This document shows positions 1-64,000 of a DNA stretch of 64,000 bases, piece by piece. The position numbers were made by a program, and so were the translations under genes. Under the pieces are notes generated by a model that ran no database searches, had not been told where the DNA came from, and worked only from the letters and a program-made list of their open reading frames with translations. Source of the DNA: Planktomarina temperata RCA23 (GTDB taxonomy: Bacteria > Pseudomonadota > Alphaproteobacteria > Rhodobacterales > Rhodobacteraceae); contig NZ_CP003984.1 of NCBI RefSeq assembly GCF_000738435.1, positions 682,001 to 746,000 on the forward strand. Direction: 5' to 3'. Each line of letters starts with the position of its first letter. Positions within the stretch are counted from its first letter, which is position 1.

Positions 1-220
1 TGTCATGTCCGCATCTTTGCAAGATCATCTCCGCGAACACCCAGATCACCGTGACGCGATTTTGGCGGCGACGCCACAAGGGCGCATTGCGGGTCCGACA
101 GAGGTTGCGGAAGCTGTGCAATTTTTAGCCTCAGACAGTTCGTCCTTTGTCACAGGCGAAATATTAACCGTAGATGGCGGCCGCAGCCTGGTTGACGCGG
201 TGAGCACATCGCTGCATTGA
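1..220 (+). CDS. SDR-family oxidoreductase, C-terminal part (gene starts before the window)
   Basis: The reading frame is open from the window edge and ends at TGA 218-220. About 70 residues are visible. They carry the C-terminal hallmarks of classical short-chain dehydrogenases: an '[11 protein letters not shown]' helix followed by '[12 protein letters not shown]', the usual SDR C-terminal substrate loop. The Rossmann glycine motif and the YxxxK catalytic residues lie outside the window, so the substrate cannot be inferred. hemF begins 8 bases downstream, so the two may be co-transcribed. Confidence 0.8.
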
Positions 221-228
221 AGAGAGCC

Positions 229-1110
229 ATGACAGAGACATTTGATTCCGAAAAAGCCGCTGCAAGCGCATGGTTCCGCCAATTGCGTGACGATATTGTT
301 TCGCGTTTTGAAGCGATAGAAGCGCAGCATGAGATAGATGCGCCCTGCGGTACATTCACCGTCACCCCGACGCAGCGCACGGCTGAAGATGGCTCGGATG
401 CTGGTGGCGGGTTGATGAGTGTGATGCGCGGTGGCCGGGTGTTTGAGAAAGTTGGGGTCAATGTCTCGACAGTTTTCGGTACATTGGGCGCGCGGGCGCA
501 GGAGGCAATGGCGGCGCGCAAAGGGATCCCCGGCATGCGCGATGATCCAAGATTTTGGGCGGCGGGCATTTCGCTTGTGGCGCATATGCAAAATCCGCAT
601 TGCCCAGCAGTGCACATGAATACCCGGATGTTTTGGACGCCGCATGCCTGGTGGTTTGGCGGTGGGTCTGATCTTAATCCGTGCATTGAATATGCGGAAG
701 ATACAGCGCAGTTTCATGGGGTTTTAAATTCCTATTGCGCGCCGCATGGGGCAGATATCTATCCGCGCTACAAGGCTTGGGCGGACGAATATTTCTATAT
801 TCCCCACCGCAAGCGCGCGCGCGGTGTAGGCGGCATTTTCTATGATGATCACTGCACCGGCGATTGGGAGAAAGACTTTGCGCTTACCCAAGATGTCGGG
901 CGGGCATTTTTGCCGGCCTATGCGCCACTGGTCGAAGCGCGGCTTAATCAGCCATGGGGCGAGGCGGAACGCGACGCTCAACTGATTCATCGTGGGTTAT
1001 ACGCCGAATATAACCTGCTTTATGACCGCGGCACGAAATTTGGTCTCGAAACTGGCCATGATCCAGATGCCGTCTTAATGAGCTTGCCGCCTTTGGCCAA
1101 ATGGACCTAA
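229..1110 (+). CDS. hemF: Oxygen-dependent coproporphyrinogen-III oxidase
   Basis: This enzyme oxidatively decarboxylates coproporphyrinogen III to protoporphyrinogen IX in haem (and bacteriochlorophyll) synthesis, using O2, in the cytosol. The protein is 293 residues, close to the ~300 usual for HemF. Family blocks are visible: 'GGG' plus a 'VFEK' strand near the N-terminus, the 'NPHCPAVHMNTR' segment, 'WWFGGGSDLNP', 'FYIPHR' and 'GGIFYDD', ending in a 'YNLLYDRGTKFGL' block and 'MSLPP'. An in-frame TTG exists at 217, but ATG 229 is preferred because it clears the upstream stop and gives the family N-terminus. It lies 8 bases after the SDR stop. Confidence 0.96.
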   Translation: MTETFDSEKAAASAWFRQLRDDIVSRFEAIEAQHEIDAPCGTFTVTPTQRTAEDGSDAGGGLMSVMRGGRVFEKVGVNVSTVFGTLGARAQEAMAARKGIPGMRDDPRFWAAGISLVAHMQNPHCPAVHMNTRMFWTPHAWWFGGGSDLNPCIEYAEDTAQFHGVLNSYCAPHGADIYPRYKAWADEYFYIPHRKRARGVGGIFYDDHCTGDWEKDFALTQDVGRAFLPAYAPLVEARLNQPWGEAERDAQLIHRGLYAEYNLLYDRGTKFGLETGHDPDAVLMSLPPLAKWT

Positions 1111-1514
1111 CAGTCTCGGGCCGCCTGATCGTTGGTATGATTGGGTTATCTTGACTGATATCGGTAGTCCTTTGTTAAGAAAACCCGCGCTGCATCTGCA
1201 AAAGCAGGTGCACAGCGCCCTCACAAAATTAATCTGATATTACGTTTATTTTAATTAACATTAACGTAACAGATAATTTAGATATGGCGGGTGCGGCGCC
1301 ATGAAGTCTTATAAGACTATATTTTTAAATCATTTTTTTGACATAATTCTGAACTATCAGGGACGCATCACCCAACCGCACACATCTTTTGTAAAAACTC
1401 CATTAAATTCAATCGAAGCTCTCTCCACGCATTAACAGAACTTTAGGTTTTACCGACTTCATCTGGCGCAACGGAAATTTAAGACAGCTTACTGGAATAT
1501 GATTGGATTGTTCG
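1111..1514. promoter_or_regulatory. Intergenic region with two inverted repeats, presumed promoter region of the ferric-reductase-like gene
   Basis: This is a 400-base AT-rich gap without a convincing gene. It contains an interrupted inverted repeat, TTACGTT...AACGTAA (about 1239-1267), and a perfect 14-bp palindrome, AGTCTTATAAGACT (1305-1318), followed by a T-rich run. The second could be the hemF terminator or an operator. A TTGACA hexamer (near 1339) could be a -35 box, but no convincing -10 lies at the right spacing. No Fur- or Irr-type consensus was recognised. Confidence 0.35.
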
Positions 1515-2843
1515 ATGACTAAAAAGACCCTCACATTGGCCATGATATTTGTTTTTGCACATATTGCATTTGTGGCCCCTTTTGTGCCTTCAAAAAATAT
1601 TTTGCCCGCTGGATTTGGGGCTCTATCTATGACCTCAATGGCGCTTGTGCTGGTCCTTGCGGCCCGTTGGCGCATTGTCGACCGGATCTTGGGCGGGCCG
1701 GACAAATCCTATGGATCGCACCGTTGGCTTGGGCTCTTCGCCATCGGTGGGGGGCTGGCGCATTGGGCATTGGCCTCACCCGTCGGGTTGGGTGCTTTGC
1801 CAGCGCTGGCAGGGCGCGGCAGCGATGCAGGGCTGATTGCGATGCTTGGCCTGATTGTTTTGACACTCGCGGCCATGGTGAGGGTGATCCCATATCACAT
1901 CTGGAAAGCGAGCCATATGTTGATGGGGCCTTTGTTCCTCTTGGCGGCTTTTCATACTTTCTTTGTCGCCAGCCCCTTGGCCTTGGGCGCCGCCCCTTGG
2001 ACATTGATGGCGGGAGTTTCAATCGTTGGAGTAATCGCATGGTGCCAAACGTTGCTGCGTAAATTGGTTCCAGCACGTTTGGTTGAGGTCGAGCGGGCAA
2101 CGCCATTTGAAGGCGGTGTTGACGTCACATTCCGTTCCAAAAGGCCAATGCCCAAGTTTCAACCTGGTCAATTTGCGATGCTTGGTCACAAAAGCATGCG
2201 TGCCGAAGCGCATCCGTTTACCATAGCCGGTGGAGATGAGATGACCCGGCGTTTTGTCATCCGTGCGGCAGGGGATTGGACTGATAATTTTGTTAAAACA
2301 GTCAAAGTCGGTGATCGTTTCCGCCTCGGTCGCGGCGTGGGACGGTTCTTGCCGCAGATTGACAGCCAGCGAAAGGAACAATTTTGGGTTGCCGACGGCG
2401 TTGGTATCACACCTTTCCTTTCCGCCCTTGAGCGTATGCAGCCCGATGTGGCGGCCCGCGTGACTTTGATTTTCGGCATCCGGTCGCGTGCCTCTGCTGG
2501 TGCGATTGAGGATGTAGAGCGCCATGCAAGACGCTTGCCACAGCTCAATTTGATTGTCCTGTCTGACGATCGCAACGAAGGGCTGACAGCGCCGCGATTG
2601 GCACAGATCATCCGTGATATGAACGAAGATACCCAGGTCTATCTATGCGGGCCGCAGGGGTTAAAGAACATGATCGTTCGTGCATGGGCCATGGCAGGCA
2701 TGAGTGGGCGGATCTATAGCGAACACTTCGACTTCCGGGGTGCTTATGGGATGGAGCATGTGAATTACATTTTCGGGCCGATCCTAGATGCTGCGCGACA
2801 TGTAAAGCTGGCGGTAAAAAGACCTCTACTTATGAGTTCTTAA
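1515..2843 (+). CDS. Ferric-reductase-like transmembrane flavocytochrome with FAD/NAD-binding domains
   Basis: This is a membrane electron-transfer protein of the ferric reductase/NADPH-oxidase-like superfamily, 442 residues. The N-terminal ~200 residues form several hydrophobic segments. The paired histidines typical of haem b ligands are present ('GLAHWAL', 'YHIWKASHMLMGP', 'AFHTFFV'). An FAD-binding barrel follows ('PGQFAML', then 'EAHPFTIAGG'), then an NAD(P)-binding domain ('VADGVGITPFLSALERM', 'QVYLCGPQGLKNMI'). It would pass electrons from cytosolic NAD(P)H via FAD and haem across the membrane, for iron reduction or another acceptor. ATG 1515 is chosen over a TTG 12 bases upstream. It is monocistronic. 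Confidence 0.85.
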   Translation: MTKKTLTLAMIFVFAHIAFVAPFVPSKNILPAGFGALSMTSMALVLVLAARWRIVDRILGGPDKSYGSHRWLGLFAIGGGLAHWALASPVGLGALPALAGRGSDAGLIAMLGLIVLTLAAMVRVIPYHIWKASHMLMGPLFLLAAFHTFFVASPLALGAAPWTLMAGVSIVGVIAWCQTLLRKLVPARLVEVERATPFEGGVDVTFRSKRPMPKFQPGQFAMLGHKSMRAEAHPFTIAGGDEMTRRFVIRAAGDWTDNFVKTVKVGDRFRLGRGVGRFLPQIDSQRKEQFWVADGVGITPFLSALERMQPDVAARVTLIFGIRSRASAGAIEDVERHARRLPQLNLIVLSDDRNEGLTAPRLAQIIRDMNEDTQVYLCGPQGLKNMIVRAWAMAGMSGRIYSEHFDFRGAYGMEHVNYIFGPILDAARHVKLAVKRPLLMSS

Positions 2844-2954
2844 CGATATCAGCCTATATAACCTAGAAATCTGTGCCCGGCGGAAACGCCGGGCTGCGCC
2901 ATCTTTTGGGTCTTGTTGCAGGGCATTTCACCGCTTGCCGGTCATGCTGCGCAG

Positions 2955-4376
2955 CTAACGGGTGTCTGGCTCCGGGTAGACTTTCCCAGGGTTCATCAGG
3001 TTTTTCGGATCTAGAGCGGTTTTGATGGCCTGCATCATCTCCAAAGCCACCGGATCCTTGCGCCGCGCCATCGAGTTTCGTTTGGAAAGACCGATGCCAT
3101 GTTCGGCTGAAAAGCTGCCTTGCAACCCAAGGACAACGTCCTCAATCGCCTCCGTAATCGGTTCTTTGAGCCGACCACTCCGGTCTGAAGGGTAGAATGT
3201 ATAATGCAAATTCCCATCGCCCAAGTGTGACAGGTAGAATTCGTAACCTTCTGGATCAATCTTTTGGACGCGGGCGGTGATCTGCTTCAAAAAGCTTGGC
3301 ACCGCCTCAAGAGGGACGGCGACATCCGTGTCCACCGCGCCGGGAAAGCCTACGGTGATTTCAGCCGCGGCCTCTCTGCGGGCCCACATGCTGCGCCGCT
3401 GGGCTTCATTTTGTGCGATAACGGCGTCCTGCGCCTTATCGTTTGAAATCATGTCCATAAGAGCGGTTTCTAAAATGGCTTGCAATTTAGGCGTGCCGCT
3501 CTCGTCAGGCTGTAAATCGGATGCGCGCGTGCTGGCCACTTCCACCAGAATATTCACTTCATGAGCGCCCTCAAACGGCTCATCAGCACCAGAAATTCTT
3601 TCAATATGCCGCTCGATATACCGCCTTGGCATGAATTCAAAGGCTTCAACCCCGCCACCGGTTTCATTTTGCAACCGGATGAGCAGCGGCAGAGCATCTT
3701 CCAATTCGCGCAAGCCGACCATGGCTGTGACATAGGCCAGAGGCTTTCGGTACAGGCGTAAAACCGCAGCTGTGATAATGCCCAACGTTCCCTCAGCGCC
3801 GATGAACATATGTTTGAGATTGAGCCCGGTGTTGTCCTTGCGCAGCTCCGACATCAAGTTCATCACCCGCCCATCGGCCAGAACGACCTCCAGCCCAAGG
3901 CAGAGATCGCGCGTATTGCCATAGCGCAGCACATTAGAGCCACCTGCATTTGTTGACAGGTTGCCACCAATCATCGCGGAGCCACGGGCCCCAAAAATGA
4001 GCGGAAAAACCAGATCATGGGCATCGGCTGCCTGGTGAATACTGTCCAACACAGCGCCGCTTTCCACGATGGCGACTTGAGCATTGGGCTTAATTTCGCG
4101 AATGGCATTCATCCGATCGAGGCTGATCATAATCGCATCTTGCGCCTTTGTCGCTCCGGTCAGGCCAGTATTGCCTCCAACCGGCACCATAGCGATATTT
4201 TGGGCAGAACAGGCACGCGCAATTGCTTGCACCTCTTCGGTATTGGCCGGTCGGGTCACAGCCAAAGGTTGCCAGTGATAGACATCTGTCCAATCGCGAG
4301 TCCAAGCCTGCGCGTCCTGCCCTGTCACCACGTATTTGTCGCCAATACTGGCACGAATTTGATCCAAAAGTTCCAT
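2955..4376 (-). CDS. FAD-linked oxidase (D-lactate / D-2-hydroxyglutarate dehydrogenase type)
   Basis: The protein is 473 residues. It has an N-terminal PCMH-type FAD-binding domain ('MVPVGGNTGLTGA', 'NLSTNAGGSNVLRYG', 'GAEGTLGIITAA') and a C-terminal FAD-oxidase domain ending in 'FSAEHGIGLSKR' and 'ALDPKNLMNPGKV'. The set is characteristic of the D2HGDH/GlcD/Dld family, which oxidises D-2-hydroxyacids and passes electrons to the quinone pool or an electron-transfer flavoprotein. Which 2-hydroxyacid is used cannot be settled from sequence. It is transcribed towards the ferric-reductase-like gene (convergent). It is the last backbone gene before the tRNA used as the integration site. Confidence 0.88.
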   Translation of the reverse strand: MELLDQIRASIGDKYVVTGQDAQAWTRDWTDVYHWQPLAVTRPANTEEVQAIARACSAQNIAMVPVGGNTGLTGATKAQDAIMISLDRMNAIREIKPNAQVAIVESGAVLDSIHQAADAHDLVFPLIFGARGSAMIGGNLSTNAGGSNVLRYGNTRDLCLGLEVVLADGRVMNLMSELRKDNTGLNLKHMFIGAEGTLGIITAAVLRLYRKPLAYVTAMVGLRELEDALPLLIRLQNETGGGVEAFEFMPRRYIERHIERISGADEPFEGAHEVNILVEVASTRASDLQPDESGTPKLQAILETALMDMISNDKAQDAVIAQNEAQRRSMWARREAAAEITVGFPGAVDTDVAVPLEAVPSFLKQITARVQKIDPEGYEFYLSHLGDGNLHYTFYPSDRSGRLKEPITEAIEDVVLGLQGSFSAEHGIGLSKRNSMARRKDPVALEMMQAIKTALDPKNLMNPGKVYPEPDTR

Positions 4377-4464
4377 AAGCGATGCTAGGGCAAAAAAATA
4401 GGAAATAGCAAGTCAGATAAGTGCTTGACGAGGGCCGCCGCATTGCCTATTTCCCGCTTCCAGA

Positions 4465-4541
4465 GGCGGTATAGCTCAGTTGGTTAGAGCAGCGGAATCA
4501 TAATCCGCGTGTCCGGGGTTCAAGTCCCTGTGCCGCTACCA
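4465..4541 (+). tRNA. tRNA-Met (anticodon CAT), integration target
   Basis: This is a 77-base cloverleaf. The acceptor arm GGCGGTA pairs with TGCCGCT (first pair G-U). It has a D-arm 'AGCTCAGTTGGTTAGAGC', anticodon stem GCGGA/TCCGC and a seven-base loop with CAT at 4499-4501. The T-arm is 'GGGGTTCAAGTCCC' and the encoded end is ACCA. CAT can be elongator tRNA-Met or a lysidine-modified tRNA-Ile2. The elongator is preferred from the resemblance to alphaproteobacterial Met tRNAs. The gene's 3' portion from the anticodon loop onward is duplicated at 50350, which marks it as the attachment site of the tandem elements. Confidence 0.93.
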
Positions 4542-4546
4542 AACTT
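4497..4546 (+). repeat. Attachment-site repeat (attL of element A), tRNA-Met 3' part
   Basis: Fifty bases starting exactly at the anticodon loop and running six bases past the tRNA gene (counting the encoded CCA) are identical to 50350-50399. The base before (4496) and after (4547) differ between the two copies. An integrase gene follows both. This is the classic footprint of site-specific integration into a tRNA 3' end. Just beyond (4587-4599 and the matching 50440-50452) both copies carry the small inverted repeat TGTGC-GTA-GCACA and a second GCACA, candidate arm-type integrase sites or an int operator. Confidence 0.9.
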
Positions 4547-4651
4547 CCAATACTATCAATTACTTAACTTTTCGGTTGACGCATATTGTGCGTAGCACAC
4601 CTATAGCACAGTTTTTTCTAGCTTTCTGACTTTTTCTAGTGCAGAATCTGA

Positions 4652-6244
4652 GTGTTAAACACGGTGTTGATAGTGCCTAAATTGAACCCAAATACACCCA
4701 CGCTGATGGATGGTGAGGTTCGTCTTTTTAAACGCAAGCACAGCAAAGTCTGGCAAATTGCATTTACATTGGACGGACGACAGGTTCGCGTGAGCTCAAA
4801 GAAACGCATTTTAAATGATGCTGTGGCAGCGGCGCGTGAGATCTATTTAGACTATAGATTTAGGCAAAAGAACGGGCTGCCTGTGATCTCCAAACGCTTT
4901 GTAGATGTGGCTGCGTTGTGCCGTGCCACCATGAAGCAGCAGCTAGATAATGGCTTGGGTAAGAAGAGCTTTCGTGATTATATAATCGTAATTGATAAGT
5001 ATCTGGTTCCCTTCTTTGGTGATATTTTTGTGACCAGTATTGATTATGAGATGCTGCAAAAGTTTGCGCGCTGGCGTGAGGCAAAGATGGGACGAGAGCC
5101 AAGGTCGTCCACGCTCAACACACATAACTCTGCGTTAAACAGAATATTTGATGAAGCTGTTGCCCGTGGCTACATGAACAAGTCACAAGTGCCTGTGTTG
5201 GTAAACAAGGGTCGTGACAGTGTGCGCCGCCCTGACTTTACCCGTGAAGAGTATGCAACGCTTATACGCAAGTTACCCAGCTGGATTGATGCTGGGCGAG
5301 AGGGCAAGTCACGGGACATGCGGCATCTGCTGCGTGACTACATTCTCATTCTTGCCAATACAGGCATGCGGCATGGCACAGAAGCAGAGAACCTATGCTG
5401 GAAGCATATCAGTCTATTTGAAGACAAGGGTCTCAAATACCTTGAGATGAGCGTAACGGGTAAAACAGGGCGCCGTGATATCATCTGTAGGGCAGGTACC
5501 ATAAACTATCTCAAGCGCATTCAAAGTAGATGCCCTGATATAGCTGATATGAGCTTTGAGCAGTTGATCAAATCAAAACTAGATGTGCCTGTGTTTAGAC
5601 TTCCTGATGGCACAGCCAGCGCAAACCTGCGTCAGACGTTCAAGATATTTATGAAAGACACTGGACTGTTGACCTGTCCTCGCACGGGCCAAGATCGCAC
5701 GCTTTATAGCTTGCGCCACACCTATGCGACGTTCTCACTGCTTAATGATGGAATGGACGTACATACGCTTGCTGTTCAAATGGGCACGTCTATTTTGATG
5801 ATTGAGCGCCATTACAGCCATCTCACGCCGCGCCTGAAGAAAGAGATGCTCACGGGCAAGCGGTATGACACCCCTCATAAAGACTACACCGCTGACCTTT
5901 CCAACGGTTTTGCCGTCACAGATGAAGATTTGCAGCGCGCAATTGATGATGTGGAGATTGAAGAAAAGCTTCCCAACGAACCAAAAGCAACTGCTGTGGC
6001 TGAAGGCGGTTCAAAGCGCAGTGTAAATGCGAGCAGTGATACAAACGACAAGAACACGCAAGCCAGCTTAAAAGCGTTGGAAATGCTCAGCAGGGGGTCT
6101 TTATCAGAAAGGTCTGCCCTGGCAGTTATGGGCACACACCAAGACGCCTACAGTGTTGCGCCAGACCTACGCATCAAGGCGCTTGAACTGGTTGAAGAGG
6201 GTAAGCTGTCAGAAAGAGGGCTTATTGCTATTTTGGGCGTTTAG
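4652..6244 (+). CDS. Tyrosine-type site-specific integrase of element A
   Basis: The protein is 530 residues and presumably integrates and excises the element at tRNA-Met. The N-terminal third is basic with an arm-type DNA-binding look ('RLFKRKHSKVWQI'). A SAM-like core-binding region spans roughly residues 95-180. The catalytic domain shows the first arginine in 'NTGMRHGTEAENL', the second box 'YSLRHTYATF' and the nucleophile tyrosine in 'ERHYSHLTPRL'. An unusual ~120-residue C-terminal tail follows, ending in two repeat-like blocks ('LKALEMLSRGSLSERSALAVMG', 'IKALELVEEGKLSERGLIAILGV') that resemble each other. The first start codon is GTG 4652. Later GTGs and ATG 4706 are possible, as no strong Shine-Dalgarno decides. 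A near-identical copy lies at 50505-52097. Confidence 0.9.
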   Translation: MLNTVLIVPKLNPNTPTLMDGEVRLFKRKHSKVWQIAFTLDGRQVRVSSKKRILNDAVAAAREIYLDYRFRQKNGLPVISKRFVDVAALCRATMKQQLDNGLGKKSFRDYIIVIDKYLVPFFGDIFVTSIDYEMLQKFARWREAKMGREPRSSTLNTHNSALNRIFDEAVARGYMNKSQVPVLVNKGRDSVRRPDFTREEYATLIRKLPSWIDAGREGKSRDMRHLLRDYILILANTGMRHGTEAENLCWKHISLFEDKGLKYLEMSVTGKTGRRDIICRAGTINYLKRIQSRCPDIADMSFEQLIKSKLDVPVFRLPDGTASANLRQTFKIFMKDTGLLTCPRTGQDRTLYSLRHTYATFSLLNDGMDVHTLAVQMGTSILMIERHYSHLTPRLKKEMLTGKRYDTPHKDYTADLSNGFAVTDEDLQRAIDDVEIEEKLPNEPKATAVAEGGSKRSVNASSDTNDKNTQASLKALEMLSRGSLSERSALAVMGTHQDAYSVAPDLRIKALELVEEGKLSERGLIAILGV

Positions 6245-6350
6245 GCAGCTTTATGCAGAGGCCAATGCTTAAAGCGCTGCGCCGCTTCACTCAACTTCTT
6301 AGAGTTCACATTTATGTACCTGGATGTTGTAAGTATATCAGAATGACGAA
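6241..6350 (-). pseudogene. 3' fragment of a tyrosine recombinase gene
   Basis: Read on the minus strand, this stretch encodes 'HSDILTTSRYINVNSKKLSEA', which aligns with the C-terminus of the intact small recombinase at 18028-18594 ('HSHISTTQRYIDVNSEQLSEA'), including the catalytic tyrosine. It ends in a stop that overlaps the int stop codon. The rest of the gene is missing: upstream, the frame stays open for a while but shows no recombinase motifs. The same fragment sits at the same place in element B. It is therefore an old, inherited remnant and a diverged direct repeat of the sequence on the far side of the cargo. Confidence 0.65.
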
Positions 6351-6396
6351 TGGATTGCAGCCATTGGTTGAACTGTGCATGGATGGCTGTTTTGCG

Positions 6397-6800
6397 GACG
6401 AAACCGCCATTCAACTTTTTTGTTCGAAAGTCTGCATTCAGCGCATTGCGTATGCAGCGACAAACTGCAATGGCGGGTAGCAGGCTCCCGCTACCAGCGC
6501 AGCATCGACTCTATTTATTTGTGGTAGCCGACATTGGTGTCTCGACACTGGCAAAGCTCTCCACAAGACAGGAGCTTGCGACAGGATAATGAGTTGCATT
6601 CTGCTGGCGCAGTCCCCATCGCGTTTTTGATTCCTCGCAATTTTTTGTCAAAAATCGGATCAGCGCGCTAATGTTAGCGTCATATCTTGACGTCCAAATT
6701 CCAAGTGTTGAGGTTTCTGCCTGTTGAGCTAAGGACTGCATTGCGGTTGGTAAAAATGAAACATGACGACAAATTGGGCCGCTTTAAATCGGTTCAGTCA
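6397..6800. other. Non-coding left edge of the fucose cargo
   Basis: These 400 bases lie between the end of the duplicated left module and the end of the fuconate dehydratase gene. Short open frames exist on both strands but none has a recognisable domain or a plausible start. A weak inverted repeat, AGCGGGAGCCTGCTACCCGC-like (around 6473-6492 on the reverse strand), was seen. No promoter or clear terminator could be identified. Confidence 0.4.
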
Positions 6801-8078
6801 TCAGGTTTCAAAGGCGAAATCTTTCAACGTTTGCTCTTTAATTTCGATTGAAAAGCCTGCCCCGGTCGGAGGCATATATGCGGCGTTCTTGATCTTGCAG
6901 GGTGACACAAAATGTTCGTGCAGGTGATCGACATATTCGATGACGCGACCATCTTTTTTGCCGGAAACCGCAATATAGTCGATCATTGAAAGGTGCTGTA
7001 CGTATTCACACAAGCCTACACCCCCTGCATGTGGCCAAACTGGCAGATCGAACTTGGCGGCAAGCAACAGTACAGCTAATACTTCGTTCAACCCACCCAT
7101 GCGACAGGCGTCGATCTGGACAATATCGATGGCACCGCTTGCGATGAGTTGCTTAAAGATTATCCGATTTTGACACATTTCGCCTGTCGCGACCTTGATC
7201 GGTGCGACGGCTTTGCGGATAGCGGCATGGCCCAAAATGTCATCAGGGCTTGTTGGCTCTTCAATAAAGAAAGGGTTGGAAAACGCGAGATCACTCACCC
7301 ATGAGATAGCCTCGTCGACCTCCCAAACCTGATTGGCATCAATCATCATTTTCATATCATCACCGAGGGCTTCACGTGCAATCGTGAGCCGCCGGATATC
7401 TTCTGCGCGATCGCGGCCGACCTTCATCTTAACGTGGGTAAAACCTGCTTCTCGGGCTTCAACGCATAGCCGGCGCAACTTGTCGTCGGGGTAACCCAAC
7501 CAGCCAGCGGAAGTTGTATAACAGGGGTAGCCATTTTGCTTCAAATCCGCGATTCGGTTTTCTTTTCCGTCTTGTGCGCGGCGCAAAATTTCCAGCGCCT
7601 CATTGGGTGTTAGTTGATCGGTCAGGTATCTAAAATCGACAATGCCCACGACTTGCTCGGGCGTCATTTCTGCGACCAGTTGCCAAACTGGTTTATCATC
7701 GGCCCGCGCCCACAGATCCCACAAGGCATTGACGACAGCACCCGTTGCGAGGTGCATGGCACCCTTGTCGGGGCCAATCCAGCGTAGCTGACTGTCTCCA
7801 GTTAGGCGTCGCCAAACCCCAGCTGGATCTTGCTTTAAGTCCTCAAGCGTAAGGCCAACGATGAGGTGCTTCGTGGCCGCGATGGCCGCACAGCAAATTT
7901 CATTCCCGCGCCCAATCGTAAATGTAAGCCCGTGGCCCGACAACCCTTCTGTATCCGTCTCTAGGATCACATAGGCGGCAGAGTAGTCGGGATCTGGGTT
8001 CATTGCGTCTGACCCGTCAAGCGATTGGGATGTCGGAAAGCGCAGATCAATGGTCTGCAGGCCGGTGATTGTGGTCAT
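6801..8078 (-). CDS. L-fuconate dehydratase (enolase superfamily)
   Basis: This enzyme dehydrates L-fuconate to 2-keto-3-deoxy-L-fuconate. The protein is 425 residues, the length of the FucD/ENOSF1 group rather than the shorter mandelate racemases. Diagnostic blocks are 'PCYTTSAGWLGYPDDKL', the base motif 'VKMKVGRD' (KxK), metal ligands in 'MMIDANQVW', 'FIEEPTSPDD' and 'VATGEMCQN', and 'VWPHAGGVGLCEYVQH'. ATG 8078 is preferred to the TTG at 8090 because it follows the upstream stop (8091) with a normal gap. It is the last gene of the minus-strand operon. All four other enzymes of the oxidative L-fucose route lie directly upstream, which supports the substrate. Confidence 0.92.
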   Translation of the reverse strand: MTTITGLQTIDLRFPTSQSLDGSDAMNPDPDYSAAYVILETDTEGLSGHGLTFTIGRGNEICCAAIAATKHLIVGLTLEDLKQDPAGVWRRLTGDSQLRWIGPDKGAMHLATGAVVNALWDLWARADDKPVWQLVAEMTPEQVVGIVDFRYLTDQLTPNEALEILRRAQDGKENRIADLKQNGYPCYTTSAGWLGYPDDKLRRLCVEAREAGFTHVKMKVGRDRAEDIRRLTIAREALGDDMKMMIDANQVWEVDEAISWVSDLAFSNPFFIEEPTSPDDILGHAAIRKAVAPIKVATGEMCQNRIIFKQLIASGAIDIVQIDACRMGGLNEVLAVLLLAAKFDLPVWPHAGGVGLCEYVQHLSMIDYIAVSGKKDGRVIEYVDHLHEHFVSPCKIKNAAYMPPTGAGFSIEIKEQTLKDFAFET

Positions 8079-8090
8079 GATATATTCCAA

Positions 8091-8933
8091 TCAGTCTTGT
8101 GTTATGGTTTGCTGCTGGCGACCAAGACCTTCGACTTCCAACTCCACCTTGTCTCCTGGCGCAAGGTAGCGCGGTGGGGACATGCCCATACCGACACCGG
8201 GTGGCGTTCCTGTAGAAATGATGTCGCCCGGTTGTAGCGACATGAAGCGGCTCAGGTAGGACACCAAAAATGCCACGCTGTAGATCATTGTGTTGGTTGA
8301 CCCATCTTGCATTTTTTTGCCATTCACCGTTAGCCACATAGGCAAATTTTGCGGGTTCGGTACGTCGTCTGGAGTCACGAGCCAGGGACCAATAGGGCCG
8401 AAAGTGTCAGCCGATTTGCCCTTGGTCCATTGGCCTTCATGTTCAATCTGAAACGCTCGTTCTGACACGTCATGCACGGTGCAATAACCAGCCACGTAAC
8501 CTGGAGCCTCAGCTTCGGTGACATATTTCGCAGTGCGACCGATCACGACGCCCAGTTCTACCTCCCAATCAGTTTTGGTTGAACCGCGTGGAATATGAAC
8601 CGCGTCATTCGGGCCGCAGATCGCGGAAGTCGCTTTCATAAAAATAATAGGTTCTGGCGGAACGATCGCACCGGTTTCGGCAGCGTGGTCGGAATAGTTC
8701 AGGCCGATGCAAATGAACTTTCCTGTGCCCGCCACAGGTGGCCCCAACCGTGGGTTGCCAGACACCGCGGGCAGTAAGTTTGTGTCAAGTTTGGCAAGCT
8801 CTGTCAGCTTCATCGGGTCCAGCATTGCACCGCTGAGGTCCGCAATTTCTCCACTCAGATCACGCAGTGTACCGTCGGTATCAATCAGGGCAGGTTTCTC
8901 GGAGCCAGGGGTTCCAAACCGTAAAAATCTCAT
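8091..8933 (-). CDS. FAH-family hydrolase, likely 2,4-diketo-3-deoxy-L-fuconate hydrolase
   Basis: This is a 280-residue fumarylacetoacetate hydrolase-fold protein. Features are 'IGLNYSDHA' with conserved surroundings, the metal-binding acidic residues of 'WEVELGVVIG', 'GYCTVHDVSER', 'KGKSADTFGPIGPWL' and 'DIISTGTPPGVGMG'. In the oxidative L-fucose pathway this family cleaves 2,4-diketo-3-deoxy-L-fuconate to pyruvate and L-lactate. The start at ATG 8933 gives the canonical 'MRFLRFG' N-terminus. The frame also runs open upstream through a hexanucleotide repeat (8941-8976) that supplies the AAGG-type ribosome-binding sequence. A paralogue is encoded at 27963-28817. Confidence 0.9.
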   Translation of the reverse strand: MRFLRFGTPGSEKPALIDTDGTLRDLSGEIADLSGAMLDPMKLTELAKLDTNLLPAVSGNPRLGPPVAGTGKFICIGLNYSDHAAETGAIVPPEPIIFMKATSAICGPNDAVHIPRGSTKTDWEVELGVVIGRTAKYVTEAEAPGYVAGYCTVHDVSERAFQIEHEGQWTKGKSADTFGPIGPWLVTPDDVPNPQNLPMWLTVNGKKMQDGSTNTMIYSVAFLVSYLSRFMSLQPGDIISTGTPPGVGMGMSPPRYLAPGDKVELEVEGLGRQQQTITQD

Positions 8934-8940
8934 AATATTG

Positions 8941-8976
8941 CCTTTGCCTTTGCCTTTGCCTTTGCCTTTGCCTTTG
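8941..8976 (-). repeat. Hexanucleotide tandem repeat (CAAAGG)6 forming the ribosome-binding region
   Basis: Six perfect copies of CCTTTG on the plus strand (CAAAGG on the coding strand) fill the gap between the SDR stop codon (8977-8979) and the FAH hydrolase start (8933). Each unit contains an AAAGG core resembling a Shine-Dalgarno sequence. The copy closest to the start lies 7 bases from the ATG. Repeat-number change by slippage would alter spacing and number of ribosome sites without shifting any reading frame. Confidence 0.95.
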
Positions 8977-9708
8977 TCATATCGTCCAACCACCGTCGAT
9001 GGCATAAGCTTGGCCCGTGGTGTAGGTGGCGCCAGCTAAGTACACGACAAGCTCGGCAATCTCTTGCGGCGTTCCGATACGGCCAATAGGCTGACGGGCG
9101 ACAAATTCCGCGTGGTTTTTTTTATAGTTACCATCGGCGCCTAGCCGCGCTTGCAATGACGGGCTTTCGACTGTGCCGGGACAGATCGCATTGCACCGAA
9201 TACTTTGGGCGACAAAATCTGCAGCAATGGACTTTGTCAATCCGATCACGGCCGCTTTTGAAATTGTATAGGCCGCACGATTTGGCACGCCTTTCACACT
9301 AGAGGCCACGGAAGACATGTTGATGATCGTGCCATCGCCGCGCTCCAGCATTTTGGGTAGAATAGCCTGAACCATTCGCACCATCGCTCGCACATTCAGG
9401 TCGAGGGCAAAGTCCAGATCCGCCTCGGGCATTTCAAGAACAGAGCCCGAGTGAACCACGCCGGCGCAATTAAAAAGAATATCACAGGGGCCAAAAGATG
9501 CGCAAAAATCTGCGACTTGCAACGCGTCCAGCACATCCAGTTTTTGACAGTCAATGCCATACAGGCCGGAAAGTTCTGCGAGGGTGTCCTCGTTGATATC
9601 GGTTGCAATTACGCGCGCGCCGGCTTTGGCCAACTCAATAGCAGCTGCCCTGCCGATCCCTTGCCCAGCAGCCGTAATAAGTGCAGTTTTAGATGTGAGA
9701 TCAGTCAT
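8977..9708 (-). CDS. SDR, likely 2-keto-3-deoxy-L-fuconate dehydrogenase
   Basis: This is a 243-residue classical short-chain dehydrogenase. It has the nucleotide-binding glycine motif 'TAAGQGIGRA', an acidic residue after strand 2 ('ATDINED') indicating NAD(H), 'NCAGVVH', catalytic serines in 'MSSVASS', 'YTISKAAVIG' (YxxxK) and 'CPGTVESPS'. It would oxidise 2-keto-3-deoxy-L-fuconate to the 2,4-diketo acid. The internal ATG 9708 is chosen: it overlaps the end of the lactonase gene by 8 bases (translational coupling) and yields the normal N-terminus. A close paralogue is at 27204-27950. Confidence 0.9.
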   Translation of the reverse strand: MTDLTSKTALITAAGQGIGRAAAIELAKAGARVIATDINEDTLAELSGLYGIDCQKLDVLDALQVADFCASFGPCDILFNCAGVVHSGSVLEMPEADLDFALDLNVRAMVRMVQAILPKMLERGDGTIINMSSVASSVKGVPNRAAYTISKAAVIGLTKSIAADFVAQSIRCNAICPGTVESPSLQARLGADGNYKKNHAEFVARQPIGRIGTPQEIAELVVYLAGATYTTGQAYAIDGGWTI

Positions 9709-10579
9709 TTTCGGGGCTTTCCAATTTGACGTTTTGTTTAGTCCGTGGATACCAAGTGGCAGCACAATTGTGCCAAAGGGAAGCCTGTTCAGGGGGGCTG
9801 AAACCATGTGCCTGAACCCAAGACGCAAGGCTTGCCTCCCAAGTTTGTTCCGGCGCGGTCAATTGCACGACCGGGAAATTACTGGCGGCCATCAAGCGGT
9901 CTGTACCAAACTGGGCAAGTACGAAATCCATCACTGCAAATAAAGTGTGGTCAGGTGGCATCATCGCATAGGGTTCGATCAAACCAGACAATTTGGTTGC
10001 AACATTTGGGCGTGTGGCCAGTTTTTGTAACCGGTCACGCCATATCTGATCTGCCATAGCGTTTTGGGGTGGTAGACCGCAGTGGTCCACCACAATCTTG
10101 CCAGAGATCGCACCGGCAAGGTCATAAGCAAAATCAAGCTGAGCAGAGAGGGCCAACAATTCAATTGTGACGTCATTTTTGGCTAGCAATGACAAGACCG
10201 CCATCGGTCTCACAGCTAGCAATTGTGCGGGCGTGGTCATTCTGTTGAGCATCAACCGCACCCCACAAACACGCGGTTGCGCAATAAGACACTCAGCGCG
10301 ATCCAAAGCATCGTTTGCCGTTGGGTCAATCCACGCGACCACGCCTGCAATCGTGCTCAACCGTGCTGTATGCTCGATCAACCAGTCGGAATGAGCATTA
10401 TCAGGGGCAGATTGCACCAGAATCGCGCGGCTAAATCTACTGCCCGTTAAATGCGCGCTCAATGCATCGCTTGTCGCTCTATCGTTCAGTTCAGGGTGAG
10501 CATCACAAATCAATATGTCGTCCCGACGCTGGGCATCCCAAATGTGGACATGGGCGTCTATCGCATTTGCATTTCTCAT
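9701..10579 (-). CDS. Amidohydrolase-2 family lactonase, likely L-fucono-1,5-lactonase
   Basis: The 292-residue protein begins with 'AIDAHVHIWD', the metal-binding HxH of amidohydrolase family 2. It continues with 'GVVAWIDP', 'GVRLML', 'IVVDHCG' (third histidine) and 'NVATKLSGL', and closes with 'DRLMAASNFPV', where the catalytic aspartate usual in this position ('GSDWP') appears replaced by N in 'ASNFP'. The family includes L-fuconolactonase and L-rhamnono-lactonase, and the neighbours point to fuconolactone. ATG 10579 overlaps the upstream TGA by 4 bases (ATGA), so it is translationally coupled to the aldo-keto reductase gene. Confidence 0.87.
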   Translation of the reverse strand: MRNANAIDAHVHIWDAQRRDDILICDAHPELNDRATSDALSAHLTGSRFSRAILVQSAPDNAHSDWLIEHTARLSTIAGVVAWIDPTANDALDRAECLIAQPRVCGVRLMLNRMTTPAQLLAVRPMAVLSLLAKNDVTIELLALSAQLDFAYDLAGAISGKIVVDHCGLPPQNAMADQIWRDRLQKLATRPNVATKLSGLIEPYAMMPPDHTLFAVMDFVLAQFGTDRLMAASNFPVVQLTAPEQTWEASLASWVQAHGFSPPEQASLWHNCAATWYPRTKQNVKLESPEND

Positions 10580-11475
10580 GGTTGCAGACCCATTTGCGCG
10601 ACGTTTTCCCAAAACTCGGCTGGGATATTGGTCTTCAATGCAGTCAAGTTGTCTTCAAGTTGGCTGGTCGATGAAACACCCAATAAAAGGGTGCCAACCG
10701 CCGGATGGCGGGTGGGGAAAGCCAAAGCAGCGCTAATCAAAGGGATGGCACTTACCTGTGCAAGATCATGTATTTTAGTTGCAGCTTGGCGCTCAGTCAC
10801 GGTCGCGGCGCGATAATCAAACGATGCCCCTTCAGCCGGCCGCTTCGCGAGCAAGCCTGAGTTCAACACGCCACCGGCCACAACGGCGGTACCTTTATGT
10901 TCACATAACGGCAACAGGTCTTGTGCCGCGCTTCGGTCAAGCAAGGTCCAACGCCCGGCCACCAAAACAACATCCGCAGCGCCTGCATTGATGGCCGCAA
11001 GCAATCCAGCATTGGAATTGCATCCAGCACCGATCATGCCGATCTCGCCCTTTCTTTGCAGGTCTTTTAAAACAGGTAGAGCCTCCGTCAATGCAGCCTC
11101 GGGATCCATTTCGATGTCATGTAGGAAAACGCAATCCAGATGATCACGACCCAATCGATCCTGTGACCGCCGAATGGAGGCACGGGTAGCCGCTTCCGAA
11201 AAGTTCCAAATATCAGGCGTGCCTGCTGAGCCCGGCGCAGCAGCGCCGAGTTCGCGATACCTGCCAACCTTTGTGGACACGAAAATGTCACTTACCGCCT
11301 GCGATTTTAGGACTTCTCCAAGCCGAATCTCGGCCTGCCCACCACCGTAAAGCGCGGCGGTATCAAAGTACTTGATCCCTTTATCCAATGCGGTCCATAG
11401 CGCCCGCTGGGCCTCTGACGCGTCAATAAGCGCAAGGGCGGCTGTGCCGAGACCAAGATCAGGGAGCTTTCCCAT
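10576..11475 (-). CDS. Aldo/keto reductase, likely L-fucose dehydrogenase
   Basis: The protein is 299 residues with the aldo-keto reductase tetrad pattern: 'FDTAALYGGGQAE' (Asp, Tyr), the lysine of 'STKVGR' and a histidine in 'CVFLHDIE'. It is closest in style to the D-threo-aldose 1-dehydrogenase / L-fucose dehydrogenase group, which oxidises L-fucose to L-fuconolactone with NAD(P)+. It begins at an ATG that shares one base with the stop of the preceding permease gene (TAATG) and is followed by the coupled lactonase. The assignment to fucose rests on the complete downstream pathway. Confidence 0.85.
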   Translation of the reverse strand: MGKLPDLGLGTAALALIDASEAQRALWTALDKGIKYFDTAALYGGGQAEIRLGEVLKSQAVSDIFVSTKVGRYRELGAAAPGSAGTPDIWNFSEAATRASIRRSQDRLGRDHLDCVFLHDIEMDPEAALTEALPVLKDLQRKGEIGMIGAGCNSNAGLLAAINAGAADVVLVAGRWTLLDRSAAQDLLPLCEHKGTAVVAGGVLNSGLLAKRPAEGASFDYRAATVTERQAATKIHDLAQVSAIPLISAALAFPTRHPAVGTLLLGVSSTSQLEDNLTALKTNIPAEFWENVAQMGLQP

Positions 11476-12269
11476 TAGGAAACAAGGCCCCAGCGCCGCA
11501 CCGTTACGCGTTCAATTGGCACAAATAGCAGCCGATCAAGGGTCAACCACAAAACGCCAATGAGGATCATACCCAACACGACAATTTCTGTTTGATACCA
11601 CTGTACCGCTTCGAGGGTCATGTAGCCGATCCCGTTTGTTCCGGCAATCATTTCAGCGGCCACAAGGGCCCGCCAACCGTAAGCCATCGAAGTACGCAAA
11701 CCGACAAGGATCTGCACCAATGCACCTGGAACAACGACCGTTGTGATAACATCCCATCGGCTTGCTCCGTGTGATTGCGCCGCGCGATACAGGACTAGTG
11801 GAATTGACTGCACGCCAATCACAGTTGAATAGATTGAAGAAAAGAAGATCGTGTTTACAATCACAAAAAGCACGGACCCGCCGCCAACGCCGAACCAGAT
11901 AATGGCCAGCGGTACCCACGCAATACCCGCAATCGATTGAAAAAAACTAAGGACTGGTGTCAGGGTTTCAGCGACAGCGCGGTTTAGAGCGATCGCAAGC
12001 CCAACTGGAATGGCGATCAGATTGCCCAATATATAACCTGTCGCAAGCCGCTGTAAGCTTGCCCAGACCTCTGATAGCAAGCTTCCGTTAAGCAGCATAT
12101 CTTGGAATGTGCCCCAAACTTTCGCCGGTGATGGCAGTTTATAGGCCGGAATATCGGAAATGAGTGGTGCCATTGCCCATGCTGCCAAAACGACGATGAA
12201 TGGTAGAAGCCCTGTGACCAACGCCGGATTGATACGCGGCTTTGGTGGCATTTGGATTGCATTATTCAT
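11475..12269 (-). CDS. ABC transporter permease, NitT/TauT family (second permease)
   Basis: The protein is 264 residues with about six transmembrane segments and the EAA-type loop typical of SsuC/TauC-like permeases ('AAQSHGASRWDVITTVVVPGALVQILVGLR'-like region near residues 160-190). This is one of two different membrane subunits encoded back to back, separated by 3 bases. They probably form a heterodimer with the single ATPase encoded upstream. NitT/TauT importers usually carry small anions such as sulfonates, taurine or nitrate. Here the genes sit between a sulfatase and sugar-oxidising enzymes, which suggests an anionic (sulfated) sugar. Confidence 0.9.
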   Translation of the reverse strand: MNNAIQMPPKPRINPALVTGLLPFIVVLAAWAMAPLISDIPAYKLPSPAKVWGTFQDMLLNGSLLSEVWASLQRLATGYILGNLIAIPVGLAIALNRAVAETLTPVLSFFQSIAGIAWVPLAIIWFGVGGGSVLFVIVNTIFFSSIYSTVIGVQSIPLVLYRAAQSHGASRWDVITTVVVPGALVQILVGLRTSMAYGWRALVAAEMIAGTNGIGYMTLEAVQWYQTEIVVLGMILIGVLWLTLDRLLFVPIERVTVRRWGLVS

Positions 12270-12272
12270 GAG

Positions 12273-13094
12273 TCAGTTGCCCCCTTGGTTGCGGACAAGG
12301 CCCCAACGCACGATCGTTGCTTGTTCGACGGGGCGTAAAAGTAGCCGATCAATGAGCAACCACATAACACCCATCATAATCATGCCAACGACGACCCGAT
12401 CAGTTTGGCGTGTAGTCGCGCCATCAAAAATGAGGAATCCAATTCCGGATCCTGCAGCAATCATTTCGGCAAAAATAAGCCCACGAAACGCAAACCCCGC
12501 GCCGACACGAAAGCCAGTGATGATGTTAGGCAGCGCGGAGGGAATGATCACTGTGACAAGCACCTGCCAGCGTGTCGCGCCGAGTGTTTGCATCGCGTTG
12601 ATCAAAACATGTTGCACAGTCTGCACACCTGTAAGGGTGTTGTAGAGAACAGGAAAAAAAACAACATAGGCAATCGCAATCACGATGGTGTTGAAACCGT
12701 ACCCAATCCAAATGACCAGTAGCGGGATCCATGCAACCTCAACGATGGCATAGAAAAAATTGATGATTGGTCCCAAAAGGCGAGACCAGAAGCGTGACAG
12801 CCCAATCAACAAACCAAACGCCAAGCCAAGGCCCAACCCCGTGGCCACACTGACCGAATAACGGACTGCACTGTCGGCCACATATTCTGGTAAAATACCC
12901 TTTTGCGTCAAATCGATGAATGCCGCAAAAACGTCGCGGGGGGCCGGATAAAAATATGCGGGTAAATCAATAACCCACACAGAAACCTGCCAAGCAAATA
13001 GAACGCTAGCCACCCCAAGAACGCCGCGCCACTGCGCAGTTGAGATCATCGGGCGTCTGCGCATTTTGGATAAATCATTCGTTGCGTTTGTCAT
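12273..13094 (-). CDS. ABC transporter permease, NitT/TauT family (first permease)
   Basis: This is a 273-residue integral membrane protein with ~6 hydrophobic helices and a cytoplasmic coupling loop ('NAMQTLGATRWQVLVTVIIPSALPNIITGFRVG' region). The C-terminal stretch 'WLLIDRLLLRPVEQATIVRWGLV' closely parallels the end of the neighbouring permease ('WLTLDRLLFVPIERVTVRRWGLV'), so the pair arose by duplication. Its start overlaps the stop of the 108-residue protein gene by 4 bases. It is part of the importer proposed for a sulfated deoxy-sugar. Confidence 0.9.
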   Translation of the reverse strand: MTNATNDLSKMRRRPMISTAQWRGVLGVASVLFAWQVSVWVIDLPAYFYPAPRDVFAAFIDLTQKGILPEYVADSAVRYSVSVATGLGLGLAFGLLIGLSRFWSRLLGPIINFFYAIVEVAWIPLLVIWIGYGFNTIVIAIAYVVFFPVLYNTLTGVQTVQHVLINAMQTLGATRWQVLVTVIIPSALPNIITGFRVGAGFAFRGLIFAEMIAAGSGIGFLIFDGATTRQTDRVVVGMIMMGVMWLLIDRLLLRPVEQATIVRWGLVRNQGGN

Positions 13095-13417
13095 TGTGCT
13101 ACCTCATGGGGTTCGATCGCGCCAATCCAATAACTCCGCGCCAAACCCCGCAGCTCTTCGGGATCGGAAGATAGGATCACAGCTTGCCCCTCTGACCAGC
13201 CTTGGTAGCGCCCGACGTCTTGGAATTTTTCAAGATGGAACCGCTCTGGCGTGAACGACAGGCTGATCACCACGTCAGGGCGACCGGTAAGGTCGATCCC
13301 TGCAAGGGTCCGCGCAGATGTGACACGGCCCAACACGGCCACGAGGGCCAGCACGACGACAAGGCCAATAAGCGTCATAAGCGGCGTTCGCCAAGCAGAG
13401 TGAATGGACGGGATCAT
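13091..13417 (-). CDS. Small single-pass membrane protein embedded in the ABC transporter operon
   Basis: This is a 108-residue protein of no recognised family. One hydrophobic segment lies at residues ~13-30 ('LMTLIGLVVVLALVAVLG'), followed by a ~75-residue soluble domain. It is overlapped by 4 bases on each side (ATPase gene before, permease gene after), so it is translated with the transporter. Topology suggests an N-in anchor with a periplasmic domain. A role as an accessory subunit or a decayed extra permease/binding domain is possible but unproven. Such a gene is not part of a standard TauABC set. Confidence 0.7.
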   Translation of the reverse strand: MIPSIHSAWRTPLMTLIGLVVVLALVAVLGRVTSARTLAGIDLTGRPDVVISLSFTPERFHLEKFQDVGRYQGWSEGQAVILSSDPEELRGLARSYWIGAIEPHEVAQ

Positions 13418-14208
13418 CGGCTTGGATCTCTGACCAGTTTCATGACTTGATCGCGCAGCTCAACAAACCTGGAATCGTTGGAGATCGTATCCCAATGGCG
13501 GGCCTCGCGCGGGATGTCGATATCGACAATTTCACGTAGACGGCCGGGCCCCGGGGTCAACACCACGACACGGTCAGCCAAGAACACAGCCTCTTCGACG
13601 GAGTGTGTGATGAACAAAACGGTAATGGGATGCGTGTCCCAAACTCGCAGAAGTTCCTCTTGCAGGGAAAGGCGTGTCTGCGCATCCACGGCTGCAAACG
13701 GTTCGTCCATCATCATTATTTCGGGTGTATTCGCCAAGGTGCGGGCAACTGCTACGCGTTGGCGCATGCCGCCGGATAATTCGTGTGGGTACTTTGCCGC
13801 CGCTTCGCTGAGCCGCGCCATTGTAAGGTATTTCATCGCTGTTTCTTCGCGCTCGGCCTTTGGCGCCCCACGGTACTTCAGCCCGATCGCGACATTATCC
13901 AGAACCGTTTTCCAAGGCAGCAAAGCATATTCCTGAAAGACGACACCGCGGTCCGCGCCGGGCTGAGTGATTGATTCTCCATCCATCATGATTGTGCCAT
14001 CGCGGGGTTGCATGAACCCCGCGATGGCCGACAATAAGGTGGATTTGCCGCAACCCGAGGGGCCAACGACGCACAGAAACTCGTTCCTGTGGATGTCGAG
14101 GCTCAAGTTCTCAATTGCAACGTTGGATTCGCGCCGTTCTTCATTGACATGAACAAGCGTCACATCATCAATCGCGATCTTTATTTCTCGGGTTTCGGAC
14201 ATTTTCAT
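13414..14208 (-). CDS. ABC transporter ATP-binding protein, NitT/TauT family
   Basis: The 264-residue ATPase has Walker A 'GPSGCGKST', Q-loop 'VFQEYALLPW' (the LLPW variant typical of Tau/Ssu/Nrt ATPases), signature 'LSGGMRQR', Walker B 'IMMMDEPFAAVD' and the switch histidine in 'FITHSVEEA'. It energises import through the two permeases downstream. ATG 14208 lies 5 bases after the binding-protein gene stop. A second ATG six bases later is equally possible. Its stop overlaps the next start (ATGA). Confidence 0.95.
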   Translation of the reverse strand: MKMSETREIKIAIDDVTLVHVNEERRESNVAIENLSLDIHRNEFLCVVGPSGCGKSTLLSAIAGFMQPRDGTIMMDGESITQPGADRGVVFQEYALLPWKTVLDNVAIGLKYRGAPKAEREETAMKYLTMARLSEAAAKYPHELSGGMRQRVAVARTLANTPEIMMMDEPFAAVDAQTRLSLQEELLRVWDTHPITVLFITHSVEEAVFLADRVVVLTPGPGRLREIVDIDIPREARHWDTISNDSRFVELRDQVMKLVRDPSR

Positions 14209-14213
14209 AGACC

Positions 14214-15254
14214 TCAGTATGCTTGGCGGTCAACTGGGATCGGATCAAGATCAGAGAACACGTCTGGTGTGTTCGCTTGTACCCCTGCTAAGAACCGCGT
14301 GTCGATCGCACCAGTTGGGTCAAAGTTCTCTTCGATCCGGCCAAGTCCCATCAAGAATGGAATGGTCTTTTCCTGATACATTTGAGCTGTATAGGTCGAC
14401 ATACGTGGGTCAATATTCACGCTGCTCAGCGCAAGTGTCATTGTTTCAAGATCAACACCCTGGATCCAGCGCATATTGATTTCAGCCGCACCTTCAGGAT
14501 TTTGCCTTACCCATTGCTGACTTTCAGCAAAGGCTGCCATAAATTTCTGAAGCATTGCTGCATCGCTTGCAACAATTGACTGCGTTGTCAGGATGGTGCC
14601 TGGGTCATAACATTGTGGGCAACCGCCTGCTTGCACCAATACCGAACCTTCGACTTTAGTTACCGCAGTGGCACCCCATGGCTGCCATATTGCGACCGCA
14701 TCAACATCGTTTTGGTTGAGCGCCGTTGTCAGTTCTGCTGGTGGAACGTTGATCAACTCAACATCGGCTTCACTTAAACCTGCTGCTCCAAGCACGCCGA
14801 GCAAAAATCCTTCAGCGCCGGTGCCACGCGGTAAGCCAATCCTCAAGCCTTTCAGCGCGGCGATGTCTCCGGCAGCAACGCCAGACGCAGCAGAAGCGAT
14901 AATCGACTGGTTGTCTGAATATGAGTCCCGGTTCGGATCTCCATGCAAATGCCCGATGAGAACAAGCGGGAAATCCCGAGCAAGGCCACTAAGATACGGC
15001 ACGGAGCCCATAACGTTTACTTCTTGCGCGCCATTCAAAAGGCCATTCACCATATCAACACCAGATTGGTACATGACAACTTCAGCATCTAGCCCGTGTT
15101 CGGCAAAAATGCCGCGTTCTACACCGACAAACACCGGCGAGTGGTCAACGGCGCCTGCGGCCCCGATGCGGATTTTCGATAAATCGTCTTGGGCAAATGC
15201 AGCCCCCGACATCGTCACCGCTGCTACTGCAGAGATAAGTAGTTTCTTAAACAT
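14214..15254 (-). CDS. Periplasmic substrate-binding protein of a NitT/TauT ABC importer
   Basis: The protein is 346 residues. It starts with a Sec signal peptide (KK, hydrophobic core, cleavage after 'GAAFA'). The mature part has SsuA/NMT1-like features: 'IRIGAAGAVDHSPVFVGVERGIFAEHGL' region, 'GLPRGTGAEGFLLG', and 'DAVAIWQPWG' around the ligand-binding hinge. Two cysteines ('GGCPQCYD') may form a disulfide. It is the specificity determinant of the importer. Its position directly after the sulfatase suggests a sulfated or otherwise anionic ligand, but the ligand itself cannot be read from sequence. Confidence 0.92.
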   Translation of the reverse strand: MFKKLLISAVAAVTMSGAAFAQDDLSKIRIGAAGAVDHSPVFVGVERGIFAEHGLDAEVVMYQSGVDMVNGLLNGAQEVNVMGSVPYLSGLARDFPLVLIGHLHGDPNRDSYSDNQSIIASAASGVAAGDIAALKGLRIGLPRGTGAEGFLLGVLGAAGLSEADVELINVPPAELTTALNQNDVDAVAIWQPWGATAVTKVEGSVLVQAGGCPQCYDPGTILTTQSIVASDAAMLQKFMAAFAESQQWVRQNPEGAAEINMRWIQGVDLETMTLALSSVNIDPRMSTYTAQMYQEKTIPFLMGLGRIEENFDPTGAIDTRFLAGVQANTPDVFSDLDPIPVDRQAY

Positions 15255-15292
15255 TGTAGATCCTCCCTTGATTTACTTTTGTTTTATCGGCC

Positions 15293-16756
15293 CTATTCCA
15301 ACCGATTGATTTCTGGAGAAAATCTCCAGATATTACTGCTAGTGGGTTGCACGTTCTTCGCCCATTCAAGCAGAATATTCTTTTCGACGCGGCGTGTTTT
15401 CATCCGGTCGGCAATGTCTTGAGGGTTCCAATCGTCCGTGAGTTTTTGCATCAAAGCATCGCGCAATTCGCGGTGGGTTGGCATGTCGGCTAGATTGGTT
15501 TTTTCTAGTGGGTCATTTTTTAGATCAAATAATTGCGGTGGCTCATTGTCGTAAAGACATAGCTTCCAGTTATCTGAGCGGATCATACGCTGCTGAACAG
15601 CGCGCCCCCCCGTCCAATGTGGCACCGGATCAGTGCAATATTCTGAAAACGTTTCGTTAAGCCAAGGCGCTGAAGAATCTTTCGCCACGTCCCAAAAACT
15701 TTTGCCATTGGCATAGGGAAGTTGCGGCGCATGCATCGCCTCCAGCATGGTCTGGCTTAGATCCACTAGGTTGACAACTTGGTCGCGCACCTCTCCGGCG
15801 GGCAATACGCCCGGCAGCCGCATAATTAACGGTACTTTTACCGATTCATCAAAGAAAGTGTGTTTCCACCACAGGCCGCGTTCGCCCAAATGGTCCCCAT
15901 GATCAGAGGCATAAACAATCAAGGTATTGTCCAGCATGCCAGCATCTTCAAGCGCATCCAAGACGCGACCGATCATCTCGTCCATGCGATGAACCAAACC
16001 CCAATACGCGGTTCGTGCGGTTTCAGTTTGTTCTGGTGTCACAGCATCAATGCCGCGCTCTTTTCGCCACCAGGCGTGAAACGCGTGCTCATCGCTATCT
16101 GCTTGTTGTACAGGCGGTGGCACTTTGCCCTCGTAGGCTTGATAGGCATCGCGGTCGACCACGTAAGGCGGGTGCGGCAGCATCAAACCAACCGTTAAAC
16201 AAAATGGTTTGCCAGCGGCATTTAGGGCTGGTGCCTCGTTCTTGAGCCAACCGACGGCTGCGTTTGTCACGTCTTCATCTTTTTCTTGATAGGCGCTGTA
16301 ACCGGGGCCCGCCTTTTCAAGTGATTCCGGCGTTGGGTCGTTTGTGCCATCTAACACACCCAATGATTGGCGTTCTCCGCCCGCCCAATTTGGGCTGTGG
16401 TCACCGACAGAGCGATCCCCATACCCGTGCAACTGATCAGGGCCAATAGCGTGGAGACGCCCAATTAGAACGGGCTGATACCCAGCTGCCCCGGCACCAT
16501 GCAGCCAAGTTGGCAGGTCTGATCGCAACATGTCATCATTTGCCCAGCAATCTTGACGGCTTGGCCAACGCGCTGTCAGCGCCGCCATCCGGCTTGGTAC
16601 ACAAATAGGAGAAGGGCAATAAGCATTGTTAAACCGCACACCTTCCGCCGCAAGCCGGTCGATATTGGGCGTTTGTACGACCTTGTCGCCGTAACAACCC
16701 GAAATCTTTTGGTTGTGTTGATCCGAGAACAAAAAGAGGATATTGGGTCGCTTCAT
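15293..16756 (-). CDS. Type I (formylglycine) sulfatase, apparently cytosolic
   Basis: The protein is 487 residues of the alkaline-phosphatase superfamily. The formylglycine site is Cys52 in 'CVPSR'. Metal ligands are in 'LFSDQHN' (N-terminal) and 'YASDHGDHLGERG', and a substrate-side region is 'LMLPHPPYV'. The preferred start ATG 16756 overlaps the GntR stop by 4 bases (ATGA). From it the protein begins 'MKRPNILFLFSD', with no signal peptide, so it should act in the cytosol, where maturation by a formylglycine-generating or anaerobic enzyme encoded elsewhere is needed. A likely role is removing sulfate from an imported fucose sulfate before oxidation. Other sulfate esters cannot be excluded. 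Confidence 0.92.
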   Translation of the reverse strand: MKRPNILFLFSDQHNQKISGCYGDKVVQTPNIDRLAAEGVRFNNAYCPSPICVPSRMAALTARWPSRQDCWANDDMLRSDLPTWLHGAGAAGYQPVLIGRLHAIGPDQLHGYGDRSVGDHSPNWAGGERQSLGVLDGTNDPTPESLEKAGPGYSAYQEKDEDVTNAAVGWLKNEAPALNAAGKPFCLTVGLMLPHPPYVVDRDAYQAYEGKVPPPVQQADSDEHAFHAWWRKERGIDAVTPEQTETARTAYWGLVHRMDEMIGRVLDALEDAGMLDNTLIVYASDHGDHLGERGLWWKHTFFDESVKVPLIMRLPGVLPAGEVRDQVVNLVDLSQTMLEAMHAPQLPYANGKSFWDVAKDSSAPWLNETFSEYCTDPVPHWTGGRAVQQRMIRSDNWKLCLYDNEPPQLFDLKNDPLEKTNLADMPTHRELRDALMQKLTDDWNPQDIADRMKTRRVEKNILLEWAKNVQPTSSNIWRFSPEINRLE

Positions 16757-17421
16757 GAGAAATCCTCTGGTTGACCCAAAGACCGGCGCCATGACGTACT
16801 CAAATGGTTTCTAAGCGCTTTAACAGCCGCCTCTTCATTGCCTTCTAGAATAGCGTCAATGATTTCAATGTGCTCCAGCATCGCGACCTTAAGCCGCTTG
16901 GAGGTGTATTTGCCATTAAGGCGGATCAGCCTGATTTTATCTTCCAAAAGCCGGTAGGATTCATGGATAAGCTCGTTTGAAAAGACCCCTATCAATAAGG
17001 CGTGCAACTCCAAATCCACGTCTAAACCTTTTTGCAAAAGTTCAGCAGAACTATCGTCTTCTGCCTGCTCAATAGTGTCGGTGGTGCGGCTGCGCAGATC
17101 GTTTAACGCCGCTCGATCAGGGTCCGTTGCCATACGTCGCGCGGCTTCGGATTCAATTAGGATACGAAACTCGAACGCTTCATTGATGAATTTTACGTTT
17201 ACGTCAGCGATCTGTATCCCGCGCTGTGCTATCAAGCTAATCAACCCGTCAGCTTCAAGCCGCTTGAGGGCTTCGCGCACCGCACCCATCGGTAGATCCA
17301 AAAGATTGCAAAGTTCGCGCTGCGATACGAACTGGCCAGGCTTCAGCGATTGCTCAAAGAGACTTTCCCGAAATTTTGTGTAGGCTATTTGGCGCAATGG
17401 TGCAGGCATGATGTTCTCCAT
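16753..17421 (-). CDS. GntR-family transcriptional regulator (FCD type), operon regulator
   Basis: The protein is 222 residues. It has an N-terminal winged helix ('VSQRELCNLLDLPMGAVREALKRLEADGL', then the wing 'ISLIAQRGIQIAD') and an all-helical FCD effector domain with the metal-ligand style residues 'DLELHALL' and 'EHIEIIDAI'. FCD regulators usually sense organic acids or sugar acids. It is the first gene of the 12-gene minus-strand unit and probably autoregulates it. ATG 17421 is used; an in-frame GTG at 17439 is an alternative. An inverted repeat lies immediately upstream. Confidence 0.9.
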   Translation of the reverse strand: MENIMPAPLRQIAYTKFRESLFEQSLKPGQFVSQRELCNLLDLPMGAVREALKRLEADGLISLIAQRGIQIADVNVKFINEAFEFRILIESEAARRMATDPDRAALNDLRSRTTDTIEQAEDDSSAELLQKGLDVDLELHALLIGVFSNELIHESYRLLEDKIRLIRLNGKYTSKRLKVAMLEHIEIIDAILEGNEEAAVKALRNHLSTSWRRSLGQPEDFS

Positions 17422-17427
17422 GGTCAA

Positions 17428-17454
17428 TACTAAGCACACAGTGAGTACTTAGTA
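17428..17454 (-). promoter_or_regulatory. Inverted repeat upstream of the GntR gene, candidate operator
   Basis: Perfect 7-bp arms TACTAAG (17428-17434) and CTTAGTA (17448-17454) lie 7 to 33 bases upstream of the GntR start codon. An additional TACT/AGTA half-site follows (AAATACT at 17454-17460). The position within the leader fits autoregulation of the fucose operon. The 20-bp centre spacing corresponds to two helical turns, but no match to a documented GntR consensus is claimed. Confidence 0.5.
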
Positions 17455-17460
17455 AATACT

Positions 17461-17970
17461 AATTGATTTACTCTTTATATTGCTGGAAAAAATTGCGTAG
17501 TGCAATGCTTTACTTAGCTATTTTATCTCCGCGGTGCCGACGAAAATACCCCGTTGCTCAAAGAAACGAAGAACTGATTTCTCCGAATAGAGCGATTCTC
17601 CGCTCCGCTCGCGGGTGTGGAAGAAGGACAAATGCTCCGGAGTTGTCTGTTAGTCCAATGTGGGAAATTGCCACTCGCTCAAACGCCGCGCAATCGTTGA
17701 CCTTGGCGTGAGCGCACATATCGCAAGTGTCTTTATTAACATTCGATTGACTAACAGTTCTTAGTTTACCTGGCGGTGGTACAAGCAGTCGGTTTGAATA
17801 AAAGCTTTCCCGCGTGACCAAAAATTGGGGGCGCGAACGTCCGGTCTGGTGAAGCTGCGCGTTAATGTAGAGACCCAAGGTCAATGACCGCGATGGGCCA
17901 ACCTTCCCAAACGCAATATCGGCTTTGCGCAACTTGCGGTCATCTATGCATCCTGCAGCATTGGTTACTA
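17461..17970. other. Right edge of the fucose cargo, no gene recognised
   Basis: This 510-base gap separates the promoter region of the GntR operon from the right module. Reading frames of up to ~124 codons exist but lack homology-like motifs, and their composition resembles non-coding DNA. It presumably holds the operon promoter (AT-rich near 17460-17520). The duplicated right module begins at 17971. Confidence 0.4.
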
Positions 17971-18027
17971 TGGGCTCGTAGCCGCCATTCGCTGCACCTT
18001 GTCCAAAGGTCCGCTAAGGCCTGATTG

Positions 18028-18594
18028 CTAAAGCAACTCCACCGCCTCGCTCAATTGCTCAGAATTCACATCTATGTACCTCTGTGTCGTGGATATATGC
18101 GAATGCCCTGCAAGAGCTGCAAGCAAGCGTACGCCTACACCCTTATTGGCCAAACGGGTAATATATGTCCTGCGACCTGAATGACTGCTCGCGTCCTTGA
18201 GCCCAATCGCTTTGTATATGTCTAAGAATAGCTGGCACATTGTGTTGGCCGAGAAGTGACCGCCCTTTTGACTGGCAAACAGCGGACGCTGTGGATCTGC
18301 GAGGCGTATATAATCACCATACTCGCGGAGAGCCTTACGTAATCGCTGATTGAGATACACCGTGCGTGTTTGCCCACCTTTGCTCTGCTGTGCGCTTAGG
18401 ATGAACTGTGTGCGAACAGCACCGTCCTCATCAAATATGTTGCCCACTGTGAGTGCTGCGATTTCCTTGGCTCGGAGCCCTGCGTAGAAACTAACCAGTA
18501 TAATGGTCTCATCACGAATTGGATGACGTCTGCTGCGGCAGTAATGTATAACCCTGCGCAGTTGAGCTTCATTTAGTGTTTGTGCCTGGCGCAT
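18028..18594 (-). CDS. Small catalytic-domain-only tyrosine recombinase (element A copy)
   Basis: The 188-residue protein consists almost only of the catalytic domain. It shows the first arginine in 'YAGLRAKEIAAL', the beta-hairpin lysine in 'SKGGQTRTV', the HxxR box in 'SHSGRRTYI', the fourth-box histidine in 'LAGHSHISTTQ' and nucleophile tyrosine in 'QRYIDVN'. The N-terminal SAM-like core-binding domain of Xer-type recombinases is absent. The protein is identical to the copy at 53992-54558. The DNA differences I could see are synonymous, so function is conserved. It lies directly beside the variable cargo, with its 3' end facing it, and may recombine cargo rather than the tRNA site. Confidence 0.9.
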   Translation of the reverse strand: MRQAQTLNEAQLRRVIHYCRSRRHPIRDETIILVSFYAGLRAKEIAALTVGNIFDEDGAVRTQFILSAQQSKGGQTRTVYLNQRLRKALREYGDYIRLADPQRPLFASQKGGHFSANTMCQLFLDIYKAIGLKDASSHSGRRTYITRLANKGVGVRLLAALAGHSHISTTQRYIDVNSEQLSEAVELL

Positions 18595-18613
18595 TGCAAA
18601 CTCCCCTCAAAAC

Positions 18614-18628
18614 CTAACGTTGTGTTAG
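18614..18628 (-). promoter_or_regulatory. Inverted repeat CTAAC-N5-GTTAG upstream of the small recombinase
   Basis: An inverted repeat with 5-bp arms sits 20-34 bases before the recombinase start. It is kept in element B (54578-54592) although a loop base differs. It is a plausible operator or recombinase-binding core site. Confidence 0.45.
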
Positions 18629-18710
18629 CTTTGAATATAAAGTCTGAGGTACTGGTCTTCCTACCGAAAAGACGCCTCGCCTGAAGCTTATATTTTTCAA
18701 TGAGTTATGC

Positions 18711-18746
18711 CAAAACCTCATACTATGTACGTTATATGAGGTTTTG
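18711..18746. terminator. Hairpin between the AAA+ gene and the recombinase gene
   Basis: Twelve-bp perfect arms CAAAACCTCATA / TATGAGGTTTTG with a 12-base loop lie downstream of the AAA+ stop (18781). The stem is flanked by A/T tracts, which fits a bidirectional intrinsic terminator. In element B (54676-54709) the central 11 bp of each arm are unchanged, while the loop has several substitutions, so the structure appears selected. A recombination site is an alternative. Confidence 0.6.
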
Positions 18747-18780
18747 CGCTGTGTGATTGAGCTCAGGGTAATATCAGCGG

Positions 18781-19422
18781 TCAAAGCGTTGCCACTTTGC
18801 TGGCAATAACTGTCTCCTCGACGAGATCGATTAAATCACGCGCAGTGCCATTAAAACTTTGCAGCATTTGGGCCACATCCTGTATTGTTGGATTTAGGCC
18901 TTCCGCCTGCAGCATACTTAATACACGTGGCACCCAATCGGTGTTTGAGGGAGGATCTATGGCCAGCACTCGAAAACGTGACAGCATCGCTCCCATCATT
19001 CGGTTTTTATGGTTGGTCGTTGCCACAAAACGGATCAGATGGCGTTTGGTATCCATAAATTCACGAAACTTTGGCTGCACACTGCGCAGATCCATCTCGT
19101 CAATCTCATTGATGACAATCAGCGCCTTGTCAGAGTTGCCAAACATTTGATAGTTCACTTCGGCCATAATCTTATCTTCAAAGTCTTTGCCGAGGCTTGC
19201 GGCATTGTGTTCCCAATGCATGCAGTGGCCCTGTGCGCGCAGAAAATGATTTTGCGCTATCACGCGCGCGGCTTCTGTTTTGCCTGCGCCGGGTGGGCCA
19301 GCCAACAATAAAGGTTTTGCGGGTGGTTGATCGCAGTACGATTTGATCACAGCCGCATTCAGCGGGTTGGCAATGACCAAATCGGCAAAAGTATGCGGGA
19401 GATGTTTGAGGTCAAATGACAT
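18781..19422 (-). CDS. Clamp-loader-like AAA+ ATPase of the island core
   Basis: The 213-residue protein comprises a single AAA+ module: Walker A 'AGPPGAGKTEAA', Walker B 'ALIVINEIDEMD' (with Asn-Glu instead of Asp-Glu), sensor 1 'FVATTNHKNR', an arginine-finger-like 'MLSRFRVL', and a lid helix region ending 'NGTARDLIDLVEE'. The pattern resembles RFC/DnaX-type clamp loaders and RuvB-like proteins, but no full-length relative is recognised. A good Shine-Dalgarno (AAGGATCTGAGG) precedes ATG 19422. It is encoded after the 272-residue protein and before the small recombinase on the same strand. A diverged copy exists at 54745-55386. Confidence 0.85.
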   Translation of the reverse strand: MSFDLKHLPHTFADLVIANPLNAAVIKSYCDQPPAKPLLLAGPPGAGKTEAARVIAQNHFLRAQGHCMHWEHNAASLGKDFEDKIMAEVNYQMFGNSDKALIVINEIDEMDLRSVQPKFREFMDTKRHLIRFVATTNHKNRMMGAMLSRFRVLAIDPPSNTDWVPRVLSMLQAEGLNPTIQDVAQMLQSFNGTARDLIDLVEETVIASKVATL

Positions 19423-19453
19423 CCTCAGATCCTTTCAGTGAGTTTGGAGATCT

Positions 19454-19478
19454 ATGGGACAGCGTGATGCTGCCCCAT
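19454..19478 (-). promoter_or_regulatory. Intergenic hairpin in front of the AAA+ gene
   Basis: ATGGGACAGC and GCTGCCCCAT pair in 9 of 10 positions around a 5-base loop, between the stop of the 272-residue gene and the AAA+ ribosome-binding site. It is preserved in element B with a loop substitution. There is no T-tract, so attenuation or RNA processing is more likely than simple termination. Confidence 0.5.
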
Positions 19479-19491
19479 AGGTTGGCATAAA

Positions 19492-20310
19492 TTAGCCATA
19501 GACATGGCTTGCAGCGCCGTTTGTGTAAGTGGCGTCACCCGATGCCGATATCGTGGTGTTAGGGCCTACGCGGATCATCTTAGAGGCGAACTCTTTTACG
19601 TCGCGTGCGCGCTTACTGGCAAGATCGCCTGCATCAAGCTTGGCGAGGCTTTCTTGAGCGCGCTCATCAAGGTCTTTGCCGGAGGATACAAGAACAGCGT
19701 CGATGACGCCTGCTTCATTGCAACCATAAACAATAGTACCCGTGCCGTTGTCATTGCAGCGTACCAGGGCAACAGCATAGTCCTCCTCGTAGTCGGTGTT
19801 TGGTTGGATAAAAGTCGGCAGATCAAACGTCGACACACCAACCTGCACTTCTTGCAGCCCCTCTAGGGCAAGCTTTTTGAAGTCTTCTTTGGACATGGCA
19901 GTTGATTTTGTCGACGTGGACACACGGCGCACTTCTTCTATACCGCCACATTCTTGCACATAACTGGTGAAGCTTTGATCAGGGCTTTTCATGTCATGGG
20001 CTATTGCGACTACCCGTGCATAAGCATCTTCACGACGACCTTGCGTTCCAAAAACATAGCGGATCACTTTTAGGGCAAGACTAGTATTTGCCTGAGTTTT
20101 GACTTCCAAGTCTGTGAGTAGGGCAGCGAATGCTCGCCGCTTGCCAACTTCCGTTTTGAGCTCAGCATAGAGCGCATACACGCTTTCGAGGATTGCATAG
20201 AGTTCGTCATTGGATGCGCGCAGTGTGCCTTCTTCCCAAGTTGCGCGTGCTGTGTGCATAGCATTAAGGCGCTTGTGGATGTCAGTTTTGATTTGAGTTT
20301 GAACAGACAT
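19492..20310 (-). CDS. Conserved island-core protein of unknown function (272 residues)
   Basis: No family was recognised. The first ~120 residues are helical and charged ('DIHKRLNAMHTARATWEEG', 'ELYAILESVYALYAELKTEV'), and the second half looks mixed alpha/beta with a Ser/Thr/Gly-rich end. There is no signal peptide or membrane segment. ATG 20310 is preferred because an AGGAAG box precedes it by 4 bases. It precedes the AAA+ ATPase on the same strand, so a protein partner or substrate of that ATPase is a reasonable guess. In element B only the last four codons and stop survive, because an IS6-type element is inserted there. Confidence 0.75.
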   Translation of the reverse strand: MSVQTQIKTDIHKRLNAMHTARATWEEGTLRASNDELYAILESVYALYAELKTEVGKRRAFAALLTDLEVKTQANTSLALKVIRYVFGTQGRREDAYARVVAIAHDMKSPDQSFTSYVQECGGIEEVRRVSTSTKSTAMSKEDFKKLALEGLQEVQVGVSTFDLPTFIQPNTDYEEDYAVALVRCNDNGTGTIVYGCNEAGVIDAVLVSSGKDLDERAQESLAKLDAGDLASKRARDVKEFASKMIRVGPNTTISASGDATYTNGAASHVYG

Positions 20311-20491
20311 AGGTCTTCCTTTCAATTAAGGTCTGCAGGGTTGTGCAAACCGTTGAGTAAAAGCCCGCCGCTAATGAACATTGCCATCGACAGGTAATGG
20401 GCCACAGCATTTAAGTGTCATGCTAAGACTCGTATAATTGAGGAACCGTCCTAGTTTTTGACTCCATGTTCATCATGATGGAGATGGAGTC

Positions 20492-21271
20492 ATGGTTGTG
20501 GGAACGACCAAGGGCGAAGAGCGACCTATGATCTTCTTAACTGCGCCGCCCAATATAGAGCAAACTAGATGTACAAGGTTCCGCGTGCAGCGTAATCTGC
20601 CGTATCGTGATGCAGCACCCTATAAAGCTTCGATTTATTATTGGTGGTGGGCGTTTTTGAAGCGCAACATTGATTATGCTAAAACCTGCAAGCAATTAGG
20701 TAGAGGTAAATCAGCAGCACTCTACAATGATTTTGGAAATATATTTAAAAGCGATTTTTTAACATGGTGGAGATCCCACAAGGGTCTTTTTGCAGAACGT
20801 AGTTCGCTTGCGCAAAACGAAGATGTTTTGAAAGGTGATGATATAATTTTATATCAAATTGATCTAAGAAGACCGTTGAGCCAAATACAAGAAGAGATCA
20901 AAAGACTGCACATGCAAGCACATGCGATTATGCCGGGTGAGCGAACAAAACCCTCTTCAACAGCCAAATATCCGATATTTGCAAATGTGTCGTCTCACAC
21001 CTTGCACCGTGTTTTGAACATTTGGGATCTGCGCTGCACCAATCCTGATGCTTCTGCCTATGAGTTAGGCCTGCTTGCAGGTTACAAGGCAAATTTCTTA
21101 TCGACACCAACGATGAAAGAGACCCGCACACGCAGGGCGCTGGACAGGCAAGCTCATAACAAACGCGTGCGCATCACTATCTCAAACCAAGTTAATCGCT
21201 ACTTAAGAACGGCGGTACAATATATAGATAACGTTGGCTGTGGCGAGTTTCCCAAAGCGCAAAATAGGTAA
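20492..21271 (+). CDS. Unrecognised tryptophan-rich island protein (259 residues)
   Basis: This cytosolic basic protein is transcribed divergently from the AAA+/272-residue unit. Near the N-terminus it has a distinctive aromatic motif 'YYWWWAFLKRNIDY', followed by 'FLTWWRSHKGLF'. The C-terminal half is rich in Arg/Lys ('KETRTRRALDRQAHNKRVRI'), suggestive of nucleic-acid contact. The aromatic motif is loosely like the WAWEFLRRN-type segment found in alphaproteobacterial DUF6499-like proteins, but that is only a resemblance. ATG 20492 has GGAG at suitable spacing; ATG 20528 is an alternative. The palindrome array lies just downstream. Confidence 0.7.
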   Translation: MVVGTTKGEERPMIFLTAPPNIEQTRCTRFRVQRNLPYRDAAPYKASIYYWWWAFLKRNIDYAKTCKQLGRGKSAALYNDFGNIFKSDFLTWWRSHKGLFAERSSLAQNEDVLKGDDIILYQIDLRRPLSQIQEEIKRLHMQAHAIMPGERTKPSSTAKYPIFANVSSHTLHRVLNIWDLRCTNPDASAYELGLLAGYKANFLSTPTMKETRTRRALDRQAHNKRVRITISNQVNRYLRTAVQYIDNVGCGEFPKAQNR

Positions 21272-21319
21272 AATAGTGTGCTTAAAATATTATACCTCTG
21301 ATTTAATTGTTAAATAATC

Positions 21320-21415
21320 CAAACACTGTGTTTGCAACAGTACTGTTTGCCATTTTTGCCAAACACTGTGTTTCCAAGTGCAGTGTTAACACTGCATGTT
21401 CAAACACAGTGTTTG
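21320..21415. repeat. Array of five related palindromes (iteron-like)
   Basis: Within 96 bases there are CAAACAC-T-GTGTTTG (21320-21334), AACAGTACTGTT (21336-21347), CAAACAC-T-GTGTTTC (21360-21374), the 18-bp palindrome TGCAGTGTTAACACTGCA (21379-21396) and CAAACAC-A-GTGTTTG (21401-21415). All share an ACAGTGTT/AACACTGT-like core. Such density of near-identical dyads in a gene-free strip resembles a replication-origin or multi-site operator. It sits between the 259-residue gene and the DUF3768 gene, close to a possible HUH replication protein. Confidence 0.85.
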
Positions 21416-21493
21416 ACCTGCAAATATCCAAGCGTTCTCACTTTGACGAGGGCAGTTTTGCTGTGTTTGTGTCGAGATGGTCTGCGTTTGGCT

Positions 21494-21826
21494 TCAATAT
21501 TCCTCCGCTAACATAATAGTGAGTATGCGTGCTGTAACTGTTGGATCACTTGGATCTGGTGAATGCATGTGCAGGTCAATGTCGTAGTAATCGATCTTCC
21601 AAAAGATGGTGTTTTCCCCGAGTTGAATTGAACCGAAGTCATGCTCGAGGAAGGGGTCGTTGATGGGCGTTAAGTCGTTGTAGTTGCGTACCTCGTTCAG
21701 AATGTGGTCGACATCACACTTGCCCAGCTGGGCAACAGCTTGAGTGACGATCACACGATACTCCCCGAATGTCTGCCGTGCGTGATCATTAAGTGCTGCT
21801 ATTTTAGCTGTGTTAGCGTCAGGCAT
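21494..21826 (-). CDS. DUF3768 family protein
   Basis: The 110-residue protein has the hallmark C-terminal block of DUF3768: 'NDPFLEHDFGSIQL', 'IFWKIDYYD' and 'LTIMLAEEY' at the very end. The function is unknown. The family is common on alphaproteobacterial plasmids and islands. The start at ATG 21826 overlaps the upstream gene by 8 bases (ATGCCTGA), so it is translationally coupled. A longer frame upstream is only the shadow of that gene. Confidence 0.85.
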   Translation of the reverse strand: MPDANTAKIAALNDHARQTFGEYRVIVTQAVAQLGKCDVDHILNEVRNYNDLTPINDPFLEHDFGSIQLGENTIFWKIDYYDIDLHMHSPDPSDPTVTARILTIMLAEEY

Positions 21827-22277
21827 GTGCTGCAGCTTTGGCAGTGCCTGGTTTGACTGCGGGTTTGCGCTCTGCCACTTGGATAATGGCTGTATCCAAT
21901 TCCCCAGCCGCCGCTGCATTAAGCAAGGCATCAAGAACCCCAAGCACGTCAGCCAATGACTTCACAAACACGGCATTGTTGGTGCCATCAGCTGTGATCA
22001 CGCGCGCCCCATAACGACACTGCACATACCAACCGCCATCTTGTTCAAAGAACCATGGACGAATGCGGCGATGCGTTTTGACCAGTACACGCTCTCCAAT
22101 GTCATTGGTCATCCACTTGTGTCGTTCAACGAGATGATCTTGTTTCTTGAGTGTGGCGGCATGAACCAGCTTTTGTTCTTTAAGCCCTGCTAAGAGCTTG
22201 TCACGTCGCGCTGTAATGGGATCGCGCTTCACACTACGATCAACTGTTTTAAATGTAAGTTTTGTGAGATGTGTCAT
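21819..22277 (-). CDS. Hypothetical protein, DUF6641-like
   Basis: The 152-residue basic protein starts 'LTKLTFKTVDRSVKRDPITARRDKLLAGLKEQK' in style and contains 'WYVQCRYGARVI'. It ends with an alanine/lysine-rich tail. The pattern matches my recollection of the DUF6641 family of mobile-element proteins; I could not verify it. There is a good ribosome site (AAGGAGCG). It is co-transcribed with the DUF3768 gene, overlapping it by 8 bases. Confidence 0.7.
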   Translation of the reverse strand: MTHLTKLTFKTVDRSVKRDPITARRDKLLAGLKEQKLVHAATLKKQDHLVERHKWMTNDIGERVLVKTHRRIRPWFFEQDGGWYVQCRYGARVITADGTNNAVFVKSLADVLGVLDALLNAAAAGELDTAIIQVAERKPAVKPGTAKAAAHA

Positions 22278-22696
22278 GTTCGCTCCTTGCTGTTTGTTTA
22301 CAGCTAAAGCGTATGTTCACTTTGATGTTTGGGCTACCAGAAAGACAGTCAAGTATATGTATTTGTGTATTAATATTTTATTTTGTTTGATTGCGTATAT
22401 ACGTGCAGTGTTGATCATATGTGTTCGCGCTTAATGATTGGTGTATAAAAAGAAGCGCACGTACACCGACCCTACGCTCATAAAAAAAGCGTCTAACGGT
22501 TTGCTCCGCTGACGCTGTGTTTAGCTCTTCTCTGTCTGTTTGTTTGATCAAATTCGTTTGAGCTTTTGTTGAACTTCTGTGTTCTTTTGAACCTTCGTTA
22601 GTTCGAACAATTGCTCGTGAACAAGGATGTGCCAAGGTTATGAACCTACGACATTACATTGTTTAAACTGCTTAGGTGTTTGCTGCGCGAAGGGGC
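22278..22696. other. Gene-free strip with a cluster of GAAC/GTTC dyads
   Basis: This is an AT-rich 420-base gap between the DUF6641-like gene and the putative Rep gene. At 22571-22622 it contains GAAC, GTTC-ttttGAAC, the perfect dyad GTTCGAAC (22601-22608) and GTGAAC, i.e. four closely spaced half-sites or dyads with the same GAAC core. No coding frame with recognisable features was found. It may be the shared regulatory region for the flanking minus-strand genes, or part of an origin. Confidence 0.4.
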
Positions 22697-23323
22697 TTAG
22701 CCACGCTCCATCATCTGCAAATCACCGCTTGCCTCATATTGTGCCTTTTGTGCGTTTAATGCCTGTTGCGCTTGCCTAAGCCAGAGTGGGCTGGCTGCCC
22801 GTGTAATGCGATGTGCCTGTTGGTCATGATGATACTGTGCCATCGTATCAGCCGGTGTTCTGTCCCAACACAGTTCATCTAGCAGCGTGCCACTGCCCAT
22901 GCGCCAGTATTCGCGTGTTACGTAACTGGCCGCTGCAGCACGGTCCTGCACTGGCATGATCCAGTTCTTCGCCAAAGACGCTGTTTGAGCATGGTGCTGC
23001 GCCCACACGGCATTGAGGACACAGCACATATGATCCACGTCAAGGATCGGGGCCTGCAGCGCAAAGTGAACGTGGAAGTTCTCGCTGTCTGAGCCTTCGT
23101 GTGCAAAGCACCAGCGTGGCACTCGCTTGTTCTGGCGTTCAGCAGCTTTGCCAAACATCAAACGGTCCATTTTGTTCCAGTAGCTGCGTAGGAGTTTATC
23201 AGCGCTGCTACGTCCAATGGTTCTGCCATTCACAAACTTGAGCGTGCCAAACACATTCCAGTCTTGTGCCAGCAGGTGCTCGATCAAAGCCTGTCGTTCT
23301 GGTTTGCGCTGTTCAAATGTCAT
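22697..23323 (-). CDS. Putative HUH-endonuclease (Rep-like) protein
   Basis: The protein is 208 residues. It contains 'SENFHVHFAL', a hydrophobic-flanked HxH typical of HUH motif 2, and downstream 'AASYVTREYWRM', resembling motif 3 with catalytic tyrosines (YxxxY). Upstream, 'WNVFGTLKFVNGRTIG' could be motif 1. Rolling-circle Rep and relaxase proteins share this order. The size is small and no helicase domain follows. An inovirus-Gp2-like or single-strand nicking role is possible. There is a strong GAGGAG ribosome site before ATG 23323. It is encoded next to the iteron-like arrays. The call rests on motifs only. Confidence 0.55.
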   Translation of the reverse strand: MTFEQRKPERQALIEHLLAQDWNVFGTLKFVNGRTIGRSSADKLLRSYWNKMDRLMFGKAAERQNKRVPRWCFAHEGSDSENFHVHFALQAPILDVDHMCCVLNAVWAQHHAQTASLAKNWIMPVQDRAAAASYVTREYWRMGSGTLLDELCWDRTPADTMAQYHHDQQAHRITRAASPLWLRQAQQALNAQKAQYEASGDLQMMERG

Positions 23324-23474
23324 CGTCCATCTCCTCGTGTATTTATCTACGAGACAAGAAAACCCGGCAGAAAAGGCTACGCACCGATGAACAGCGCGCC
23401 AAACGGCTCACAAACACCGCATCTTCGCTCAAGAGAGATAAATACCAGTGCAAGCAGCGCATTGGAGGACGCAT

Positions 23475-23801
23475 ATGAGCATAAGATTACTAGAACACCT
23501 ACGAGACGAATTGATCGCCACTGGTATTGTGCAGAACACACCAGAGTTTTGTCGCAGCTGGCTTGGGCGCAGTGAGGGCTATATCCGTGTGCTGCGCTAC
23601 AACCGCATTGATCCTAGTGTTGAGACACTGACAATCTGTTCCAACAAACTGGGGTATTATGCGGCGCGCTTAAATGGGTCAGATGCTGAGGAGCATAAGG
23701 CTTGGGCTGCAAAGCTGATCAACCTCAAAGCCCTATGTGACAGTGCCATTGCTAGGCAGGCGGAAGCTGTGTGGCGTGCACCCGAACGGATGGCAGTATG
23801 A
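23475..23801 (+). CDS. Small island protein, DUF6626-like
   Basis: The 108-residue protein is probably helical and DNA-binding in appearance: 'FCRSWLGRSEGYIRVLRYNRIDPSVETLTICSNKL' resembles a helix-turn-helix where the second helix is 'SEGYIRVLRYN'. It recalls the DUF6626 family of alphaproteobacterial mobile elements (unverified). ATG 23475 follows a GGAGGAC box by 4-5 bases. It is transcribed divergently from the putative Rep gene across a 150-base gap. Confidence 0.65.
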   Translation: MSIRLLEHLRDELIATGIVQNTPEFCRSWLGRSEGYIRVLRYNRIDPSVETLTICSNKLGYYAARLNGSDAEEHKAWAAKLINLKALCDSAIARQAEAVWRAPERMAV

Positions 23802-23918
23802 GCATCTGTCCGAAATGGGTTTTACAGCCCCGAAAATCTGCGCTGCGGTTTTTTATAGGCCAGTACTTATCATTCCGAGGCGATCTTTTGCAGGCCCCAA
23901 GGATGTGGGGTAGGGGGT

Positions 23919-24299
23919 ATGGTAATGGATGACCGTGAAGAGCTACGTCGTCTAATCGATGTTATTGAAAAGTCCTCGGGTAGCGGCAGCCTTGAGCAGG
24001 CAGTTGATGACATCAAAACCTTTGCCAACACCGCAAGCTTTCTAGCCAACAAACTGGACACGAAGCTTAAAAGTGGAAAAGTCAGCGCTAAGAGTAAACC
24101 CAAATCGCGCTTGGGAAAAGCAATAGCGTCAGTGCCCAAGCCTAATATACCAAAGTCACCAAAGTCACCAAGTTCGCCGCCCGATCCGTCTTCTACAAAT
24201 ACATCCGGCATGCCAACAGCGACCAGTATTGCTACGTCACAGGCTGACTTTGATCGTCTAAAACCTCAGAGTTCGCAACCACCCGTTGGAGCCAGTTGA
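23919..24299 (+). CDS. Unrecognised small island protein with a low-complexity tail
   Basis: This is a 126-residue frame. The first ~55 residues are helical ('DREELRRLIDVIEKSSGSGSLEQAVDDIKTFANTASF' style), and the rest is a Lys/Ser/Pro-rich disordered tail ('PKSPKSPSSPPDPSS'). An AGGGGG run precedes ATG 23919 at workable spacing. No domain was recognised. It is the last gene of the element-A core before the IS remnant. Confidence 0.5.
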   Translation: MVMDDREELRRLIDVIEKSSGSGSLEQAVDDIKTFANTASFLANKLDTKLKSGKVSAKSKPKSRLGKAIASVPKPNIPKSPKSPSSPPDPSSTNTSGMPTATSIATSQADFDRLKPQSSQPPVGAS

Positions 24300-24565
24300 T
24301 CGCAGTGGTGTCTGTTGCCGTCTGTGCTGCGGCTTACGGGCTCGACCTTAATCGTGCCGCTAAGTGTGGCAGCTAACGCGGGTTGGTGGATTACACAGGG
24401 TTTTGGCGTGCAACTGCACGGTATGGGGTTAAACGAAGGTGTTTGATTTGCTCGTTGAACTTTATGTCGACAGGCATAGTTTAGATGGAATTAGTCCTGA
24501 TTGTTTAATCTGAAATTGAATTAATTCAGCTAGGCACCTGCGTTGATATTTTAAAGATGACCCAA

Positions 24566-24755
24566 ACCTTGCAGAAATTCGTTTCAATCAAGGCTCCAAT
24601 CCAGAACCACTTCAATCATGAAAGACATCTAGAAAGCAGACAGACTTATAAGCAAAAACGCAGTGCCGCTCTCATTGAGTGGTTTCAAATCTACGCTTCA
24701 TAGATTTGTGTGATCGTGGTACTTTGAGACCCGTTAGACTTTGTCTGGCAACACC
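24566..24755 (+). mobile_element. Right-end remnant of an IS6-type insertion sequence
   Basis: About 155-190 bases match the last part of the intact element at 55470-56272. They cover the end of the transposase gene ('ACTTCAATCATGAAAGACATCT' region, then the same 3' codons), the 3' untranslated strip and the terminal repeat 'TTTGTCTGGCAACACC' (24740-24755). The 5' side is progressively mutated and the rest of the transposase is gone. Orientation is the same as the left-end remnant at 49338, so the two bracket the second cargo. Confidence 0.8.
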
Positions 24756-24959
24756 TCCAGTTCACACCTAGGCTTGCTGAGTTACCATTCAATTCACCGT
24801 GGGATAGCTGGTCTGGATCTGGATCAAACCGCCAACTGCCTTGACGATTTTGACAAACCCGTGAGTCGCAAAAGGCATGGTACTTTTAAACCCTGCAGTT
24901 TTGCGCCCTGGATTTTTGCGGACCAGACTACCAATGGACAGGTCCTCAGCGTTTGCGAT

Positions 24960-25259
24960 CTGGTAGCGCCCGTTCAATTCCGTTTCATGTTTTTGGGCTA
25001 CTGGCTGGTGCTGGCGACCGCCACCAGTCATGCCGGCTTTGAAAACCTGGTGCTGGGAGACAAAGCGCACCTTAAGGTCGGGTCGTTCCACCACCAACTG
25101 CATCACCGGTATTTCGAATGTAACTACGGCAATGCCGAGATGCCGTGGGACAACTGGTTCGGCAGCTATCATGATGGAAGTCATGAAGCGACCGAACGCG
25201 TGCGGGAAACCAAGAAGCGTATGTATGCGAACATACAACGCGAAGGAAAAAATAATTGA
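24960..25259 (+). pseudogene. Sterol desaturase / fatty-acid hydroxylase family, C-terminal fragment
   Basis: The frame encodes 'SHAGFENLV', the histidine cluster 'FHHQLHHRYFECNYG' and 'MPWDNWFGSYHDG', which are the C-terminal iron-ligand boxes of the fatty-acid hydroxylase superfamily (sterol desaturase type). The N-terminal membrane part with the first histidine boxes is missing. The frame opens inside the adjacent IS remnant instead. It is therefore a truncated gene at the edge of the second cargo. Confidence 0.75.
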
Positions 25260-25270
25260 CACCGGGTCAA

Positions 25271-25400
25271 ATGCTGGTGGATCGGCGCGCCTTTCCTCTA
25301 CTGAAAGACAAAGTTGCTCTGGTCACCGGAGCTGGGTCCGGAATCGGGCGCGCAGGTGCGATCGCAATGGCACAGCACGGCGCAACAGTGATTGTAACTG
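25271..25400 (+). pseudogene. SDR gene, N-terminal fragment cut by an IS6-type end
   Basis: The fragment encodes 'LKDKVALVTGAGSGIGRAGAIAMAQHGATVIVT', the N-terminal Rossmann segment of a classical SDR. It then runs abruptly into GGCTTTGTCTGACAACACC (25402-25420), the terminal repeat of the IS6-type element found elsewhere in the window. The remainder of the SDR is absent. It starts 11 bases after the desaturase fragment, so both may once have been one operon. Confidence 0.75.
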
Positions 25401-25401
25401 A

Positions 25402-25420
25402 GGCTTTGTCTGACAACACC
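25402..25420 (+). repeat. Isolated terminal repeat of the IS6-type element
   Basis: GGCTTTGTCTGACAACACC differs by one base from the right terminus of the intact IS at 56254-56272. No transposase sequence accompanies it. It truncates the SDR fragment and marks a second IS-mediated junction 650 bases inside the first. Confidence 0.7.
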
Positions 25421-25467
25421 TTTGGCTTTGTCTGTGAACGCCGTCGCAGAGCACCCTGTGAACACCC

Positions 25468-25893
25468 TTAGAACTCTTTGGAGAGCGCTATTACCGTCTC
25501 GGTACGCTTGACACCATCGATTTTATAAATCTGCTCCAAAACGATATTTAGTTTTAGTTTTTTGATGGGCTTGATCAGAAGCAAGAAGTCGTGCTCTCCT
25601 ACGACCCTTAAACAATTTGCTACCTCTGGCATGGTGGCAAATTCATGTACCGCTGCTTCTCCCTTGCTTCGGATTTCCATGGTGATCATTACAATTGCTC
25701 CTATGCCATCTGTTTCAAGCGTCGAAGGTTCCTTGATTGTGTAGCCAAGAATCTGCTGATCTTGCTCCAGTCTTGAAAGCCTTGCTTGCACTGCGGTGCG
25801 CGAACGGCCAACCTTCCTAGAAAGATTAGTGACAGGCAGACGCGAGTCCCTGCGCAGTGCTTCAAGTATTTGCTCGTCGATTTCATCTCGCAT
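25468..25893 (-). CDS. Lrp/AsnC-family transcriptional regulator
   Basis: The protein is 141 residues. It has an N-terminal winged helix ('DEQILEALRRDSRLPVTNLSRKVGRSRTAVQARLSRLE') and a C-terminal RAM ligand-binding domain ('VMITMEIRSKG', 'VGEHDFLLLIKP', 'IDGVKRTETVIAL'). Members respond to amino acids or related acids. It is divergently transcribed from an aminotransferase gene, the usual arrangement for a local regulator of amino-acid catabolism. ATG 25893 is chosen over an in-frame TTG seven codons upstream. Confidence 0.92.
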   Translation of the reverse strand: MRDEIDEQILEALRRDSRLPVTNLSRKVGRSRTAVQARLSRLEQDQQILGYTIKEPSTLETDGIGAIVMITMEIRSKGEAAVHEFATMPEVANCLRVVGEHDFLLLIKPIKKLKLNIVLEQIYKIDGVKRTETVIALSKEF

Positions 25894-26006
25894 TGTTGTA
25901 AAAGTCCGCTCCAACTTACACGTTGCTTACGTTATAGGCACATTGCCTAATATTTCAATCGATTAAACAATAGACATGACAGGTCATTTTGGCTGACAGT
26001 TTTTCT

Positions 26007-27179
26007 ATGGACAACACAACACTATTAAACTCGATATCTTACCGTGCGCGGGCCTTGGAGGCATCCAAGATCCGCGAGGTTGCAGAGCTTGGAATGAAGC
26101 AAGACGGCGTGTTACCACTCTGGTTCGGTGAAGGCGCCTGGCCGACCAATTCACTGATTGTGGACGCTGCAATTGCCGCGCTCAAGGCTGGCAATCATAT
26201 GTACCAGCCGAACAATGGCGCGATGGCGCTGCGGCAAGCGATTTGTGCTTATAGCAACGAACTTCTGGGCAGCCGTCTGAAACCGGCTCAGGTCACAGTC
26301 ACCCCTTCCGGAATGCAAGGCCTCATGCTGACGGCTGAATTTCTTGTGACTCCCGGCGACCGGGTTGTCACAGTTGAGCCGGGCTGGCCCAATATCATCG
26401 GTGCTTTCAAGGCGACCGGCGCAGAGATTGCGAGCGTGGCAATTGCGCCGAAGGGCGGTCATTGGGCGCTCGACGTGGAAGAGCTGATCGCGGCGCTGAC
26501 ACCGGGCACCAAAGCGGTGGTGATTAACTCGCCCAACAACCCCACCGGCTGGACCATGCCGACCGAGGAGCAGCGTCTGGTGCTGGAGCATTGCCGCCGG
26601 CACGGCATCTGGATCGTTGCCGATGACGTCTATTCCCGGCTCTACCGCCATGGGCGTCACGCACCCTCATTCCTGTCGATGGCAGAGCCTGAGGATTTGC
26701 TGGTCTCCGTCAATTCGTTTTCAAAATGCTGGTCGATGACCGGATGGCGGCTTGGCTGGATTACGGCGCCAGCCGCGTTCGAGGCGAAGCTGGGTCAGCT
26801 GACCGAGTTCAACACCTCCTGCACAGCCGGTTTTGTCCAGGAAGCGGGTATTGCCGCCCTGCGCGACGGCGAAGCGGAAATTACCAGCCTGCTGAGCAAG
26901 ATCCAGGCAGGGTATGAAATGACTGCTGAGCGCCTCAGCGCCTTCTCGCGGGTGGAATTCATTGAGCCTGATGGTGCCTTCTATTGCTTCTTTCGGGTTG
27001 AGGGGTTGACCGATAGCTTCGCCGCGGCAGGTGAAATCCTTGAGCAAACCAAAGTCGGGCTGGCGCCCGGGGTGGCGTTCGGCCCCCAGGGGGAAGGTTA
27101 TCTGCGGCTCTGCTACGCGCAACCTGCCGATGTTCTCGAAGAAGCCTTCGTGCGGCTCGAACCATTTCTTTCAAAGTGA
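26007..27179 (+). CDS. PLP-dependent aminotransferase, class I/II
   Basis: The 390-residue fold-type-I aminotransferase has 'PNNPTGW' (PLP hydrogen-bonding Asn), 'IVADDVYSRLY' (Asp for the pyridine nitrogen), the Schiff-base lysine in 'SFSKCWSMTGWRLGW' and the C-terminal Arg in 'YLRLCYA'. Specificity is not readable. A start at ATG 26007 ('MDNTTLLNSIS') is supported by the related 20-codon remnant at 41933-41995, which begins 'MNNTALHNSIS'. TTG 25989 is an alternative. First gene of the plus-strand catabolic run. Confidence 0.92.
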   Translation: MDNTTLLNSISYRARALEASKIREVAELGMKQDGVLPLWFGEGAWPTNSLIVDAAIAALKAGNHMYQPNNGAMALRQAICAYSNELLGSRLKPAQVTVTPSGMQGLMLTAEFLVTPGDRVVTVEPGWPNIIGAFKATGAEIASVAIAPKGGHWALDVEELIAALTPGTKAVVINSPNNPTGWTMPTEEQRLVLEHCRRHGIWIVADDVYSRLYRHGRHAPSFLSMAEPEDLLVSVNSFSKCWSMTGWRLGWITAPAAFEAKLGQLTEFNTSCTAGFVQEAGIAALRDGEAEITSLLSKIQAGYEMTAERLSAFSRVEFIEPDGAFYCFFRVEGLTDSFAAAGEILEQTKVGLAPGVAFGPQGEGYLRLCYAQPADVLEEAFVRLEPFLSK

Positions 27180-27203
27180 CGTCTAGAAACTGGGATCAAT
27201 ATC

Positions 27204-27950
27204 ATGACATATGAATTTAGCCTTGAGGGCAAGACCACCTTGATAACCGCCGCCGGGCAGGGCATCGGGCGCGCCAGCGCTGAGGCTTTCGCCAAGGCCG
27301 GTGCCTCGGTCATTGCCACCGACATCAATGAAACTGCTCTGGCCGAGCTTGAAGGGCTTGACGGCATTACAGCATGGAAACTGGATGCCACCAATCCAGA
27401 AGACATTAAGCGAGTATTGGCAGAAGCTGGTAGGCTGGACGTGTTGTTCAACTGCGCTGGATTTGTCCATGCGGGCAATATCCTGGAAAGCACCGAGGAA
27501 GACTGGGACTTTGCCTTCGACCTGAATGCCAAGGCCATGTACCGCCTGTGTAAAGCAGTTCTGCCGGGCATGCTTGAACAAGGCAAGGGTTCGATCATTA
27601 ACATGTCCTCGGTGGCATCTTCATTGAAGGGCGTGCCAAATCGTTTTGTCTATTGCGCGTCCAAGGCGGCGGTTATCGGCATGACCAAAGCGATCGCTGC
27701 TGACTACGTAACCCAAGGCATCCGATGCAATGCAATTTGCCCTGGTACCGTGGATAGCCCGTCGTTGCATGACAGGTTGCGCGCAACTGGCGACTATGAG
27801 GTAGCGCACGAGCAATTCATTGCGCGCCAGCCCATGGGACGCGTTGGCGCAGCAGACGAAATTGCAGCGCTTGCAGTTTACCTAGCCTCGGATGCCAGCG
27901 GATTTACCACGGGCCAAGCCCATATCATCGACGGCGGCTGGGCCCTCTAA
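27204..27950 (+). CDS. SDR, 2-keto-3-deoxy-L-fuconate dehydrogenase-like
   Basis: The 248-residue classical SDR has 'TAAGQGIGRASA', 'ATDINETALAEL', 'NCAGFVH', 'MSSVASSLKG', the catalytic 'YCASKAAVIG' and 'CPGTVDSPS'. It is a clear paralogue of the fucose-cluster enzyme at 8977-9708, sharing most of these blocks word for word. It may oxidise a 2-keto-3-deoxy sugar acid at C4. It is followed after 12 bases by a paralogue of the FAH hydrolase, so the two-enzyme step is present in both cargoes. Confidence 0.9.
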   Translation: MTYEFSLEGKTTLITAAGQGIGRASAEAFAKAGASVIATDINETALAELEGLDGITAWKLDATNPEDIKRVLAEAGRLDVLFNCAGFVHAGNILESTEEDWDFAFDLNAKAMYRLCKAVLPGMLEQGKGSIINMSSVASSLKGVPNRFVYCASKAAVIGMTKAIAADYVTQGIRCNAICPGTVDSPSLHDRLRATGDYEVAHEQFIARQPMGRVGAADEIAALAVYLASDASGFTTGQAHIIDGGWAL

Positions 27951-27962
27951 ACGGAGACTATC

Positions 27963-28817
27963 ATGAAACTTTTACGTTACGGCCCGAAAGGGCAGGAAAA
28001 ACCCGGTATCGTTGACGCCGAAGGCGTTGTGCGCGATCTGTCCGGCTTGGTGTATGACATTGCTGGTGACGTTCTGACGGATCAAGGCCTGGCCGGCATT
28101 GCCGAAGCTGACCTGTCGTCGCTGCCTGCCGTTGAAGTCGACCGATATGGTCCATGCGTCGGCGGTGTGGGCAAGTTCGTCTGTATTGGACTCAACTACT
28201 CAGACCATGCCGAGGAGAGCGGGCTGGAGGTGCCGCCGGAGCCGGTGATCTTTGCCAAGGCGACCTCGGCAATTTGCGGTCCCAACGACGCGGTTGAAAT
28301 CCCCCTTGGCTCGAAGGCCACCGACTGGGAAGTTGAACTGGGAGTGGTGATCGGCAAAGAGGCAAAATACATCGATGAGGCAGACGCTCTCGACCATGTT
28401 GCGGGCTACTGCGTGATCAACGACATTTCCGAACGTGATTTCCAGAACAAGCGCGCGGGTCAATGGACTAAGGGCAAATCAGCCGACACCTTCGGGCCCA
28501 TCGGACCGTGGTTGGTTACCCGCGACGAAGTGCCGGACCCGCAGAATCTATCAATGTATCTGGACGTGAACGGAAAGCGCCGACAGGACGGCAGCACCAA
28601 CACTATGGTGTTTGGCGTGGCTCACCTCGTCTCCTACCTTTCGCAATTCATGAGCCTTCAGCCAGGCGACATTATCTCCACTGGCACCCCTCCTGGTGTC
28701 GGCATGGGGATCAAACCCGAACCCGTTTATCTCAAGGTTGGCGACAATATGGAGCTCGGCATCGAAGGTCTGGGCGTGCAGCACCAGAACGTCATGGCAG
28801 CAATCAAAGGGGCATAG
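27963..28817 (+). CDS. FAH-family hydrolase, 2,4-diketo-3-deoxy-acid hydrolase-like
   Basis: The protein is 284 residues. It starts 'MKLLRYGPKGQEKPG' and carries 'IGLNYSDHAEESG', 'WEVELGVVIG', 'GYCVINDISERDFQ', 'KSADTFGPIGPWL' and 'STGTPPGVGMG'. It parallels the enzyme at 8091-8933 in every block. With the preceding SDR it should oxidise and hydrolyse a 2-keto-3-deoxy sugar acid to pyruvate plus a hydroxy acid (lactate from 6-deoxy sugars, glycolate from pentoses). A GGAG box precedes the start. Confidence 0.9.
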   Translation: MKLLRYGPKGQEKPGIVDAEGVVRDLSGLVYDIAGDVLTDQGLAGIAEADLSSLPAVEVDRYGPCVGGVGKFVCIGLNYSDHAEESGLEVPPEPVIFAKATSAICGPNDAVEIPLGSKATDWEVELGVVIGKEAKYIDEADALDHVAGYCVINDISERDFQNKRAGQWTKGKSADTFGPIGPWLVTRDEVPDPQNLSMYLDVNGKRRQDGSTNTMVFGVAHLVSYLSQFMSLQPGDIISTGTPPGVGMGIKPEPVYLKVGDNMELGIEGLGVQHQNVMAAIKGA

Positions 28818-28819
28818 CG

Positions 28820-29548
28820 ATGGAAAACCAGATCGCGGTGGTCACCGGTGGCGCGCAGGGAATTGGTTTGGCTGTGGCCCGGCTGCTGATCCAAAAAGGT
28901 GTGCTTGTTGCCAGCTGGGATATAGATCCAGGCAACAAGGACGCCATGGCTGACCTCGGCAGCAATGCAATGGCAGTTGACTGCAAAATCAATGATTTGG
29001 CGACAGTGGAAGCCGCCTATGCGCGCACCTGTGAGGCATTCGGTGTTCCTTCTATTCTAATCAACAGTGCGGGAATTTCCGGGCCGAATGCGCACCTGGA
29101 TGCTTATGACCCTGAGGCTTGGAAACAAGTCATTGATGTCAATCTCAACGGCACTTTCTATGTGAACCGGGTCTGCGTTCCAGGTATGAAAGAGCAGGGT
29201 TATGGTCGCATTCTGAATGTGGCCTCCGTTGCGGGCAAGGAGGGCAATCCCAATGCCTCTGCATATTCAGCTTCCAAAGCGGCGGTAATTGGTCTGACCA
29301 AGTCTTTGGGAAAGGAGTTGGCTGGATACGACATCGCGGTCAATTGCGTAACACCCGCCGCCGCCCGGACCCGGATTTTCGATCAAATGACCCAAGAGCA
29401 TATCGATTACATGCTTTCCAAAATTCCCCGTGGTCGGTTTCTGAAAGTTGAAGAGGCCGCGGAGATGATGGTTTGGGCGGTATCACCTGAAAACTCGTTC
29501 ACCACGGGCGCTGTGTTCGATTTGTCAGGCGGCCGGTCCACCTACTAA
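28820..29548 (+). CDS. SDR-family oxidoreductase (2-dehydro-3-deoxy-L-rhamnonate dehydrogenase-like)
   Basis: The protein is 242 residues, starting at ATG 28820, two bases after the FAH stop. It has the motif 'VTGGAQGIGLAVA', NAD-type Asp in 'SWDIDPG', 'NSAGISGP', 'VASVAGKEGN', catalytic 'YSASKAAVIG' and 'FTTGAVFDLSGG'. It resembles SDRs of sugar-acid pathways, such as the dehydrogenase acting on 2-keto-3-deoxy-L-rhamnonate, but specificity is inferred from neighbours only. The frame also extends far upstream inside the FAH gene; that extension is a shadow. Confidence 0.88.
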   Translation: MENQIAVVTGGAQGIGLAVARLLIQKGVLVASWDIDPGNKDAMADLGSNAMAVDCKINDLATVEAAYARTCEAFGVPSILINSAGISGPNAHLDAYDPEAWKQVIDVNLNGTFYVNRVCVPGMKEQGYGRILNVASVAGKEGNPNASAYSASKAAVIGLTKSLGKELAGYDIAVNCVTPAAARTRIFDQMTQEHIDYMLSKIPRGRFLKVEEAAEMMVWAVSPENSFTTGAVFDLSGGRSTY

Positions 29549-29581
29549 CTCTTGTAAATTAAGTCACTTGGAGGAAAACCC

Positions 29582-30247
29582 ATGACAGATAATGACAAAA
29601 AAGCCGCTCTCACCGAACGCCTTGCAAAATGCTACAGCGGAGCAGTTTATGACGCCCTGCGCGAGAGAGGGATCGACAATACTGTTCTGCCCAAAGACAT
29701 CCGGCCGATTGACGATACTCATGTTCTTGCTGGTCCCGTTTTCACAATTTCAGGAACACCAAAACCTGGGATTAGTGCTGATGATGCTCTGCTGGCTTGG
29801 ACGGGTTTCCTTTCAACAGCGCCGTCTGGCCATGTCGTAGTTTGCAATGGCCACACCGACGACATCGCGATGATGGGGGAACTGTCTGCCGAGACGCTCC
29901 AGATGCGCGGTGTGCGCGGATATGTGACCAATGGCGGGTGTCGGGACAGCAATTTCATTCGTAACATCGGTTTCCCCGTTTTCCATCGCTTCTACACCGC
30001 CCGCGATGTGGTGGGCGCATGGTCGGTCGACAAAATGGAAGTCCCTGTGCAGATCGGTGACGTTGTCGTTAAGCCCGGGGATTTTCTGATTGCCGACATT
30101 GATGGGGCCATCCTTATCCCAGGTGAAATCGCTGAAGAGATCGTGGCTGAGGTAGAGGAAGTGATGAACACCGAGAACAAGGTCCGCTCGGCTATCCGTA
30201 GCGGGACGGATCCGAAGGAAGCCTACTTGACCTACGGGCGCTTCTGA
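29582..30247 (+). CDS. RraA-like / 4-hydroxy-2-oxoacid aldolase family protein
   Basis: The 221-residue protein has the family's central motif 'GYVTNGGCRDSNFIRN' (Gly-rich strand with the Arg and Asp that bind metal-enolate) and 'GDFLIADIDGAILIP'. The same fold serves HMG/CHA pyruvate aldolases and the RNase E inhibitor RraA. In a catabolic operon the aldolase or oxaloacetate-decarboxylase role is more likely. A GGAGGAAAA box precedes ATG 29582. It may release pyruvate from a keto acid made by the adjacent dehydrogenases. Confidence 0.88.
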   Translation: MTDNDKKAALTERLAKCYSGAVYDALRERGIDNTVLPKDIRPIDDTHVLAGPVFTISGTPKPGISADDALLAWTGFLSTAPSGHVVVCNGHTDDIAMMGELSAETLQMRGVRGYVTNGGCRDSNFIRNIGFPVFHRFYTARDVVGAWSVDKMEVPVQIGDVVVKPGDFLIADIDGAILIPGEIAEEIVAEVEEVMNTENKVRSAIRSGTDPKEAYLTYGRF

Positions 30248-30285
30248 GCGGTCAAACTGGCGTAACGGAACTTGGAGATACGAAT

Positions 30286-31434
30286 ATGCATATCGGTTTG
30301 CCTGACCAGGGCTGTTTTGTTCTGCGGGTCTGGAATCCAGCGGTTTCAGGGCCTTCGGTTTGCTACTTGCGCGACGGATGCATTGTCGATGTGACCTCGC
30401 GTGAAGTGGCAACAGTACGCGACCTGCTTGAGCAGGACGATCCGGCGGGCTGGATCAAGTCTGCCTCAGGCGAAGCAATTTGCACGCTGGGCGAGCTCGA
30501 GGAGAATTCCGTCGAACGGCCTGATCCTAAATTACCCTATTTTCTGGCGCCCTGCGATCTGCAGCCAGTTAAAGCATGTGGCGTGACCTTTGTATCCTCA
30601 ATGTTGGAGCGGGTGATTGAAGAGCAGGCACTCGGTGATCCTACCAAGGCCAAGGCGATCCGCGGGCGCTGCGAGACTATTTTAGGCGATAGCCTGACCG
30701 GGATTGTTCCCGGGTCAGACCAGGCAATTGAGTTGAAGAACGCGCTTCTCGCCGAGGAAGCCTGGTCGCAATACCTCGAAGTCGGAATTGGCCCGGATGC
30801 GGAAGTTTTCTCCAAGGCTCAAGCGCTGTCTTCGGTTGGCTGGGGTGCAAGCGTTGGCCTGCATCCAATGTCGCGCTGGAATAATCCGGAACCAGAAGTG
30901 GTTCTGGCGGTAAACAGCCGGGGCGAGGTCAAGGGGGCCACACTCGGAAACGACGTGAACCTTCGCGATGTCGAAGGCCGTTCGGCGCTGCTGCTTGGAA
31001 AGGCAAAAGACAACAATGCCGCCAGCTCGGTAGGACCTGCCATTCGCCTCTTTGATGGAACCTATTCGATCGCGGATGTGCGTAAAGCGGAACTTGATTT
31101 GCGGGTTACCGGGGAGGATGGCTTTGTGATGGACGGTCACAGCACAATGGCCGAGATCAGCCGCGACCCGCTGGACCTGGTCGGGCAGGCTTATGGTACG
31201 CACCATCAGTATCCCGATGGGTTCATGCTGATGATGGGAACCCTTTTCGCTCCAACCGAGGACCGTGATCACCCCGGGGGTGGTTTCACGCACAAAATGG
31301 GTGATATCGTGACCATTTCAAACTCTGATCTGGGTGCTCTGGTCAATACCGTGCGCCTTTCGACCGAATGCCCGCCCTGGGACTTCGCAGCTTCGCATCT
31401 GATGCGCAATCTGGCCCGCCGTGGCCTGCTCTGA
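30286..31434 (+). CDS. FAH-superfamily protein, 2-keto-3-deoxy-D-arabinonate dehydratase-like
   Basis: The 382-residue length and block pattern ('ACGVTFVSSMLERV', 'WNNPEPEVVLAVNSRG', 'LGNDVNLRDVEGRSALLLGKAKDNN') fit the longer FAH-fold proteins that dehydrate 2-keto-3-deoxy pentonates to 2-oxoglutarate semialdehyde. This agrees with the aldehyde dehydrogenase encoded 12 bases downstream. Metal-binding acidic residues are in 'PEVVLAVN'. A GGAG box precedes ATG 30286. Confidence 0.87.
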   Translation: MHIGLPDQGCFVLRVWNPAVSGPSVCYLRDGCIVDVTSREVATVRDLLEQDDPAGWIKSASGEAICTLGELEENSVERPDPKLPYFLAPCDLQPVKACGVTFVSSMLERVIEEQALGDPTKAKAIRGRCETILGDSLTGIVPGSDQAIELKNALLAEEAWSQYLEVGIGPDAEVFSKAQALSSVGWGASVGLHPMSRWNNPEPEVVLAVNSRGEVKGATLGNDVNLRDVEGRSALLLGKAKDNNAASSVGPAIRLFDGTYSIADVRKAELDLRVTGEDGFVMDGHSTMAEISRDPLDLVGQAYGTHHQYPDGFMLMMGTLFAPTEDRDHPGGGFTHKMGDIVTISNSDLGALVNTVRLSTECPPWDFAASHLMRNLARRGLL

Positions 31435-31446
31435 ACGGAGACACTC

Positions 31447-32952
31447 ATGCTGAACGGAAAACATCTAATTGCCGGCGAATGGCTCGACAGCGACAGCACC
31501 TTTTCTTCACAGCCTGCACATGGTCCGGCTCATAATTTTACCGCGGGAACCGCGAAACTCGTGCAGCGCGCCTGTGAAGCGGCTGAAGACTCGTTCTGGT
31601 CCTACGGTTATTCCAGTCGGGAAACACGTGCGGCCTTCCTGAACCGGATCGCCGACGAGATCGAAGCGTTTGGCGACCAAATCACTGAGATTGGCTGTCA
31701 GGAAACCGGTCTGCCCGAAGCGCGGTTGATCGGAGAACGCGGTCGGACTGTCGGCCAGCTGCGCTTGTTCGCGGAGCATGTTCTGAAAGGCGATTATCTG
31801 GACCGTCGCCATGACAGCGCCTTGCCTGACCGGCAGCCACTGCCGCGGCCTGAGCTGTATATGGTTCAGCGGCCCATCGGCCCGGTTGCGATCTTTGGTG
31901 CTTCGAATTTTCCACTTGCCTTCTCGACCGCAGGGGGTGACACAGCAGCAGCATTGGCCGCAGGCTGCCCTGTAGTGGTCAAAGGCCACTCAGCGCACCC
32001 GGGAACGGGGGAGCTGGTGGCTCAAGCAATCGAGAAGGCCGTGAAGGCGATGGATCTGCACCCTGGCGTGTTCAACCTGATCCAAGGAGGCAAGCGGGAC
32101 GTAGGAGCCGCGCTGGTTCAGCATCCATTGGTTAGGGCGGTTGGCTTTACCGGTTCGCTGGGCGGCGGGCGGGCACTGTTCGATCTGTGCGCATCCCGCG
32201 AAGAGCCTATCCCGTTCTTTGGCGAACTTGGCTCAGTCAATCCGATGTTCCTGCTGCCACATTCTCTCTCTTCCCGTGCTGAGGCAATGGGCGAGGGCTG
32301 GTCCAGCTCCTTGACTATGGGAGCCGGACAGTTCTGCACCAATCCGGGTATTGCCGTCGTGCAGTCGGGTGCAGATGCCGAGCGTTTTGTCGCGGCAGCT
32401 ACCAAGGCATTGGAGCAGGTTGGCGCGCAGACAATGCTGACTGACGGGATCGCCGCAGCCTATCGCGATGGGCGCGACCGGATCCGCGCCAATTCCAGCG
32501 TGCAGGAAATCCTCACCACCACCTGCGACCTGCGCAATGCAACGCCGTACCTTTTCCGCGTCACTGCGCGTGAGTGGTTGGCAAATGATGTGTTGGCCGA
32601 GGAAGTCTTCGGTCCGCTGGGCCTGGTTGTCGAAGCAGAAGATGCGGCCGAAATGACCGCTGTCGCGAAGGGACTTAAAGGGCAGCTGACCTGCACCGTC
32701 CATATGAATGAAGACGACACCGCCCAGGCGCAGGCCTTGATGCCAATCCTTGAGCGCAAGGCGGGGCGAGTTTTGGTCAACGGCTTTCCGACCGGCGTCG
32801 AAGTATCTGACACGATGGTCCATGGCGGCCCCTATCCGGCCTCGACAAATTTTGGTGCGACCTCGGTGGGCACTCTGTCGATCCGACGTTTCCTTCGGCC
32901 TGTGTGCTTCCAAAACATGCCAGAGGCACTGCTGCCTCAAGATCTGAAATGA
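31447..32952 (+). CDS. 2-Oxoglutarate semialdehyde dehydrogenase (NADP-type aldehyde dehydrogenase)
   Basis: The 501-residue ALDH has 'FGASNFPLAFSTAGGDTAAALAAGCPVVVKGH' (cofactor-binding strand and Lys), 'GFTGSLGGGRALF', general-base Glu in 'PFFGELGSVNP' and nucleophile Cys in 'GAGQFCTNPG'. The 'ELGSVNP' and 'GHSAHPGTGEL' features are typical of alpha-ketoglutarate semialdehyde dehydrogenases. It would feed the products of pentonate or hydroxyproline breakdown into the TCA cycle. It lies between a KDA-dehydratase-like FAH protein and a DHDPS-family dehydratase, both of which can make its substrate. Confidence 0.92.
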   Translation: MLNGKHLIAGEWLDSDSTFSSQPAHGPAHNFTAGTAKLVQRACEAAEDSFWSYGYSSRETRAAFLNRIADEIEAFGDQITEIGCQETGLPEARLIGERGRTVGQLRLFAEHVLKGDYLDRRHDSALPDRQPLPRPELYMVQRPIGPVAIFGASNFPLAFSTAGGDTAAALAAGCPVVVKGHSAHPGTGELVAQAIEKAVKAMDLHPGVFNLIQGGKRDVGAALVQHPLVRAVGFTGSLGGGRALFDLCASREEPIPFFGELGSVNPMFLLPHSLSSRAEAMGEGWSSSLTMGAGQFCTNPGIAVVQSGADAERFVAAATKALEQVGAQTMLTDGIAAAYRDGRDRIRANSSVQEILTTTCDLRNATPYLFRVTAREWLANDVLAEEVFGPLGLVVEAEDAAEMTAVAKGLKGQLTCTVHMNEDDTAQAQALMPILERKAGRVLVNGFPTGVEVSDTMVHGGPYPASTNFGATSVGTLSIRRFLRPVCFQNMPEALLPQDLK

Positions 32953-32971
32953 ACGTCCAAGGTGAATAATA

Positions 32972-33886
32972 GTGGTTAAAATGTACAAAGGCATCTGGCC
33001 GGTTGCCCCGACCCCTTTTCATGACGATGGAACACTTGACCTCGAGGGTATGAAGCGTGTGCTCGACTTCATGATCGATGCGGGTGTCGATGGCATCTGC
33101 ATCCTTGCGAATTACTCCGAGCAGTTTGTGCTGTCTGATGAAGAGCGCGAGGTGCTGACCCGATTGTCGCTGGAACATGTGGCGAACCGGGTGCCGGTGA
33201 TCGTGACAGTCAGCCACTTCGCAACCCAGATTGCCTTGGAGCGCACGCGTCTCGCGAAATCGCTTGGCGCCAGCATGGTGATGCTGATGCCCCCCTATCA
33301 CGGGGCAACACTGCGGGGGACGCCGGAGCAAATTTTTGAGCAGTTTAAAGCGGTCGGCGAGGTGGGCATCCCGATCATGGTGCAGGATGCGCCGATGGCC
33401 GGCAATGATCTGACTGTGCCGCTTCTGGTCAGGATCGCCCGCGAAATCGAGATGGTGAAGCTCTTTAAGATCGAGTGCATTCCGGCAACCGGTAAACTGC
33501 GCGAGCTTATTGCTGTAGGCGGTGAGGCGATCCAAGGCCCCTTCGACGGTGAAGAAGGTATCACTTTGATGGCAGACTTGGATGCAGGGGCTACTGGCAC
33601 CATGACCTCTGCCACAATTCCCGACAAGATCAAGCCCATCCTGGCTTTGCACGCCCAAGGCAACCGCGAAGGTGCTTCTGAGGTCTACCGTCAGGTGCTG
33701 CCGGTGATCAACTTTGAAAACCGCCAGTGCCTTTGGCGCGCCTCAAAGACCGCGATGATGGAGGGGGGGGTGATCAATTCTGACTACTGCCGCCACCCGA
33801 TTGCACCTTTGCATCCCGAGACCCGTGCGGGGCTCTTGGATGTTCTTCGGCCGATTGATCCGCTCGTCCTGTCCTGGGGCAAGTGA
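32972..33886 (+). CDS. DapA/DHDPS-family lyase, 2-keto-3-deoxy-L-arabinonate dehydratase-like
   Basis: The 304-residue TIM-barrel Schiff-base enzyme has 'PVAPTPFHDDGTLD', 'MLMPPYHG' (catalytic Tyr) and the Schiff-base lysine in 'VKLFKIECIP'. Unlike true DapA, the first motif is 'ILANYSEQFVLSDEER', a style seen in L-KDA dehydratases and hydroxyproline-pathway deaminases, both of which give 2-oxoglutarate semialdehyde. GTG 32972 sits 6 bases after AAGGTGA, so it is preferred over ATG 32981. It is the last gene of this run; an inverted repeat GGGCGGTTGC...GCAACTGCCC (33896-33939) follows and may terminate it. Confidence 0.88.
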   Translation: MVKMYKGIWPVAPTPFHDDGTLDLEGMKRVLDFMIDAGVDGICILANYSEQFVLSDEEREVLTRLSLEHVANRVPVIVTVSHFATQIALERTRLAKSLGASMVMLMPPYHGATLRGTPEQIFEQFKAVGEVGIPIMVQDAPMAGNDLTVPLLVRIAREIEMVKLFKIECIPATGKLRELIAVGGEAIQGPFDGEEGITLMADLDAGATGTMTSATIPDKIKPILALHAQGNREGASEVYRQVLPVINFENRQCLWRASKTAMMEGGVINSDYCRHPIAPLHPETRAGLLDVLRPIDPLVLSWGK

Positions 33887-34080
33887 AGTAAGACTGGGCG
33901 GTTGCATCGTTCGACCAAGAACATAGCACGCAACTGCCCCGCTCGATCATCTCGGCATGATGAGAACAGCTCTTGGATTGGTGACTTGCGAGAAGAGCCT
34001 GTGATTATCGCGTTCGCGACATAGGCTGCTCCCACTTTCTTATCAACCTATCGAAACCGCATACGATATCTGAGGGAAGT

Positions 34081-34165
34081 ATCGTGTCGCGTTTGATCGC
34101 ATTCACCCGCCCGATACGCAGGTATTGGGCACGCTTCCGCCCGTGCCATGGCGGTCGAACGCTCA
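34081..34165. repeat. Dispersed ~85-bp repeat with internal hairpins (copy 1)
   Basis: This stretch is about 90% identical over its first part to 43052-43134. It contains CCCGATAC...GTATTGGG arms. The second copy has the perfect version CCCGATAC/GTATCGGG. Both lie in gaps at the ends of operons, next to LacI-type control regions. The surrounding 33887-34204 holds no recognisable gene. Confidence 0.8.
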
Positions 34166-34204
34166 GCACTTGGTCGAAATCAATCCGATAGAACGCGACA
34201 TACT

Positions 34205-35214
34205 TTAACGATGTGAGCTAACGCTATCAGTCAGGATCAATTCTGTCGGGACGAGAGTGAGTTTAGTTGGCGCTGTCGGATCCGAGATACGGCTTAGCAG
34301 ATGTTGAATGACAACTCTCCCCATCTCTTGCAGATCAATGCTTGTCGTACTCAGCGGCGGATTGGTGTGTTGCAACTCATCGATCCCCTCGTTCGCGATC
34401 AACGAGAAATCTTCTCCGATTTTTTTTCCCAACCTCTGCAAACCGGCTTTCAGTCCAAGGGTGACGATAGCATTATATCCGATGGCAGCAGTCGGCGGAT
34501 CTTCGACATCCAGAATTCTCGCCGCTGCTTCGTATCCCTGAGCACGAACAGGGCGGCATTCGAAAACAAGCGCACGATCAAACTCTTGACCCGCTTCGTC
34601 AAATGCTTGCCTGATGCCTTTCATGCGACGGTTAAATGGGGAAATATTGACTGTGCCGCCAACAGCGGCAATGCGTCTGTGACCAAGGTTAAGCAGATGT
34701 TTTGCCGCCGTGTAACCCGCAAGTGTCTCATCAACCACGACTGAATCGATGGGATAGCCACTGATCTCTCGCGAGACACACACTATTGGGGGGCTGAATT
34801 TCTTCATCTCTTCCAGGTCGGTCGCCTGAGTTCCCATCGCTGGAACCAGGACGATGCCATCTGCATTGTACTCAGACATTTTCCTGATAAATTCGGATTG
34901 TCTCTCCACCTTTTCATCCGTATTGCACAGGAAGACCGTTTTCCCTTCTTTGGCAAGTTCACCTTCAATCGATCCCAGAAGCTCGCTGAAGGACGGGTCG
35001 GACACGTTATTAAGCACGATACCCACCGTGTCGGTCTTTGACTTCCTCAACCCTGCCCCGGAACGCTGATAGACATAGCCTGTTCGCGCAGTGCTTCTTT
35101 GACCCTGGCACGCGTCTGGTCTGATATTCGGCTGTTTTCCTTCATCGCTAAAGAGACAGTTGCAGTGGAAAGTCCTAACTGTTTTGCGATTTGACTAAGG
35201 GACGGCTTCTGCAT
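34205..35214 (-). pseudogene. LacI-family regulator split by a frameshift
   Basis: A LacI-type helix-turn-helix is encoded from ATG 35214 ('SLSQIAKQLGLSTATVSLAM', then 'ISDQTRARVKEALREQ') but runs into a stop near 35045. The rest of the repressor continues in another frame: 'GYVYQRSGAGLRKSKTDTVGIVLNN' joins onto it if one base is added near 35079-35082. It then continues through a full periplasmic-binding-protein-like domain to 'HLLSRISDPT' and the stop at 34205. The effector domain has no other lesion, so the break is recent, a sequencing error or programmed. Its likely targets are the palindromes at 35298-35343 and 43190-43207. Confidence 0.85.
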
Positions 35215-35297
35215 TCTTGCTATTTTACCTATGGTTATGATTGCCTAGGGTAGTAATTTCCAACGCTTTTTAATGTAAGCCGCCTCATGAAGAATTC

Positions 35298-35343
35298 AAG
35301 TTAATCGATTTAATTTGATTTGTAGAAGTTAATCGATTAACTT
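35298..35343 (+). promoter_or_regulatory. Tandem LacI-type operators upstream of the TRAP genes
   Basis: A perfect 18-bp palindrome AAGTTAATCGATTAACTT (35326-35343) with the central CG typical of LacI-family sites lies 70 bases before the TRAP binding-protein start. An imperfect copy, AAGTTAATCGATTTAATT (35298-35315), is centred 28 bp upstream. A third copy lies in front of soxB. They lie in the divergent region shared with the LacI-family gene. Confidence 0.85.
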
Positions 35344-35412
35344 GTAGTGACACCGACGGAACGCAGTTTACGCATTCCGGAGCGCAAGCGCAGTTTTAAC
35401 AGGAGGAAAACT

Positions 35413-36414
35413 ATGAAACTCAAAAAATATGCATTCGGTATAGTCTCGGGTCTGGCGTTGTCAGGGCTCCTTGCAACAACAGCCCTTGCCGACACGGTCA
35501 GGCTGAAATTGGCTGGGACCTATCCAGTCAACCACTTTGGCCACGGGATTGTCGAAAACATGATCAAAGAGATTGAAGACGCAGACGTAGGCGTGAAAAT
35601 CTCCTATTTCCCGGCCTCACAGTTGGGGTCCGGCGAAGAGCTGATCGAAGATGCAATTCGCGGCAATATCGACCTTGTACAAGCGTTCATCTACGCTCAG
35701 GCCGATCCTCGGCTGGAACTCATGAACCTGCCAGGGTTGGTGACAACTTTTGACGAGTTGAAAGCGGTCTATGGAGACCCGGAGTCCAAGCTGAATACGA
35801 TTCTGGGCGGGATCATGGACGACCTGGGGCTGGTCTATCTTGCCAATACTGGCGAAGGGTTGGTCGGTATTGTAGCGAACGAAAAACCTACCGATTATGC
35901 CGGTTTCGGTGATAAGGGCATGAACATCCGCGTCTGGAGTTCAGAGGTCGCCAAAAAGACCACCGAAAGCCTCGGGTACCGGACGACAACGATGAACTGG
36001 GCGGAGGTTCTGCCAGCGCTCCAATCTGGCGTCATCGACGGAGCGATCTGCTGTACGCCGGAATGGGCCTATTCGACCTTCGCGGCCGCCGGAGTTGGGA
36101 AATACTTTATTCCCGTGAACACGGCTATCGAAGCGTCATCATTCTATGCCAGTGGCAAGTCCTGGGAGAAGCTGAACCAGGAACAGCGTGACGTTATCCG
36201 GGCCGCCGCCGAGAGAGCCGCCAGCGTTGCGATCAACACAGCCTGGGAGCGCAATGAAGGCTTCGTCGAGCAGTTGAAAGAAGCCGGCTGGGAAATCCTT
36301 GAGTACAGCCCTGAAGAGCGCGCTGCGATGGTCGCCCACATCCAGGAAAACGTTTGGCCGGAACTGGCTGACGTGGTTGGGCAGGACCTTATCGACGAAC
36401 TGACGGCCAATTAA
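35413..36414 (+). CDS. TRAP transporter periplasmic binding protein (DctP family)
   Basis: The 333-residue protein has a Sec signal peptide ('LKKYAFGIVSGLALSGLLATTALA', cleaved near residue 26). The mature domain has 'LAGTYPVNHFGHG', 'FPASQLGSGEELIEDAIRGNIDLVQ' and the ligand-binding arginine region 'GMNIRVWSS', as in DctP proteins that bind carboxylates via an Arg. A perfect AGGAGG lies 6 bases before ATG 35413. The ligand is presumably the carboxylate or amino/imino acid degraded by the downstream enzymes. Confidence 0.93.
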   Translation: MKLKKYAFGIVSGLALSGLLATTALADTVRLKLAGTYPVNHFGHGIVENMIKEIEDADVGVKISYFPASQLGSGEELIEDAIRGNIDLVQAFIYAQADPRLELMNLPGLVTTFDELKAVYGDPESKLNTILGGIMDDLGLVYLANTGEGLVGIVANEKPTDYAGFGDKGMNIRVWSSEVAKKTTESLGYRTTTMNWAEVLPALQSGVIDGAICCTPEWAYSTFAAAGVGKYFIPVNTAIEASSFYASGKSWEKLNQEQRDVIRAAAERAASVAINTAWERNEGFVEQLKEAGWEILEYSPEERAAMVAHIQENVWPELADVVGQDLIDELTAN

Positions 36415-36495
36415 CCAAGATTTTCTTAGGTTGCTCATAAATTGGGGATGCCGTGATTGTCTGGCATCCCCCTCTTAACGGGGAGTGAACTTTAA

Positions 36496-37083
36496 ATGGT
36501 ACTATTTGAAGATGCATTGCCACCCGGTCTGAGCCGGTTCGTTCGGCTGATGGTTCGGATCAAGTCGGTCCTGGTGAGCGTCGCTCTCCCGATACTGCCG
36601 ATCACATTCTTTTTCGTAGTGCTGTTTCGCTATGTTCTGGAACGCGATCTTTTTGCCTACGAAGAATGGCTCATGCCAATCTGCTTCTGGATCTTCTTCC
36701 TGGGCAGTGCGCTTGGCACTTATTACGACAAACAGATCAACGCCGATCTTCTTGATACAGTCACCGAAAATTCAACACTGCTGTGGCTTCGCAAGCTCGT
36801 GATCCAGATCATCGAGTTGTCGATAACGCTGGTACTTGTTTACTGGGCTTGGCTGATGATTGCGGATGAGATCGCGGCATATCCTGGATGGAAAACCACC
36901 ATCGCCCTGAAGATTCCGTTTATTGTTCCACGCTTTGGAATTTTCGTGGGGTTCGTGTTTATGACGTTCTACAGCGCCTTGTCGATCTTCCTGATGCTGC
37001 GCGTGGGCCCCGAACGATATGCCGAGGCCATGGCGAAAGCGCGACAGGCGGAGCCTGATGAGCAGGAGATTGTGACATGGTAA
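36496..37083 (+). CDS. TRAP transporter small permease (DctQ family)
   Basis: The 195-residue membrane protein has four hydrophobic segments and the DctQ-type 'YEEWLMPICFWIFFLGSALGTYYDKQIN' region (helix 2 with the conserved Trp/Gly and acidic residues). It partners the large permease encoded next, whose start overlaps this gene by 7 bases. A GGGGAGTG box precedes the ATG. Confidence 0.92.
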   Translation: MVLFEDALPPGLSRFVRLMVRIKSVLVSVALPILPITFFFVVLFRYVLERDLFAYEEWLMPICFWIFFLGSALGTYYDKQINADLLDTVTENSTLLWLRKLVIQIIELSITLVLVYWAWLMIADEIAAYPGWKTTIALKIPFIVPRFGIFVGFVFMTFYSALSIFLMLRVGPERYAEAMAKARQAEPDEQEIVTW

Positions 37084-38369
37084 TCCTCATCGCCATAATC
37101 CTTATCTGCGTCCTGCTGGCAATCGGCGTCTCGGTTCCATTGGCCTTTGGCGGTGTGTTGATCGTTCTGGCCTATACCGGAGGGTACGATGTCTCTGGGT
37201 TCTTCGCGACGGGCCACTGGAAGATGAATTCAGTTATCCTGCTGGCCATTCCTCTTTTCATCATGGCTGGCGATATTATGCAGCGGGGCAAAATTGCAAA
37301 GCCGATTGTCGAGATTGCAGAGCTTATGTTCGGCCATCTCCGCGGCGGGCTAAGTGCTGCCTCGGTCGTGGCCAGTGCGATGTTCGGCGCAATCTCGGGC
37401 AGCGGTGCCGCCACACTGACCTGCATCGGCTCGATCATCATGCCGCATCTGCGCAAGGCACGGTATCCCGCAGGCATTTCCGGCGCATTGGTGATCAGTG
37501 CGAGTCCTCTAGGCCTATTGATTCCGCCAAGCGGAGCACAGTTGCTCTATGCTTGGGTCGGTCAGTTGAACGTTCTTGAGTGTTTCCTCGCAACGGTCGT
37601 ACCAGGACTGATCCTTATGACCCTGTTGATCATCGTGAATTTCGTGATCCTTCGGAAGGATACCGAGATTCTGGTTACCGAAGTTCCGGACCGTTTCTTC
37701 CGTGCACTTGCTGGTAAGACAGCCATCGCAACACCGGCGATCCTGATGCCACTGATCATTCTGGGCGGCATTTATGGTGGCATCATGACGCCCACCGAAG
37801 CCGCTGGCGTCGCCGTAATTTATGCCATTCCGGTGGGCTTCTTCGTCTACCGCGGCCTGACACTCAAAACTTTCTATGAAAGTATGAAACATTCGGCGAT
37901 TATGGTCGGCGTGGTCATGGTCATGATCTTCACAGTCTTAATCGCCAGTCGCTTCCTGATTTTCGAAGATATTCCCAGCCTCGCCGAGGATCTGATCTAT
38001 TCCATTTCAGATAACCCAATAATGATTTTCCTGATGCTCAATCTGGTCATGCTTTTGATTGGTATGCTGATGGACGATATCAGTGGAATCATCCTGAGCG
38101 CATCGCTTCTGTTGCCCATCGCCGTGGGGGCTGGAATGGATCCAATCCACTTTGCCGCAGTTCTTGGTGTTAATCTTGGCATGGGCAACATCACGCCGCC
38201 AACGGCACCGCTTCTGTATCTCGGATCGCAAGTGACAGGCGTGCCGGTTCGAAAACTGATCTGGCCGACACTGATTTTCATCGTGTTTGCTTGGCTGCCA
38301 ACTTTGCTGATCACCACATTTATCCCTGGAATCGCTCTTTGGTTGCCGAACATGTTCTTCGGCTCCTAG
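37077..38369 (+). CDS. TRAP transporter large permease (DctM family)
   Basis: The protein is 430 residues with about twelve hydrophobic segments. It has the DctM signature 'FGAISGSGAATLTCIGSIIMPHLRKARYP' and 'LLIPPSGAQLLYAWVGQL', plus the mirrored 'LGMGNITPPTAPLLYLGSQVTG' repeat. It mediates Na+-driven uptake of the ligand delivered by the binding protein. The start overlaps dctQ, so the subunits are translated together. Confidence 0.94.
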   Translation: MVILIAIILICVLLAIGVSVPLAFGGVLIVLAYTGGYDVSGFFATGHWKMNSVILLAIPLFIMAGDIMQRGKIAKPIVEIAELMFGHLRGGLSAASVVASAMFGAISGSGAATLTCIGSIIMPHLRKARYPAGISGALVISASPLGLLIPPSGAQLLYAWVGQLNVLECFLATVVPGLILMTLLIIVNFVILRKDTEILVTEVPDRFFRALAGKTAIATPAILMPLIILGGIYGGIMTPTEAAGVAVIYAIPVGFFVYRGLTLKTFYESMKHSAIMVGVVMVMIFTVLIASRFLIFEDIPSLAEDLIYSISDNPIMIFLMLNLVMLLIGMLMDDISGIILSASLLLPIAVGAGMDPIHFAAVLGVNLGMGNITPPTAPLLYLGSQVTGVPVRKLIWPTLIFIVFAWLPTLLITTFIPGIALWLPNMFFGS

Positions 38370-38407
38370 CGCCGCCAAAACACCAGCCAGAATAGAAAGA
38401 AGTTGGT

Positions 38408-38518
38408 ATGCAAAACTCTGTTCCTGCAAACTGGGCGACGGTCGTCGTTGCTGAAATTCTAGCACCGGAAGCCAAAGTTGAAATCGTCGCCTACGCGCAT
38501 ATCACGGACAAGCCGTGA
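38408..38518 (+). CDS. 36-codon frame resembling the C-terminus of a RidA/YjgF protein
   Basis: Starting at ATG 38408, the frame encodes a peptide with 'ATVVVAEILAPEAKVEIVAYA', which reads like the last strand and helix of a RidA-family subunit. It ends in GTGA, where the stop overlaps the GTG start of the following oxidase gene. It is likely the tail of a deleted ridA that survives because it carries the coupled ribosome entry for the next gene. RidA proteins destroy reactive imines of the kind an amino-acid oxidase makes, which fits the location. Confidence 0.55.
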   Translation: MQNSVPANWATVVVAEILAPEAKVEIVAYAHITDKP

Positions 38519-39783
38519 AAGCGGACGCGCTCATAATCGGCGGTGGGCTGATTGGCATCACATCGGCCCACCGATTGGCCAAACGCGGCTGCTCGGTCGT
38601 GTTGGTGGAGGCCAACGAAGATGTCGGTCTCGGTGCCAACTTTGCAAACGGTGCGATGCTGGTGCCTTCACAGACCATGCCATGGAATTCGCCAGGGATA
38701 TTACCCACGCTTTTGAGGTCAATCGTGACACAAAATTCCGCACTGCGGATCAAGCCAAAAGCTATCCCGTCCCTGTTCAAATGGGGCCTGCAATTTCTCA
38801 AGAACTCAAAGCCGCATCTGCACGAACTCCATACGCGCCGATTGCTCGAACTGTCTCTCTTCTCCATGGATGTCTTTGAGGAATACTACAATGGATACGC
38901 AGACCAATTCGCAGCCAAAAAATGTGGCACCATCAAAATCTACCGCGACCAACCAAGTCTGGAAGCCCAGATCAGATCCAATCGTCACCTAAGTGAGGTC
39001 GGGCTAGATTGGGAGGCACTGACGCCTGATCAAACTGTTGAGGCTGAGCCGCACCTTCAAGCGCTGGCCCCGCAGCTGGCAGGCGGAATTCGTTTTTCCG
39101 CTGATGTGGTGGCGGACTCGCGAAAATTCTGTCAAATCCTCCGCGATGACCTCGTCGCTTCTGGTCAGATAATACATGTTAGTTGTCAAGCCAATGAACT
39201 GCTGATGTCAGGCGACAGGGTCATCGGCGCGCGTACAACAATCGGAAATATTCGGGCGAAGAATACCATTCTGGCCCTTGGAGCCAATACAAGAAAATTG
39301 GTTGCAAAAGACGCAAGATCAATCTTGGTGCGCCCCGTGAAAGGGTACTCGGTTACATACGATACAACCGGCGTCAACGACCTGCCTTCGCATCCCGTTA
39401 TCGACGAAGGGAGGCATGTCGGGATTGTTCCAATAAATGGCAAATTGCGTGCTGTTGGAATTGCCGAGTTCGCCGGGCATGACGACACTCTAAGCCCCAA
39501 AATTATCCGGCAACTCGATCGCCTGACCAAATCCGTTTACCCCAACCTTGCGCAGACGCTTGACGGCTGCAAGCGAGAGCCGTGGACTGGATTCCGCCCG
39601 ATGAGTGCTGACGGTCTGCCCTATATCGGCGAAACATCCAGCAAGGGGCTTTGGGTCAATACCGGGCACGGCCATCTGGGTTGGACCCTCGCCACCGGGT
39701 CGGCAGAGTTGCTTGCTGATCTCATCATGGGCAAGCCCACACCCTTGGACGCATCCAGCTATGCAGTAACTCGATCACACTAG
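38515..39783 (+). CDS. FAD-dependent amino-acid dehydrogenase (DadA-like)
   Basis: The 422-residue DAO-fold flavoprotein has an N-terminal dinucleotide motif 'LIIGGGLIGITSAHRLAKRG' and Glu for the ribose ('VEANEDVG'). Middle blocks are 'HPVIDEGRHVGIVP' and 'WTGFRPMSADGLPYIG', with the C-terminal FAD loop 'NTGHGHLGWTLATGSAELL'. It is most like D-amino-acid dehydrogenases and D-hydroxyproline oxidases; it would turn a D-amino or imino acid into the imine. GTG 38515 overlaps the preceding stop. DHDPS-type and DpkA-type genes downstream are consistent with an imino-acid product. Confidence 0.88.
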   Translation: MKADALIIGGGLIGITSAHRLAKRGCSVVLVEANEDVGLGANFANGAMLVPSQTMPWNSPGILPTLLRSIVTQNSALRIKPKAIPSLFKWGLQFLKNSKPHLHELHTRRLLELSLFSMDVFEEYYNGYADQFAAKKCGTIKIYRDQPSLEAQIRSNRHLSEVGLDWEALTPDQTVEAEPHLQALAPQLAGGIRFSADVVADSRKFCQILRDDLVASGQIIHVSCQANELLMSGDRVIGARTTIGNIRAKNTILALGANTRKLVAKDARSILVRPVKGYSVTYDTTGVNDLPSHPVIDEGRHVGIVPINGKLRAVGIAEFAGHDDTLSPKIIRQLDRLTKSVYPNLAQTLDGCKREPWTGFRPMSADGLPYIGETSSKGLWVNTGHGHLGWTLATGSAELLADLIMGKPTPLDASSYAVTRSH

Positions 39784-39814
39784 ACCGAAGATAAACCTAC
39801 CGGAAGACAAGATC

Positions 39815-40963
39815 ATGAAAATAAAAGATATTCGCCTCACGCCGCTCTTTTCCAAGTTCAAGACACCCTATGTCTGGGCCATGGGCAAGAATCTTGGTCA
39901 AACAACAATCCTGGTTGAGATCGAAACGGATGCGGGCGTCGTCGGCTACGGCGAAACCGCCCCGACGATGACGTCACCAGAGGCGATCCACACGCTCTTA
40001 CTAACCGCCAAAACGGTCCTGCTGGGGCAGCCCATCACTCAAATCATCAATTTGATGAAGCAGCTCTTTACGCAAAATTTTGGACATCACTACGCCAGCC
40101 AATCTCATCCAAGAATAGGCAATATTGCGTTTGCGGGTGTTGAATTGGCCCTTTGGGATGCACTTGGCAAATCGGTGGGCCTGCCAGTTCATGCCCTGTT
40201 GGGTGGGAAGATCCATGACACGGTGAGTTTCATGGGGTTTGTCCAGGGAGACAGTACGGAAGAGGTTGCAGCACATGCCGGTCAGTTGGCGCAGGACGGC
40301 TTTGAAGTGATTTACCTCAAGGCCGGATACACCAACGAGAAAGATATGGCCAATGTCGAAGCTGTTAGAAATGCAATTGGCAACAAGCGACTTCGCATCG
40401 ACCCGAATGAGGCCTGGGACTTGATGGAGGCCCAGGTGATGATCAATAAGCTCGCCAAGTATGATCTCGAGATGGTTGAACAGCCGGTCTCGGCGATTGC
40501 CGGCGTTCCGGCATTGAAGGCATTGAAACAATCCTGCGCAGTCCCAATTGCTGCCGACCAGTCCGTGTTCACACTAGAGGAGGCTCACTCGATGTGCTCC
40601 AGCGGTGCGGTAAGCCTGCTGACTGTGGGTCTGCACGAAACTGGAGGTATTCTTGGGTTCCGCCGCGTTGCTGCGATAGCTCAGGTGTTCGACATCAACG
40701 TGTGTATTCACGGTGTTTGGGAGACCGGAATTACCACCTGCGCCTCGATACAAGCTGCGTCGGGTGTTCCTAATTTGGATGATGGCAATCAGATCATGTG
40801 GCAGCTCCTGCAAGAGGACATCGTCGAAAGCCCGGATCTGGCGCCAAATGTCGGGAAAATTCCGGTCATGTCCGCCCCTGGTCTTGGATTTACCCTGAAC
40901 GAGGACGCCGTTGGTCGGGCCGCAGAAGCCTACGACAAGAAGAATGGTTTGGAGGTAACATGA
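39815..40963 (+). CDS. Enolase-superfamily enzyme (MR/MLE type) with atypical catalytic residues
   Basis: This is a 382-residue enolase-superfamily enzyme. Metal ligands are clear: 'LRIDPNEAW' (Asp), 'MVEQPV' (Glu) and 'PIAADQSV' (Asp). However, the usual KxK on strand 2 reads 'IYLKAGY', keeping only the second lysine, and the strand-6 lysine of muconate cycloisomerases is replaced ('LLTVGLHETGG'). A histidine is present in 'VCIHGVWETG'. It could be a racemase or dehydratase for an imino or amino acid derivative. The true substrate is unknown. It follows the DadA-like gene and overlaps the next start by 4 bases. Confidence 0.88.
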   Translation: MKIKDIRLTPLFSKFKTPYVWAMGKNLGQTTILVEIETDAGVVGYGETAPTMTSPEAIHTLLLTAKTVLLGQPITQIINLMKQLFTQNFGHHYASQSHPRIGNIAFAGVELALWDALGKSVGLPVHALLGGKIHDTVSFMGFVQGDSTEEVAAHAGQLAQDGFEVIYLKAGYTNEKDMANVEAVRNAIGNKRLRIDPNEAWDLMEAQVMINKLAKYDLEMVEQPVSAIAGVPALKALKQSCAVPIAADQSVFTLEEAHSMCSSGAVSLLTVGLHETGGILGFRRVAAIAQVFDINVCIHGVWETGITTCASIQAASGVPNLDDGNQIMWQLLQEDIVESPDLAPNVGKIPVMSAPGLGFTLNEDAVGRAAEAYDKKNGLEVT

Positions 40964-41874
40964 TAGCATTGCAAGACAATTCACCTGCGGTCGTATCGCC
41001 CGGCATTTATCCAATGCTCTATGCGTTCTTTGACGATCGCGGTGTATTGCGCCAGGATCCGTTTTGGCGTCAGGTGGATGCGGCTTTGGGCACCCAGGCC
41101 GCCGGGGTGGCGATTCTGGGGCTGGGTACGGAGGTCTCGAAGCTGACATTCGATGAGCGCATCGAGGTCCTTGAAGTCGTCGCGGAGCGCATTGAAGGAC
41201 GCAAACCGCTCTTGGCGACCGTCTATGGCGATACGATCACCGAGCAGATTGAGTTTTCGAAGCGAGCAATTCAAAGCGGCGCGTCGGCACTGATGCTTCA
41301 GCCTCCCTCGCAGAAAATGGACGATGCAAAGTTGGTGGGCTTCTTCTCCGAGATTATCTCGGCGGTCGATTGCCCGGTTGGGATTCAGAACGCGCCGGAG
41401 TTCCTTGGCTTCGGACTAAGCAACCAGAGCTTGATCGCGCTTGCGAATGACCACGAAAATTTCACCATCGCGAAACTGGAATGCGACGCCGTCAATCTTG
41501 AGTCTGTCGCGTCAGAGCTCGGGGATAGCGTGATGCTTTTCAATGGTCGCTGCGGACTGGAATTACCTGACAACCTGCGCGCGGGTGCCAGTGGGCTGAT
41601 CCCGGCGATTGATACGGTAGATAAGACCAGCGAAATTTTCGCTGAATTCACTGCTGGGACCGAAGAGCGGGCCGATAAGCTATATGCCGACCTATTGCCG
41701 GTTCTCTGCTTTATCATGCAGGGAATTCCACATTTCTTGACCTATGGAAAGATGCTGGCCGCAGCGCGTTTGGGAATTGAGCTTGGCGGCAGCCGAGAAC
41801 CCTCATTGCCAACGACTGATTTCGGCGCAGCATGCATCCGCCGGTTCTCGAAACACTTGGGACCGTTGAATTGA
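40960..41874 (+). CDS. DapA/DHDPS-family lyase (second copy type)
   Basis: The 304-residue protein of the Schiff-base aldolase/dehydratase barrel family starts at ATG 40960, whose ATGA overlaps the preceding stop. It shows the Schiff-base lysine in 'FTIAKLECDA', 'ALMLQPPSQ' at the tyrosine position (Tyr not present in the usual 'PPYY'), and 'GIQNAPEFLG'. In hydroxyproline pathways a member of this family deaminates pyrroline-4-hydroxy-2-carboxylate to 2-oxoglutarate semialdehyde; that role is plausible here. Sequence is clearly different from the enzyme at 32972-33886. Confidence 0.85.
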   Translation: MIALQDNSPAVVSPGIYPMLYAFFDDRGVLRQDPFWRQVDAALGTQAAGVAILGLGTEVSKLTFDERIEVLEVVAERIEGRKPLLATVYGDTITEQIEFSKRAIQSGASALMLQPPSQKMDDAKLVGFFSEIISAVDCPVGIQNAPEFLGFGLSNQSLIALANDHENFTIAKLECDAVNLESVASELGDSVMLFNGRCGLELPDNLRAGASGLIPAIDTVDKTSEIFAEFTAGTEERADKLYADLLPVLCFIMQGIPHFLTYGKMLAAARLGIELGGSREPSLPTTDFGAACIRRFSKHLGPLN

Positions 41875-41932
41875 GATATTCCGCAACATCACCCGCCATA
41901 AACAATGGCCCAGACACCAAAAGAAGAAAGTC

Positions 41933-41995
41933 ATGAATAATACTGCGCTACACAATTCGATTTCGTTCCGTGCCCGGCTGAGGAGGCTTTTCTAA
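41933..41995 (+). pseudogene. N-terminal remnant of an aminotransferase gene
   Basis: The frame from ATG 41933 encodes 'MNNTALHNSISFRARL' and then a stop (41993-41995). This mirrors the N-terminus of the aminotransferase at 26007 ('MDNTTLLNSISYRARA'). Only ~16 codons survive. The deletion brought them next to an AGGAGG box (41981-41986) and the ATG of the reductase gene, which overlaps the stop by one base (TAATG). Confidence 0.65.
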
Positions 41996-43005
41996 TGACC
42001 GTCGTAAACCTATCGCTGAGTGAGATACATGATCTCGCACTAGAAGCATTCACCCAAAATGGATGCGACCCTCAAAACGCCGGGGCCCTGACCCGGACGG
42101 TTGTTGCTGCTGAGCGAGACGGGTCTCATTCCCACGGCTTGTTCAGGGTGCCCGGATATGTGGCATCCCTACGTAGTGGGAAGGTCAACGGCGCCGCCGA
42201 TCCGCAGATTTCCAACAAATCACCTGTAATTGTTAACGCGAATGGCGACGATGGGTATGCCCCCTTGGCAATCGAGCGAGGTATTCCAGCGCTGGCGAAA
42301 GCAGCGAGTGAGTTCGGTATCGCAGTAATGACTCTTACCCACACGCATCATTTTGCCGCCCTTTGGCCAGAAGTTGAGGCATTGGCCGAACAAAATTTGG
42401 CAGGGATGGCTTGTGTAAGTTATATGCCAAATGTCGCACCACATGGTTCAAACAAGCCTTTATTTGGTACCAATCCGCTCGCTTTTGCCTGGCCACGGAA
42501 AAACAAACCACCATTTGTATTCGACATGGCAACCTCCGCAATGGCAGGCGGCGATGTTGCAATTGCCGCAAGAGATGGCCATTCGGTCCCCCTTGGAACC
42601 GGATTGGATGAAAATGGCAATGAAACCACCGATCCGGCAGCAATCTTGAAAGGCGTGTTGCTTCCCTTCGGAGGGCACAAGGGTTCTGCTATTGCAACGA
42701 TGGTTGAACTCTTGGCGGCTGGTGCGACCGGTGAACGGTTTAGCTTTGAAGCGCAAGATGCCGACAACGGTGATGGTGGCCCTCCCCGTGGGGGAGAGTT
42801 TTTCCTGGCATTTTCGCCATCACTACTGGCCGGTGAAGGTTGGGAGGACCATTGCGAAAAGTTTTTTGACAAATACGAGGCAATTCCGGGATCGCGTCTG
42901 CCGGGCGCAAGGCGCCACAACAACCGCAGTGATACAACCAACCGTGCCATAGACGCGAAACTTATCGCCACAATTCAAGAGCTTTGTAGTCGTCCCGATT
43001 CGTGA
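41995..43005 (+). CDS. dpkA: Delta1-piperideine/pyrroline-2-carboxylate reductase, Ldh/YlbC family
   Basis: The 336-residue member of the malate/L-lactate dehydrogenase-2 family shares the DpkA blocks: 'AAERDGSHSHGLFRVPGYVASL', 'HHFAALWPEVEALAEQ', 'APHGSNKPLFGTNPLAF', 'FDMATSAMAGGDV' and 'LPFGGHKGSAIATMVELL'. DpkA enzymes reduce the cyclic imines Pyr2C and Pip2C to L-proline and L-pipecolate with NADPH. The preceding oxidase, lyase and enolase-superfamily genes fit breakdown of a proline- or pipecolate-like compound. Translation starts at ATG 41995 behind AGGAGG. Confidence 0.85.
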   Translation: MTVVNLSLSEIHDLALEAFTQNGCDPQNAGALTRTVVAAERDGSHSHGLFRVPGYVASLRSGKVNGAADPQISNKSPVIVNANGDDGYAPLAIERGIPALAKAASEFGIAVMTLTHTHHFAALWPEVEALAEQNLAGMACVSYMPNVAPHGSNKPLFGTNPLAFAWPRKNKPPFVFDMATSAMAGGDVAIAARDGHSVPLGTGLDENGNETTDPAAILKGVLLPFGGHKGSAIATMVELLAAGATGERFSFEAQDADNGDGGPPRGGEFFLAFSPSLLAGEGWEDHCEKFFDKYEAIPGSRLPGARRHNNRSDTTNRAIDAKLIATIQELCSRPDS

Positions 43006-43051
43006 ATCAGGCACAAGATTGCCATTGGGTTGCCTGAGTTACCTTTTAGAG

Positions 43052-43134
43052 CGTGTCGCGTTTGATCGCGTTCACCCGCCCGATACGCAAGTATCGGGCA
43101 CGCGTCCGCCCACCCGGGCGAACGCCCAGCACTG
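43052..43134. repeat. Dispersed ~85-bp repeat with internal hairpins (copy 2)
   Basis: This counterpart of 34081-34165 contains the perfect arms CCCGATAC/GTATCGGG around GCAA, and a second stem built on GTCCGCCC...GGGCGAAC. It is placed downstream of the dpkA-like gene, so it could end that transcript. A mobile REP-like sequence is the alternative. Confidence 0.8.
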
Positions 43135-43189
43135 TAAGCGATACTTGAACTGCGACTTCTATTGGCGTTGAAGGCGATTGACGAATTGA

Positions 43190-43207
43190 AAGTTAATCGA
43201 TTAACTA
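43190..43207 (+). promoter_or_regulatory. LacI-type operator upstream of soxB
   Basis: AAGTTAATCGATTAACTA matches 17 of 18 bases of the palindrome in front of the TRAP genes. It lies 100 bases before the soxB start. The shared site places the TRAP operon and the sox operon under one regulator, presumably the frameshifted LacI-family protein. Confidence 0.8.
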
Positions 43208-43307
43208 TCAGCATTAAGCGTTCCAGAACATGGGATTCGGCATTGCCCCCATCAGCGTTGAAACTGACCGGTTCCACGAACTGGGTGCCATAAAGGAAAA
43301 GAATGCC

Positions 43308-44555
43308 ATGAGCTACTCAGGGCTAAGAGTCATCAGAGAGGCCTTGAATGGCCAAAGAGGTTGGAAGCCTGCTTGGCGCAATCCGGAACCCAAGCCCAAT
43401 TACGACATCATTGTCATTGGCGGCGGAGGCCACGGGTTGGCCACTGCACATTACCTGGTGACGAAATATGGCGAGAAAAGCATCGCAGTGGTCGAAAAAG
43501 GCTGGATTGGGTCCGGCAATGCCGGGCGTAACACGACAATTGTGCGTGGTGACTACACTTTGCCTCCAAATACCCGCTTCTATGATCACAGTGTTGGCCT
43601 GTGGGAAAAGATGGAGCGGGAGTTGAACTTCAATGTCATGCACTCACAGCGTGGCGTGCTGTTCCTGCACCACAACGACGCGGAGAGGGACGACCACTAT
43701 CGCAAAACCAACATCATGCGGATGCAAGGCACAGATGGCGAGATTTTGGGGCCTGAGAAGCTGCGCAAGATGTACCCCTCGATGAATTTCGACGGACGTT
43801 TCCCTATCACGGGTGCCTATCTTCACCGGCGCGGCGGCACCGCCCGCCATGACGCAGTGGTCTGGGGATATGCGCGGTCGGCCGACAGGCGCGGAGTAGA
43901 TATCCTTCAAAATTGCGAAGTGACGGGGTTCCGGATTGAGCAAGGTAAGGTCTTGGGGATTGAGACAACCCACGGGTTCATCGGCGCAAAGAAGGTTGGT
44001 GTCTCGGTAGCTGGAAATACCAGCCGAGTGATGGACATGGCAGGCATTCGCACCCCAATCGAAAGCCATGTTCTTCAGGCTTTCGTGTCTGAAGGGCTGA
44101 AGCCCATCATTCCCGGCCAAGTCAATTATGGCGCAGGTCACTTCTATATTTCGCAGTCGGACAAAGGCGGCCTGGTTATGGGAGGCGACCTGGATAAGTA
44201 CAATTCCTGCGCGCAGCGGGGCAACCTGCCGGTCTTTGAATCGGTGATTGAAGCCGCTGTGACCTTGTTCCCAATGCTGTCGCGCGCTCGTCTTTTGCGG
44301 GCATGGGGCGGTTTGCAGGATATGACCATGGATGGCCATGCGGTGATCGACGAAACGCCGATCAAGGGTCTCTATTTGAACGGCGGCTGGTGCTACGGCG
44401 GATTCAAAGCAACACCCGCAGCCGGCGAATGCTTTGCTCATCTTCTAAGCACCGAACAGCCGCATGAACTTGCCAAGCCCTATCGTCTTGACCGGTTCCG
44501 GACCGGCTACCTGCTTGATGAAAAGGGCCAAGGCCCGAACCCGAACCGGCAGTAA
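43308..44555 (+). CDS. soxB: Sarcosine oxidase-type subunit beta
   Basis: The 415-residue FAD protein has 'IIVIGGGGHGLATAHYL', 'RNTTIVRGDY', the covalent-flavin region 'HRRGGTARHDAVVWGYARSADRRGVDI' and 'GGWCYGGFKATPAAGE' near the end. It carries the amine-oxidising FAD site of the heterotetramer and the interface FMN. ATG 43308 gives the family N-terminus ('MSYSGLRVIREALNG'); an AAAGGAAAAG stretch precedes it. It is the first gene of a soxBDAG operon with an upstream LacI-type palindrome. Confidence 0.9.
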   Translation: MSYSGLRVIREALNGQRGWKPAWRNPEPKPNYDIIVIGGGGHGLATAHYLVTKYGEKSIAVVEKGWIGSGNAGRNTTIVRGDYTLPPNTRFYDHSVGLWEKMERELNFNVMHSQRGVLFLHHNDAERDDHYRKTNIMRMQGTDGEILGPEKLRKMYPSMNFDGRFPITGAYLHRRGGTARHDAVVWGYARSADRRGVDILQNCEVTGFRIEQGKVLGIETTHGFIGAKKVGVSVAGNTSRVMDMAGIRTPIESHVLQAFVSEGLKPIIPGQVNYGAGHFYISQSDKGGLVMGGDLDKYNSCAQRGNLPVFESVIEAAVTLFPMLSRARLLRAWGGLQDMTMDGHAVIDETPIKGLYLNGGWCYGGFKATPAAGECFAHLLSTEQPHELAKPYRLDRFRTGYLLDEKGQGPNPNRQ

Positions 44556-44566
44556 GGAGCGGTCAA

Positions 44567-44854
44567 ATGATTATCAATCACCCTCTTTTGGGGCCGCGTG
44601 ACCGGCAGGAATTCACCTATCTCGGTGATGCTTGCCTGATTGACCGCCCCGGCTGGCAGGCCGAGGACGCGATGGATCAGTTTTTCGAATACGTCTACCT
44701 GCGTGATGATCCAGCCGGGGAGCACCGCGAGCTTTGGTATCACGAGCATGGCGACCGCTCGTGGCTGGTCGTAACACGCAACACGGTGACGCATGAAATC
44801 ACTAATGTCGAACTGGCCAGCGATGTGGCCCGCAAGCAGGGGCGCAGCAAATGA
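44567..44854 (+). CDS. soxD: Sarcosine oxidase-type subunit delta lacking the zinc cysteines
   Basis: The 95-residue protein keeps the delta-subunit frame ('LGPRDRQEFTYLGDA', 'YVYLRDDPAGEHRELWYHEHGDRSWLVVTRNTVTHEI'). The structural zinc site of known delta subunits (two Cys in a CPxCG motif, a His and a third Cys) is altered: the motif reads 'NHPLLG', the His is kept, and the last Cys is Asp in 'HGDRSW'. It is therefore a divergent tetrameric oxidase subunit. It lies 11 bases after soxB, and its stop overlaps soxA by 4 bases. Confidence 0.85.
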   Translation: MIINHPLLGPRDRQEFTYLGDACLIDRPGWQAEDAMDQFFEYVYLRDDPAGEHRELWYHEHGDRSWLVVTRNTVTHEITNVELASDVARKQGRSK

Positions 44855-47808
44855 CCCAATCCAACCGTTTGAATGGCGGCCTGATCAACCGTGGAAAGCC
44901 ACTGAACTTTAATTTCGATGGGCGTACCTATCAGGGGTATGAGGGCGACACGCTTGCGTCTGCCCTGATGGCCAATGGCGTGCGTTTCCTGGGTCGATCG
45001 TTCAAGTATCACCGTCCGCGTGGTATCTTCACCGCTGGTTCCGAGGAGCCAAACGCGCTGGTCGAATTGCGCAGTGGAGCCCGGCAGGAACCAAACACAC
45101 GCGCTACAGTAGCGGAGCTGTACGAAGGGCTGGTTGCTTGCTCACAGAACTACAAGGGCAGCTTACGTTACGACCTGCTTGCCCTGAACGATTTGTTCTC
45201 GGATATTCTGAGCGCCGGTTTCTATTACAAGACGTTCATGTGGCCGGCGGCTTTCTGGGAGAAAGTCTATGAACCCATCATCCGCTCAGCTGCAGGCCTT
45301 GGTCGCCTGTCTGGGGAAGATGACCCGGATGAATATGAAAAGGGCTTTCTCCATTGCGATCTGCTGGTGATTGGGGGTGGGCCCGCTGGCCTGATGGCAG
45401 CACTGACCGCGGGCCGTGCAGGCGCAAACGTCATCCTCGCGGATGAAGATTGCCGTTTTGGCGGGCGCCTGAACGTCGAACAGGAAGATGTCGACGGAAA
45501 GCCTGCGGTCGAATGGGTTGAGCAGGCTGTGGCCGAGCTAACCGCGATGGACAATGTGCGCCTAATGCCGCGAAGCACGGCGATGGGGGCCTTTGACCAC
45601 GGGATTTACGGTGTGGTCGAACGGGTGCAGGACCATCTGCACACCCCTGTGGAAGGCAAGCCGCGGCAGACATTGTGGCGGGTATATTCCAAGCGCGCGA
45701 TCCTTTGTGCCGGGGCAACCGAGCGTCCAATTGTTTTCCCGGACAACGACCGTCCGGGGGTGATGCTGGCAGGATCGATGCGGGCCTATGCCAACCGCTG
45801 GGCTGCGACGCCCGCGCGGATGGTGGCGGTCTTCACCAACAATGATGATGGCCATCGCACTGCGGTAGACCTGATGGCAAAAGGTGTTGATGTCACAGCT
45901 ATCGTCGATGCCCGGCTGGATGCGCCGACACTGACGGGTGTGCGACTGATCAGTGGCGCGCATGTTATCGGCACCAAGGGGCGGCATGGCCTGAGCAGCA
46001 TCCGGGTCCGTCAAGCGGATGGCCGCGAGGAAACGCTAGCCTGTGGCGCCTTGGGTGTGTCTGGCGGCTGGAATCCCAACGTCCACCTGACCTGCCACCA
46101 GGGCGGCCGGCCTGTCTGGAATGAGAGTATTGCAGCTTTCGTTCCCGGCCAGAACATCCCAGTTGGCATGTCGGTGGCGGGGGCGGCCAAAGGCCTGTTT
46201 TCGACTGAAGACGCATTGCGCAGCGGGGCGGAAGAAGCCTTGGCTGCACTGGAAATCCTGGGTATCGCCGCCAGCGCATTGAAGCTGCCGCGCGCCGTTA
46301 ACAGCGCCTATAACCTCCAGCCACTTTACCATGTGCCCCATGGCAAGGGCCGGGCCTGGCTGGACCTGCAGAACGACGTGACCGTCAAGGACGTTAAGCT
46401 GGCACATCAGGAGAACTACCGATCGGTCGAGCATCTCAAACGCTACACTACTCTCGGCATGGGCACTGACCAAGGCAAGACTGCTAATGTCAATGCTTTG
46501 GCAATAATGGCCGAGCTGACCGGCAAATCGATCCCCGAAACGGGAACGACAATTTTCCGGCCGCCCTACACACCAGTTACACTGGGCACAATCGGCGGGC
46601 GTACGGTGGGCAAACACTTCCACCCGACGCGTGAAACCCCGACTGACAAATGGGCCAGGGAACACAATGCGCCCTTTGACATTGCCGGCGACTGGATGCG
46701 GGCGCGTTGGTTTCCGCAACCGGGCGAAACCCATTGGCGACAGTCCGCTGACCGAGAGGCCTGTAACGTGCGAAAGAATGTGGGTATCTGCGATGTGACC
46801 ACACTGGGAAAAATTGACGTTCAGGGCGCGGATGCCGCGTCATTCTTGAACAGGGTCTATGCCAATGGTTTTGCTAAGCTGGCAGTTGGTAAGGTGCGCT
46901 ATGGCATCATGCTGCGCGAAGATGGCGCCTGTTACGATGACGGCACCGCTGCACGATTGGCGGAAGAACACTTCGTCATCACGACCACAACAGCCAATGC
47001 CGGGGCGGTTCTGAGAAACATGGAATTTGCCCGTCAATGCTTGTGGCCGGACATGGACGTACAGCTGATCTCGACCACAGAGGCTTGGGCGCAGTATGCC
47101 ATCGCTGGACCGAAATCGCGCGAACTGCTGCAGAGGATTGTGGATTCCGAGTTTGATATCTCAAACGAGGCATTCCCGTTCATGGCCTGCGATTCCGTGA
47201 CGCTGTGCGGCGGCCTGAGGGCACGCCTGTTTCGGATCTCATTCTCGGGCGAGCTGGCCTACGAGCTGGCTGTTCCCACCCGTTATGGTGATGCGCTGTG
47301 GCGCCGAATGCTAGAGTTGGGGCAAGATCTTGGAGTAGCTCCCTATGGTCTTGAGGCGCTCGACATCATGCGCATTGAGAAAGGCCACCCGACGGGTCGC
47401 GAACTCGACGGCAGGGCCACCGCACTGATGCTGGGTATGGGGCGCATGGTATCCCGCAAAAAAGACAGCATCGGCAGTACACTGGACCAGCGGGAGGGGC
47501 TGACTGATCCCAATGGATTGCGCCTTGTCGGCCTGAAGCCCGTGAACCAAAGCGAAGTGATAACCGCCGGTTCCCAGTTGGTGAATGAAACTGCGCCTGT
47601 TCAGATCGACAGCGAACAGGGGCATGTGACATCAGCCTGTATCTCGCCGCATCTGGGGCACTCCATCGGAATGGCCTATCTCAAAGGCGGTGATCAGCGC
47701 ATGGGCGAGATTATCCGCGTGGTCGATCCCGTGCGGGGAACCGATGTAAAGGTTCAGGTCATTTCCACTCACTTTTTTGACCCCGAAGGAGGGCGCTTGC
47801 GTGCTTAA
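44851..47808 (+). CDS. soxA: Sarcosine oxidase-type subunit alpha
   Basis: The 985-residue multidomain flavoprotein has an N-terminal 2Fe-2S-fold-like Fer2_4 domain ('FDGRTYQGYEGDTLASALMANG'), an NAD-binding pyridine-nucleotide oxidoreductase domain ('LLVIGGGPAGLMAALTAGRAG', 'CAGATERPIVFPDNDRPGVM') and a C-terminal glycine-cleavage-T-like folate domain ('VGICDVTTLGKIDVQGADA', 'YGLEALDIMRIEKGHPTGREL'). In sarcosine oxidase, formaldehyde from N-demethylation is transferred to tetrahydrofolate here. The presence of the T-domain implies an N-methyl substrate. The start overlaps soxD (ATGA). Confidence 0.93.
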   Translation: MTQSNRLNGGLINRGKPLNFNFDGRTYQGYEGDTLASALMANGVRFLGRSFKYHRPRGIFTAGSEEPNALVELRSGARQEPNTRATVAELYEGLVACSQNYKGSLRYDLLALNDLFSDILSAGFYYKTFMWPAAFWEKVYEPIIRSAAGLGRLSGEDDPDEYEKGFLHCDLLVIGGGPAGLMAALTAGRAGANVILADEDCRFGGRLNVEQEDVDGKPAVEWVEQAVAELTAMDNVRLMPRSTAMGAFDHGIYGVVERVQDHLHTPVEGKPRQTLWRVYSKRAILCAGATERPIVFPDNDRPGVMLAGSMRAYANRWAATPARMVAVFTNNDDGHRTAVDLMAKGVDVTAIVDARLDAPTLTGVRLISGAHVIGTKGRHGLSSIRVRQADGREETLACGALGVSGGWNPNVHLTCHQGGRPVWNESIAAFVPGQNIPVGMSVAGAAKGLFSTEDALRSGAEEALAALEILGIAASALKLPRAVNSAYNLQPLYHVPHGKGRAWLDLQNDVTVKDVKLAHQENYRSVEHLKRYTTLGMGTDQGKTANVNALAIMAELTGKSIPETGTTIFRPPYTPVTLGTIGGRTVGKHFHPTRETPTDKWAREHNAPFDIAGDWMRARWFPQPGETHWRQSADREACNVRKNVGICDVTTLGKIDVQGADAASFLNRVYANGFAKLAVGKVRYGIMLREDGACYDDGTAARLAEEHFVITTTTANAGAVLRNMEFARQCLWPDMDVQLISTTEAWAQYAIAGPKSRELLQRIVDSEFDISNEAFPFMACDSVTLCGGLRARLFRISFSGELAYELAVPTRYGDALWRRMLELGQDLGVAPYGLEALDIMRIEKGHPTGRELDGRATALMLGMGRMVSRKKDSIGSTLDQREGLTDPNGLRLVGLKPVNQSEVITAGSQLVNETAPVQIDSEQGHVTSACISPHLGHSIGMAYLKGGDQRMGEIIRVVDPVRGTDVKVQVISTHFFDPEGGRLRA

Positions 47809-48364
47809 TCTTCAAACTATCACGCCGCTTTGGGGCGAAACTCCGCGTGTCGACCGGTTCAATGGGCTAACAATCACTGAGGTTCCGAACCAGGCGCTTG
47901 CCTCGCTTGCCCTGCGCAAGGGGCGCGAGGACGAAGGCCGAAAAGCTGCCGAAGCAATGCTGGGCTTTGCTTTACCTGAGGTCGGGAGGCATGCCGCAGA
48001 GGGCTTATACGCGGCAAGCTGGTTCGCACAGGACCAGTGGCTGATCTCGGCGGAGACCTCAGAGCATGAACTCATGTCCTACCAACTCGTTGATGCAGTG
48101 GCCGGACTGGCGTCGGTGACAGAGCAAACAGATGGTTGGTGCCGTTTTGACCTGGAGGGGATGTGCCGGGGTGTGTTCGAGCGTTTGAGCGGAGTAAACT
48201 TGGCTGCTATGGAGGCTGGGAGTGCTACGCGTGCTCTTCTGGAGCATCTCAGCTGTATGGTCATCTGCTTTGAAACTGCCAGCCACTACTCGGTTCTTGG
48301 CCCTCGCTCTTACGCGCGCTCTCTGCACCATGCTTTGGTGACTGCCGCCCGTTCGGCTCTTTAA
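47801..48364 (+). CDS. soxG: Sarcosine oxidase-type subunit gamma
   Basis: The 187-residue protein has the weakly conserved gamma pattern ('LASLALRKGREDEGRKAAEAMLG', 'FDLEGMCRGVFERLSGVNL', 'ARSLHHALVTAARS'). GTG 47801 is preferred: AAGGAGG sits 8 bases upstream inside the end of soxA, giving an 8-base overlap. It completes the soxBDAG set. Confidence 0.85.
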   Translation: MLNLQTITPLWGETPRVDRFNGLTITEVPNQALASLALRKGREDEGRKAAEAMLGFALPEVGRHAAEGLYAASWFAQDQWLISAETSEHELMSYQLVDAVAGLASVTEQTDGWCRFDLEGMCRGVFERLSGVNLAAMEAGSATRALLEHLSCMVICFETASHYSVLGPRSYARSLHHALVTAARSAL

Positions 48365-48371
48365 AAAAAGC

Positions 48372-49262
48372 ATGCAAACTTCCAAACCGGATTTCAAAGC
48401 TAATGAAGGTCACCTAGGTGGGGTGATTTTGGTCATTTCGGCGGGAGTGCTCTGGTCAACTGTCGGCATTGGAATAAGGCTTATTGAAGATGCCAGTGTC
48501 TGGCAGATATTGTTTTTTAGATCTTTTAGTTTGAGTTGTTTTTTATTTGGGGTAATGTACCTGCGGTTTGGCAATCTCTTTAGACAAATTCGCATTGCGG
48601 GCATACCTGCCATCATAGCCGGTTTATCACTAGTGGGTGCTTACTCAGGTGGTATTTACTCAATACAATCCACGTCGGTAGCGAATGCAATGTTGCTAGT
48701 TGCTACGGCTCCCTTTTTTGCCGCAGTACTAGGCTGGGTCTTTCTTTGGGAAACCATTAGAAAATCTACTTTCATTATGATTATCTTTGCCTTGTTGGGT
48801 GTTGGAATAATGGTATCGGATGATCTTACTGGAGTGGAATTGCGCGGAAGTCTTGCAGCAATAGGATCAGCAATAGCATTTGCAGTTTTCACTGTCGCCT
48901 TGAGATGGGGCAAATCGGTGGAAATGTTGCCTGCTGTGTTCTTATCTGGAGTTTTTGGAGTTATAATTACTGGTGTTATGTGCTTGGGGTTAAACTCATC
49001 TTTCAGCCTGTCTCAGAATGATTTATCCATAGCGATTGGAATGGGGATATTTCAAGTTGGAGCCGGGCTGGTTTTATATACTTTGGGCTCGAAGGCTCTA
49101 CCAGCTGCACAGCTTGCTATGTTTTCATTATCAGAAGTTCTTTTGGCGCCTTTGTGGGTATGGCTTTTCTTAGGAGAAACTATTTCAGTAAACACATTAT
49201 ACGGTGGATTGGTTTTGTTATCTGCTATTGTTTTCAACGCTATATTAGCAAGAAAAAATTAA
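48372..49262 (+). CDS. EamA-family (DMT) transporter
   Basis: The 296-residue protein has ten hydrophobic segments in two EamA repeats: 'GVLWSTVGIGIRLIEDASVW' at the start, and the second half around 'AIAFAVFTVALRWGKS' and 'EVLLAPLWVWLFLGETIS'. Members export or import amino acids and metabolites. Its codon use is visibly more AT-rich than the sox genes 8 bases upstream, so it probably joined the cluster separately. Confidence 0.92.
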   Translation: MQTSKPDFKANEGHLGGVILVISAGVLWSTVGIGIRLIEDASVWQILFFRSFSLSCFLFGVMYLRFGNLFRQIRIAGIPAIIAGLSLVGAYSGGIYSIQSTSVANAMLLVATAPFFAAVLGWVFLWETIRKSTFIMIIFALLGVGIMVSDDLTGVELRGSLAAIGSAIAFAVFTVALRWGKSVEMLPAVFLSGVFGVIITGVMCLGLNSSFSLSQNDLSIAIGMGIFQVGAGLVLYTLGSKALPAAQLAMFSLSEVLLAPLWVWLFLGETISVNTLYGGLVLLSAIVFNAILARKN

Positions 49263-49337
49263 GGGATTGGCTGTGGCAAATATCGCAAACGACCCTGTAG
49301 CCTACCGCTGGATTGGCCCGCAAATGGCGCCGCCAGA

Positions 49338-49427
49338 GGCATTGTCAGACAAACTTGACGCCCCATTGGTTGCCCCTTAATTTTTATGAATGACAACAGA
49401 AAATCCATTCAAATATTTTAAGAGTGC
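49338..49427 (+). mobile_element. Left-end remnant of the IS6-type insertion sequence
   Basis: GGCATTGTCAGACAAACTTGACG and the following sequence, including the transposase start ('NPFKYFKS'), match the first ~90 bases of the intact element at 55470. The match then stops. Orientation equals the right-end remnant at 24566-24755. The two partial copies bracket the 24.6-kb second cargo. Confidence 0.82.
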
Positions 49428-49429
49428 AA

Positions 49430-49747
49430 TTACCCCACCTTCACCAACCGCCTAACAGCAATAATAAAGTCATCCGCCGCACGGTTCTCCGCCGCCTGAG
49501 CGGCCCTCTGAAGGCGATAGAACGTCCGCCGCCACATGCCTTTGGGTTTTGGCATCTCATACGCATCTAGGGACGCATCTCCACTCAGGTGCCGCTTATG
49601 TTTTGTTCGCTGCCGTAATGATCTATCCCAAAAACCTTCGTTCTTGCTGTAGTGGAACAGGCCAGAGGGCTTTGTCAGAGTAAACTTGCTTGAAGCGGGC
49701 AGGGCTAATTTGTAACCATGCCGAATGACAAAACGTTCCCCATTTCG
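49430..49747 (-). pseudogene. Unrecognised gene fragment with a coding look
   Basis: On the minus strand, an open frame of about 105 codons without an obvious start encodes a basic protein end ('GLFHYSKNEGFWDRSLRQR', 'SLDAYEMPKPKGMWRRTFYRLQR') and stops at 49430, three bases from the IS remnant. The frame is interrupted upstream by a stop (49748-49750). It looks like the 3' part of a mobile-element gene, but I do not recognise the family. Confidence 0.45.
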
Positions 49748-50349
49748 CTACATTAAAACCAGCCCTGAAGTGATCCGACTTGCAGTAATGATGTACGTTC
49801 GATTTCCGCTTTCTCTTCGTAATGTGGAGGACCTTCTTCATGAACGGTGCGTTGGCGTAAGTCATGTAACGGTTCGGTTTTGGTGGAGTTACCAAAAATA
49901 AAGGCTTCCCGTGGGAGAAAGGAAAGCCTTAGGTCGATTGCTGCTCGTTTCGACGGTGTTTTTGCCCGCCTTGTGCTATGAAAGCGATACTTTCCGAATG
50001 TTGGCAATAAATTTAATTCTGCGTTCGGTAATAAGCAATTATTTGCCTTTCGAAAAAAAATCTTAAACTCGTAATCTACTGCACATCTTGCCTTCATTTT
50101 TGCATAATTTGATCATCAGTTCTGCATTTAGGCACGATCAGATAAAACCACTTGAAGCGGGCAGGGCGGCTTTATAGGTAGTTATCGCAACATGATTTGC
50201 TGGACGCCATACAGATTTTGAGGCAGATTGTGCGTGTTGAACAGGGAGATTCTGCACTCTGTGCGTTAGGGTTTAGCGCATTTATTAGCACATCATGATA
50301 ATTCTGTTATAAGCATATGTTTTTAGATGTTTAAATTATGCCGCATTCC
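49748..50349. other. Decayed AT-rich right end of element A
   Basis: No gene was recognised in this stretch. It holds a hairpin (AAGGCTTCC...GGAAAGCCTT, 49901-49930). A 17-bp direct repeat CTTGAAGCGGGCAGGGC occurs at 49689-49705 and 50151-50167. The stretch ends at the att repeat. Confidence 0.5.
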
Positions 50350-50399
50350 ATCATAATCCGCGTGTCCGGGGTTCAAGTCCCTGTGCCGCTACCAAACTT
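50350..50399 (+). repeat. Attachment-site repeat (attR of element A / attL of element B)
   Basis: This is an exact copy of 4497-4546: the tRNA-Met sequence from the anticodon loop to CCA plus six bases. No tRNA 5' half precedes it, so it is a partial duplicate, not a gene. A second integrase gene follows at the same distance as in element A. Confidence 0.9.
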
Positions 50400-50504
50400 T
50401 CAATACAATCAACGGCTTAACTTTTCGGTTGACGCATATTGTGCGTAGCACACCTATAGCACAGTTTTTTCTAGCTTTCTGACTTTTTCTAGTGCAGAAT
50501 CTGA

Positions 50505-52097
50505 GTGTTAAACACGGTGTTGATAGTGCCTAAGTTGAACCCAAACACACCCACGTTGATGGATGGTGAGGTTCGTCTTTTTAAACGCAAGCACAGCAAA
50601 GTCTGGCAAATTGCATTTACAATGGACGGACGACAGGTTCGTGTGAGCTCAAAGAAACGCATTTTAAATGATGCTGTGGCAGCGGCGCGTGAGATCTATT
50701 TAGACTATAGATTTAGGCAAAAGAACGGGCTGCCTGTGATCTCCAAACGCTTTGCAGATGTGGCTGCGTTGTGCCGTGCTAGCATGAAGCAGCAGCTAGA
50801 TAATGGCGTGGGTAAGAAGAGCTTTCGTGATTATATAATCGTGCTTGATAAGTATCTGGTTCCCTTCTTTGGTGATATTTTTGTGACCAGTATTGATTAT
50901 GAGATGCTGCAAAAGTTTGCGCGCTGGCGTGAGGCAAAGATGGGACGAGAGCCAAGGTCGTCCACGCTCAACACACATAACTCTGCCTTAAACAGAATAT
51001 TTGATGAAGCTGTTGCCCGTGGCTACATGAACAAGTCACAAGTGCCTGTGTTGGTAAACAAGGGTCGTGACAGTGTGCGCCGCCCTGACTTTACCCGTGA
51101 AGAGTATGCAACGCTTATACGCAAGTTACCCAGCTGGATTGATGCAGGGCGAGAGGGCAAATCTCGCGATATGCGGCATCTGCTGCGTGACTACATTCTC
51201 ATTCTTGCCAACACAGGCATGCGGCACGGCACAGAAGCAGAGAACCTATGCTGGAAGCATATCAGTCTATTTGAAGACAAGGGTCTCAAATACCTTGAGA
51301 TGAGCGTAACGGGTAAAACAGGGCGCCGTGATATCATCTGTAGGGCAGGTACCATAAACTATCTCAAGCGCATTCAAAGCAGATGCCCTGATATAGCTGA
51401 TATGAGCTTTGAGCAGTTGATAAAGGCACGATTAGAACAACCTGTGTTTCGGTTGCCTGATGGCACGGCGAGCGCAAACCTGCGTCAGACCTTTAAGATA
51501 TTTATGAAAGACACTGGACTGTTGACCTGTCCTCGCACGGGCCAAGATCGCACGCTTTATAGTTTGCGCCACACCTATGCCACGTTCTCATTGCTTAATG
51601 ATGGAATGGACGTACATACGCTTGCTGTTCAAATGGGCACGTCTATTTTGATGATTGAGCGCCATTACAGTCATCTCACGCCGCGCCTGAAGAAAGAGAT
51701 GCTCACAGGTAAGAGGTATGACACCCCTCATAAAGACTTCACCGCTGACCTCTCCAACGGTTTTGCCGTCACAGATGAAGATTTACAGCGCGCAATTGAT
51801 GATGTGGAGATTGAAGAAAAGCTTCCCAACGAACCAAAAGTTACAGCTGTGGCCAAGTCTGGCTCAAAGCGCAGTGAGGCTACAAGCGATGAGGAAAACG
51901 TCAAGAACGCGCAAGCCAGCCTGAAGGCACTGGAAATGCTCAGCAGGGGGGCTCTATCAGAAAAGTCCGCCCTTGCAGCTATGGGCACACATCAAGACGC
52001 CTACAGTGTTGCGCCAGACATACGCCTCAAAGCCCTTGAACTTGTTGAGCAGGATAAGCTGTCAGAACGAGGGCTTACTGCTATTCTGGGTGTTTAG
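50505..52097 (+). CDS. Tyrosine-type site-specific integrase of element B
   Basis: This is a 530-residue protein of the same length as the element-A integrase and nearly identical through the DNA-binding and catalytic domains ('NTGMRHGTEAENL', 'YSLRHTYATF', 'ERHYSHL'). Differences cluster in the C-terminal tail ('SGSKRSEATSDEENVKNAQ' against 'GGSKRSVNASSDTNDKNTQ'), where the repeat-like blocks 'LKALEMLSRGALSE' and 'LKALELVEQDKLSE' are kept. Both copies look functional and would share the same tRNA site, allowing excision of A, of B, or of both. Confidence 0.9.
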   Translation: MLNTVLIVPKLNPNTPTLMDGEVRLFKRKHSKVWQIAFTMDGRQVRVSSKKRILNDAVAAAREIYLDYRFRQKNGLPVISKRFADVAALCRASMKQQLDNGVGKKSFRDYIIVLDKYLVPFFGDIFVTSIDYEMLQKFARWREAKMGREPRSSTLNTHNSALNRIFDEAVARGYMNKSQVPVLVNKGRDSVRRPDFTREEYATLIRKLPSWIDAGREGKSRDMRHLLRDYILILANTGMRHGTEAENLCWKHISLFEDKGLKYLEMSVTGKTGRRDIICRAGTINYLKRIQSRCPDIADMSFEQLIKARLEQPVFRLPDGTASANLRQTFKIFMKDTGLLTCPRTGQDRTLYSLRHTYATFSLLNDGMDVHTLAVQMGTSILMIERHYSHLTPRLKKEMLTGKRYDTPHKDFTADLSNGFAVTDEDLQRAIDDVEIEEKLPNEPKVTAVAKSGSKRSEATSDEENVKNAQASLKALEMLSRGALSEKSALAAMGTHQDAYSVAPDIRLKALELVEQDKLSERGLTAILGV

Positions 52098-52203
52098 GCA
52101 GCTTTATGCAGGGGCCAATGCTTAAAGCGCTGCGCCGCTTCACTCAACTTCTTAGAGTCCACATTTATGTACCTGGATGTTGTAAGTATATCAGAATGAC
52201 GAA
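52094..52203 (-). pseudogene. 3' fragment of a tyrosine recombinase gene (element B copy)
   Basis: This is the same minus-strand remnant as at 6241-6350 ('TTSRYINVNSKKLSEA'), with only a couple of base differences. It overlaps the int stop codon. Being present in both elements, it predates their separation. Confidence 0.6.
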
Positions 52204-52369
52204 TGGATTGCAGCCATTGGTTGAACTGTGCATGGATGGCTGTTTTGCGGGACTTTCCAGACCTTCGAAAGCTACGAAGATTAATAGTTGTGTACTAATG
52301 CGACCTTTAGTGGCAACTTTTTAGGAAAAGCAAATTCCGAGTTGAACCAAACAAAGTCAGGACTTCAAG

Positions 52370-53797
52370 ATGAGCGACACGGCCAATGAATTGATTAAAA
52401 TGACAGCAACCGAAGCCGTCGACCGTCTCCGTTCCAAGGAAGTGTCTCCACTTGACCTGGTCGACGCATCCATTCAGCGAATTGAAACTGTTGATGCCGA
52501 AGTTAACGCATTGCCTATTCATTGTTTTGAGCAAGCACAAGCAAAAGCAAAAGCAATCGATATCAAGGCGCATGCGGACAATCCAAAATCACTATGCGGC
52601 CTGCCAATCGCTGTAAAGGACTACAACGATCTTGGCGGCGTGGTAACAACTTACGGCTCTCCAATCTTTGCTGACAGTGTCGCGAAATCCTCTGACGCAA
52701 CGGTTCGACAGCTGGAGGGCAACGGCGCTATTGCTGTGGCCAAATCCAATGTCCCGGAATGGGCTGGTGGTCACACGTTCAACCCAGTCAACGGATTGAC
52801 GCGAAACCCATGGGACATGCGCAAAAGCGCAGGTGGTTCGTCAGGCGGTTCAGCAGCAGCTCTCGCCAGTGGATCGGTTTGGCTGGCGACTGGGAATGAC
52901 TTAGGCGGCAGTTTGCGCACTCCAGCCGCGTTCAATGGCATCGTCGGCTTGCGACCGGGGCCGGGCCGCGTGCCACGTGGGACCCGGCTGCCAGCCATGG
53001 ACACGCTTTGGGTGGAGGGGCCGATGGCCCGAAACGTTGACGACTTAGCGTTGATGCTGGATGCGGGTGTTGGTCAACAGATTGATGATCCATTATCTTT
53101 TGATCATGCTGGACCTTCCTTTGTGGAGGCACTGCAAGCATCAGGCATGCCCAACCGTGTTGCTTTTAGCCCTGACCTGTCGATTGTCTCGATGGAAAAA
53201 GAAATCGCGCAGGTCTGTGGTCGTTCAACATCTGTGTTTACGGATCTTGGTGCCGATGTAACCGATGACATCCCTGATTTCACAGGTGTGCTTGAGGCCT
53301 TTCAAACACTTCGGGCAGTCTTGTTCGCAACTCTGATGGAACCCATTTTGGCGCAGCATCGCGGCCAGATTGCGCCAGAGATCATTGGCAATATTGAGCG
53401 CGGGTTGAACATCACGCCATCACAAATATTCGAAGCAGAACGCGTACGTATCGAACTCTACAAGAAGGTTATTGCATTTTTCGAGACCCATGACTTTCTT
53501 ATCTGTCCAGCTGCATCCATTGCCCCATTTCCAGTTGAGCAGCGATATGTGACCGAAATCGATGGCAAGCCGTGCGAGACTTACATCGATTGGTTTTCTA
53601 TCACCTTTGCCCTGACCATGACGGCGTGTCCGACCATAAGCGTTCCTTGCGGATTTACATCCAAAGGACTGCCAGTTGGTGTTCAGATCATGGGTAAGCC
53701 TAGGGGGGAGGCTTCTCTCCTGCGGGTAGCAAAGCGATTTGAACAGGCTGTTGGAATTTCTGCGCAGTTGCCAATTGATCCTCGAACAGGCAACTAG
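52370..53797 (+). CDS. Amidase-signature family amidase (element B cargo)
   Basis: The 475-residue enzyme has the Ser-cisSer-Lys triad: catalytic lysine in 'LPIAVKDYND', the Gly/Ser-rich signature 'SAGGSSGGSAAALASG' and the nucleophile region 'GNDLGGSLRTPAAFNG'. Family members hydrolyse amides of carboxylic acids, including indole-acetamide and acylated amino compounds. Specificity is not readable. It is the only gene in the cargo slot of element B, with its own start region; there is no partner gene. Confidence 0.92.
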   Translation: MSDTANELIKMTATEAVDRLRSKEVSPLDLVDASIQRIETVDAEVNALPIHCFEQAQAKAKAIDIKAHADNPKSLCGLPIAVKDYNDLGGVVTTYGSPIFADSVAKSSDATVRQLEGNGAIAVAKSNVPEWAGGHTFNPVNGLTRNPWDMRKSAGGSSGGSAAALASGSVWLATGNDLGGSLRTPAAFNGIVGLRPGPGRVPRGTRLPAMDTLWVEGPMARNVDDLALMLDAGVGQQIDDPLSFDHAGPSFVEALQASGMPNRVAFSPDLSIVSMEKEIAQVCGRSTSVFTDLGADVTDDIPDFTGVLEAFQTLRAVLFATLMEPILAQHRGQIAPEIIGNIERGLNITPSQIFEAERVRIELYKKVIAFFETHDFLICPAASIAPFPVEQRYVTEIDGKPCETYIDWFSITFALTMTACPTISVPCGFTSKGLPVGVQIMGKPRGEASLLRVAKRFEQAVGISAQLPIDPRTGN

Positions 53798-53991
53798 ATC
53801 GAAGGCGTTGGAAGAGGTAACCAGTCGTTCTGGGATTAAAGAATAATTAATGGATCAAGGTAGTTCCGCTCGGAACGAAGTTGAGCATTCGCCCATTTCA
53901 GTATCGCAACCAAAAAGTGCAGTTATGGCTACATTGGGCTCGTAGCCGCCATTTTCTGCACCTTGCCCAAAGGTCCGCTAAGGCCTGATTG

Positions 53992-54558
53992 CTAAAGCAA
54001 CTCCACAGCTTCACTCAATTGCTCAGAATTCACATCTATGTATCTCTGTGTCGTGGATATATGCGAATGCCCTGCAAGAGCTGCAAGCAAGCGTACGCCT
54101 ACACCCTTATTGGCCAAACGGGTAATATATGTCCTGCGACCTGAATGACTGCTCGCGTCCTTGAGCCCAATTGCTTTGTATATGTCCAGAAACAGCTGGC
54201 ACATTGTGTTGGCCGAGAAGTGACCGCCCTTTTGACTGGCAAACAGCGGACGCTGTGGATCTGCGAGGCGTATATAATCACCATACTCGCGGAGAGCCTT
54301 ACGTAATCGCTGATTGAGATACACCGTGCGTGTTTGCCCACCTTTGCTCTGCTGTGCGCTTAGGATGAACTGTGTGCGAACAGCACCGTCCTCATCAAAT
54401 ATGTTGCCCACTGTGAGTGCTGCGATTTCCTTGGCTCGGAGCCCTGCGTAGAAACTAACCAGTATAATGGTCTCATCACGAATTGGATGACGTCTGCTGC
54501 GGCAGTAGTGTATAACCCTGCGCAGTTGAGCCTCATTTAGTGTTTGTGCCTGGCGCAT
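53992..54558 (-). CDS. Small catalytic-domain-only tyrosine recombinase (element B copy)
   Basis: The 188 residues are identical to the protein at 18028-18594 although roughly ten bases differ. All substitutions I could find are synonymous (for example in the codons near the 3' end and around 54188). Complete protein identity beside a diverged AAA+ partner indicates strong selection or gene conversion. Motifs are as in the A copy ('AGLRAKEIAAL', 'HSGRRTYI', 'QRYIDVN'). Confidence 0.9.
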   Translation of the reverse strand: MRQAQTLNEAQLRRVIHYCRSRRHPIRDETIILVSFYAGLRAKEIAALTVGNIFDEDGAVRTQFILSAQQSKGGQTRTVYLNQRLRKALREYGDYIRLADPQRPLFASQKGGHFSANTMCQLFLDIYKAIGLKDASSHSGRRTYITRLANKGVGVRLLAALAGHSHISTTQRYIDVNSEQLSEAVELL

Positions 54559-54744
54559 TGCAAACTCCCCTCAAAATCTAACGTTATGTTAGCTTTGAGT
54601 ATAAAGTCTGAGGTATTGGTCTTCCTACCGAAAAGACGCCTCGCCTGAAGATCATATTTTACAATGAGTTAAGCTAAAACCTCATACTATGTGTATTATA
54701 TGAGGTTTTGGGCTGTGTGATTGAGCTCAGGGTAATATCAGCGG

Positions 54745-55386
54745 TCAAAGCGTTGCCACTTTGCTGGCTATAACTGTCTCCTCGACGAGATCGATTAAAT
54801 CACGCGCAGTGCCATTAAAACTTTGCAGCATTTGGGCCACATCCTGTATTGTTGGATTTAGGCCTTCCGCCTGCAGCATACTTAATACACGTGGCACCCA
54901 ATCGGTGTTTGAGGGTGGATCTAGGTCTAGCACTCGAAAGCGTGACAGCATCGCGCCCATCATTCGGTTTTTATGGTTGGTCGTTGCCACAAAACGGATC
55001 AGATGGCGTTTGGTGTCCATAAACTCACGAAACTTTGGCTGCATACTACGCAGATCCATCTCGTCGATCTCATTGATGACAATCATCGCTTTGTCAGCGT
55101 TGCCAAACATCTGATAGTTTACTTCGGCCATAATCTTATCTTCAAAGTTTTTGCCGAGACTTGCGGCGTTGTGTTCCCAATGCATGTAGTGGTCCTGTGC
55201 ACGCAAAAAATGACTTTGGGCTATCACGCGCGCTGCTTCTGTTTTGCCCGCGCCGGGTGGTCCAGCCAACAACAAAGGTTTAGCTGGTGGTTGCTCGCAG
55301 TAAGACTTTATCACAGCCGCATTCAGCGGGTTGGCAATGACCAAATCGGCAAAAGTCTGCGGGAGATGTTTGAGGTCAAATGACAT
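54745..55386 (-). CDS. Clamp-loader-like AAA+ ATPase (element B copy)
   Basis: The 213 residues keep every ATPase motif of the A copy ('AGPPGAGKTEAA', 'MIVINEIDEMD', 'FVATTNHKNR', 'MLSRFRVL'). About a dozen substitutions include 'LDLDPPSN' for 'LAIDPPSN' and changes around 'SHFLRAQDHYMHWEH'. Its upstream partner gene is destroyed by the IS, so this copy may lack its cognate 272-residue protein unless the A copy supplies it. Confidence 0.85.
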   Translation of the reverse strand: MSFDLKHLPQTFADLVIANPLNAAVIKSYCEQPPAKPLLLAGPPGAGKTEAARVIAQSHFLRAQDHYMHWEHNAASLGKNFEDKIMAEVNYQMFGNADKAMIVINEIDEMDLRSMQPKFREFMDTKRHLIRFVATTNHKNRMMGAMLSRFRVLDLDPPSNTDWVPRVLSMLQAEGLNPTIQDVAQMLQSFNGTARDLIDLVEETVIASKVATL

Positions 55387-55469
55387 CCTCAGATCCTTTC
55401 AGTGAGTTTGCAGATCTATGGGACAGCGTAATGCTGCCCCATAGGTTGGCAGAAATTAGCCATACACGT

Positions 55470-56272
55470 GGCATTGTCAGACAAACTTGACGGGCAAGCG
55501 GCTAATCCTTAATTCTGGTTGATGATAGCACATAATCCATTCAAATATTTCAAAACGTCTCCCAAAATCATCCGCTTGGCGGTTATGTATTACATGCGTT
55601 ACCCGCTGAGTTTCCGCCAAGTTGAAGATATCTTGTATGAACGTGGCATCGATATCTGTCACGAAACAGTTCGGTTTTGGGTTGAACGTTTTGGGTCAAA
55701 GTTCGCGGGAGAAATCCGTAAGAATAGGGCAGGGCACCACTCGAACTGGCAATGGCATTTAGATGAAGTCTTCGTCAAAATAAATGGAGAACGCTTTTAC
55801 CTTTGGCGCGCCGTTGATCATGAAGGGGAAGTTCTGGAATGCTTTGTTACAAAGCGACGCAATAAGGCTGCAGCGAAGAAGTTCCTTATAAAAGCAATGC
55901 GAAAACACGGCTCACCTAAGATTATCATCACAGATAAACTGGCGTCCTACGGCGCGGCACTTCGTGAGATTGGAGTTGTAGATCGTCAATTATGTGGCGG
56001 CCGGGCAAACAACAGATGTGAAAATTCACATCTGCCATTTCGACGACGAGAAAGGGCGATGCAGAAGTTTAAAAGTTGTGCAATGCTTCAGAAATTTACC
56101 AGTTATCATGCCCAAATATACAACCACTTCAATCATGAAAGACATCTTCAAAACAGACAGACTTATAAGCAAAAACGCAGTGCCGCTCTCATTGAGTGGT
56201 TTCAAATCCGCGCTTCATAGATTTGTGTGATCGTTGTACTTTGAGACGTGTTAGACTTTGTCTGACAACACC
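55470..56272 (+). mobile_element. Intact IS6-type insertion sequence
   Basis: The ~803-bp element has terminal repeats GGCATTGTCAGACAAA (left) and GGTGTTGTCAGACAAA (right, reverse complement), and one transposase gene. Flanking octamers differ (ATACACGT left, TTAACTTA right), so there is no target duplication. That indicates a rearrangement or deletion by the element rather than a simple insertion. It ends element B and begins the 56-kb region. Confidence 0.88.
55522..56220 (+). CDS. IS6-family DDE transposase
   Basis: The 232-residue protein has the IS6-type N-terminus 'NPFKYFKTSPKIIRLAVMYYMRYPLSFRQVEDILYERG' (helix-turn-helix) and a DDE catalytic core: Asp in 'WHLDEVFVKI', Asp in 'IITDKLASY' and Glu in 'NRCENSHLPFRRRERAM'. 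ATG 55522 is preferred to the TTG three bases earlier. It appears complete and could be active. Partial copies at 24566 and 49338 derive from relatives. Confidence 0.93.
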   Translation: MIAHNPFKYFKTSPKIIRLAVMYYMRYPLSFRQVEDILYERGIDICHETVRFWVERFGSKFAGEIRKNRAGHHSNWQWHLDEVFVKINGERFYLWRAVDHEGEVLECFVTKRRNKAAAKKFLIKAMRKHGSPKIIITDKLASYGAALREIGVVDRQLCGGRANNRCENSHLPFRRRERAMQKFKSCAMLQKFTSYHAQIYNHFNHERHLQNRQTYKQKRSAALIEWFQIRAS

Positions 56273-56396
56273 TTAACTTAGCCGTAAACCTGTTCGGAAA
56301 AGTAGGACCACTTCACTGGAACCACCAACGTTACTCAATTTAATCCTTACAAAAAGGGATACGTCCACACCTGAACGCACTCTTGGAAGAACTAGA

Positions 56397-57014
56397 TCAA
56401 AATATGTGTCGTTCTTTCGCCAATAAAGCTGCTTGAGTTCTGTTTGACACCCCCAATTTAGAAAACAAATTCTTAACATGAAGTTTCACCGTGACTTCTT
56501 GTATGTCAAGGTTCCGTGCTATTTCTTTGTTTGACAGTCCGATGCATAGTTGTTCAAGTGTTTGCATCTCACGTGTAGAGATCTTGGCAAAGTCACCATA
56601 ATTTTTCTCCTCCGAGGAAGTTGTTCCATAGTCAAAAGGAAAGTACGTCTCTCCTGCTAAAATGAACCTAATTGCGTTAATGAAGGAGGAAGCAGACAAA
56701 GATTTTGGGATAAATCCTCTAGCATTTTGTTTCATTGCGTTATTTGCCACGTCGCGGTTAGCTACCCCAGACATTAGCGCAACCTTGCAGGCCGGATACG
56801 ATTTGCATGCGCGTTCGAGCCCTTGAAGCCCATTCATACCTGGCATGTTATAATCTAGTATCAAAAGATCGATAGATTCCAATCCGTCCATAATTTCAAG
56901 TGCAGTGCCCAAATCGTGCGCTGTGAATACTTTAAAGTCACCTGCTGCGTCTAAATAAGCTGCGATGGTGTCGCGAACTAAAAAATGATCATCAGCGATT
57001 AATATGTTTTTCAT
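56397..57014 (-). CDS. NarL/LuxR-type response regulator
   Basis: The 205-residue protein has a receiver domain with the acidic pair in 'IADDHFLVRD', phosphoacceptor Asp in 'LLILDYNMPGMNG' and Lys in 'FIPKSLS', followed by a LuxR helix-turn-helix ('LCIGLSNKEIARNLDIQEVTVKLHVKNLFSKLG'). It is transcribed divergently from the periplasmic protein and hybrid kinase genes and is likely the output of that kinase. Confidence 0.93.
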   Translation of the reverse strand: MKNILIADDHFLVRDTIAAYLDAAGDFKVFTAHDLGTALEIMDGLESIDLLILDYNMPGMNGLQGLERACKSYPACKVALMSGVANRDVANNAMKQNARGFIPKSLSASSFINAIRFILAGETYFPFDYGTTSSEEKNYGDFAKISTREMQTLEQLCIGLSNKEIARNLDIQEVTVKLHVKNLFSKLGVSNRTQAALLAKERHIF

Positions 57015-57171
57015 AGTGGATATATTGATTGATTTGTATCCTGATTAATACATAAATTTTGCCAAATTAATCGAAAATCTATACTTTGGTATATAATTAT
57101 ATTCTTATGCCTGATCCATCACATTTCTTTTTGGGACATTTTAACTGGGGAGTGATTTTGGAAAAGTATTG

Positions 57172-57651
57172 ATGATAAAAATTCGTTTGGTCCTAACATT
57201 TTTTGTATTTCTTATGACTTTGATTGGTCCAGCGTTTGGTCAGGACGGACATGCGTTGCAAGTGACTGGTTTGCAATCGGAGACTATTCACTTAAATTTA
57301 GAAGAACTTGATGCCTTAGCTCAAACAGAATTTGCGACAAGCACTATTTGGTCGAGTGGTGAGATACATTTCTCAGGAGTTTCACTCAAAGCTTTACTGA
57401 AGCATTTGCAATTTAGGGGAATTAACATTGAGATGATAGCACTTGATGGTTATACGGTCTCTATGACGATTGCCGATCTTGAAGATAATGCACCAATAAT
57501 TTCTACTCGTTTAAATGGTGAAATAATGCCGATCCGCAGAAATGGGCCCTATTGGGTAGTTTTCCCCTATGACAGTGATCCTAAATACCAAACTGAAGTT
57601 AACTTCGCCCGCAGCATTTGGCAATTGACGCATATTAGAGTGGTGGATTGA
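57172..57651 (+). CDS. Periplasmic protein with a molybdopterin-oxidoreductase-like domain
   Basis: The 159-residue protein has a signal peptide ('LVLTFFVFLMTLIGPAFG'). The mature part ('GVSLKALLKHL', 'YTVSMTIADL', 'RRNGPYWVVFPYD') recalls the SUOX-type molybdopterin-binding fold. It lacks an evident cofactor-ligating cysteine, so it may be a sensor rather than an enzyme. It is placed directly before a membrane hybrid kinase, suggesting it feeds a periplasmic signal to it. ATG 57172 is used instead of TTG 57169. Confidence 0.7.
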   Translation: MIKIRLVLTFFVFLMTLIGPAFGQDGHALQVTGLQSETIHLNLEELDALAQTEFATSTIWSSGEIHFSGVSLKALLKHLQFRGINIEMIALDGYTVSMTIADLEDNAPIISTRLNGEIMPIRRNGPYWVVFPYDSDPKYQTEVNFARSIWQLTHIRVVD

Positions 57652-57693
57652 TATGGGTTTGTCTCACGTTGTGATATGACTTAAAGTTTCCAG

Positions 57694-60216
57694 ATGAATG
57701 CTGAATTAAAAGGGTATCGTTTCGTAGTTTTAGTAGGTCTTGGTCTGCTAACCATCTTGCTCGCGCTAATGGTATCCAAATTATTTTCGGACTTGCAAGA
57801 TTTATCAGTTTCTAAAGGTAATACCCAAACTCGGTGGCATAGCTCTCAATTTGAAACTCAAATCGCGGATTTAGATTCAATTTTGACCGAAAATATAGCT
57901 AATGTGGATTTGCAGAGAGATGCGATCCGACAGAAAATCAATATTGTACTTAGCAAGTTGTTTGTTCTAAAAAATGATCCTTACCTATTGAATTTTTGGC
58001 AAAACCCAGGCCAAGCGGCTTCTGGTTTGATACCATTATTTCAATTTGAGACGCGTGCAATTGCAATTGCAGACAAGCCTGCTCAAATAACTCCGTCTGA
58101 TCTATTGGACTTGCGAGATATACTTCGAAAGGCTCGGCCGGTAGTACGTAAAATTTCACTTCGTAGCGTAGAATTGGCGGCGGCGCAATCGACGAAACGC
58201 AGGATGAAATTTGCAAGACAACTTACATGGACTGGTGGTTTTGCTATTGGTTTTTTAATTATGTTGGCGAGCTTGTTGCTTTTAATGGACCGTATGCTGC
58301 TATCTGCTATACGCCGTGCGGCTGCGCTTACTGCTTCCTCCAGGCAATTAGCGGCAACCGTAGCCGGCTCATTGGATGCAATCGTGATAGCGGATAGCTT
58401 CAGTAAAATTATCGAATATAATGCTTCCGCAGAAGGTGTATTTGGGTGGACCCGCAAGGAAATTATTGGGAGAACTATGGAAGACATTTTCCTCCCGGAA
58501 GGTCTAAGAGACACGTATAAAAATGCAATGAACCAGCCCTTGTTGCAAGATAGTTCAGAGGCTATCTACCCCACCCGTTTTGAATTGTCTGGACGGCGAA
58601 AAAATGGTGAAGAATTTCCAGTCGAATTGAACATGACCTTTGTTAAACGAAATGATGATGCAATATTTATGGCCTATATTCGTGATGTCAGTGATCGTAA
58701 AATTACTGAGAAAGCCTTAATCGAAGCGCGTGATCGTGCTGAGAGTGCAGACAAAGCTAAGTCTCAGTTTTTGGCGGTAATGAGCCACGAAATGCGTACC
58801 CCTCTTGCTGGCATAATTGGTATCATGGATTTGCTGAAGACAACCAAGCTTTCGCAAAAACAGGATCGTTATATTCAGATTGCAACATCCTCCAGTACAG
58901 TTTTGCTCGACCACATTAATGAAGCGCTAAACATCACACGTATCGATGTTGGTAAATTAGAATTATCTTCTCAAGAATTTAATTTGCCTGACTTGGCCGA
59001 AACTTTGGTTGAGGTTCTCGAACCACTGTCTAAAAAGAAAAATTTAGATCTAAGACTACAATTAGCTAACAATATAGAGTCAAACTTTATGGGCGACAGC
59101 CATAGAATTAGACAAATATTGATCAACTTGTTAGGCAATGCCATCAAGTTTACGGATCAAGGTAATATCAACTTTTCAATTACTGGAAGTGATGGCCCTG
59201 AAACTTCATTTGTGCACTTTATAATCAGTGACACGGGCTTGGGTATAGCTCCGGAAAATCATCAAAAGATTTTTGAAGAATTTGTAGCCATTACTCAAGG
59301 CGACCAAAGCCAAGTTAGGGGCGATGGATTGGGTCTTCATATTTCTCGTAAAATTGCGCGTCTTATGGGCGGTGATATTATGGTAAAAAGCGATATTGGA
59401 AAAGGGGCAGAGTTTACACTGAGTTTGCCGCTGGAAAGAGTAAGGAAAATTGATGGTAAGGTTGCTGAACCAGCATCTTTTCCTCACAAAGAAAATCAAA
59501 ATCTTAGTATTTTGGTAGTTGAAGATAACAATGTTAACAGAGAAGTTCTTGGCGATATGCTTAAAGGCTTGGGGCATTCTGTGAGTAGAGCCACTAACGG
59601 GGTGGAAGCCCTAGACTGTGCTAACATTCAATCATTTGATATCATCTTCATGGATATTAATATGCCAGTAATGGACGGCATTGAAACAACCCACAGAATT
59701 CGTGCTGATAGTAAACTAAATTCAAAGGCATGTATTGTTGGGCTAACAGCGCACGGCAGCGACGAGTTTGGTGAGGAAGCGCAACAAGCTGGTATGGATA
59801 ATTTTTTTACCAAACCAATTCGCCTTGAGGCTTTGCGAAAAATTATTTATGATATTGTTTCTAATGATCAATTTGCGGTTATTGATGAGTTTTCACCGGT
59901 GCTAACGGAGTTATTTGAAACCCTTGGTCGCGAGAAAGTCTTGCGCATTGGTGAAAAATTCTTCGAAGAATTGGACGTATTTATCCAACAGTCCATCGAC
60001 GGTGTGTTCGCCGAGGATCATGTCGCATTAGTGGAGGCTACTCACAAAATGAAAGGTGCCGCAGTGTTGTTGGGACAAAACGTGCTAGAAACGCCACTCG
60101 ATCAACTTGAATGCCATACCCTTGAAGGCGACTTGACAGATTTGACTAATAGCATTCAAAGCCTTCGGAATATTGCCCAGCAATCAAAAGCTGCGTTCTT
60201 CGATTTTACCCCATGA
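57694..60216 (+). CDS. Membrane hybrid sensor histidine kinase (PAS, HisKA, HATPase, REC, Hpt)
   Basis: The protein is 840 residues. Two transmembrane helices (about 9-31 and 177-201) enclose a periplasmic helical sensor region. Then come a PAS domain (~225-345), the phospho-acceptor His365 in 'MSHEMRTPLAG', an ATPase domain ('LLGNAIKFTD', 'DTGLGIAPE'), a receiver with Asp654 ('IIFMDINMPVMDG') and a C-terminal Hpt domain with His784 ('THKMKGAAVLL'). This is a full phosphorelay whose final receiver is probably the divergent LuxR-type regulator. The upstream gene may encode its ligand-binding partner. Confidence 0.93.
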   Translation: MNAELKGYRFVVLVGLGLLTILLALMVSKLFSDLQDLSVSKGNTQTRWHSSQFETQIADLDSILTENIANVDLQRDAIRQKINIVLSKLFVLKNDPYLLNFWQNPGQAASGLIPLFQFETRAIAIADKPAQITPSDLLDLRDILRKARPVVRKISLRSVELAAAQSTKRRMKFARQLTWTGGFAIGFLIMLASLLLLMDRMLLSAIRRAAALTASSRQLAATVAGSLDAIVIADSFSKIIEYNASAEGVFGWTRKEIIGRTMEDIFLPEGLRDTYKNAMNQPLLQDSSEAIYPTRFELSGRRKNGEEFPVELNMTFVKRNDDAIFMAYIRDVSDRKITEKALIEARDRAESADKAKSQFLAVMSHEMRTPLAGIIGIMDLLKTTKLSQKQDRYIQIATSSSTVLLDHINEALNITRIDVGKLELSSQEFNLPDLAETLVEVLEPLSKKKNLDLRLQLANNIESNFMGDSHRIRQILINLLGNAIKFTDQGNINFSITGSDGPETSFVHFIISDTGLGIAPENHQKIFEEFVAITQGDQSQVRGDGLGLHISRKIARLMGGDIMVKSDIGKGAEFTLSLPLERVRKIDGKVAEPASFPHKENQNLSILVVEDNNVNREVLGDMLKGLGHSVSRATNGVEALDCANIQSFDIIFMDINMPVMDGIETTHRIRADSKLNSKACIVGLTAHGSDEFGEEAQQAGMDNFFTKPIRLEALRKIIYDIVSNDQFAVIDEFSPVLTELFETLGREKVLRIGEKFFEELDVFIQQSIDGVFAEDHVALVEATHKMKGAAVLLGQNVLETPLDQLECHTLEGDLTDLTNSIQSLRNIAQQSKAAFFDFTP

Positions 60217-60419
60217 TCTTAAAATAAGTACGCTTTGGTAGCGCGACCTATCCTTTCTGATACTGTGACGTCTTCTTTTTAGTTATCTGCTACCTGACCG
60301 CACCGTGGCTTGCAAAGGTTGGGAGTGACATTGTTTGTGTATGTAGCACCACGTGAGGGTGCCCAGGACAAGCAAAGCAATATGGCAAACTTAACGGAAA
60401 TTATTCTGGATCGTTGTGA

Positions 60420-61505
60420 ATGACACAACGAAAGGGTATTATTCTTGCTGGCGGCTCCGGTACACGGCTTTATCCCATTACTATGGGCGTGTCGAAACAG
60501 CTGCTGCCGATCTACGACAAGCCGATGGTCTATTACCCCCTGACCGTGCTGATGATGGCTGGTATCCGTGAGGTCATGGTTATCACCACTCCCAATGATG
60601 CAGATCAGTTTAAACGCGTTTTGGGCGATGGTAGCCAGTGGGGCATCTCGCTGCAGTATAAAGTGCAACCCAGCCCTGACGGTCTGGCGCAGGCCTTTAT
60701 TCTGGCAGAGCAGTTTCTGGCCGGCGCCCCATCGGTAATGGTGCTGGGCGATAATATCTTCTGTGGACACGGCCTGCCGGACCTCCTGCAAGAAGCGGAT
60801 AAAACCACCAGTGGTGCCACTATCTTCACCTACCAGGTGGCCGATCCTGAGCGCTATGGCGTAGTGGATTTTGACAAAGACGGCTCGGTGAAAAGCATCA
60901 TCGAAAAACCGTCTGTGCCGCCTTCAAACCTTGCGGTAACCGGGCTTTATTTCGTGGATGAGACAGCACCCGAACGTGCCAAGAATGTGCGGCCTTCAGC
61001 CCGTGGTGAGCTGGAGATCACCAGCCTATTGAAAAGCTATCTGTGCGATGACGCGCTCAGCGTACAGACAATGGGCAGTTGCTTTGCCTGGATGGACGCT
61101 GGCACCCATGACAGCTTGTTGGACGCTGGAAATTTTGTACGCACACTCACAGAACGGCAGGGCATTCCGGTGGGATCTCCAGACCGGGTGGCCCTCGATA
61201 TGGGCTGGATCGGTGAAGCCAAACAAAAGAACTGCGCCCAGAAAAAAAATCTTGTTGAACGTCCAACGACATTACATCTCTCAGTGCCTAGTGACAATAT
61301 AACCAATGCTGAAAACATATCCAACAGCTCCGCAGAGATGGATCTTGGCGGCTTAACGCCAAGCAATTTAATATCAAATTGTTTGGCCAAAGAGAAAGAC
61401 CAGACTGGCTTGATTCTCAGCCCTCGAAAGATAACGGCGCTACGCCGCAAATCTGGTGGCGTTGCAGGTGTCATGGAAGAAATGCACAAGGCTGATTCTA
61501 GTTGA
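60420..61505 (+). CDS. rfbA: Glucose-1-phosphate thymidylyltransferase with a foreign C-terminus
   Basis: The first ~270 residues are a canonical RfbA/RmlA ('GGSGTRLYPITMGVSKQLLPIYDKPMVYYPL', 'MVLGDNIFCGHG', 'IEKP', 'WMDAGTHDSLLDAG'). It makes dTDP-glucose for dTDP-sugar synthesis. After 'DMGWIGEAKQKN', where the normal enzyme has ~20-30 more residues, the sequence changes to ~90 unrelated residues, giving 361 in total. This looks like a recombination joint around 61230. Whether the enzyme remains active is uncertain, as the lost helices lie outside the catalytic site. Its stop overlaps the next start (TTGA). Confidence 0.88.
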   Translation: MTQRKGIILAGGSGTRLYPITMGVSKQLLPIYDKPMVYYPLTVLMMAGIREVMVITTPNDADQFKRVLGDGSQWGISLQYKVQPSPDGLAQAFILAEQFLAGAPSVMVLGDNIFCGHGLPDLLQEADKTTSGATIFTYQVADPERYGVVDFDKDGSVKSIIEKPSVPPSNLAVTGLYFVDETAPERAKNVRPSARGELEITSLLKSYLCDDALSVQTMGSCFAWMDAGTHDSLLDAGNFVRTLTERQGIPVGSPDRVALDMGWIGEAKQKNCAQKKNLVERPTTLHLSVPSDNITNAENISNSSAEMDLGGLTPSNLISNCLAKEKDQTGLILSPRKITALRRKSGGVAGVMEEMHKADSS

Positions 61506-63631
61506 ATTTCTACAACCCCAACCACACTCCAAACCAAAGAATTTCTGATGGTGAAATTGACCTAGTGAAACTGGCCGCCTCACTGTGGCGGGGTAAATGG
61601 ACAGTACTGGCATTTGTTCTTTTTTTTGTAGGCGTTGCAGACTTTTATGTCAGGCACGTTGCCGTTCCCTTATATCCTGCGACCGCAAAGATTGCACTAA
61701 AAGAGCACCAGCCCGAAAAAATACTCACTGACATCGAAAGCCTCATGTCGAATGGACCAATAACAGACTCGGGTATCAACACTGAGCTCGAGGTTTTACG
61801 GTCGCGCGATCTTGTCGAAAAACTTGTGGATTCGCTTGACCTCATCAACCAACCTGCCTTCAATCCACTCTTGCGAGAGCCTCGACTGTCCAGTCAAATT
61901 AAAACGCAACTCTTCACTCTCCTTGGTTTGGCGTCAGAAAAACCAAAAACGCCTCGATCTCCTGAGGTAGTCCGTTCAATTGTGATCAATTCTGTGCTCA
62001 ATACTATGGCATTCTCAAATACTAAGAACACGCGGGTAATCAATATTTCAGTCACGACGACTGAAGCCGCTCTGTCTGTTCTCATGGCTAACAAAATGGC
62101 GATGCTGTACATTGAAAACCAGATCCAGATTAAATTGGACGCACTCGCAAGCGCCACAGAGTTTCTCTCCAGGCGTACATCTGAATTGAAGCACGACTTC
62201 GAAAAGTTGAAGGCCGAACTGGCTAATTTTTCCAGTCAGTCAGAACTTGTCAATCCCACTGTTCTTAAGTCACACGAAATTCAACTTCGTGATCTGCGCA
62301 CGCGCCTGTGGGAGCAAGCTGAGATTGTTGTAGAGAAAACGGACACCCGGACAGTTCTCCTATCATTTAGAGAAGCCGGTAATCTGCAAGCCCTCATCAA
62401 ACATGCAGATGACTTTCGACTAAACCGTGCGATTTCTGAGTATCGCAATAATAAGATATCTCTAGACGGCCTCAATCTGCAAGTAGAGCATTTTATGCTC
62501 GACAACGAGGTGGAGGCAGAGCGAGAACAGAAGCAGTTGTCAGCTCTTGAAGCATCTGAGTCTATCCTCGCGAAACAGATCGAGCGGCAGTCCCAAGAAC
62601 TGATTGTCCTCCAGCAGCTTGAGCGTGAGACAGAGGCTGCTCGCCTCCTCTATGAAAGCTTTTTCACCCGTCTACTAGAAATGAATGTTCAACTGGGACT
62701 TGAAACTGCCGACGGGCGCCTCCTTTCCACCGCAATTCAAAGGGCTCCGTCCAGTCCAATAAAAAGCAAAATTCTATTTCTTGGTGGCGCTATTGGGTTG
62801 ATGATGGGTGCCAGTCTTGTGCTCTTTTGGGAATTGCGCTTTTCAGGCTATCGATCGGTAAACGAGTTGCGTGACCAAAGTGGCTACAGCGTTCTGTCGG
62901 CCGTGCCCCTCATTCCTGTCCGGGATAGAAAGAATATCATTTCCTACCTCAAGACTAAGCCCGACTCAATGGTTTCGGAGGCCGTTCGCAATCTCCGCAC
63001 ATCCATTCTCATGTCTAACCTAAATCAAGTTAAACAAGTCATCATGTTAACGTCTTCGGTTCCGAAAGAGGGCAAGACAATACTGTCTTTTGCCCTCGCT
63101 CAGAACATGGTTGGCCTTGGTAAACGCATTCTTTTAATCGAAGCTGATATCAGGAGACGCGTCCACTCAGTCGAAATCGATAGGGACAATACAGTTGCCC
63201 TCCTCGATCTCGTGGCGGGTGATAAGAAGTGGAAGGAAGTGAGCCTCTATGTTGAAGAGTTAGGATTTGATATTCTCACTGCCACGAAGAGCGATAAGAA
63301 CGCCGCTGACATCTTCGCCTCTCAACGCTTCTCCGAACTTCTTACTGAACTCCGTGAATATTATGATTATATAATAATAGATTCCCCCCCTGTGCTGGCG
63401 GTTCCAGACGCTCGCTTGATCGGTGCCATTAGTGACGCCAATATTTACGTTGTTGAGTGGAACAAAACCACCTGCGCGCAGGTGGATCAAGGCCTTGATA
63501 TGCTTTCAAGCATTGGCGTCAACACAATCGGGCTGGTTCTGAACCAAATCGACCCACACAAGACAAAGACTTATGGCTATACAGGCTCATATGGATACGG
63601 CGCATACGGATCTGAATATTATGAAAGCTGA
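61502..63631 (+). CDS. BY-kinase exopolysaccharide co-polymerase (Wzc-like)
   Basis: The 709-residue protein has an N-terminal Wzz domain with a first membrane helix (~33-52), a long periplasmic coiled-coil region, a second helix (~427-445) and a cytosolic tyrosine-kinase domain. The kinase part has Walker A 'SVPKEGKTILSFA', Walker A' 'LLIEADIRRR' and Walker B 'YIIIDSPPVLAVPDA'. The C-terminus is a tyrosine cluster ('YGYTGSYGYGAYGSEYYES'), the autophosphorylation tail. It controls chain length and export of a polysaccharide. TTG 61502 is the only plausible start; it overlaps the rfbA stop. Confidence 0.9.
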   Translation: MNFYNPNHTPNQRISDGEIDLVKLAASLWRGKWTVLAFVLFFVGVADFYVRHVAVPLYPATAKIALKEHQPEKILTDIESLMSNGPITDSGINTELEVLRSRDLVEKLVDSLDLINQPAFNPLLREPRLSSQIKTQLFTLLGLASEKPKTPRSPEVVRSIVINSVLNTMAFSNTKNTRVINISVTTTEAALSVLMANKMAMLYIENQIQIKLDALASATEFLSRRTSELKHDFEKLKAELANFSSQSELVNPTVLKSHEIQLRDLRTRLWEQAEIVVEKTDTRTVLLSFREAGNLQALIKHADDFRLNRAISEYRNNKISLDGLNLQVEHFMLDNEVEAEREQKQLSALEASESILAKQIERQSQELIVLQQLERETEAARLLYESFFTRLLEMNVQLGLETADGRLLSTAIQRAPSSPIKSKILFLGGAIGLMMGASLVLFWELRFSGYRSVNELRDQSGYSVLSAVPLIPVRDRKNIISYLKTKPDSMVSEAVRNLRTSILMSNLNQVKQVIMLTSSVPKEGKTILSFALAQNMVGLGKRILLIEADIRRRVHSVEIDRDNTVALLDLVAGDKKWKEVSLYVEELGFDILTATKSDKNAADIFASQRFSELLTELREYYDYIIIDSPPVLAVPDARLIGAISDANIYVVEWNKTTCAQVDQGLDMLSSIGVNTIGLVLNQIDPHKTKTYGYTGSYGYGAYGSEYYES

Positions 63632-63737
63632 ATATATCCAGAAAAACTGTTGGGCGGCACTTGGCGCTTTCGTGGTCGATTTTAACCGACACAAATACGT
63701 GGATAACGGATCAACACAGAATTTAGTTGGAAGGTCT

Positions 63738-64000
63738 ATGAAACGCGCAATATTAGTCTTTATTGCACTCACACTGACTGGATGCGGTATTGCGTATCAG
63801 CCCACCTCCGTGCGCGACGACGCTAGCGCGAATATTCGTGTTGTTCACCTGACACCGGAGACAGTTCTGGAGGCGAATAGCTCGCCTTATACACCTCAGA
63901 GTTGGCCAACTGCTTTTGTATCTACTGATAACTTGGAAGAAAAAAATCATAAACTTCAGGATCCATTTTTTGCCTCCCAAAGGCTCGATGGCGTTATGGA
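63738..64000 (+). CDS. Outer-membrane lipoprotein, polysaccharide export (Wza-like), N-terminal part
   Basis: ATG 63738 follows a GGAAGG box. The protein begins with a lipoprotein signal ('ALTLTGCG', lipid-modified Cys) and continues for ~87 residues to the window end. The position right after the BY-kinase gene suggests the Wza-type export channel. The diagnostic export domain is not yet reached. Confidence 0.6.
   Translation, partial: MKRAILVFIALTLTGCGIAYQPTSVRDDASANIRVVHLTPETVLEANSSPYTPQSWPTAFVSTDNLEEKNHKLQDPFFASQRLDGVM

Follow-up and report, generated by a model that had tools for sequence, protein, structure and literature searches.

Tandem islands at a tRNA-Met gene

The window analysed here, a 64,000-nt stretch of Planktomarina temperata RCA23 (NZ_CP003984.1, positions 682,001 to 746,000), carries an island, element A, at a tRNA-Met(CAT) gene, followed by the beginning of a second one, element B. 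The following features were recognised (window coordinates, strand):

4465–4541, +, tRNA-Met(CAT), the integration target (ARAGORN, Rfam)
4497–4541, +, 45-bp att repeat equal to the 3′ end of tRNA-Met, left border of A
4652–6244, +, tyrosine integrase of A, 530 aa, with a C-terminal tail of ~130 aa (Pfam, PHROG)
6277–6345, −, remnant of the r188 3′ end (aa 164–186) beside the integrase of A (sequence match)
6398–17953, unstranded, cargo slot of A with catabolic enzymes, ABC importer, sulfatase and regulator (edges by DNA alignment; Pfam)
17924–18027, −, repeat J, dispersed in intergenic DNA and here abutting the stop codon of r188 in A (sequence comparison)
18028–18594, −, r188 of A, catalytic-core-only tyrosine recombinase, 188 aa (Pfam Phage_integrase, E 1.5e-30; alignment)
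18781–19422, −, AAA+ protein of A, clamp-loader-like, 213 aa (Pfam AAA; PHROG 168, E 9e-23)
19492–20325, −, p277, backbone gene adjoining the AAA gene in relatives (predicted structure too poor to use)
20492–21271, +, p259, backbone gene recurring in relatives
21494–21943, −, DUF3768 backbone gene (Pfam, synteny)
21819–22277, −, p152, DUF6641-like backbone gene (Pfam below cut-off; PHROG 31551, unknown function, E 1e-14; synteny)
22697–23323, −, p208, putative HUH-type Rep-like protein (alignment; structure model, pLDDT 80)
23919–24299, +, p126, backbone gene recurring in relatives
24605–24756, +, remnant of the IS right end (94% to 56122–56273)
24757–49337, unstranded, second cargo block of A (~24.6 kb), flanked by the two IS remnants (Pfam)
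49338–49421, +, remnant of the IS left end (77% to 55470–55553)
50128–50349, unstranded, shared right end of A (matched by the DNA starting at genome 779061, 94%, and at 872227, 88%; also in the relative G265)
50350–50394, +, att repeat between A and B (sequence copies)
50505–52097, +, integrase of B, 94% identical to that of A
52130–52198, −, remnant of the r188 3′ end beside the integrase of B (sequence match)
52251–53917, unstranded, cargo slot of B, containing a single amidase gene (edges by DNA alignment)
52370–53797, +, amidase gene of B (Pfam Amidase, E 8e-89)
53910–53991, −, repeat J after r188 of B (sequence comparison)
53992–54558, −, r188 of B, protein identical to r188 of A
54745–55386, −, AAA+ protein of B (Pfam)
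55470–56273, +, insertion sequence cutting the backbone of B (transposase 55519–56220, Pfam DDE_Tnp_IS240, E 6e-39); other copies exist

Two pairs of repeated blocks, 1.90 and 1.56 kb long and approximately 95% identical, surround unrelated cargo (A, 11.6 kb; B, 1.7 kb), and DNA comparison within the window revealed no similarity between the two cargoes. The left blocks (4497–6397 and 50350–52250) align over 1902 columns with 94.7% identity and two gap positions (E = 0), and the right blocks (17954–19508 and 53918–55472) over 1555 columns with 95.2% identity and no gap (E = 0). The repeated modules around unrelated cargo described in a first-pass annotation of this DNA are real, and their gapless alignment holds for the right pair but not for the left.

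Element borders and tandem copies can be seen directly, at positions other than those that the first-pass annotation had given: att consists of copies of the tRNA-Met 3′ end, and at 55470, the outer right edge of the repeat in B, an IS6-like insertion sequence begins. Further copies of the tRNA-Met 3′ end occur beyond the window at genome positions 779283 and 872426. A right end of approximately 200–220 bp precedes the att copies at 50350 and at both of these positions, with matches that include att between genome 732128–732399 and 779061–779332 (94%) and between 732151–732411 and 872227–872487 (88%). Since the att repeats are copies of the tRNA-Met 3′ end at four sites, element A spans 4497–50349 (45.9 kb), and element B runs from 50350 to the window-equivalent position 97282 (~46.9 kb). 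The att copies and shared right ends bear out the proposal of tandem integrative elements; the proposal that the two modules are the constant ends is not supported, the right end lying before the att copies and r188 and the AAA gene being internal.

Element A runs on past 19508 into more backbone genes, and element B, in which no DNA match to p277 or later backbone genes was found, may be immobile. Unit C (genome 779283–872425) possesses att and the right end, with no match to the 530-aa integrase; an integrase-less, att-bounded unit thus lies beside a complete one, as in CIMEs and tandem accretion. At tRNA-Cys of the same genome, exact 45-bp repeats at 2370399 and 2391303, separated by 20.9 kb, delimit a sister element in which integrase and r188 are adjacent to each other. 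The tRNA-Met and tRNA-Cys elements each encode an integrase and have att sites at a gene of the chromosome, and in this respect they accord with IMEs. Furthermore, the closest relative carries an independent array at the same tRNA-Met, which has in common with the present one essentially att, the integrase N-terminus, the right end and IS copies.

Recombinases, backbone genes and cargo

The integrase of A matched Pfam Phage_int_SAM_5 above and Phage_integrase below the cut-off, as well as PHROG 1 (E 3e-41). Invariant columns of the r188 alignment include R41, K72, H138, R141, H164 and Y173, which we take to be the usual catalytic set. Relatives of r188 were detected in 17 of 248 genomes, and the island family is mainly one of Rhodobacteraceae; searches for r188 gave one weak match in viral sequences and matches in 46 phage records, every one below 60% identity. 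The AAA+ protein, matched by replication factor C models far below their cut-offs, presumably has a role in the islands.

The fold of p208 and its HxH motif suggest a HUH-type Rep-like protein. Its structure model resembles viral Rep proteins, no PDB match reaching E 0.001 or better, and PHROG 10883 is matched by five of nine relatives (E up to 1; L074 and L088, which contain stop codons, were left out of the p208 alignment). A relaxase family was sought among the backbone ORFs in Pfam and PHROG and gave no match. No relative of p277 or p208 was confirmed in viral contigs, and p208 had no match on plasmids. A plasmid or phage origin is disfavoured, given that r188 matches from plasmid and phage searches stayed below 60% identity and that p208 lacked a plasmid match. 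The matches of p152 and some p208 relatives to PHROG families point to a possible phage link, which was counted against the main reading given below.

Pfam assigned ten ORFs in the cargo slot of A to an enolase-superfamily enzyme, an FAA hydrolase, an SDR, an amidohydrolase, an aldo-keto reductase, an ABC permease, an ABC ATPase, an NMT1-type binding protein, a sulfatase and a GntR/FCD regulator, and the earlier reading of this cargo as a putative fucose pathway is plausible. The second cargo block encodes a TRAP transporter, dehydrogenases, an enolase-superfamily enzyme, a sarcosine-oxidase-like protein and others. Across 43 ORFs of A scanned in Pfam (limits E 0.001, 0.01 and 1e-5; 12273–13094 and 13091–13417 left out), no secretion, relaxase, conjugation or virion family was found; the type IV secretion genes that characterise ICEs were accordingly absent among them.

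The joint between integrase and r188

An integrase sequence convergent with r188 was directly observed in 55 of the 80 loci returned, the gap between them ranging from overlap to 8.8 kb and its content being variable. Some of these 55 integrase matches are short pieces (e.g. L087, L109, L110, L122, L124), and the slots of L099, L126 and L128 contain integrase pieces that make the integrase borders doubtful; the 25 loci lacking an integrase pool contig-cut and truly integrase-less cases. In L074, r188 has an internal stop, its gap (1493) and slot are wrong, and the locus was left out of the r188-side breakpoint pairs, the edge counts and the integrase/r188 identity comparison. Slot DNA was common to 13 of 990 slot pairs, and the largest ORFs in 10 of 29 slots, picked by hand among the larger ones, encode differing transporters and enzymes according to Pfam. 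Two Nereida loci (L078 and L083) hold different cargo within shared edges, and G256, of the same genus as RCA23, carries the same integrase as RCA23 followed by thiamine genes.

The gap between the AAA gene and r188 varies from 189 to 7354 bp (median 2758, n=22), whereas the p277–AAA spacing is steady at 62–225 bp (n=20). A second slot, behaving like the first, thus appears to lie between r188 and the AAA gene.

Integrase and r188 identities were compared in 42 of 56 candidates (integrase reading of at least 350 aa, r188 above 170 aa). Discordance between them is plain: among the 84 pairs whose r188 identity was 88% or higher, the integrases were below 45% identical in 34. A weak correlation between the two identities persists (r 0.24, Mantel p 0.013), so that the two genes are not fully independent.

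Copies of the r188 3′ end adjoin the integrase in A, B and L096 with scores of 70–79, against a maximum of 46 in 245 shuffles. In L094 the place fits, but the score of 29 is under the 95th percentile of the shuffles (32). Matches deeper inside the slot were found in L110 (E 1e-9) and L085 (E 0.002), and none in the remaining slots scanned. Direct repeats of the r188 3′ end flanking cargo were rejected as a general rule, the integrase-side copy being confined to A, B and L096.

The search for integrase–r188 pairs proposed in the first-pass annotation largely upholds its idea: the slot with variable DNA recurs in the 55 loci, and A/B and the Nereida pair carry different cargo at shared edges. 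A fixed integrase and a single module of r188 and the AAA gene are not supported: the integrase varies against r188, and the gap between r188 and the AAA gene is variable. Instead of cargo swapped in situ between persisting ends, integrase, cargo and backbone all look exchangeable around the joint beside r188.

Proposed exchange at the joint and related systems

We consider it probable that these are IME-like tRNA islands growing by tandem accretion, with module exchange at the integrase/r188 joint mainly by recombination and deletion. Each island would insert via its own tyrosine integrase at a tRNA 3′ end, rebuilding that end, and would presumably excise as a circle; repeated insertions at one tRNA would give rise to a tandem array, later decaying through IS elements. 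A scattered backbone (r188, AAA+, p277, p259, DUF3768, p152, p208) would recur in differing subsets, p208 possibly serving rolling-circle replication or mobilisation. The intergenic joint where integrase and r188 converge would be the main cargo slot, with the second one between r188 and the AAA gene. Elements with a common r188 or intergenic repeats may recombine, presumably by ordinary recombination rather than through r188, into new combinations of integrase, cargo and backbone; alternatively, tandem neighbours may lose the DNA between them with the same outcome. Breakpoints would accumulate at the joint as a result. A point against this reading is that the breakpoints within J fall at few fixed positions in close pairs, a tighter clustering than would be expected from plain homologous recombination.

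Insertions at convergent 3′ ends do no harm, and the slot could be a neutral gap in which unrelated cargo piles up with no exchange mechanism, as the similar behaviour of the second slot would also allow. However, unrelated cargo is framed by the same pair of edges in A and B, and the r188 remnant persists in both elements, a pattern suggestive of replacement and not of addition alone; the integrases differ too, and we regard a neutral gap as unlikely.

Compatible with the preferred reading but improbable in our view is that r188 acts as a dedicated, integron-like cargo recombinase, moving J-bounded blocks into or out of the slot beside its own gene while the integrase moves the whole element. 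Its invariant catalytic columns would fit this role, as would several features of J. The homology of A and B stops inside J after GAGCCCA: towards r188 the two diverge within J, towards the integrase within a stretch resembling J, and Nereida L078/L083 behave likewise. In 31 of the 70 pairs listed (119 total), the r188-side breakpoint recurs 57–60 or 72–78 bp past the stop codon. SB2 locus L071 reads r188–J–7.3 kb–J, with J copies in direct orientation, and in HTCC2083 two copies of a different integrase likewise have J at their end and part after GAGCCCA. J was counted at 8 of 30 integrase edges and 13 of 29 r188 edges, against five occurrences in 111 kb of slot interior, although these edge counts are partly circular because the models were trained on edge copies.

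Against such a role, J is present in 28 of 41 family genomes, whereas r188 relatives occur in 17 of 248. A further 40 J copies were inspected with ~2 kb of DNA to either side, less where a contig stopped: one follows the end of a recombinase gene by at most 50 bp, a second is at 611 bp and a third has a recombinase 1.1 kb off on the other side, while 37 have none at E 1e-4 in the stretch fetched. Moreover, the other 39 listed pairs break elsewhere, the two slot edges cut J at different positions, and J lacks a consensus fold. Some cargo edges coincide with recurrent positions in J, a repeat mostly located far from recombinases. It is quite improbable that r188 and J constitute a second, independent recombination system in tRNA islands that works like an integron and swaps entire catabolic blocks of several genes, or even an integrase, at the 3′ end of the r188 gene.

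Two other views of J were discarded: a general att site of recombinases, in view of the 37 copies mentioned, and a folded RNA-like element (no consensus structure; four single folds with z −0.27 to −2.0). For the 400-bp blocks before J in the RCA23 genome (L151, L153), neither a clear coding reading nor a match in Rfam emerged.

A single tandem duplication, with later deletion and insertion of unrelated DNA, is a further explanation for A and B and comes close to the scenario that the first-pass annotation named as refuting its idea. It agrees with their common r188 remnant and left junction but fits poorly otherwise and is very improbable: their DNA diverges by ~5%, the rest of the window holds no DNA match to the amidase gene of B, nor B any to A's 11.6 kb, and a different array with these ends occurs in the close relative, which makes repeated insertion look like the normal mode here.

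Among known systems, SXT/R391 ICEs have a backbone that is conserved and hotspots, at set intergenic sites, where the DNA varies; unlike them, the islands show no conjugation family among the 43 ORFs of A, and their integrase varies too. The recurrent J edges might point to an integron, but J is mostly unlinked to recombinases and has no consensus fold. According to the available excerpt of PMC5704250, IMEs and CIMEs integrate site-specifically and form tandems of complete and decayed elements, att being kept by integrase-less remnants. The islands share site-specific integration and tandem structure, with unit C as such a remnant, but differ from the IMEs of that excerpt in having no recognised relaxase family in the ORFs scanned, and in their Rep-like protein, clamp-loader-like AAA+ protein and cargo slot at the integrase/r188 joint. 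GInts, as the excerpt of PMC5385486 presents them, carry at one end a ginABCD operon with three recombinase genes and target ABC-transporter and ssb genes; they resemble the islands in encoding more than a single tyrosine recombinase, in carrying cargo that ranges from 2.5 kb up to at least 70 kb, and in a short, poorly conserved far end. In contrast, integrase and r188 are convergent and separated by cargo, form no such operon at one end, and use a tRNA target. In the part of PMC3146451 available, the Dehalococcoides ssrA islands likewise pair an integrase (540 residues) with a small recombinase (200 residues), there within an integration module, and hold cargo of discordant history, but both enzymes are serine recombinases, the target is tmRNA, and the module genes are syntenic beside attL, whereas here cargo separates integrase and r188. 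Tycheposons, by the description in the excerpt of PMC10872708 only, are similar in occurring in aquatic bacteria at tRNA genes including tRNA-Met, with a tyrosine recombinase and large cargo. Among the matches listed by our literature search, none was a paper on the r188 island family.

Roseobacter-group marine bacteria carry tRNA-adjacent islands with few recurring genes, in which nutrient-use genes and integrase differ at one joint. The strongly conserved r188 makes this family traceable across many marine Rhodobacteraceae, where address (integrase and tRNA) and payload (sugar, thiamine and transport genes) combine differently in each copy. It thereby becomes testable how abundant marine bacteria acquire metabolic genes, as does module exchange catalysed by a core-only tyrosine recombinase.

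Borders of the tRNA-Met array and its counterparts in the genus

DNA comparison within the window (682001–746000 of a single-contig genome of 3,288,122 bases) identified a left repeat pair (4497–6397 versus 50350–52250; 94.7% identity) and a right repeat pair (17954–19508 versus 53918–55472; 95.2% identity), and the DNA that they enclose in islands A and B is unrelated. The repeated module pairs described in the first-pass annotation are real, and the borders that it gave to the elements were corrected to copies of the tRNA-Met 3' end and their right ends. Further copies of this 3' end are found at genome positions 732350, 779283 and 872426, each directly preceded by a right end of approximately 200–220 bp common to all three. 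Since each copy carries the same preceding right end, the array consists of A, B and a third unit, C:

tRNA-Met gene: 4465–4541; the start of the left repeat falls inside it
A: 45.9 kb; unit of the tRNA-Met array
B: 46.9 kb; unit of the tRNA-Met array
C: 93 kb; unit of the tRNA-Met array, without a match to the 530-aa integrase (int530)

The outer right edge of B's second module is an IS, and pieces of the same IS flank A's second cargo block (24.6 kb), which contains a TRAP transporter and catabolic genes. B showed no DNA match to p277 or later backbone genes, and tblastn searches for these genes in the 746–906 kb region of the genome retrieved none. Just beyond attR of unit C there is a dispersed repeat about 130 bp long (genome 872524–872652; 6524–6652 of stretch L027); a query containing it gave 16 matches in its own genome and 18 in the closest genome, G265.

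A query of the left flank plus the tRNA matched 18 of 20 genus genomes, some as short pieces only. G265 contains its own array of att copies at the same tRNA, two of which have int530 pieces (141 and 118 aa) behind them, its remaining content being mostly different. Genome G256 retains an int530 reading open over 530 aa (95% identity), after which come TenA (2), an ABC importer that includes an NMT1/THI5-like binding protein, ThiF, an FAD oxidoreductase and phosphomethylpyrimidine kinase; r188, the 188-aa recombinase, had no match in the rest of the contig (8.6 kb). In G255, int530 is retained up to aa 284. In G266, two complete copies of the tRNA-Met gene, each with 8 upstream bases, lie 12 kb apart, and codons 1–34 of int530 come after the second. 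Near the tRNA of G263 there is a piece of a distant recombinase (45%), and the stretches fetched at the tRNA in G271, G267, G269 and G261 yielded no int530 match.

The slot between the integrase and r188

Of 248 family genomes, 17 contained relatives of r188 (E 1e-20 or better). When named genomes were scanned, 288 relatives were found, the best 80 of which were analysed; by record titles these were mostly from Rhodobacteraceae, the other titles including the alphaproteobacteria Novosphingobium, Labrenzia and Thalassobaculum and MAGs labelled Haliea and Halomonas. Integrase sequence, in some cases a short piece, was convergent on r188 in 55 of these best 80, the gap ranging from overlap to 8.8 kb. 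With outliers above 10 kb left out, the r188–integrase distance had a median of 993 bp (n=55) and the AAA–r188 distance one of 2758 bp (n=22), whereas p277 and AAA stayed 62–225 bp apart (n=20), which shows that the variable r188–integrase gap is specific. DNA similarity at E 1e-5 or better linked 13 of the 990 pairs that can be formed from the 45 slots of 100 bp or more. For 10 of 29 slots, the products of the largest ORFs are hydantoinase (2), an AMP-binding enzyme, AcrB, a solute-binding protein, a TRAP transporter, an acyl-CoA dehydrogenase, an MFS protein, a helicase and an acetamidase/formamidase. A sister element at tRNA-Cys of the same genome, with 20.9 kb between exact repeats, has the integrase and r188 directly adjacent, an arrangement taken to represent an empty slot. 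At two loci (L079, L103), a small gene directly behind r188 encodes a putative product resembling ribosomal protein bS21, and Yoonia sp. M30B39 carries three tandem r188 copies on one contig in steps of about 15 kb (L122, L124, L134).

Identity of the integrase and identity of r188 were only weakly correlated (r = 0.24, Mantel p 0.013) across the 31 loci whose r188 matches that of A at 72% or more. In 34 of 84 (non-independent) pairs in which r188 is 88% or more identical, the integrases share less than 45% identity. Two loci of strain XHP0102, 20.5 kb apart on one contig (L088, L101), share 37% identity in the integrase and 96% in r188. AAA identity to A ranged from 23 to 94% across loci with r188 at 63–99%. 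Thus the integrase, cargo and backbone form a mosaic. The proposal of constant ends around cargo swapped in situ was partly right and understated this mosaicism. A truncated r188 3' end, oriented like the intact gene, adjoins the integrase in A, B and locus L096, as expected if an older integrase/r188 joint had been cut and a second r188-bearing piece had entered, for which deletion between tandem elements would be a possible route.

Cargo edges and the dispersed repeat J

A and B diverge after ...TTTTGCGG on the integrase side; on the r188 side the last shared bases are GAGCCCA. The Nereida loci L078 and L083 diverge at one point after ...GTGCGG and at the other after GAGCCCAT by eye, which BLAST extends to ATGCTGCA. 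In 31 of the 70 pairs listed (119 in all), r188-side ends lay 57–60 or 72–78 bp past the stop, and elsewhere in 39. The r188-side motif is a dispersed repeat, J, found in 28 of 41 family genomes (E 0.001 or better) and six times in the own genome, two of these copies being those of A and B. J occurred at 13 of 29 r188-side edges and 8 of 30 integrase-side edges, whereas the slot interiors, 111 kb in total, held five copies. These counts are partly circular because the models were trained on edge copies; a model built from 16 r188-side and three other copies found 6 of 30 integrase edges, including two with E values of 0.01 and 0.05. At J copies elsewhere, a recombinase was sought in the stretch fetched and none was found at 37 of 40. 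This recurrence at edges, yet mostly without a recombinase elsewhere, means that J is best interpreted as a widespread intergenic repeat where crossovers recur; r188 may possibly play an active role there.

In HTCC2083, another integrase gene is present in two copies, both ending in J and likewise diverging right after GAGCCCA. The blocks (1.1 kb, 99% identical, about 14 kb apart; L154 5600–7300, L155 1–1171) hold the end of the integrase gene, its reading frame apparently shifted, with different DNA beyond J. The repeat itself (~90 bp, Rhodobacteraceae) is often clustered and co-oriented (L151–L166; window 17924–18027), and in several unrelated families flanking it homology stops right after GAGCCCA.

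Encoded machinery and classification

The r188 protein is a catalytic-core-only tyrosine recombinase, and AAA resembles clamp-loader subunits. The structure model of p208, another backbone protein (pLDDT 80), gave three matches among viral structures at E 0.001 or better, one of them named, Replication gene A protein (E 7.5e-4), followed by microvirus replication initiators from E 2e-3. Against the PDB nothing reached E 0.001 and the top rows were unrelated, the best HUH protein being an AAV Rep domain (E 0.07). We infer that an excised circle, if formed, may undergo rolling-circle replication or mobilisation. Secretion, relaxase and virion families sought in 43 ORFs of A gave no match. Once its borders are corrected, the first observation is real, and the A/B family is probably a variant of known tRNA islands/IMEs.
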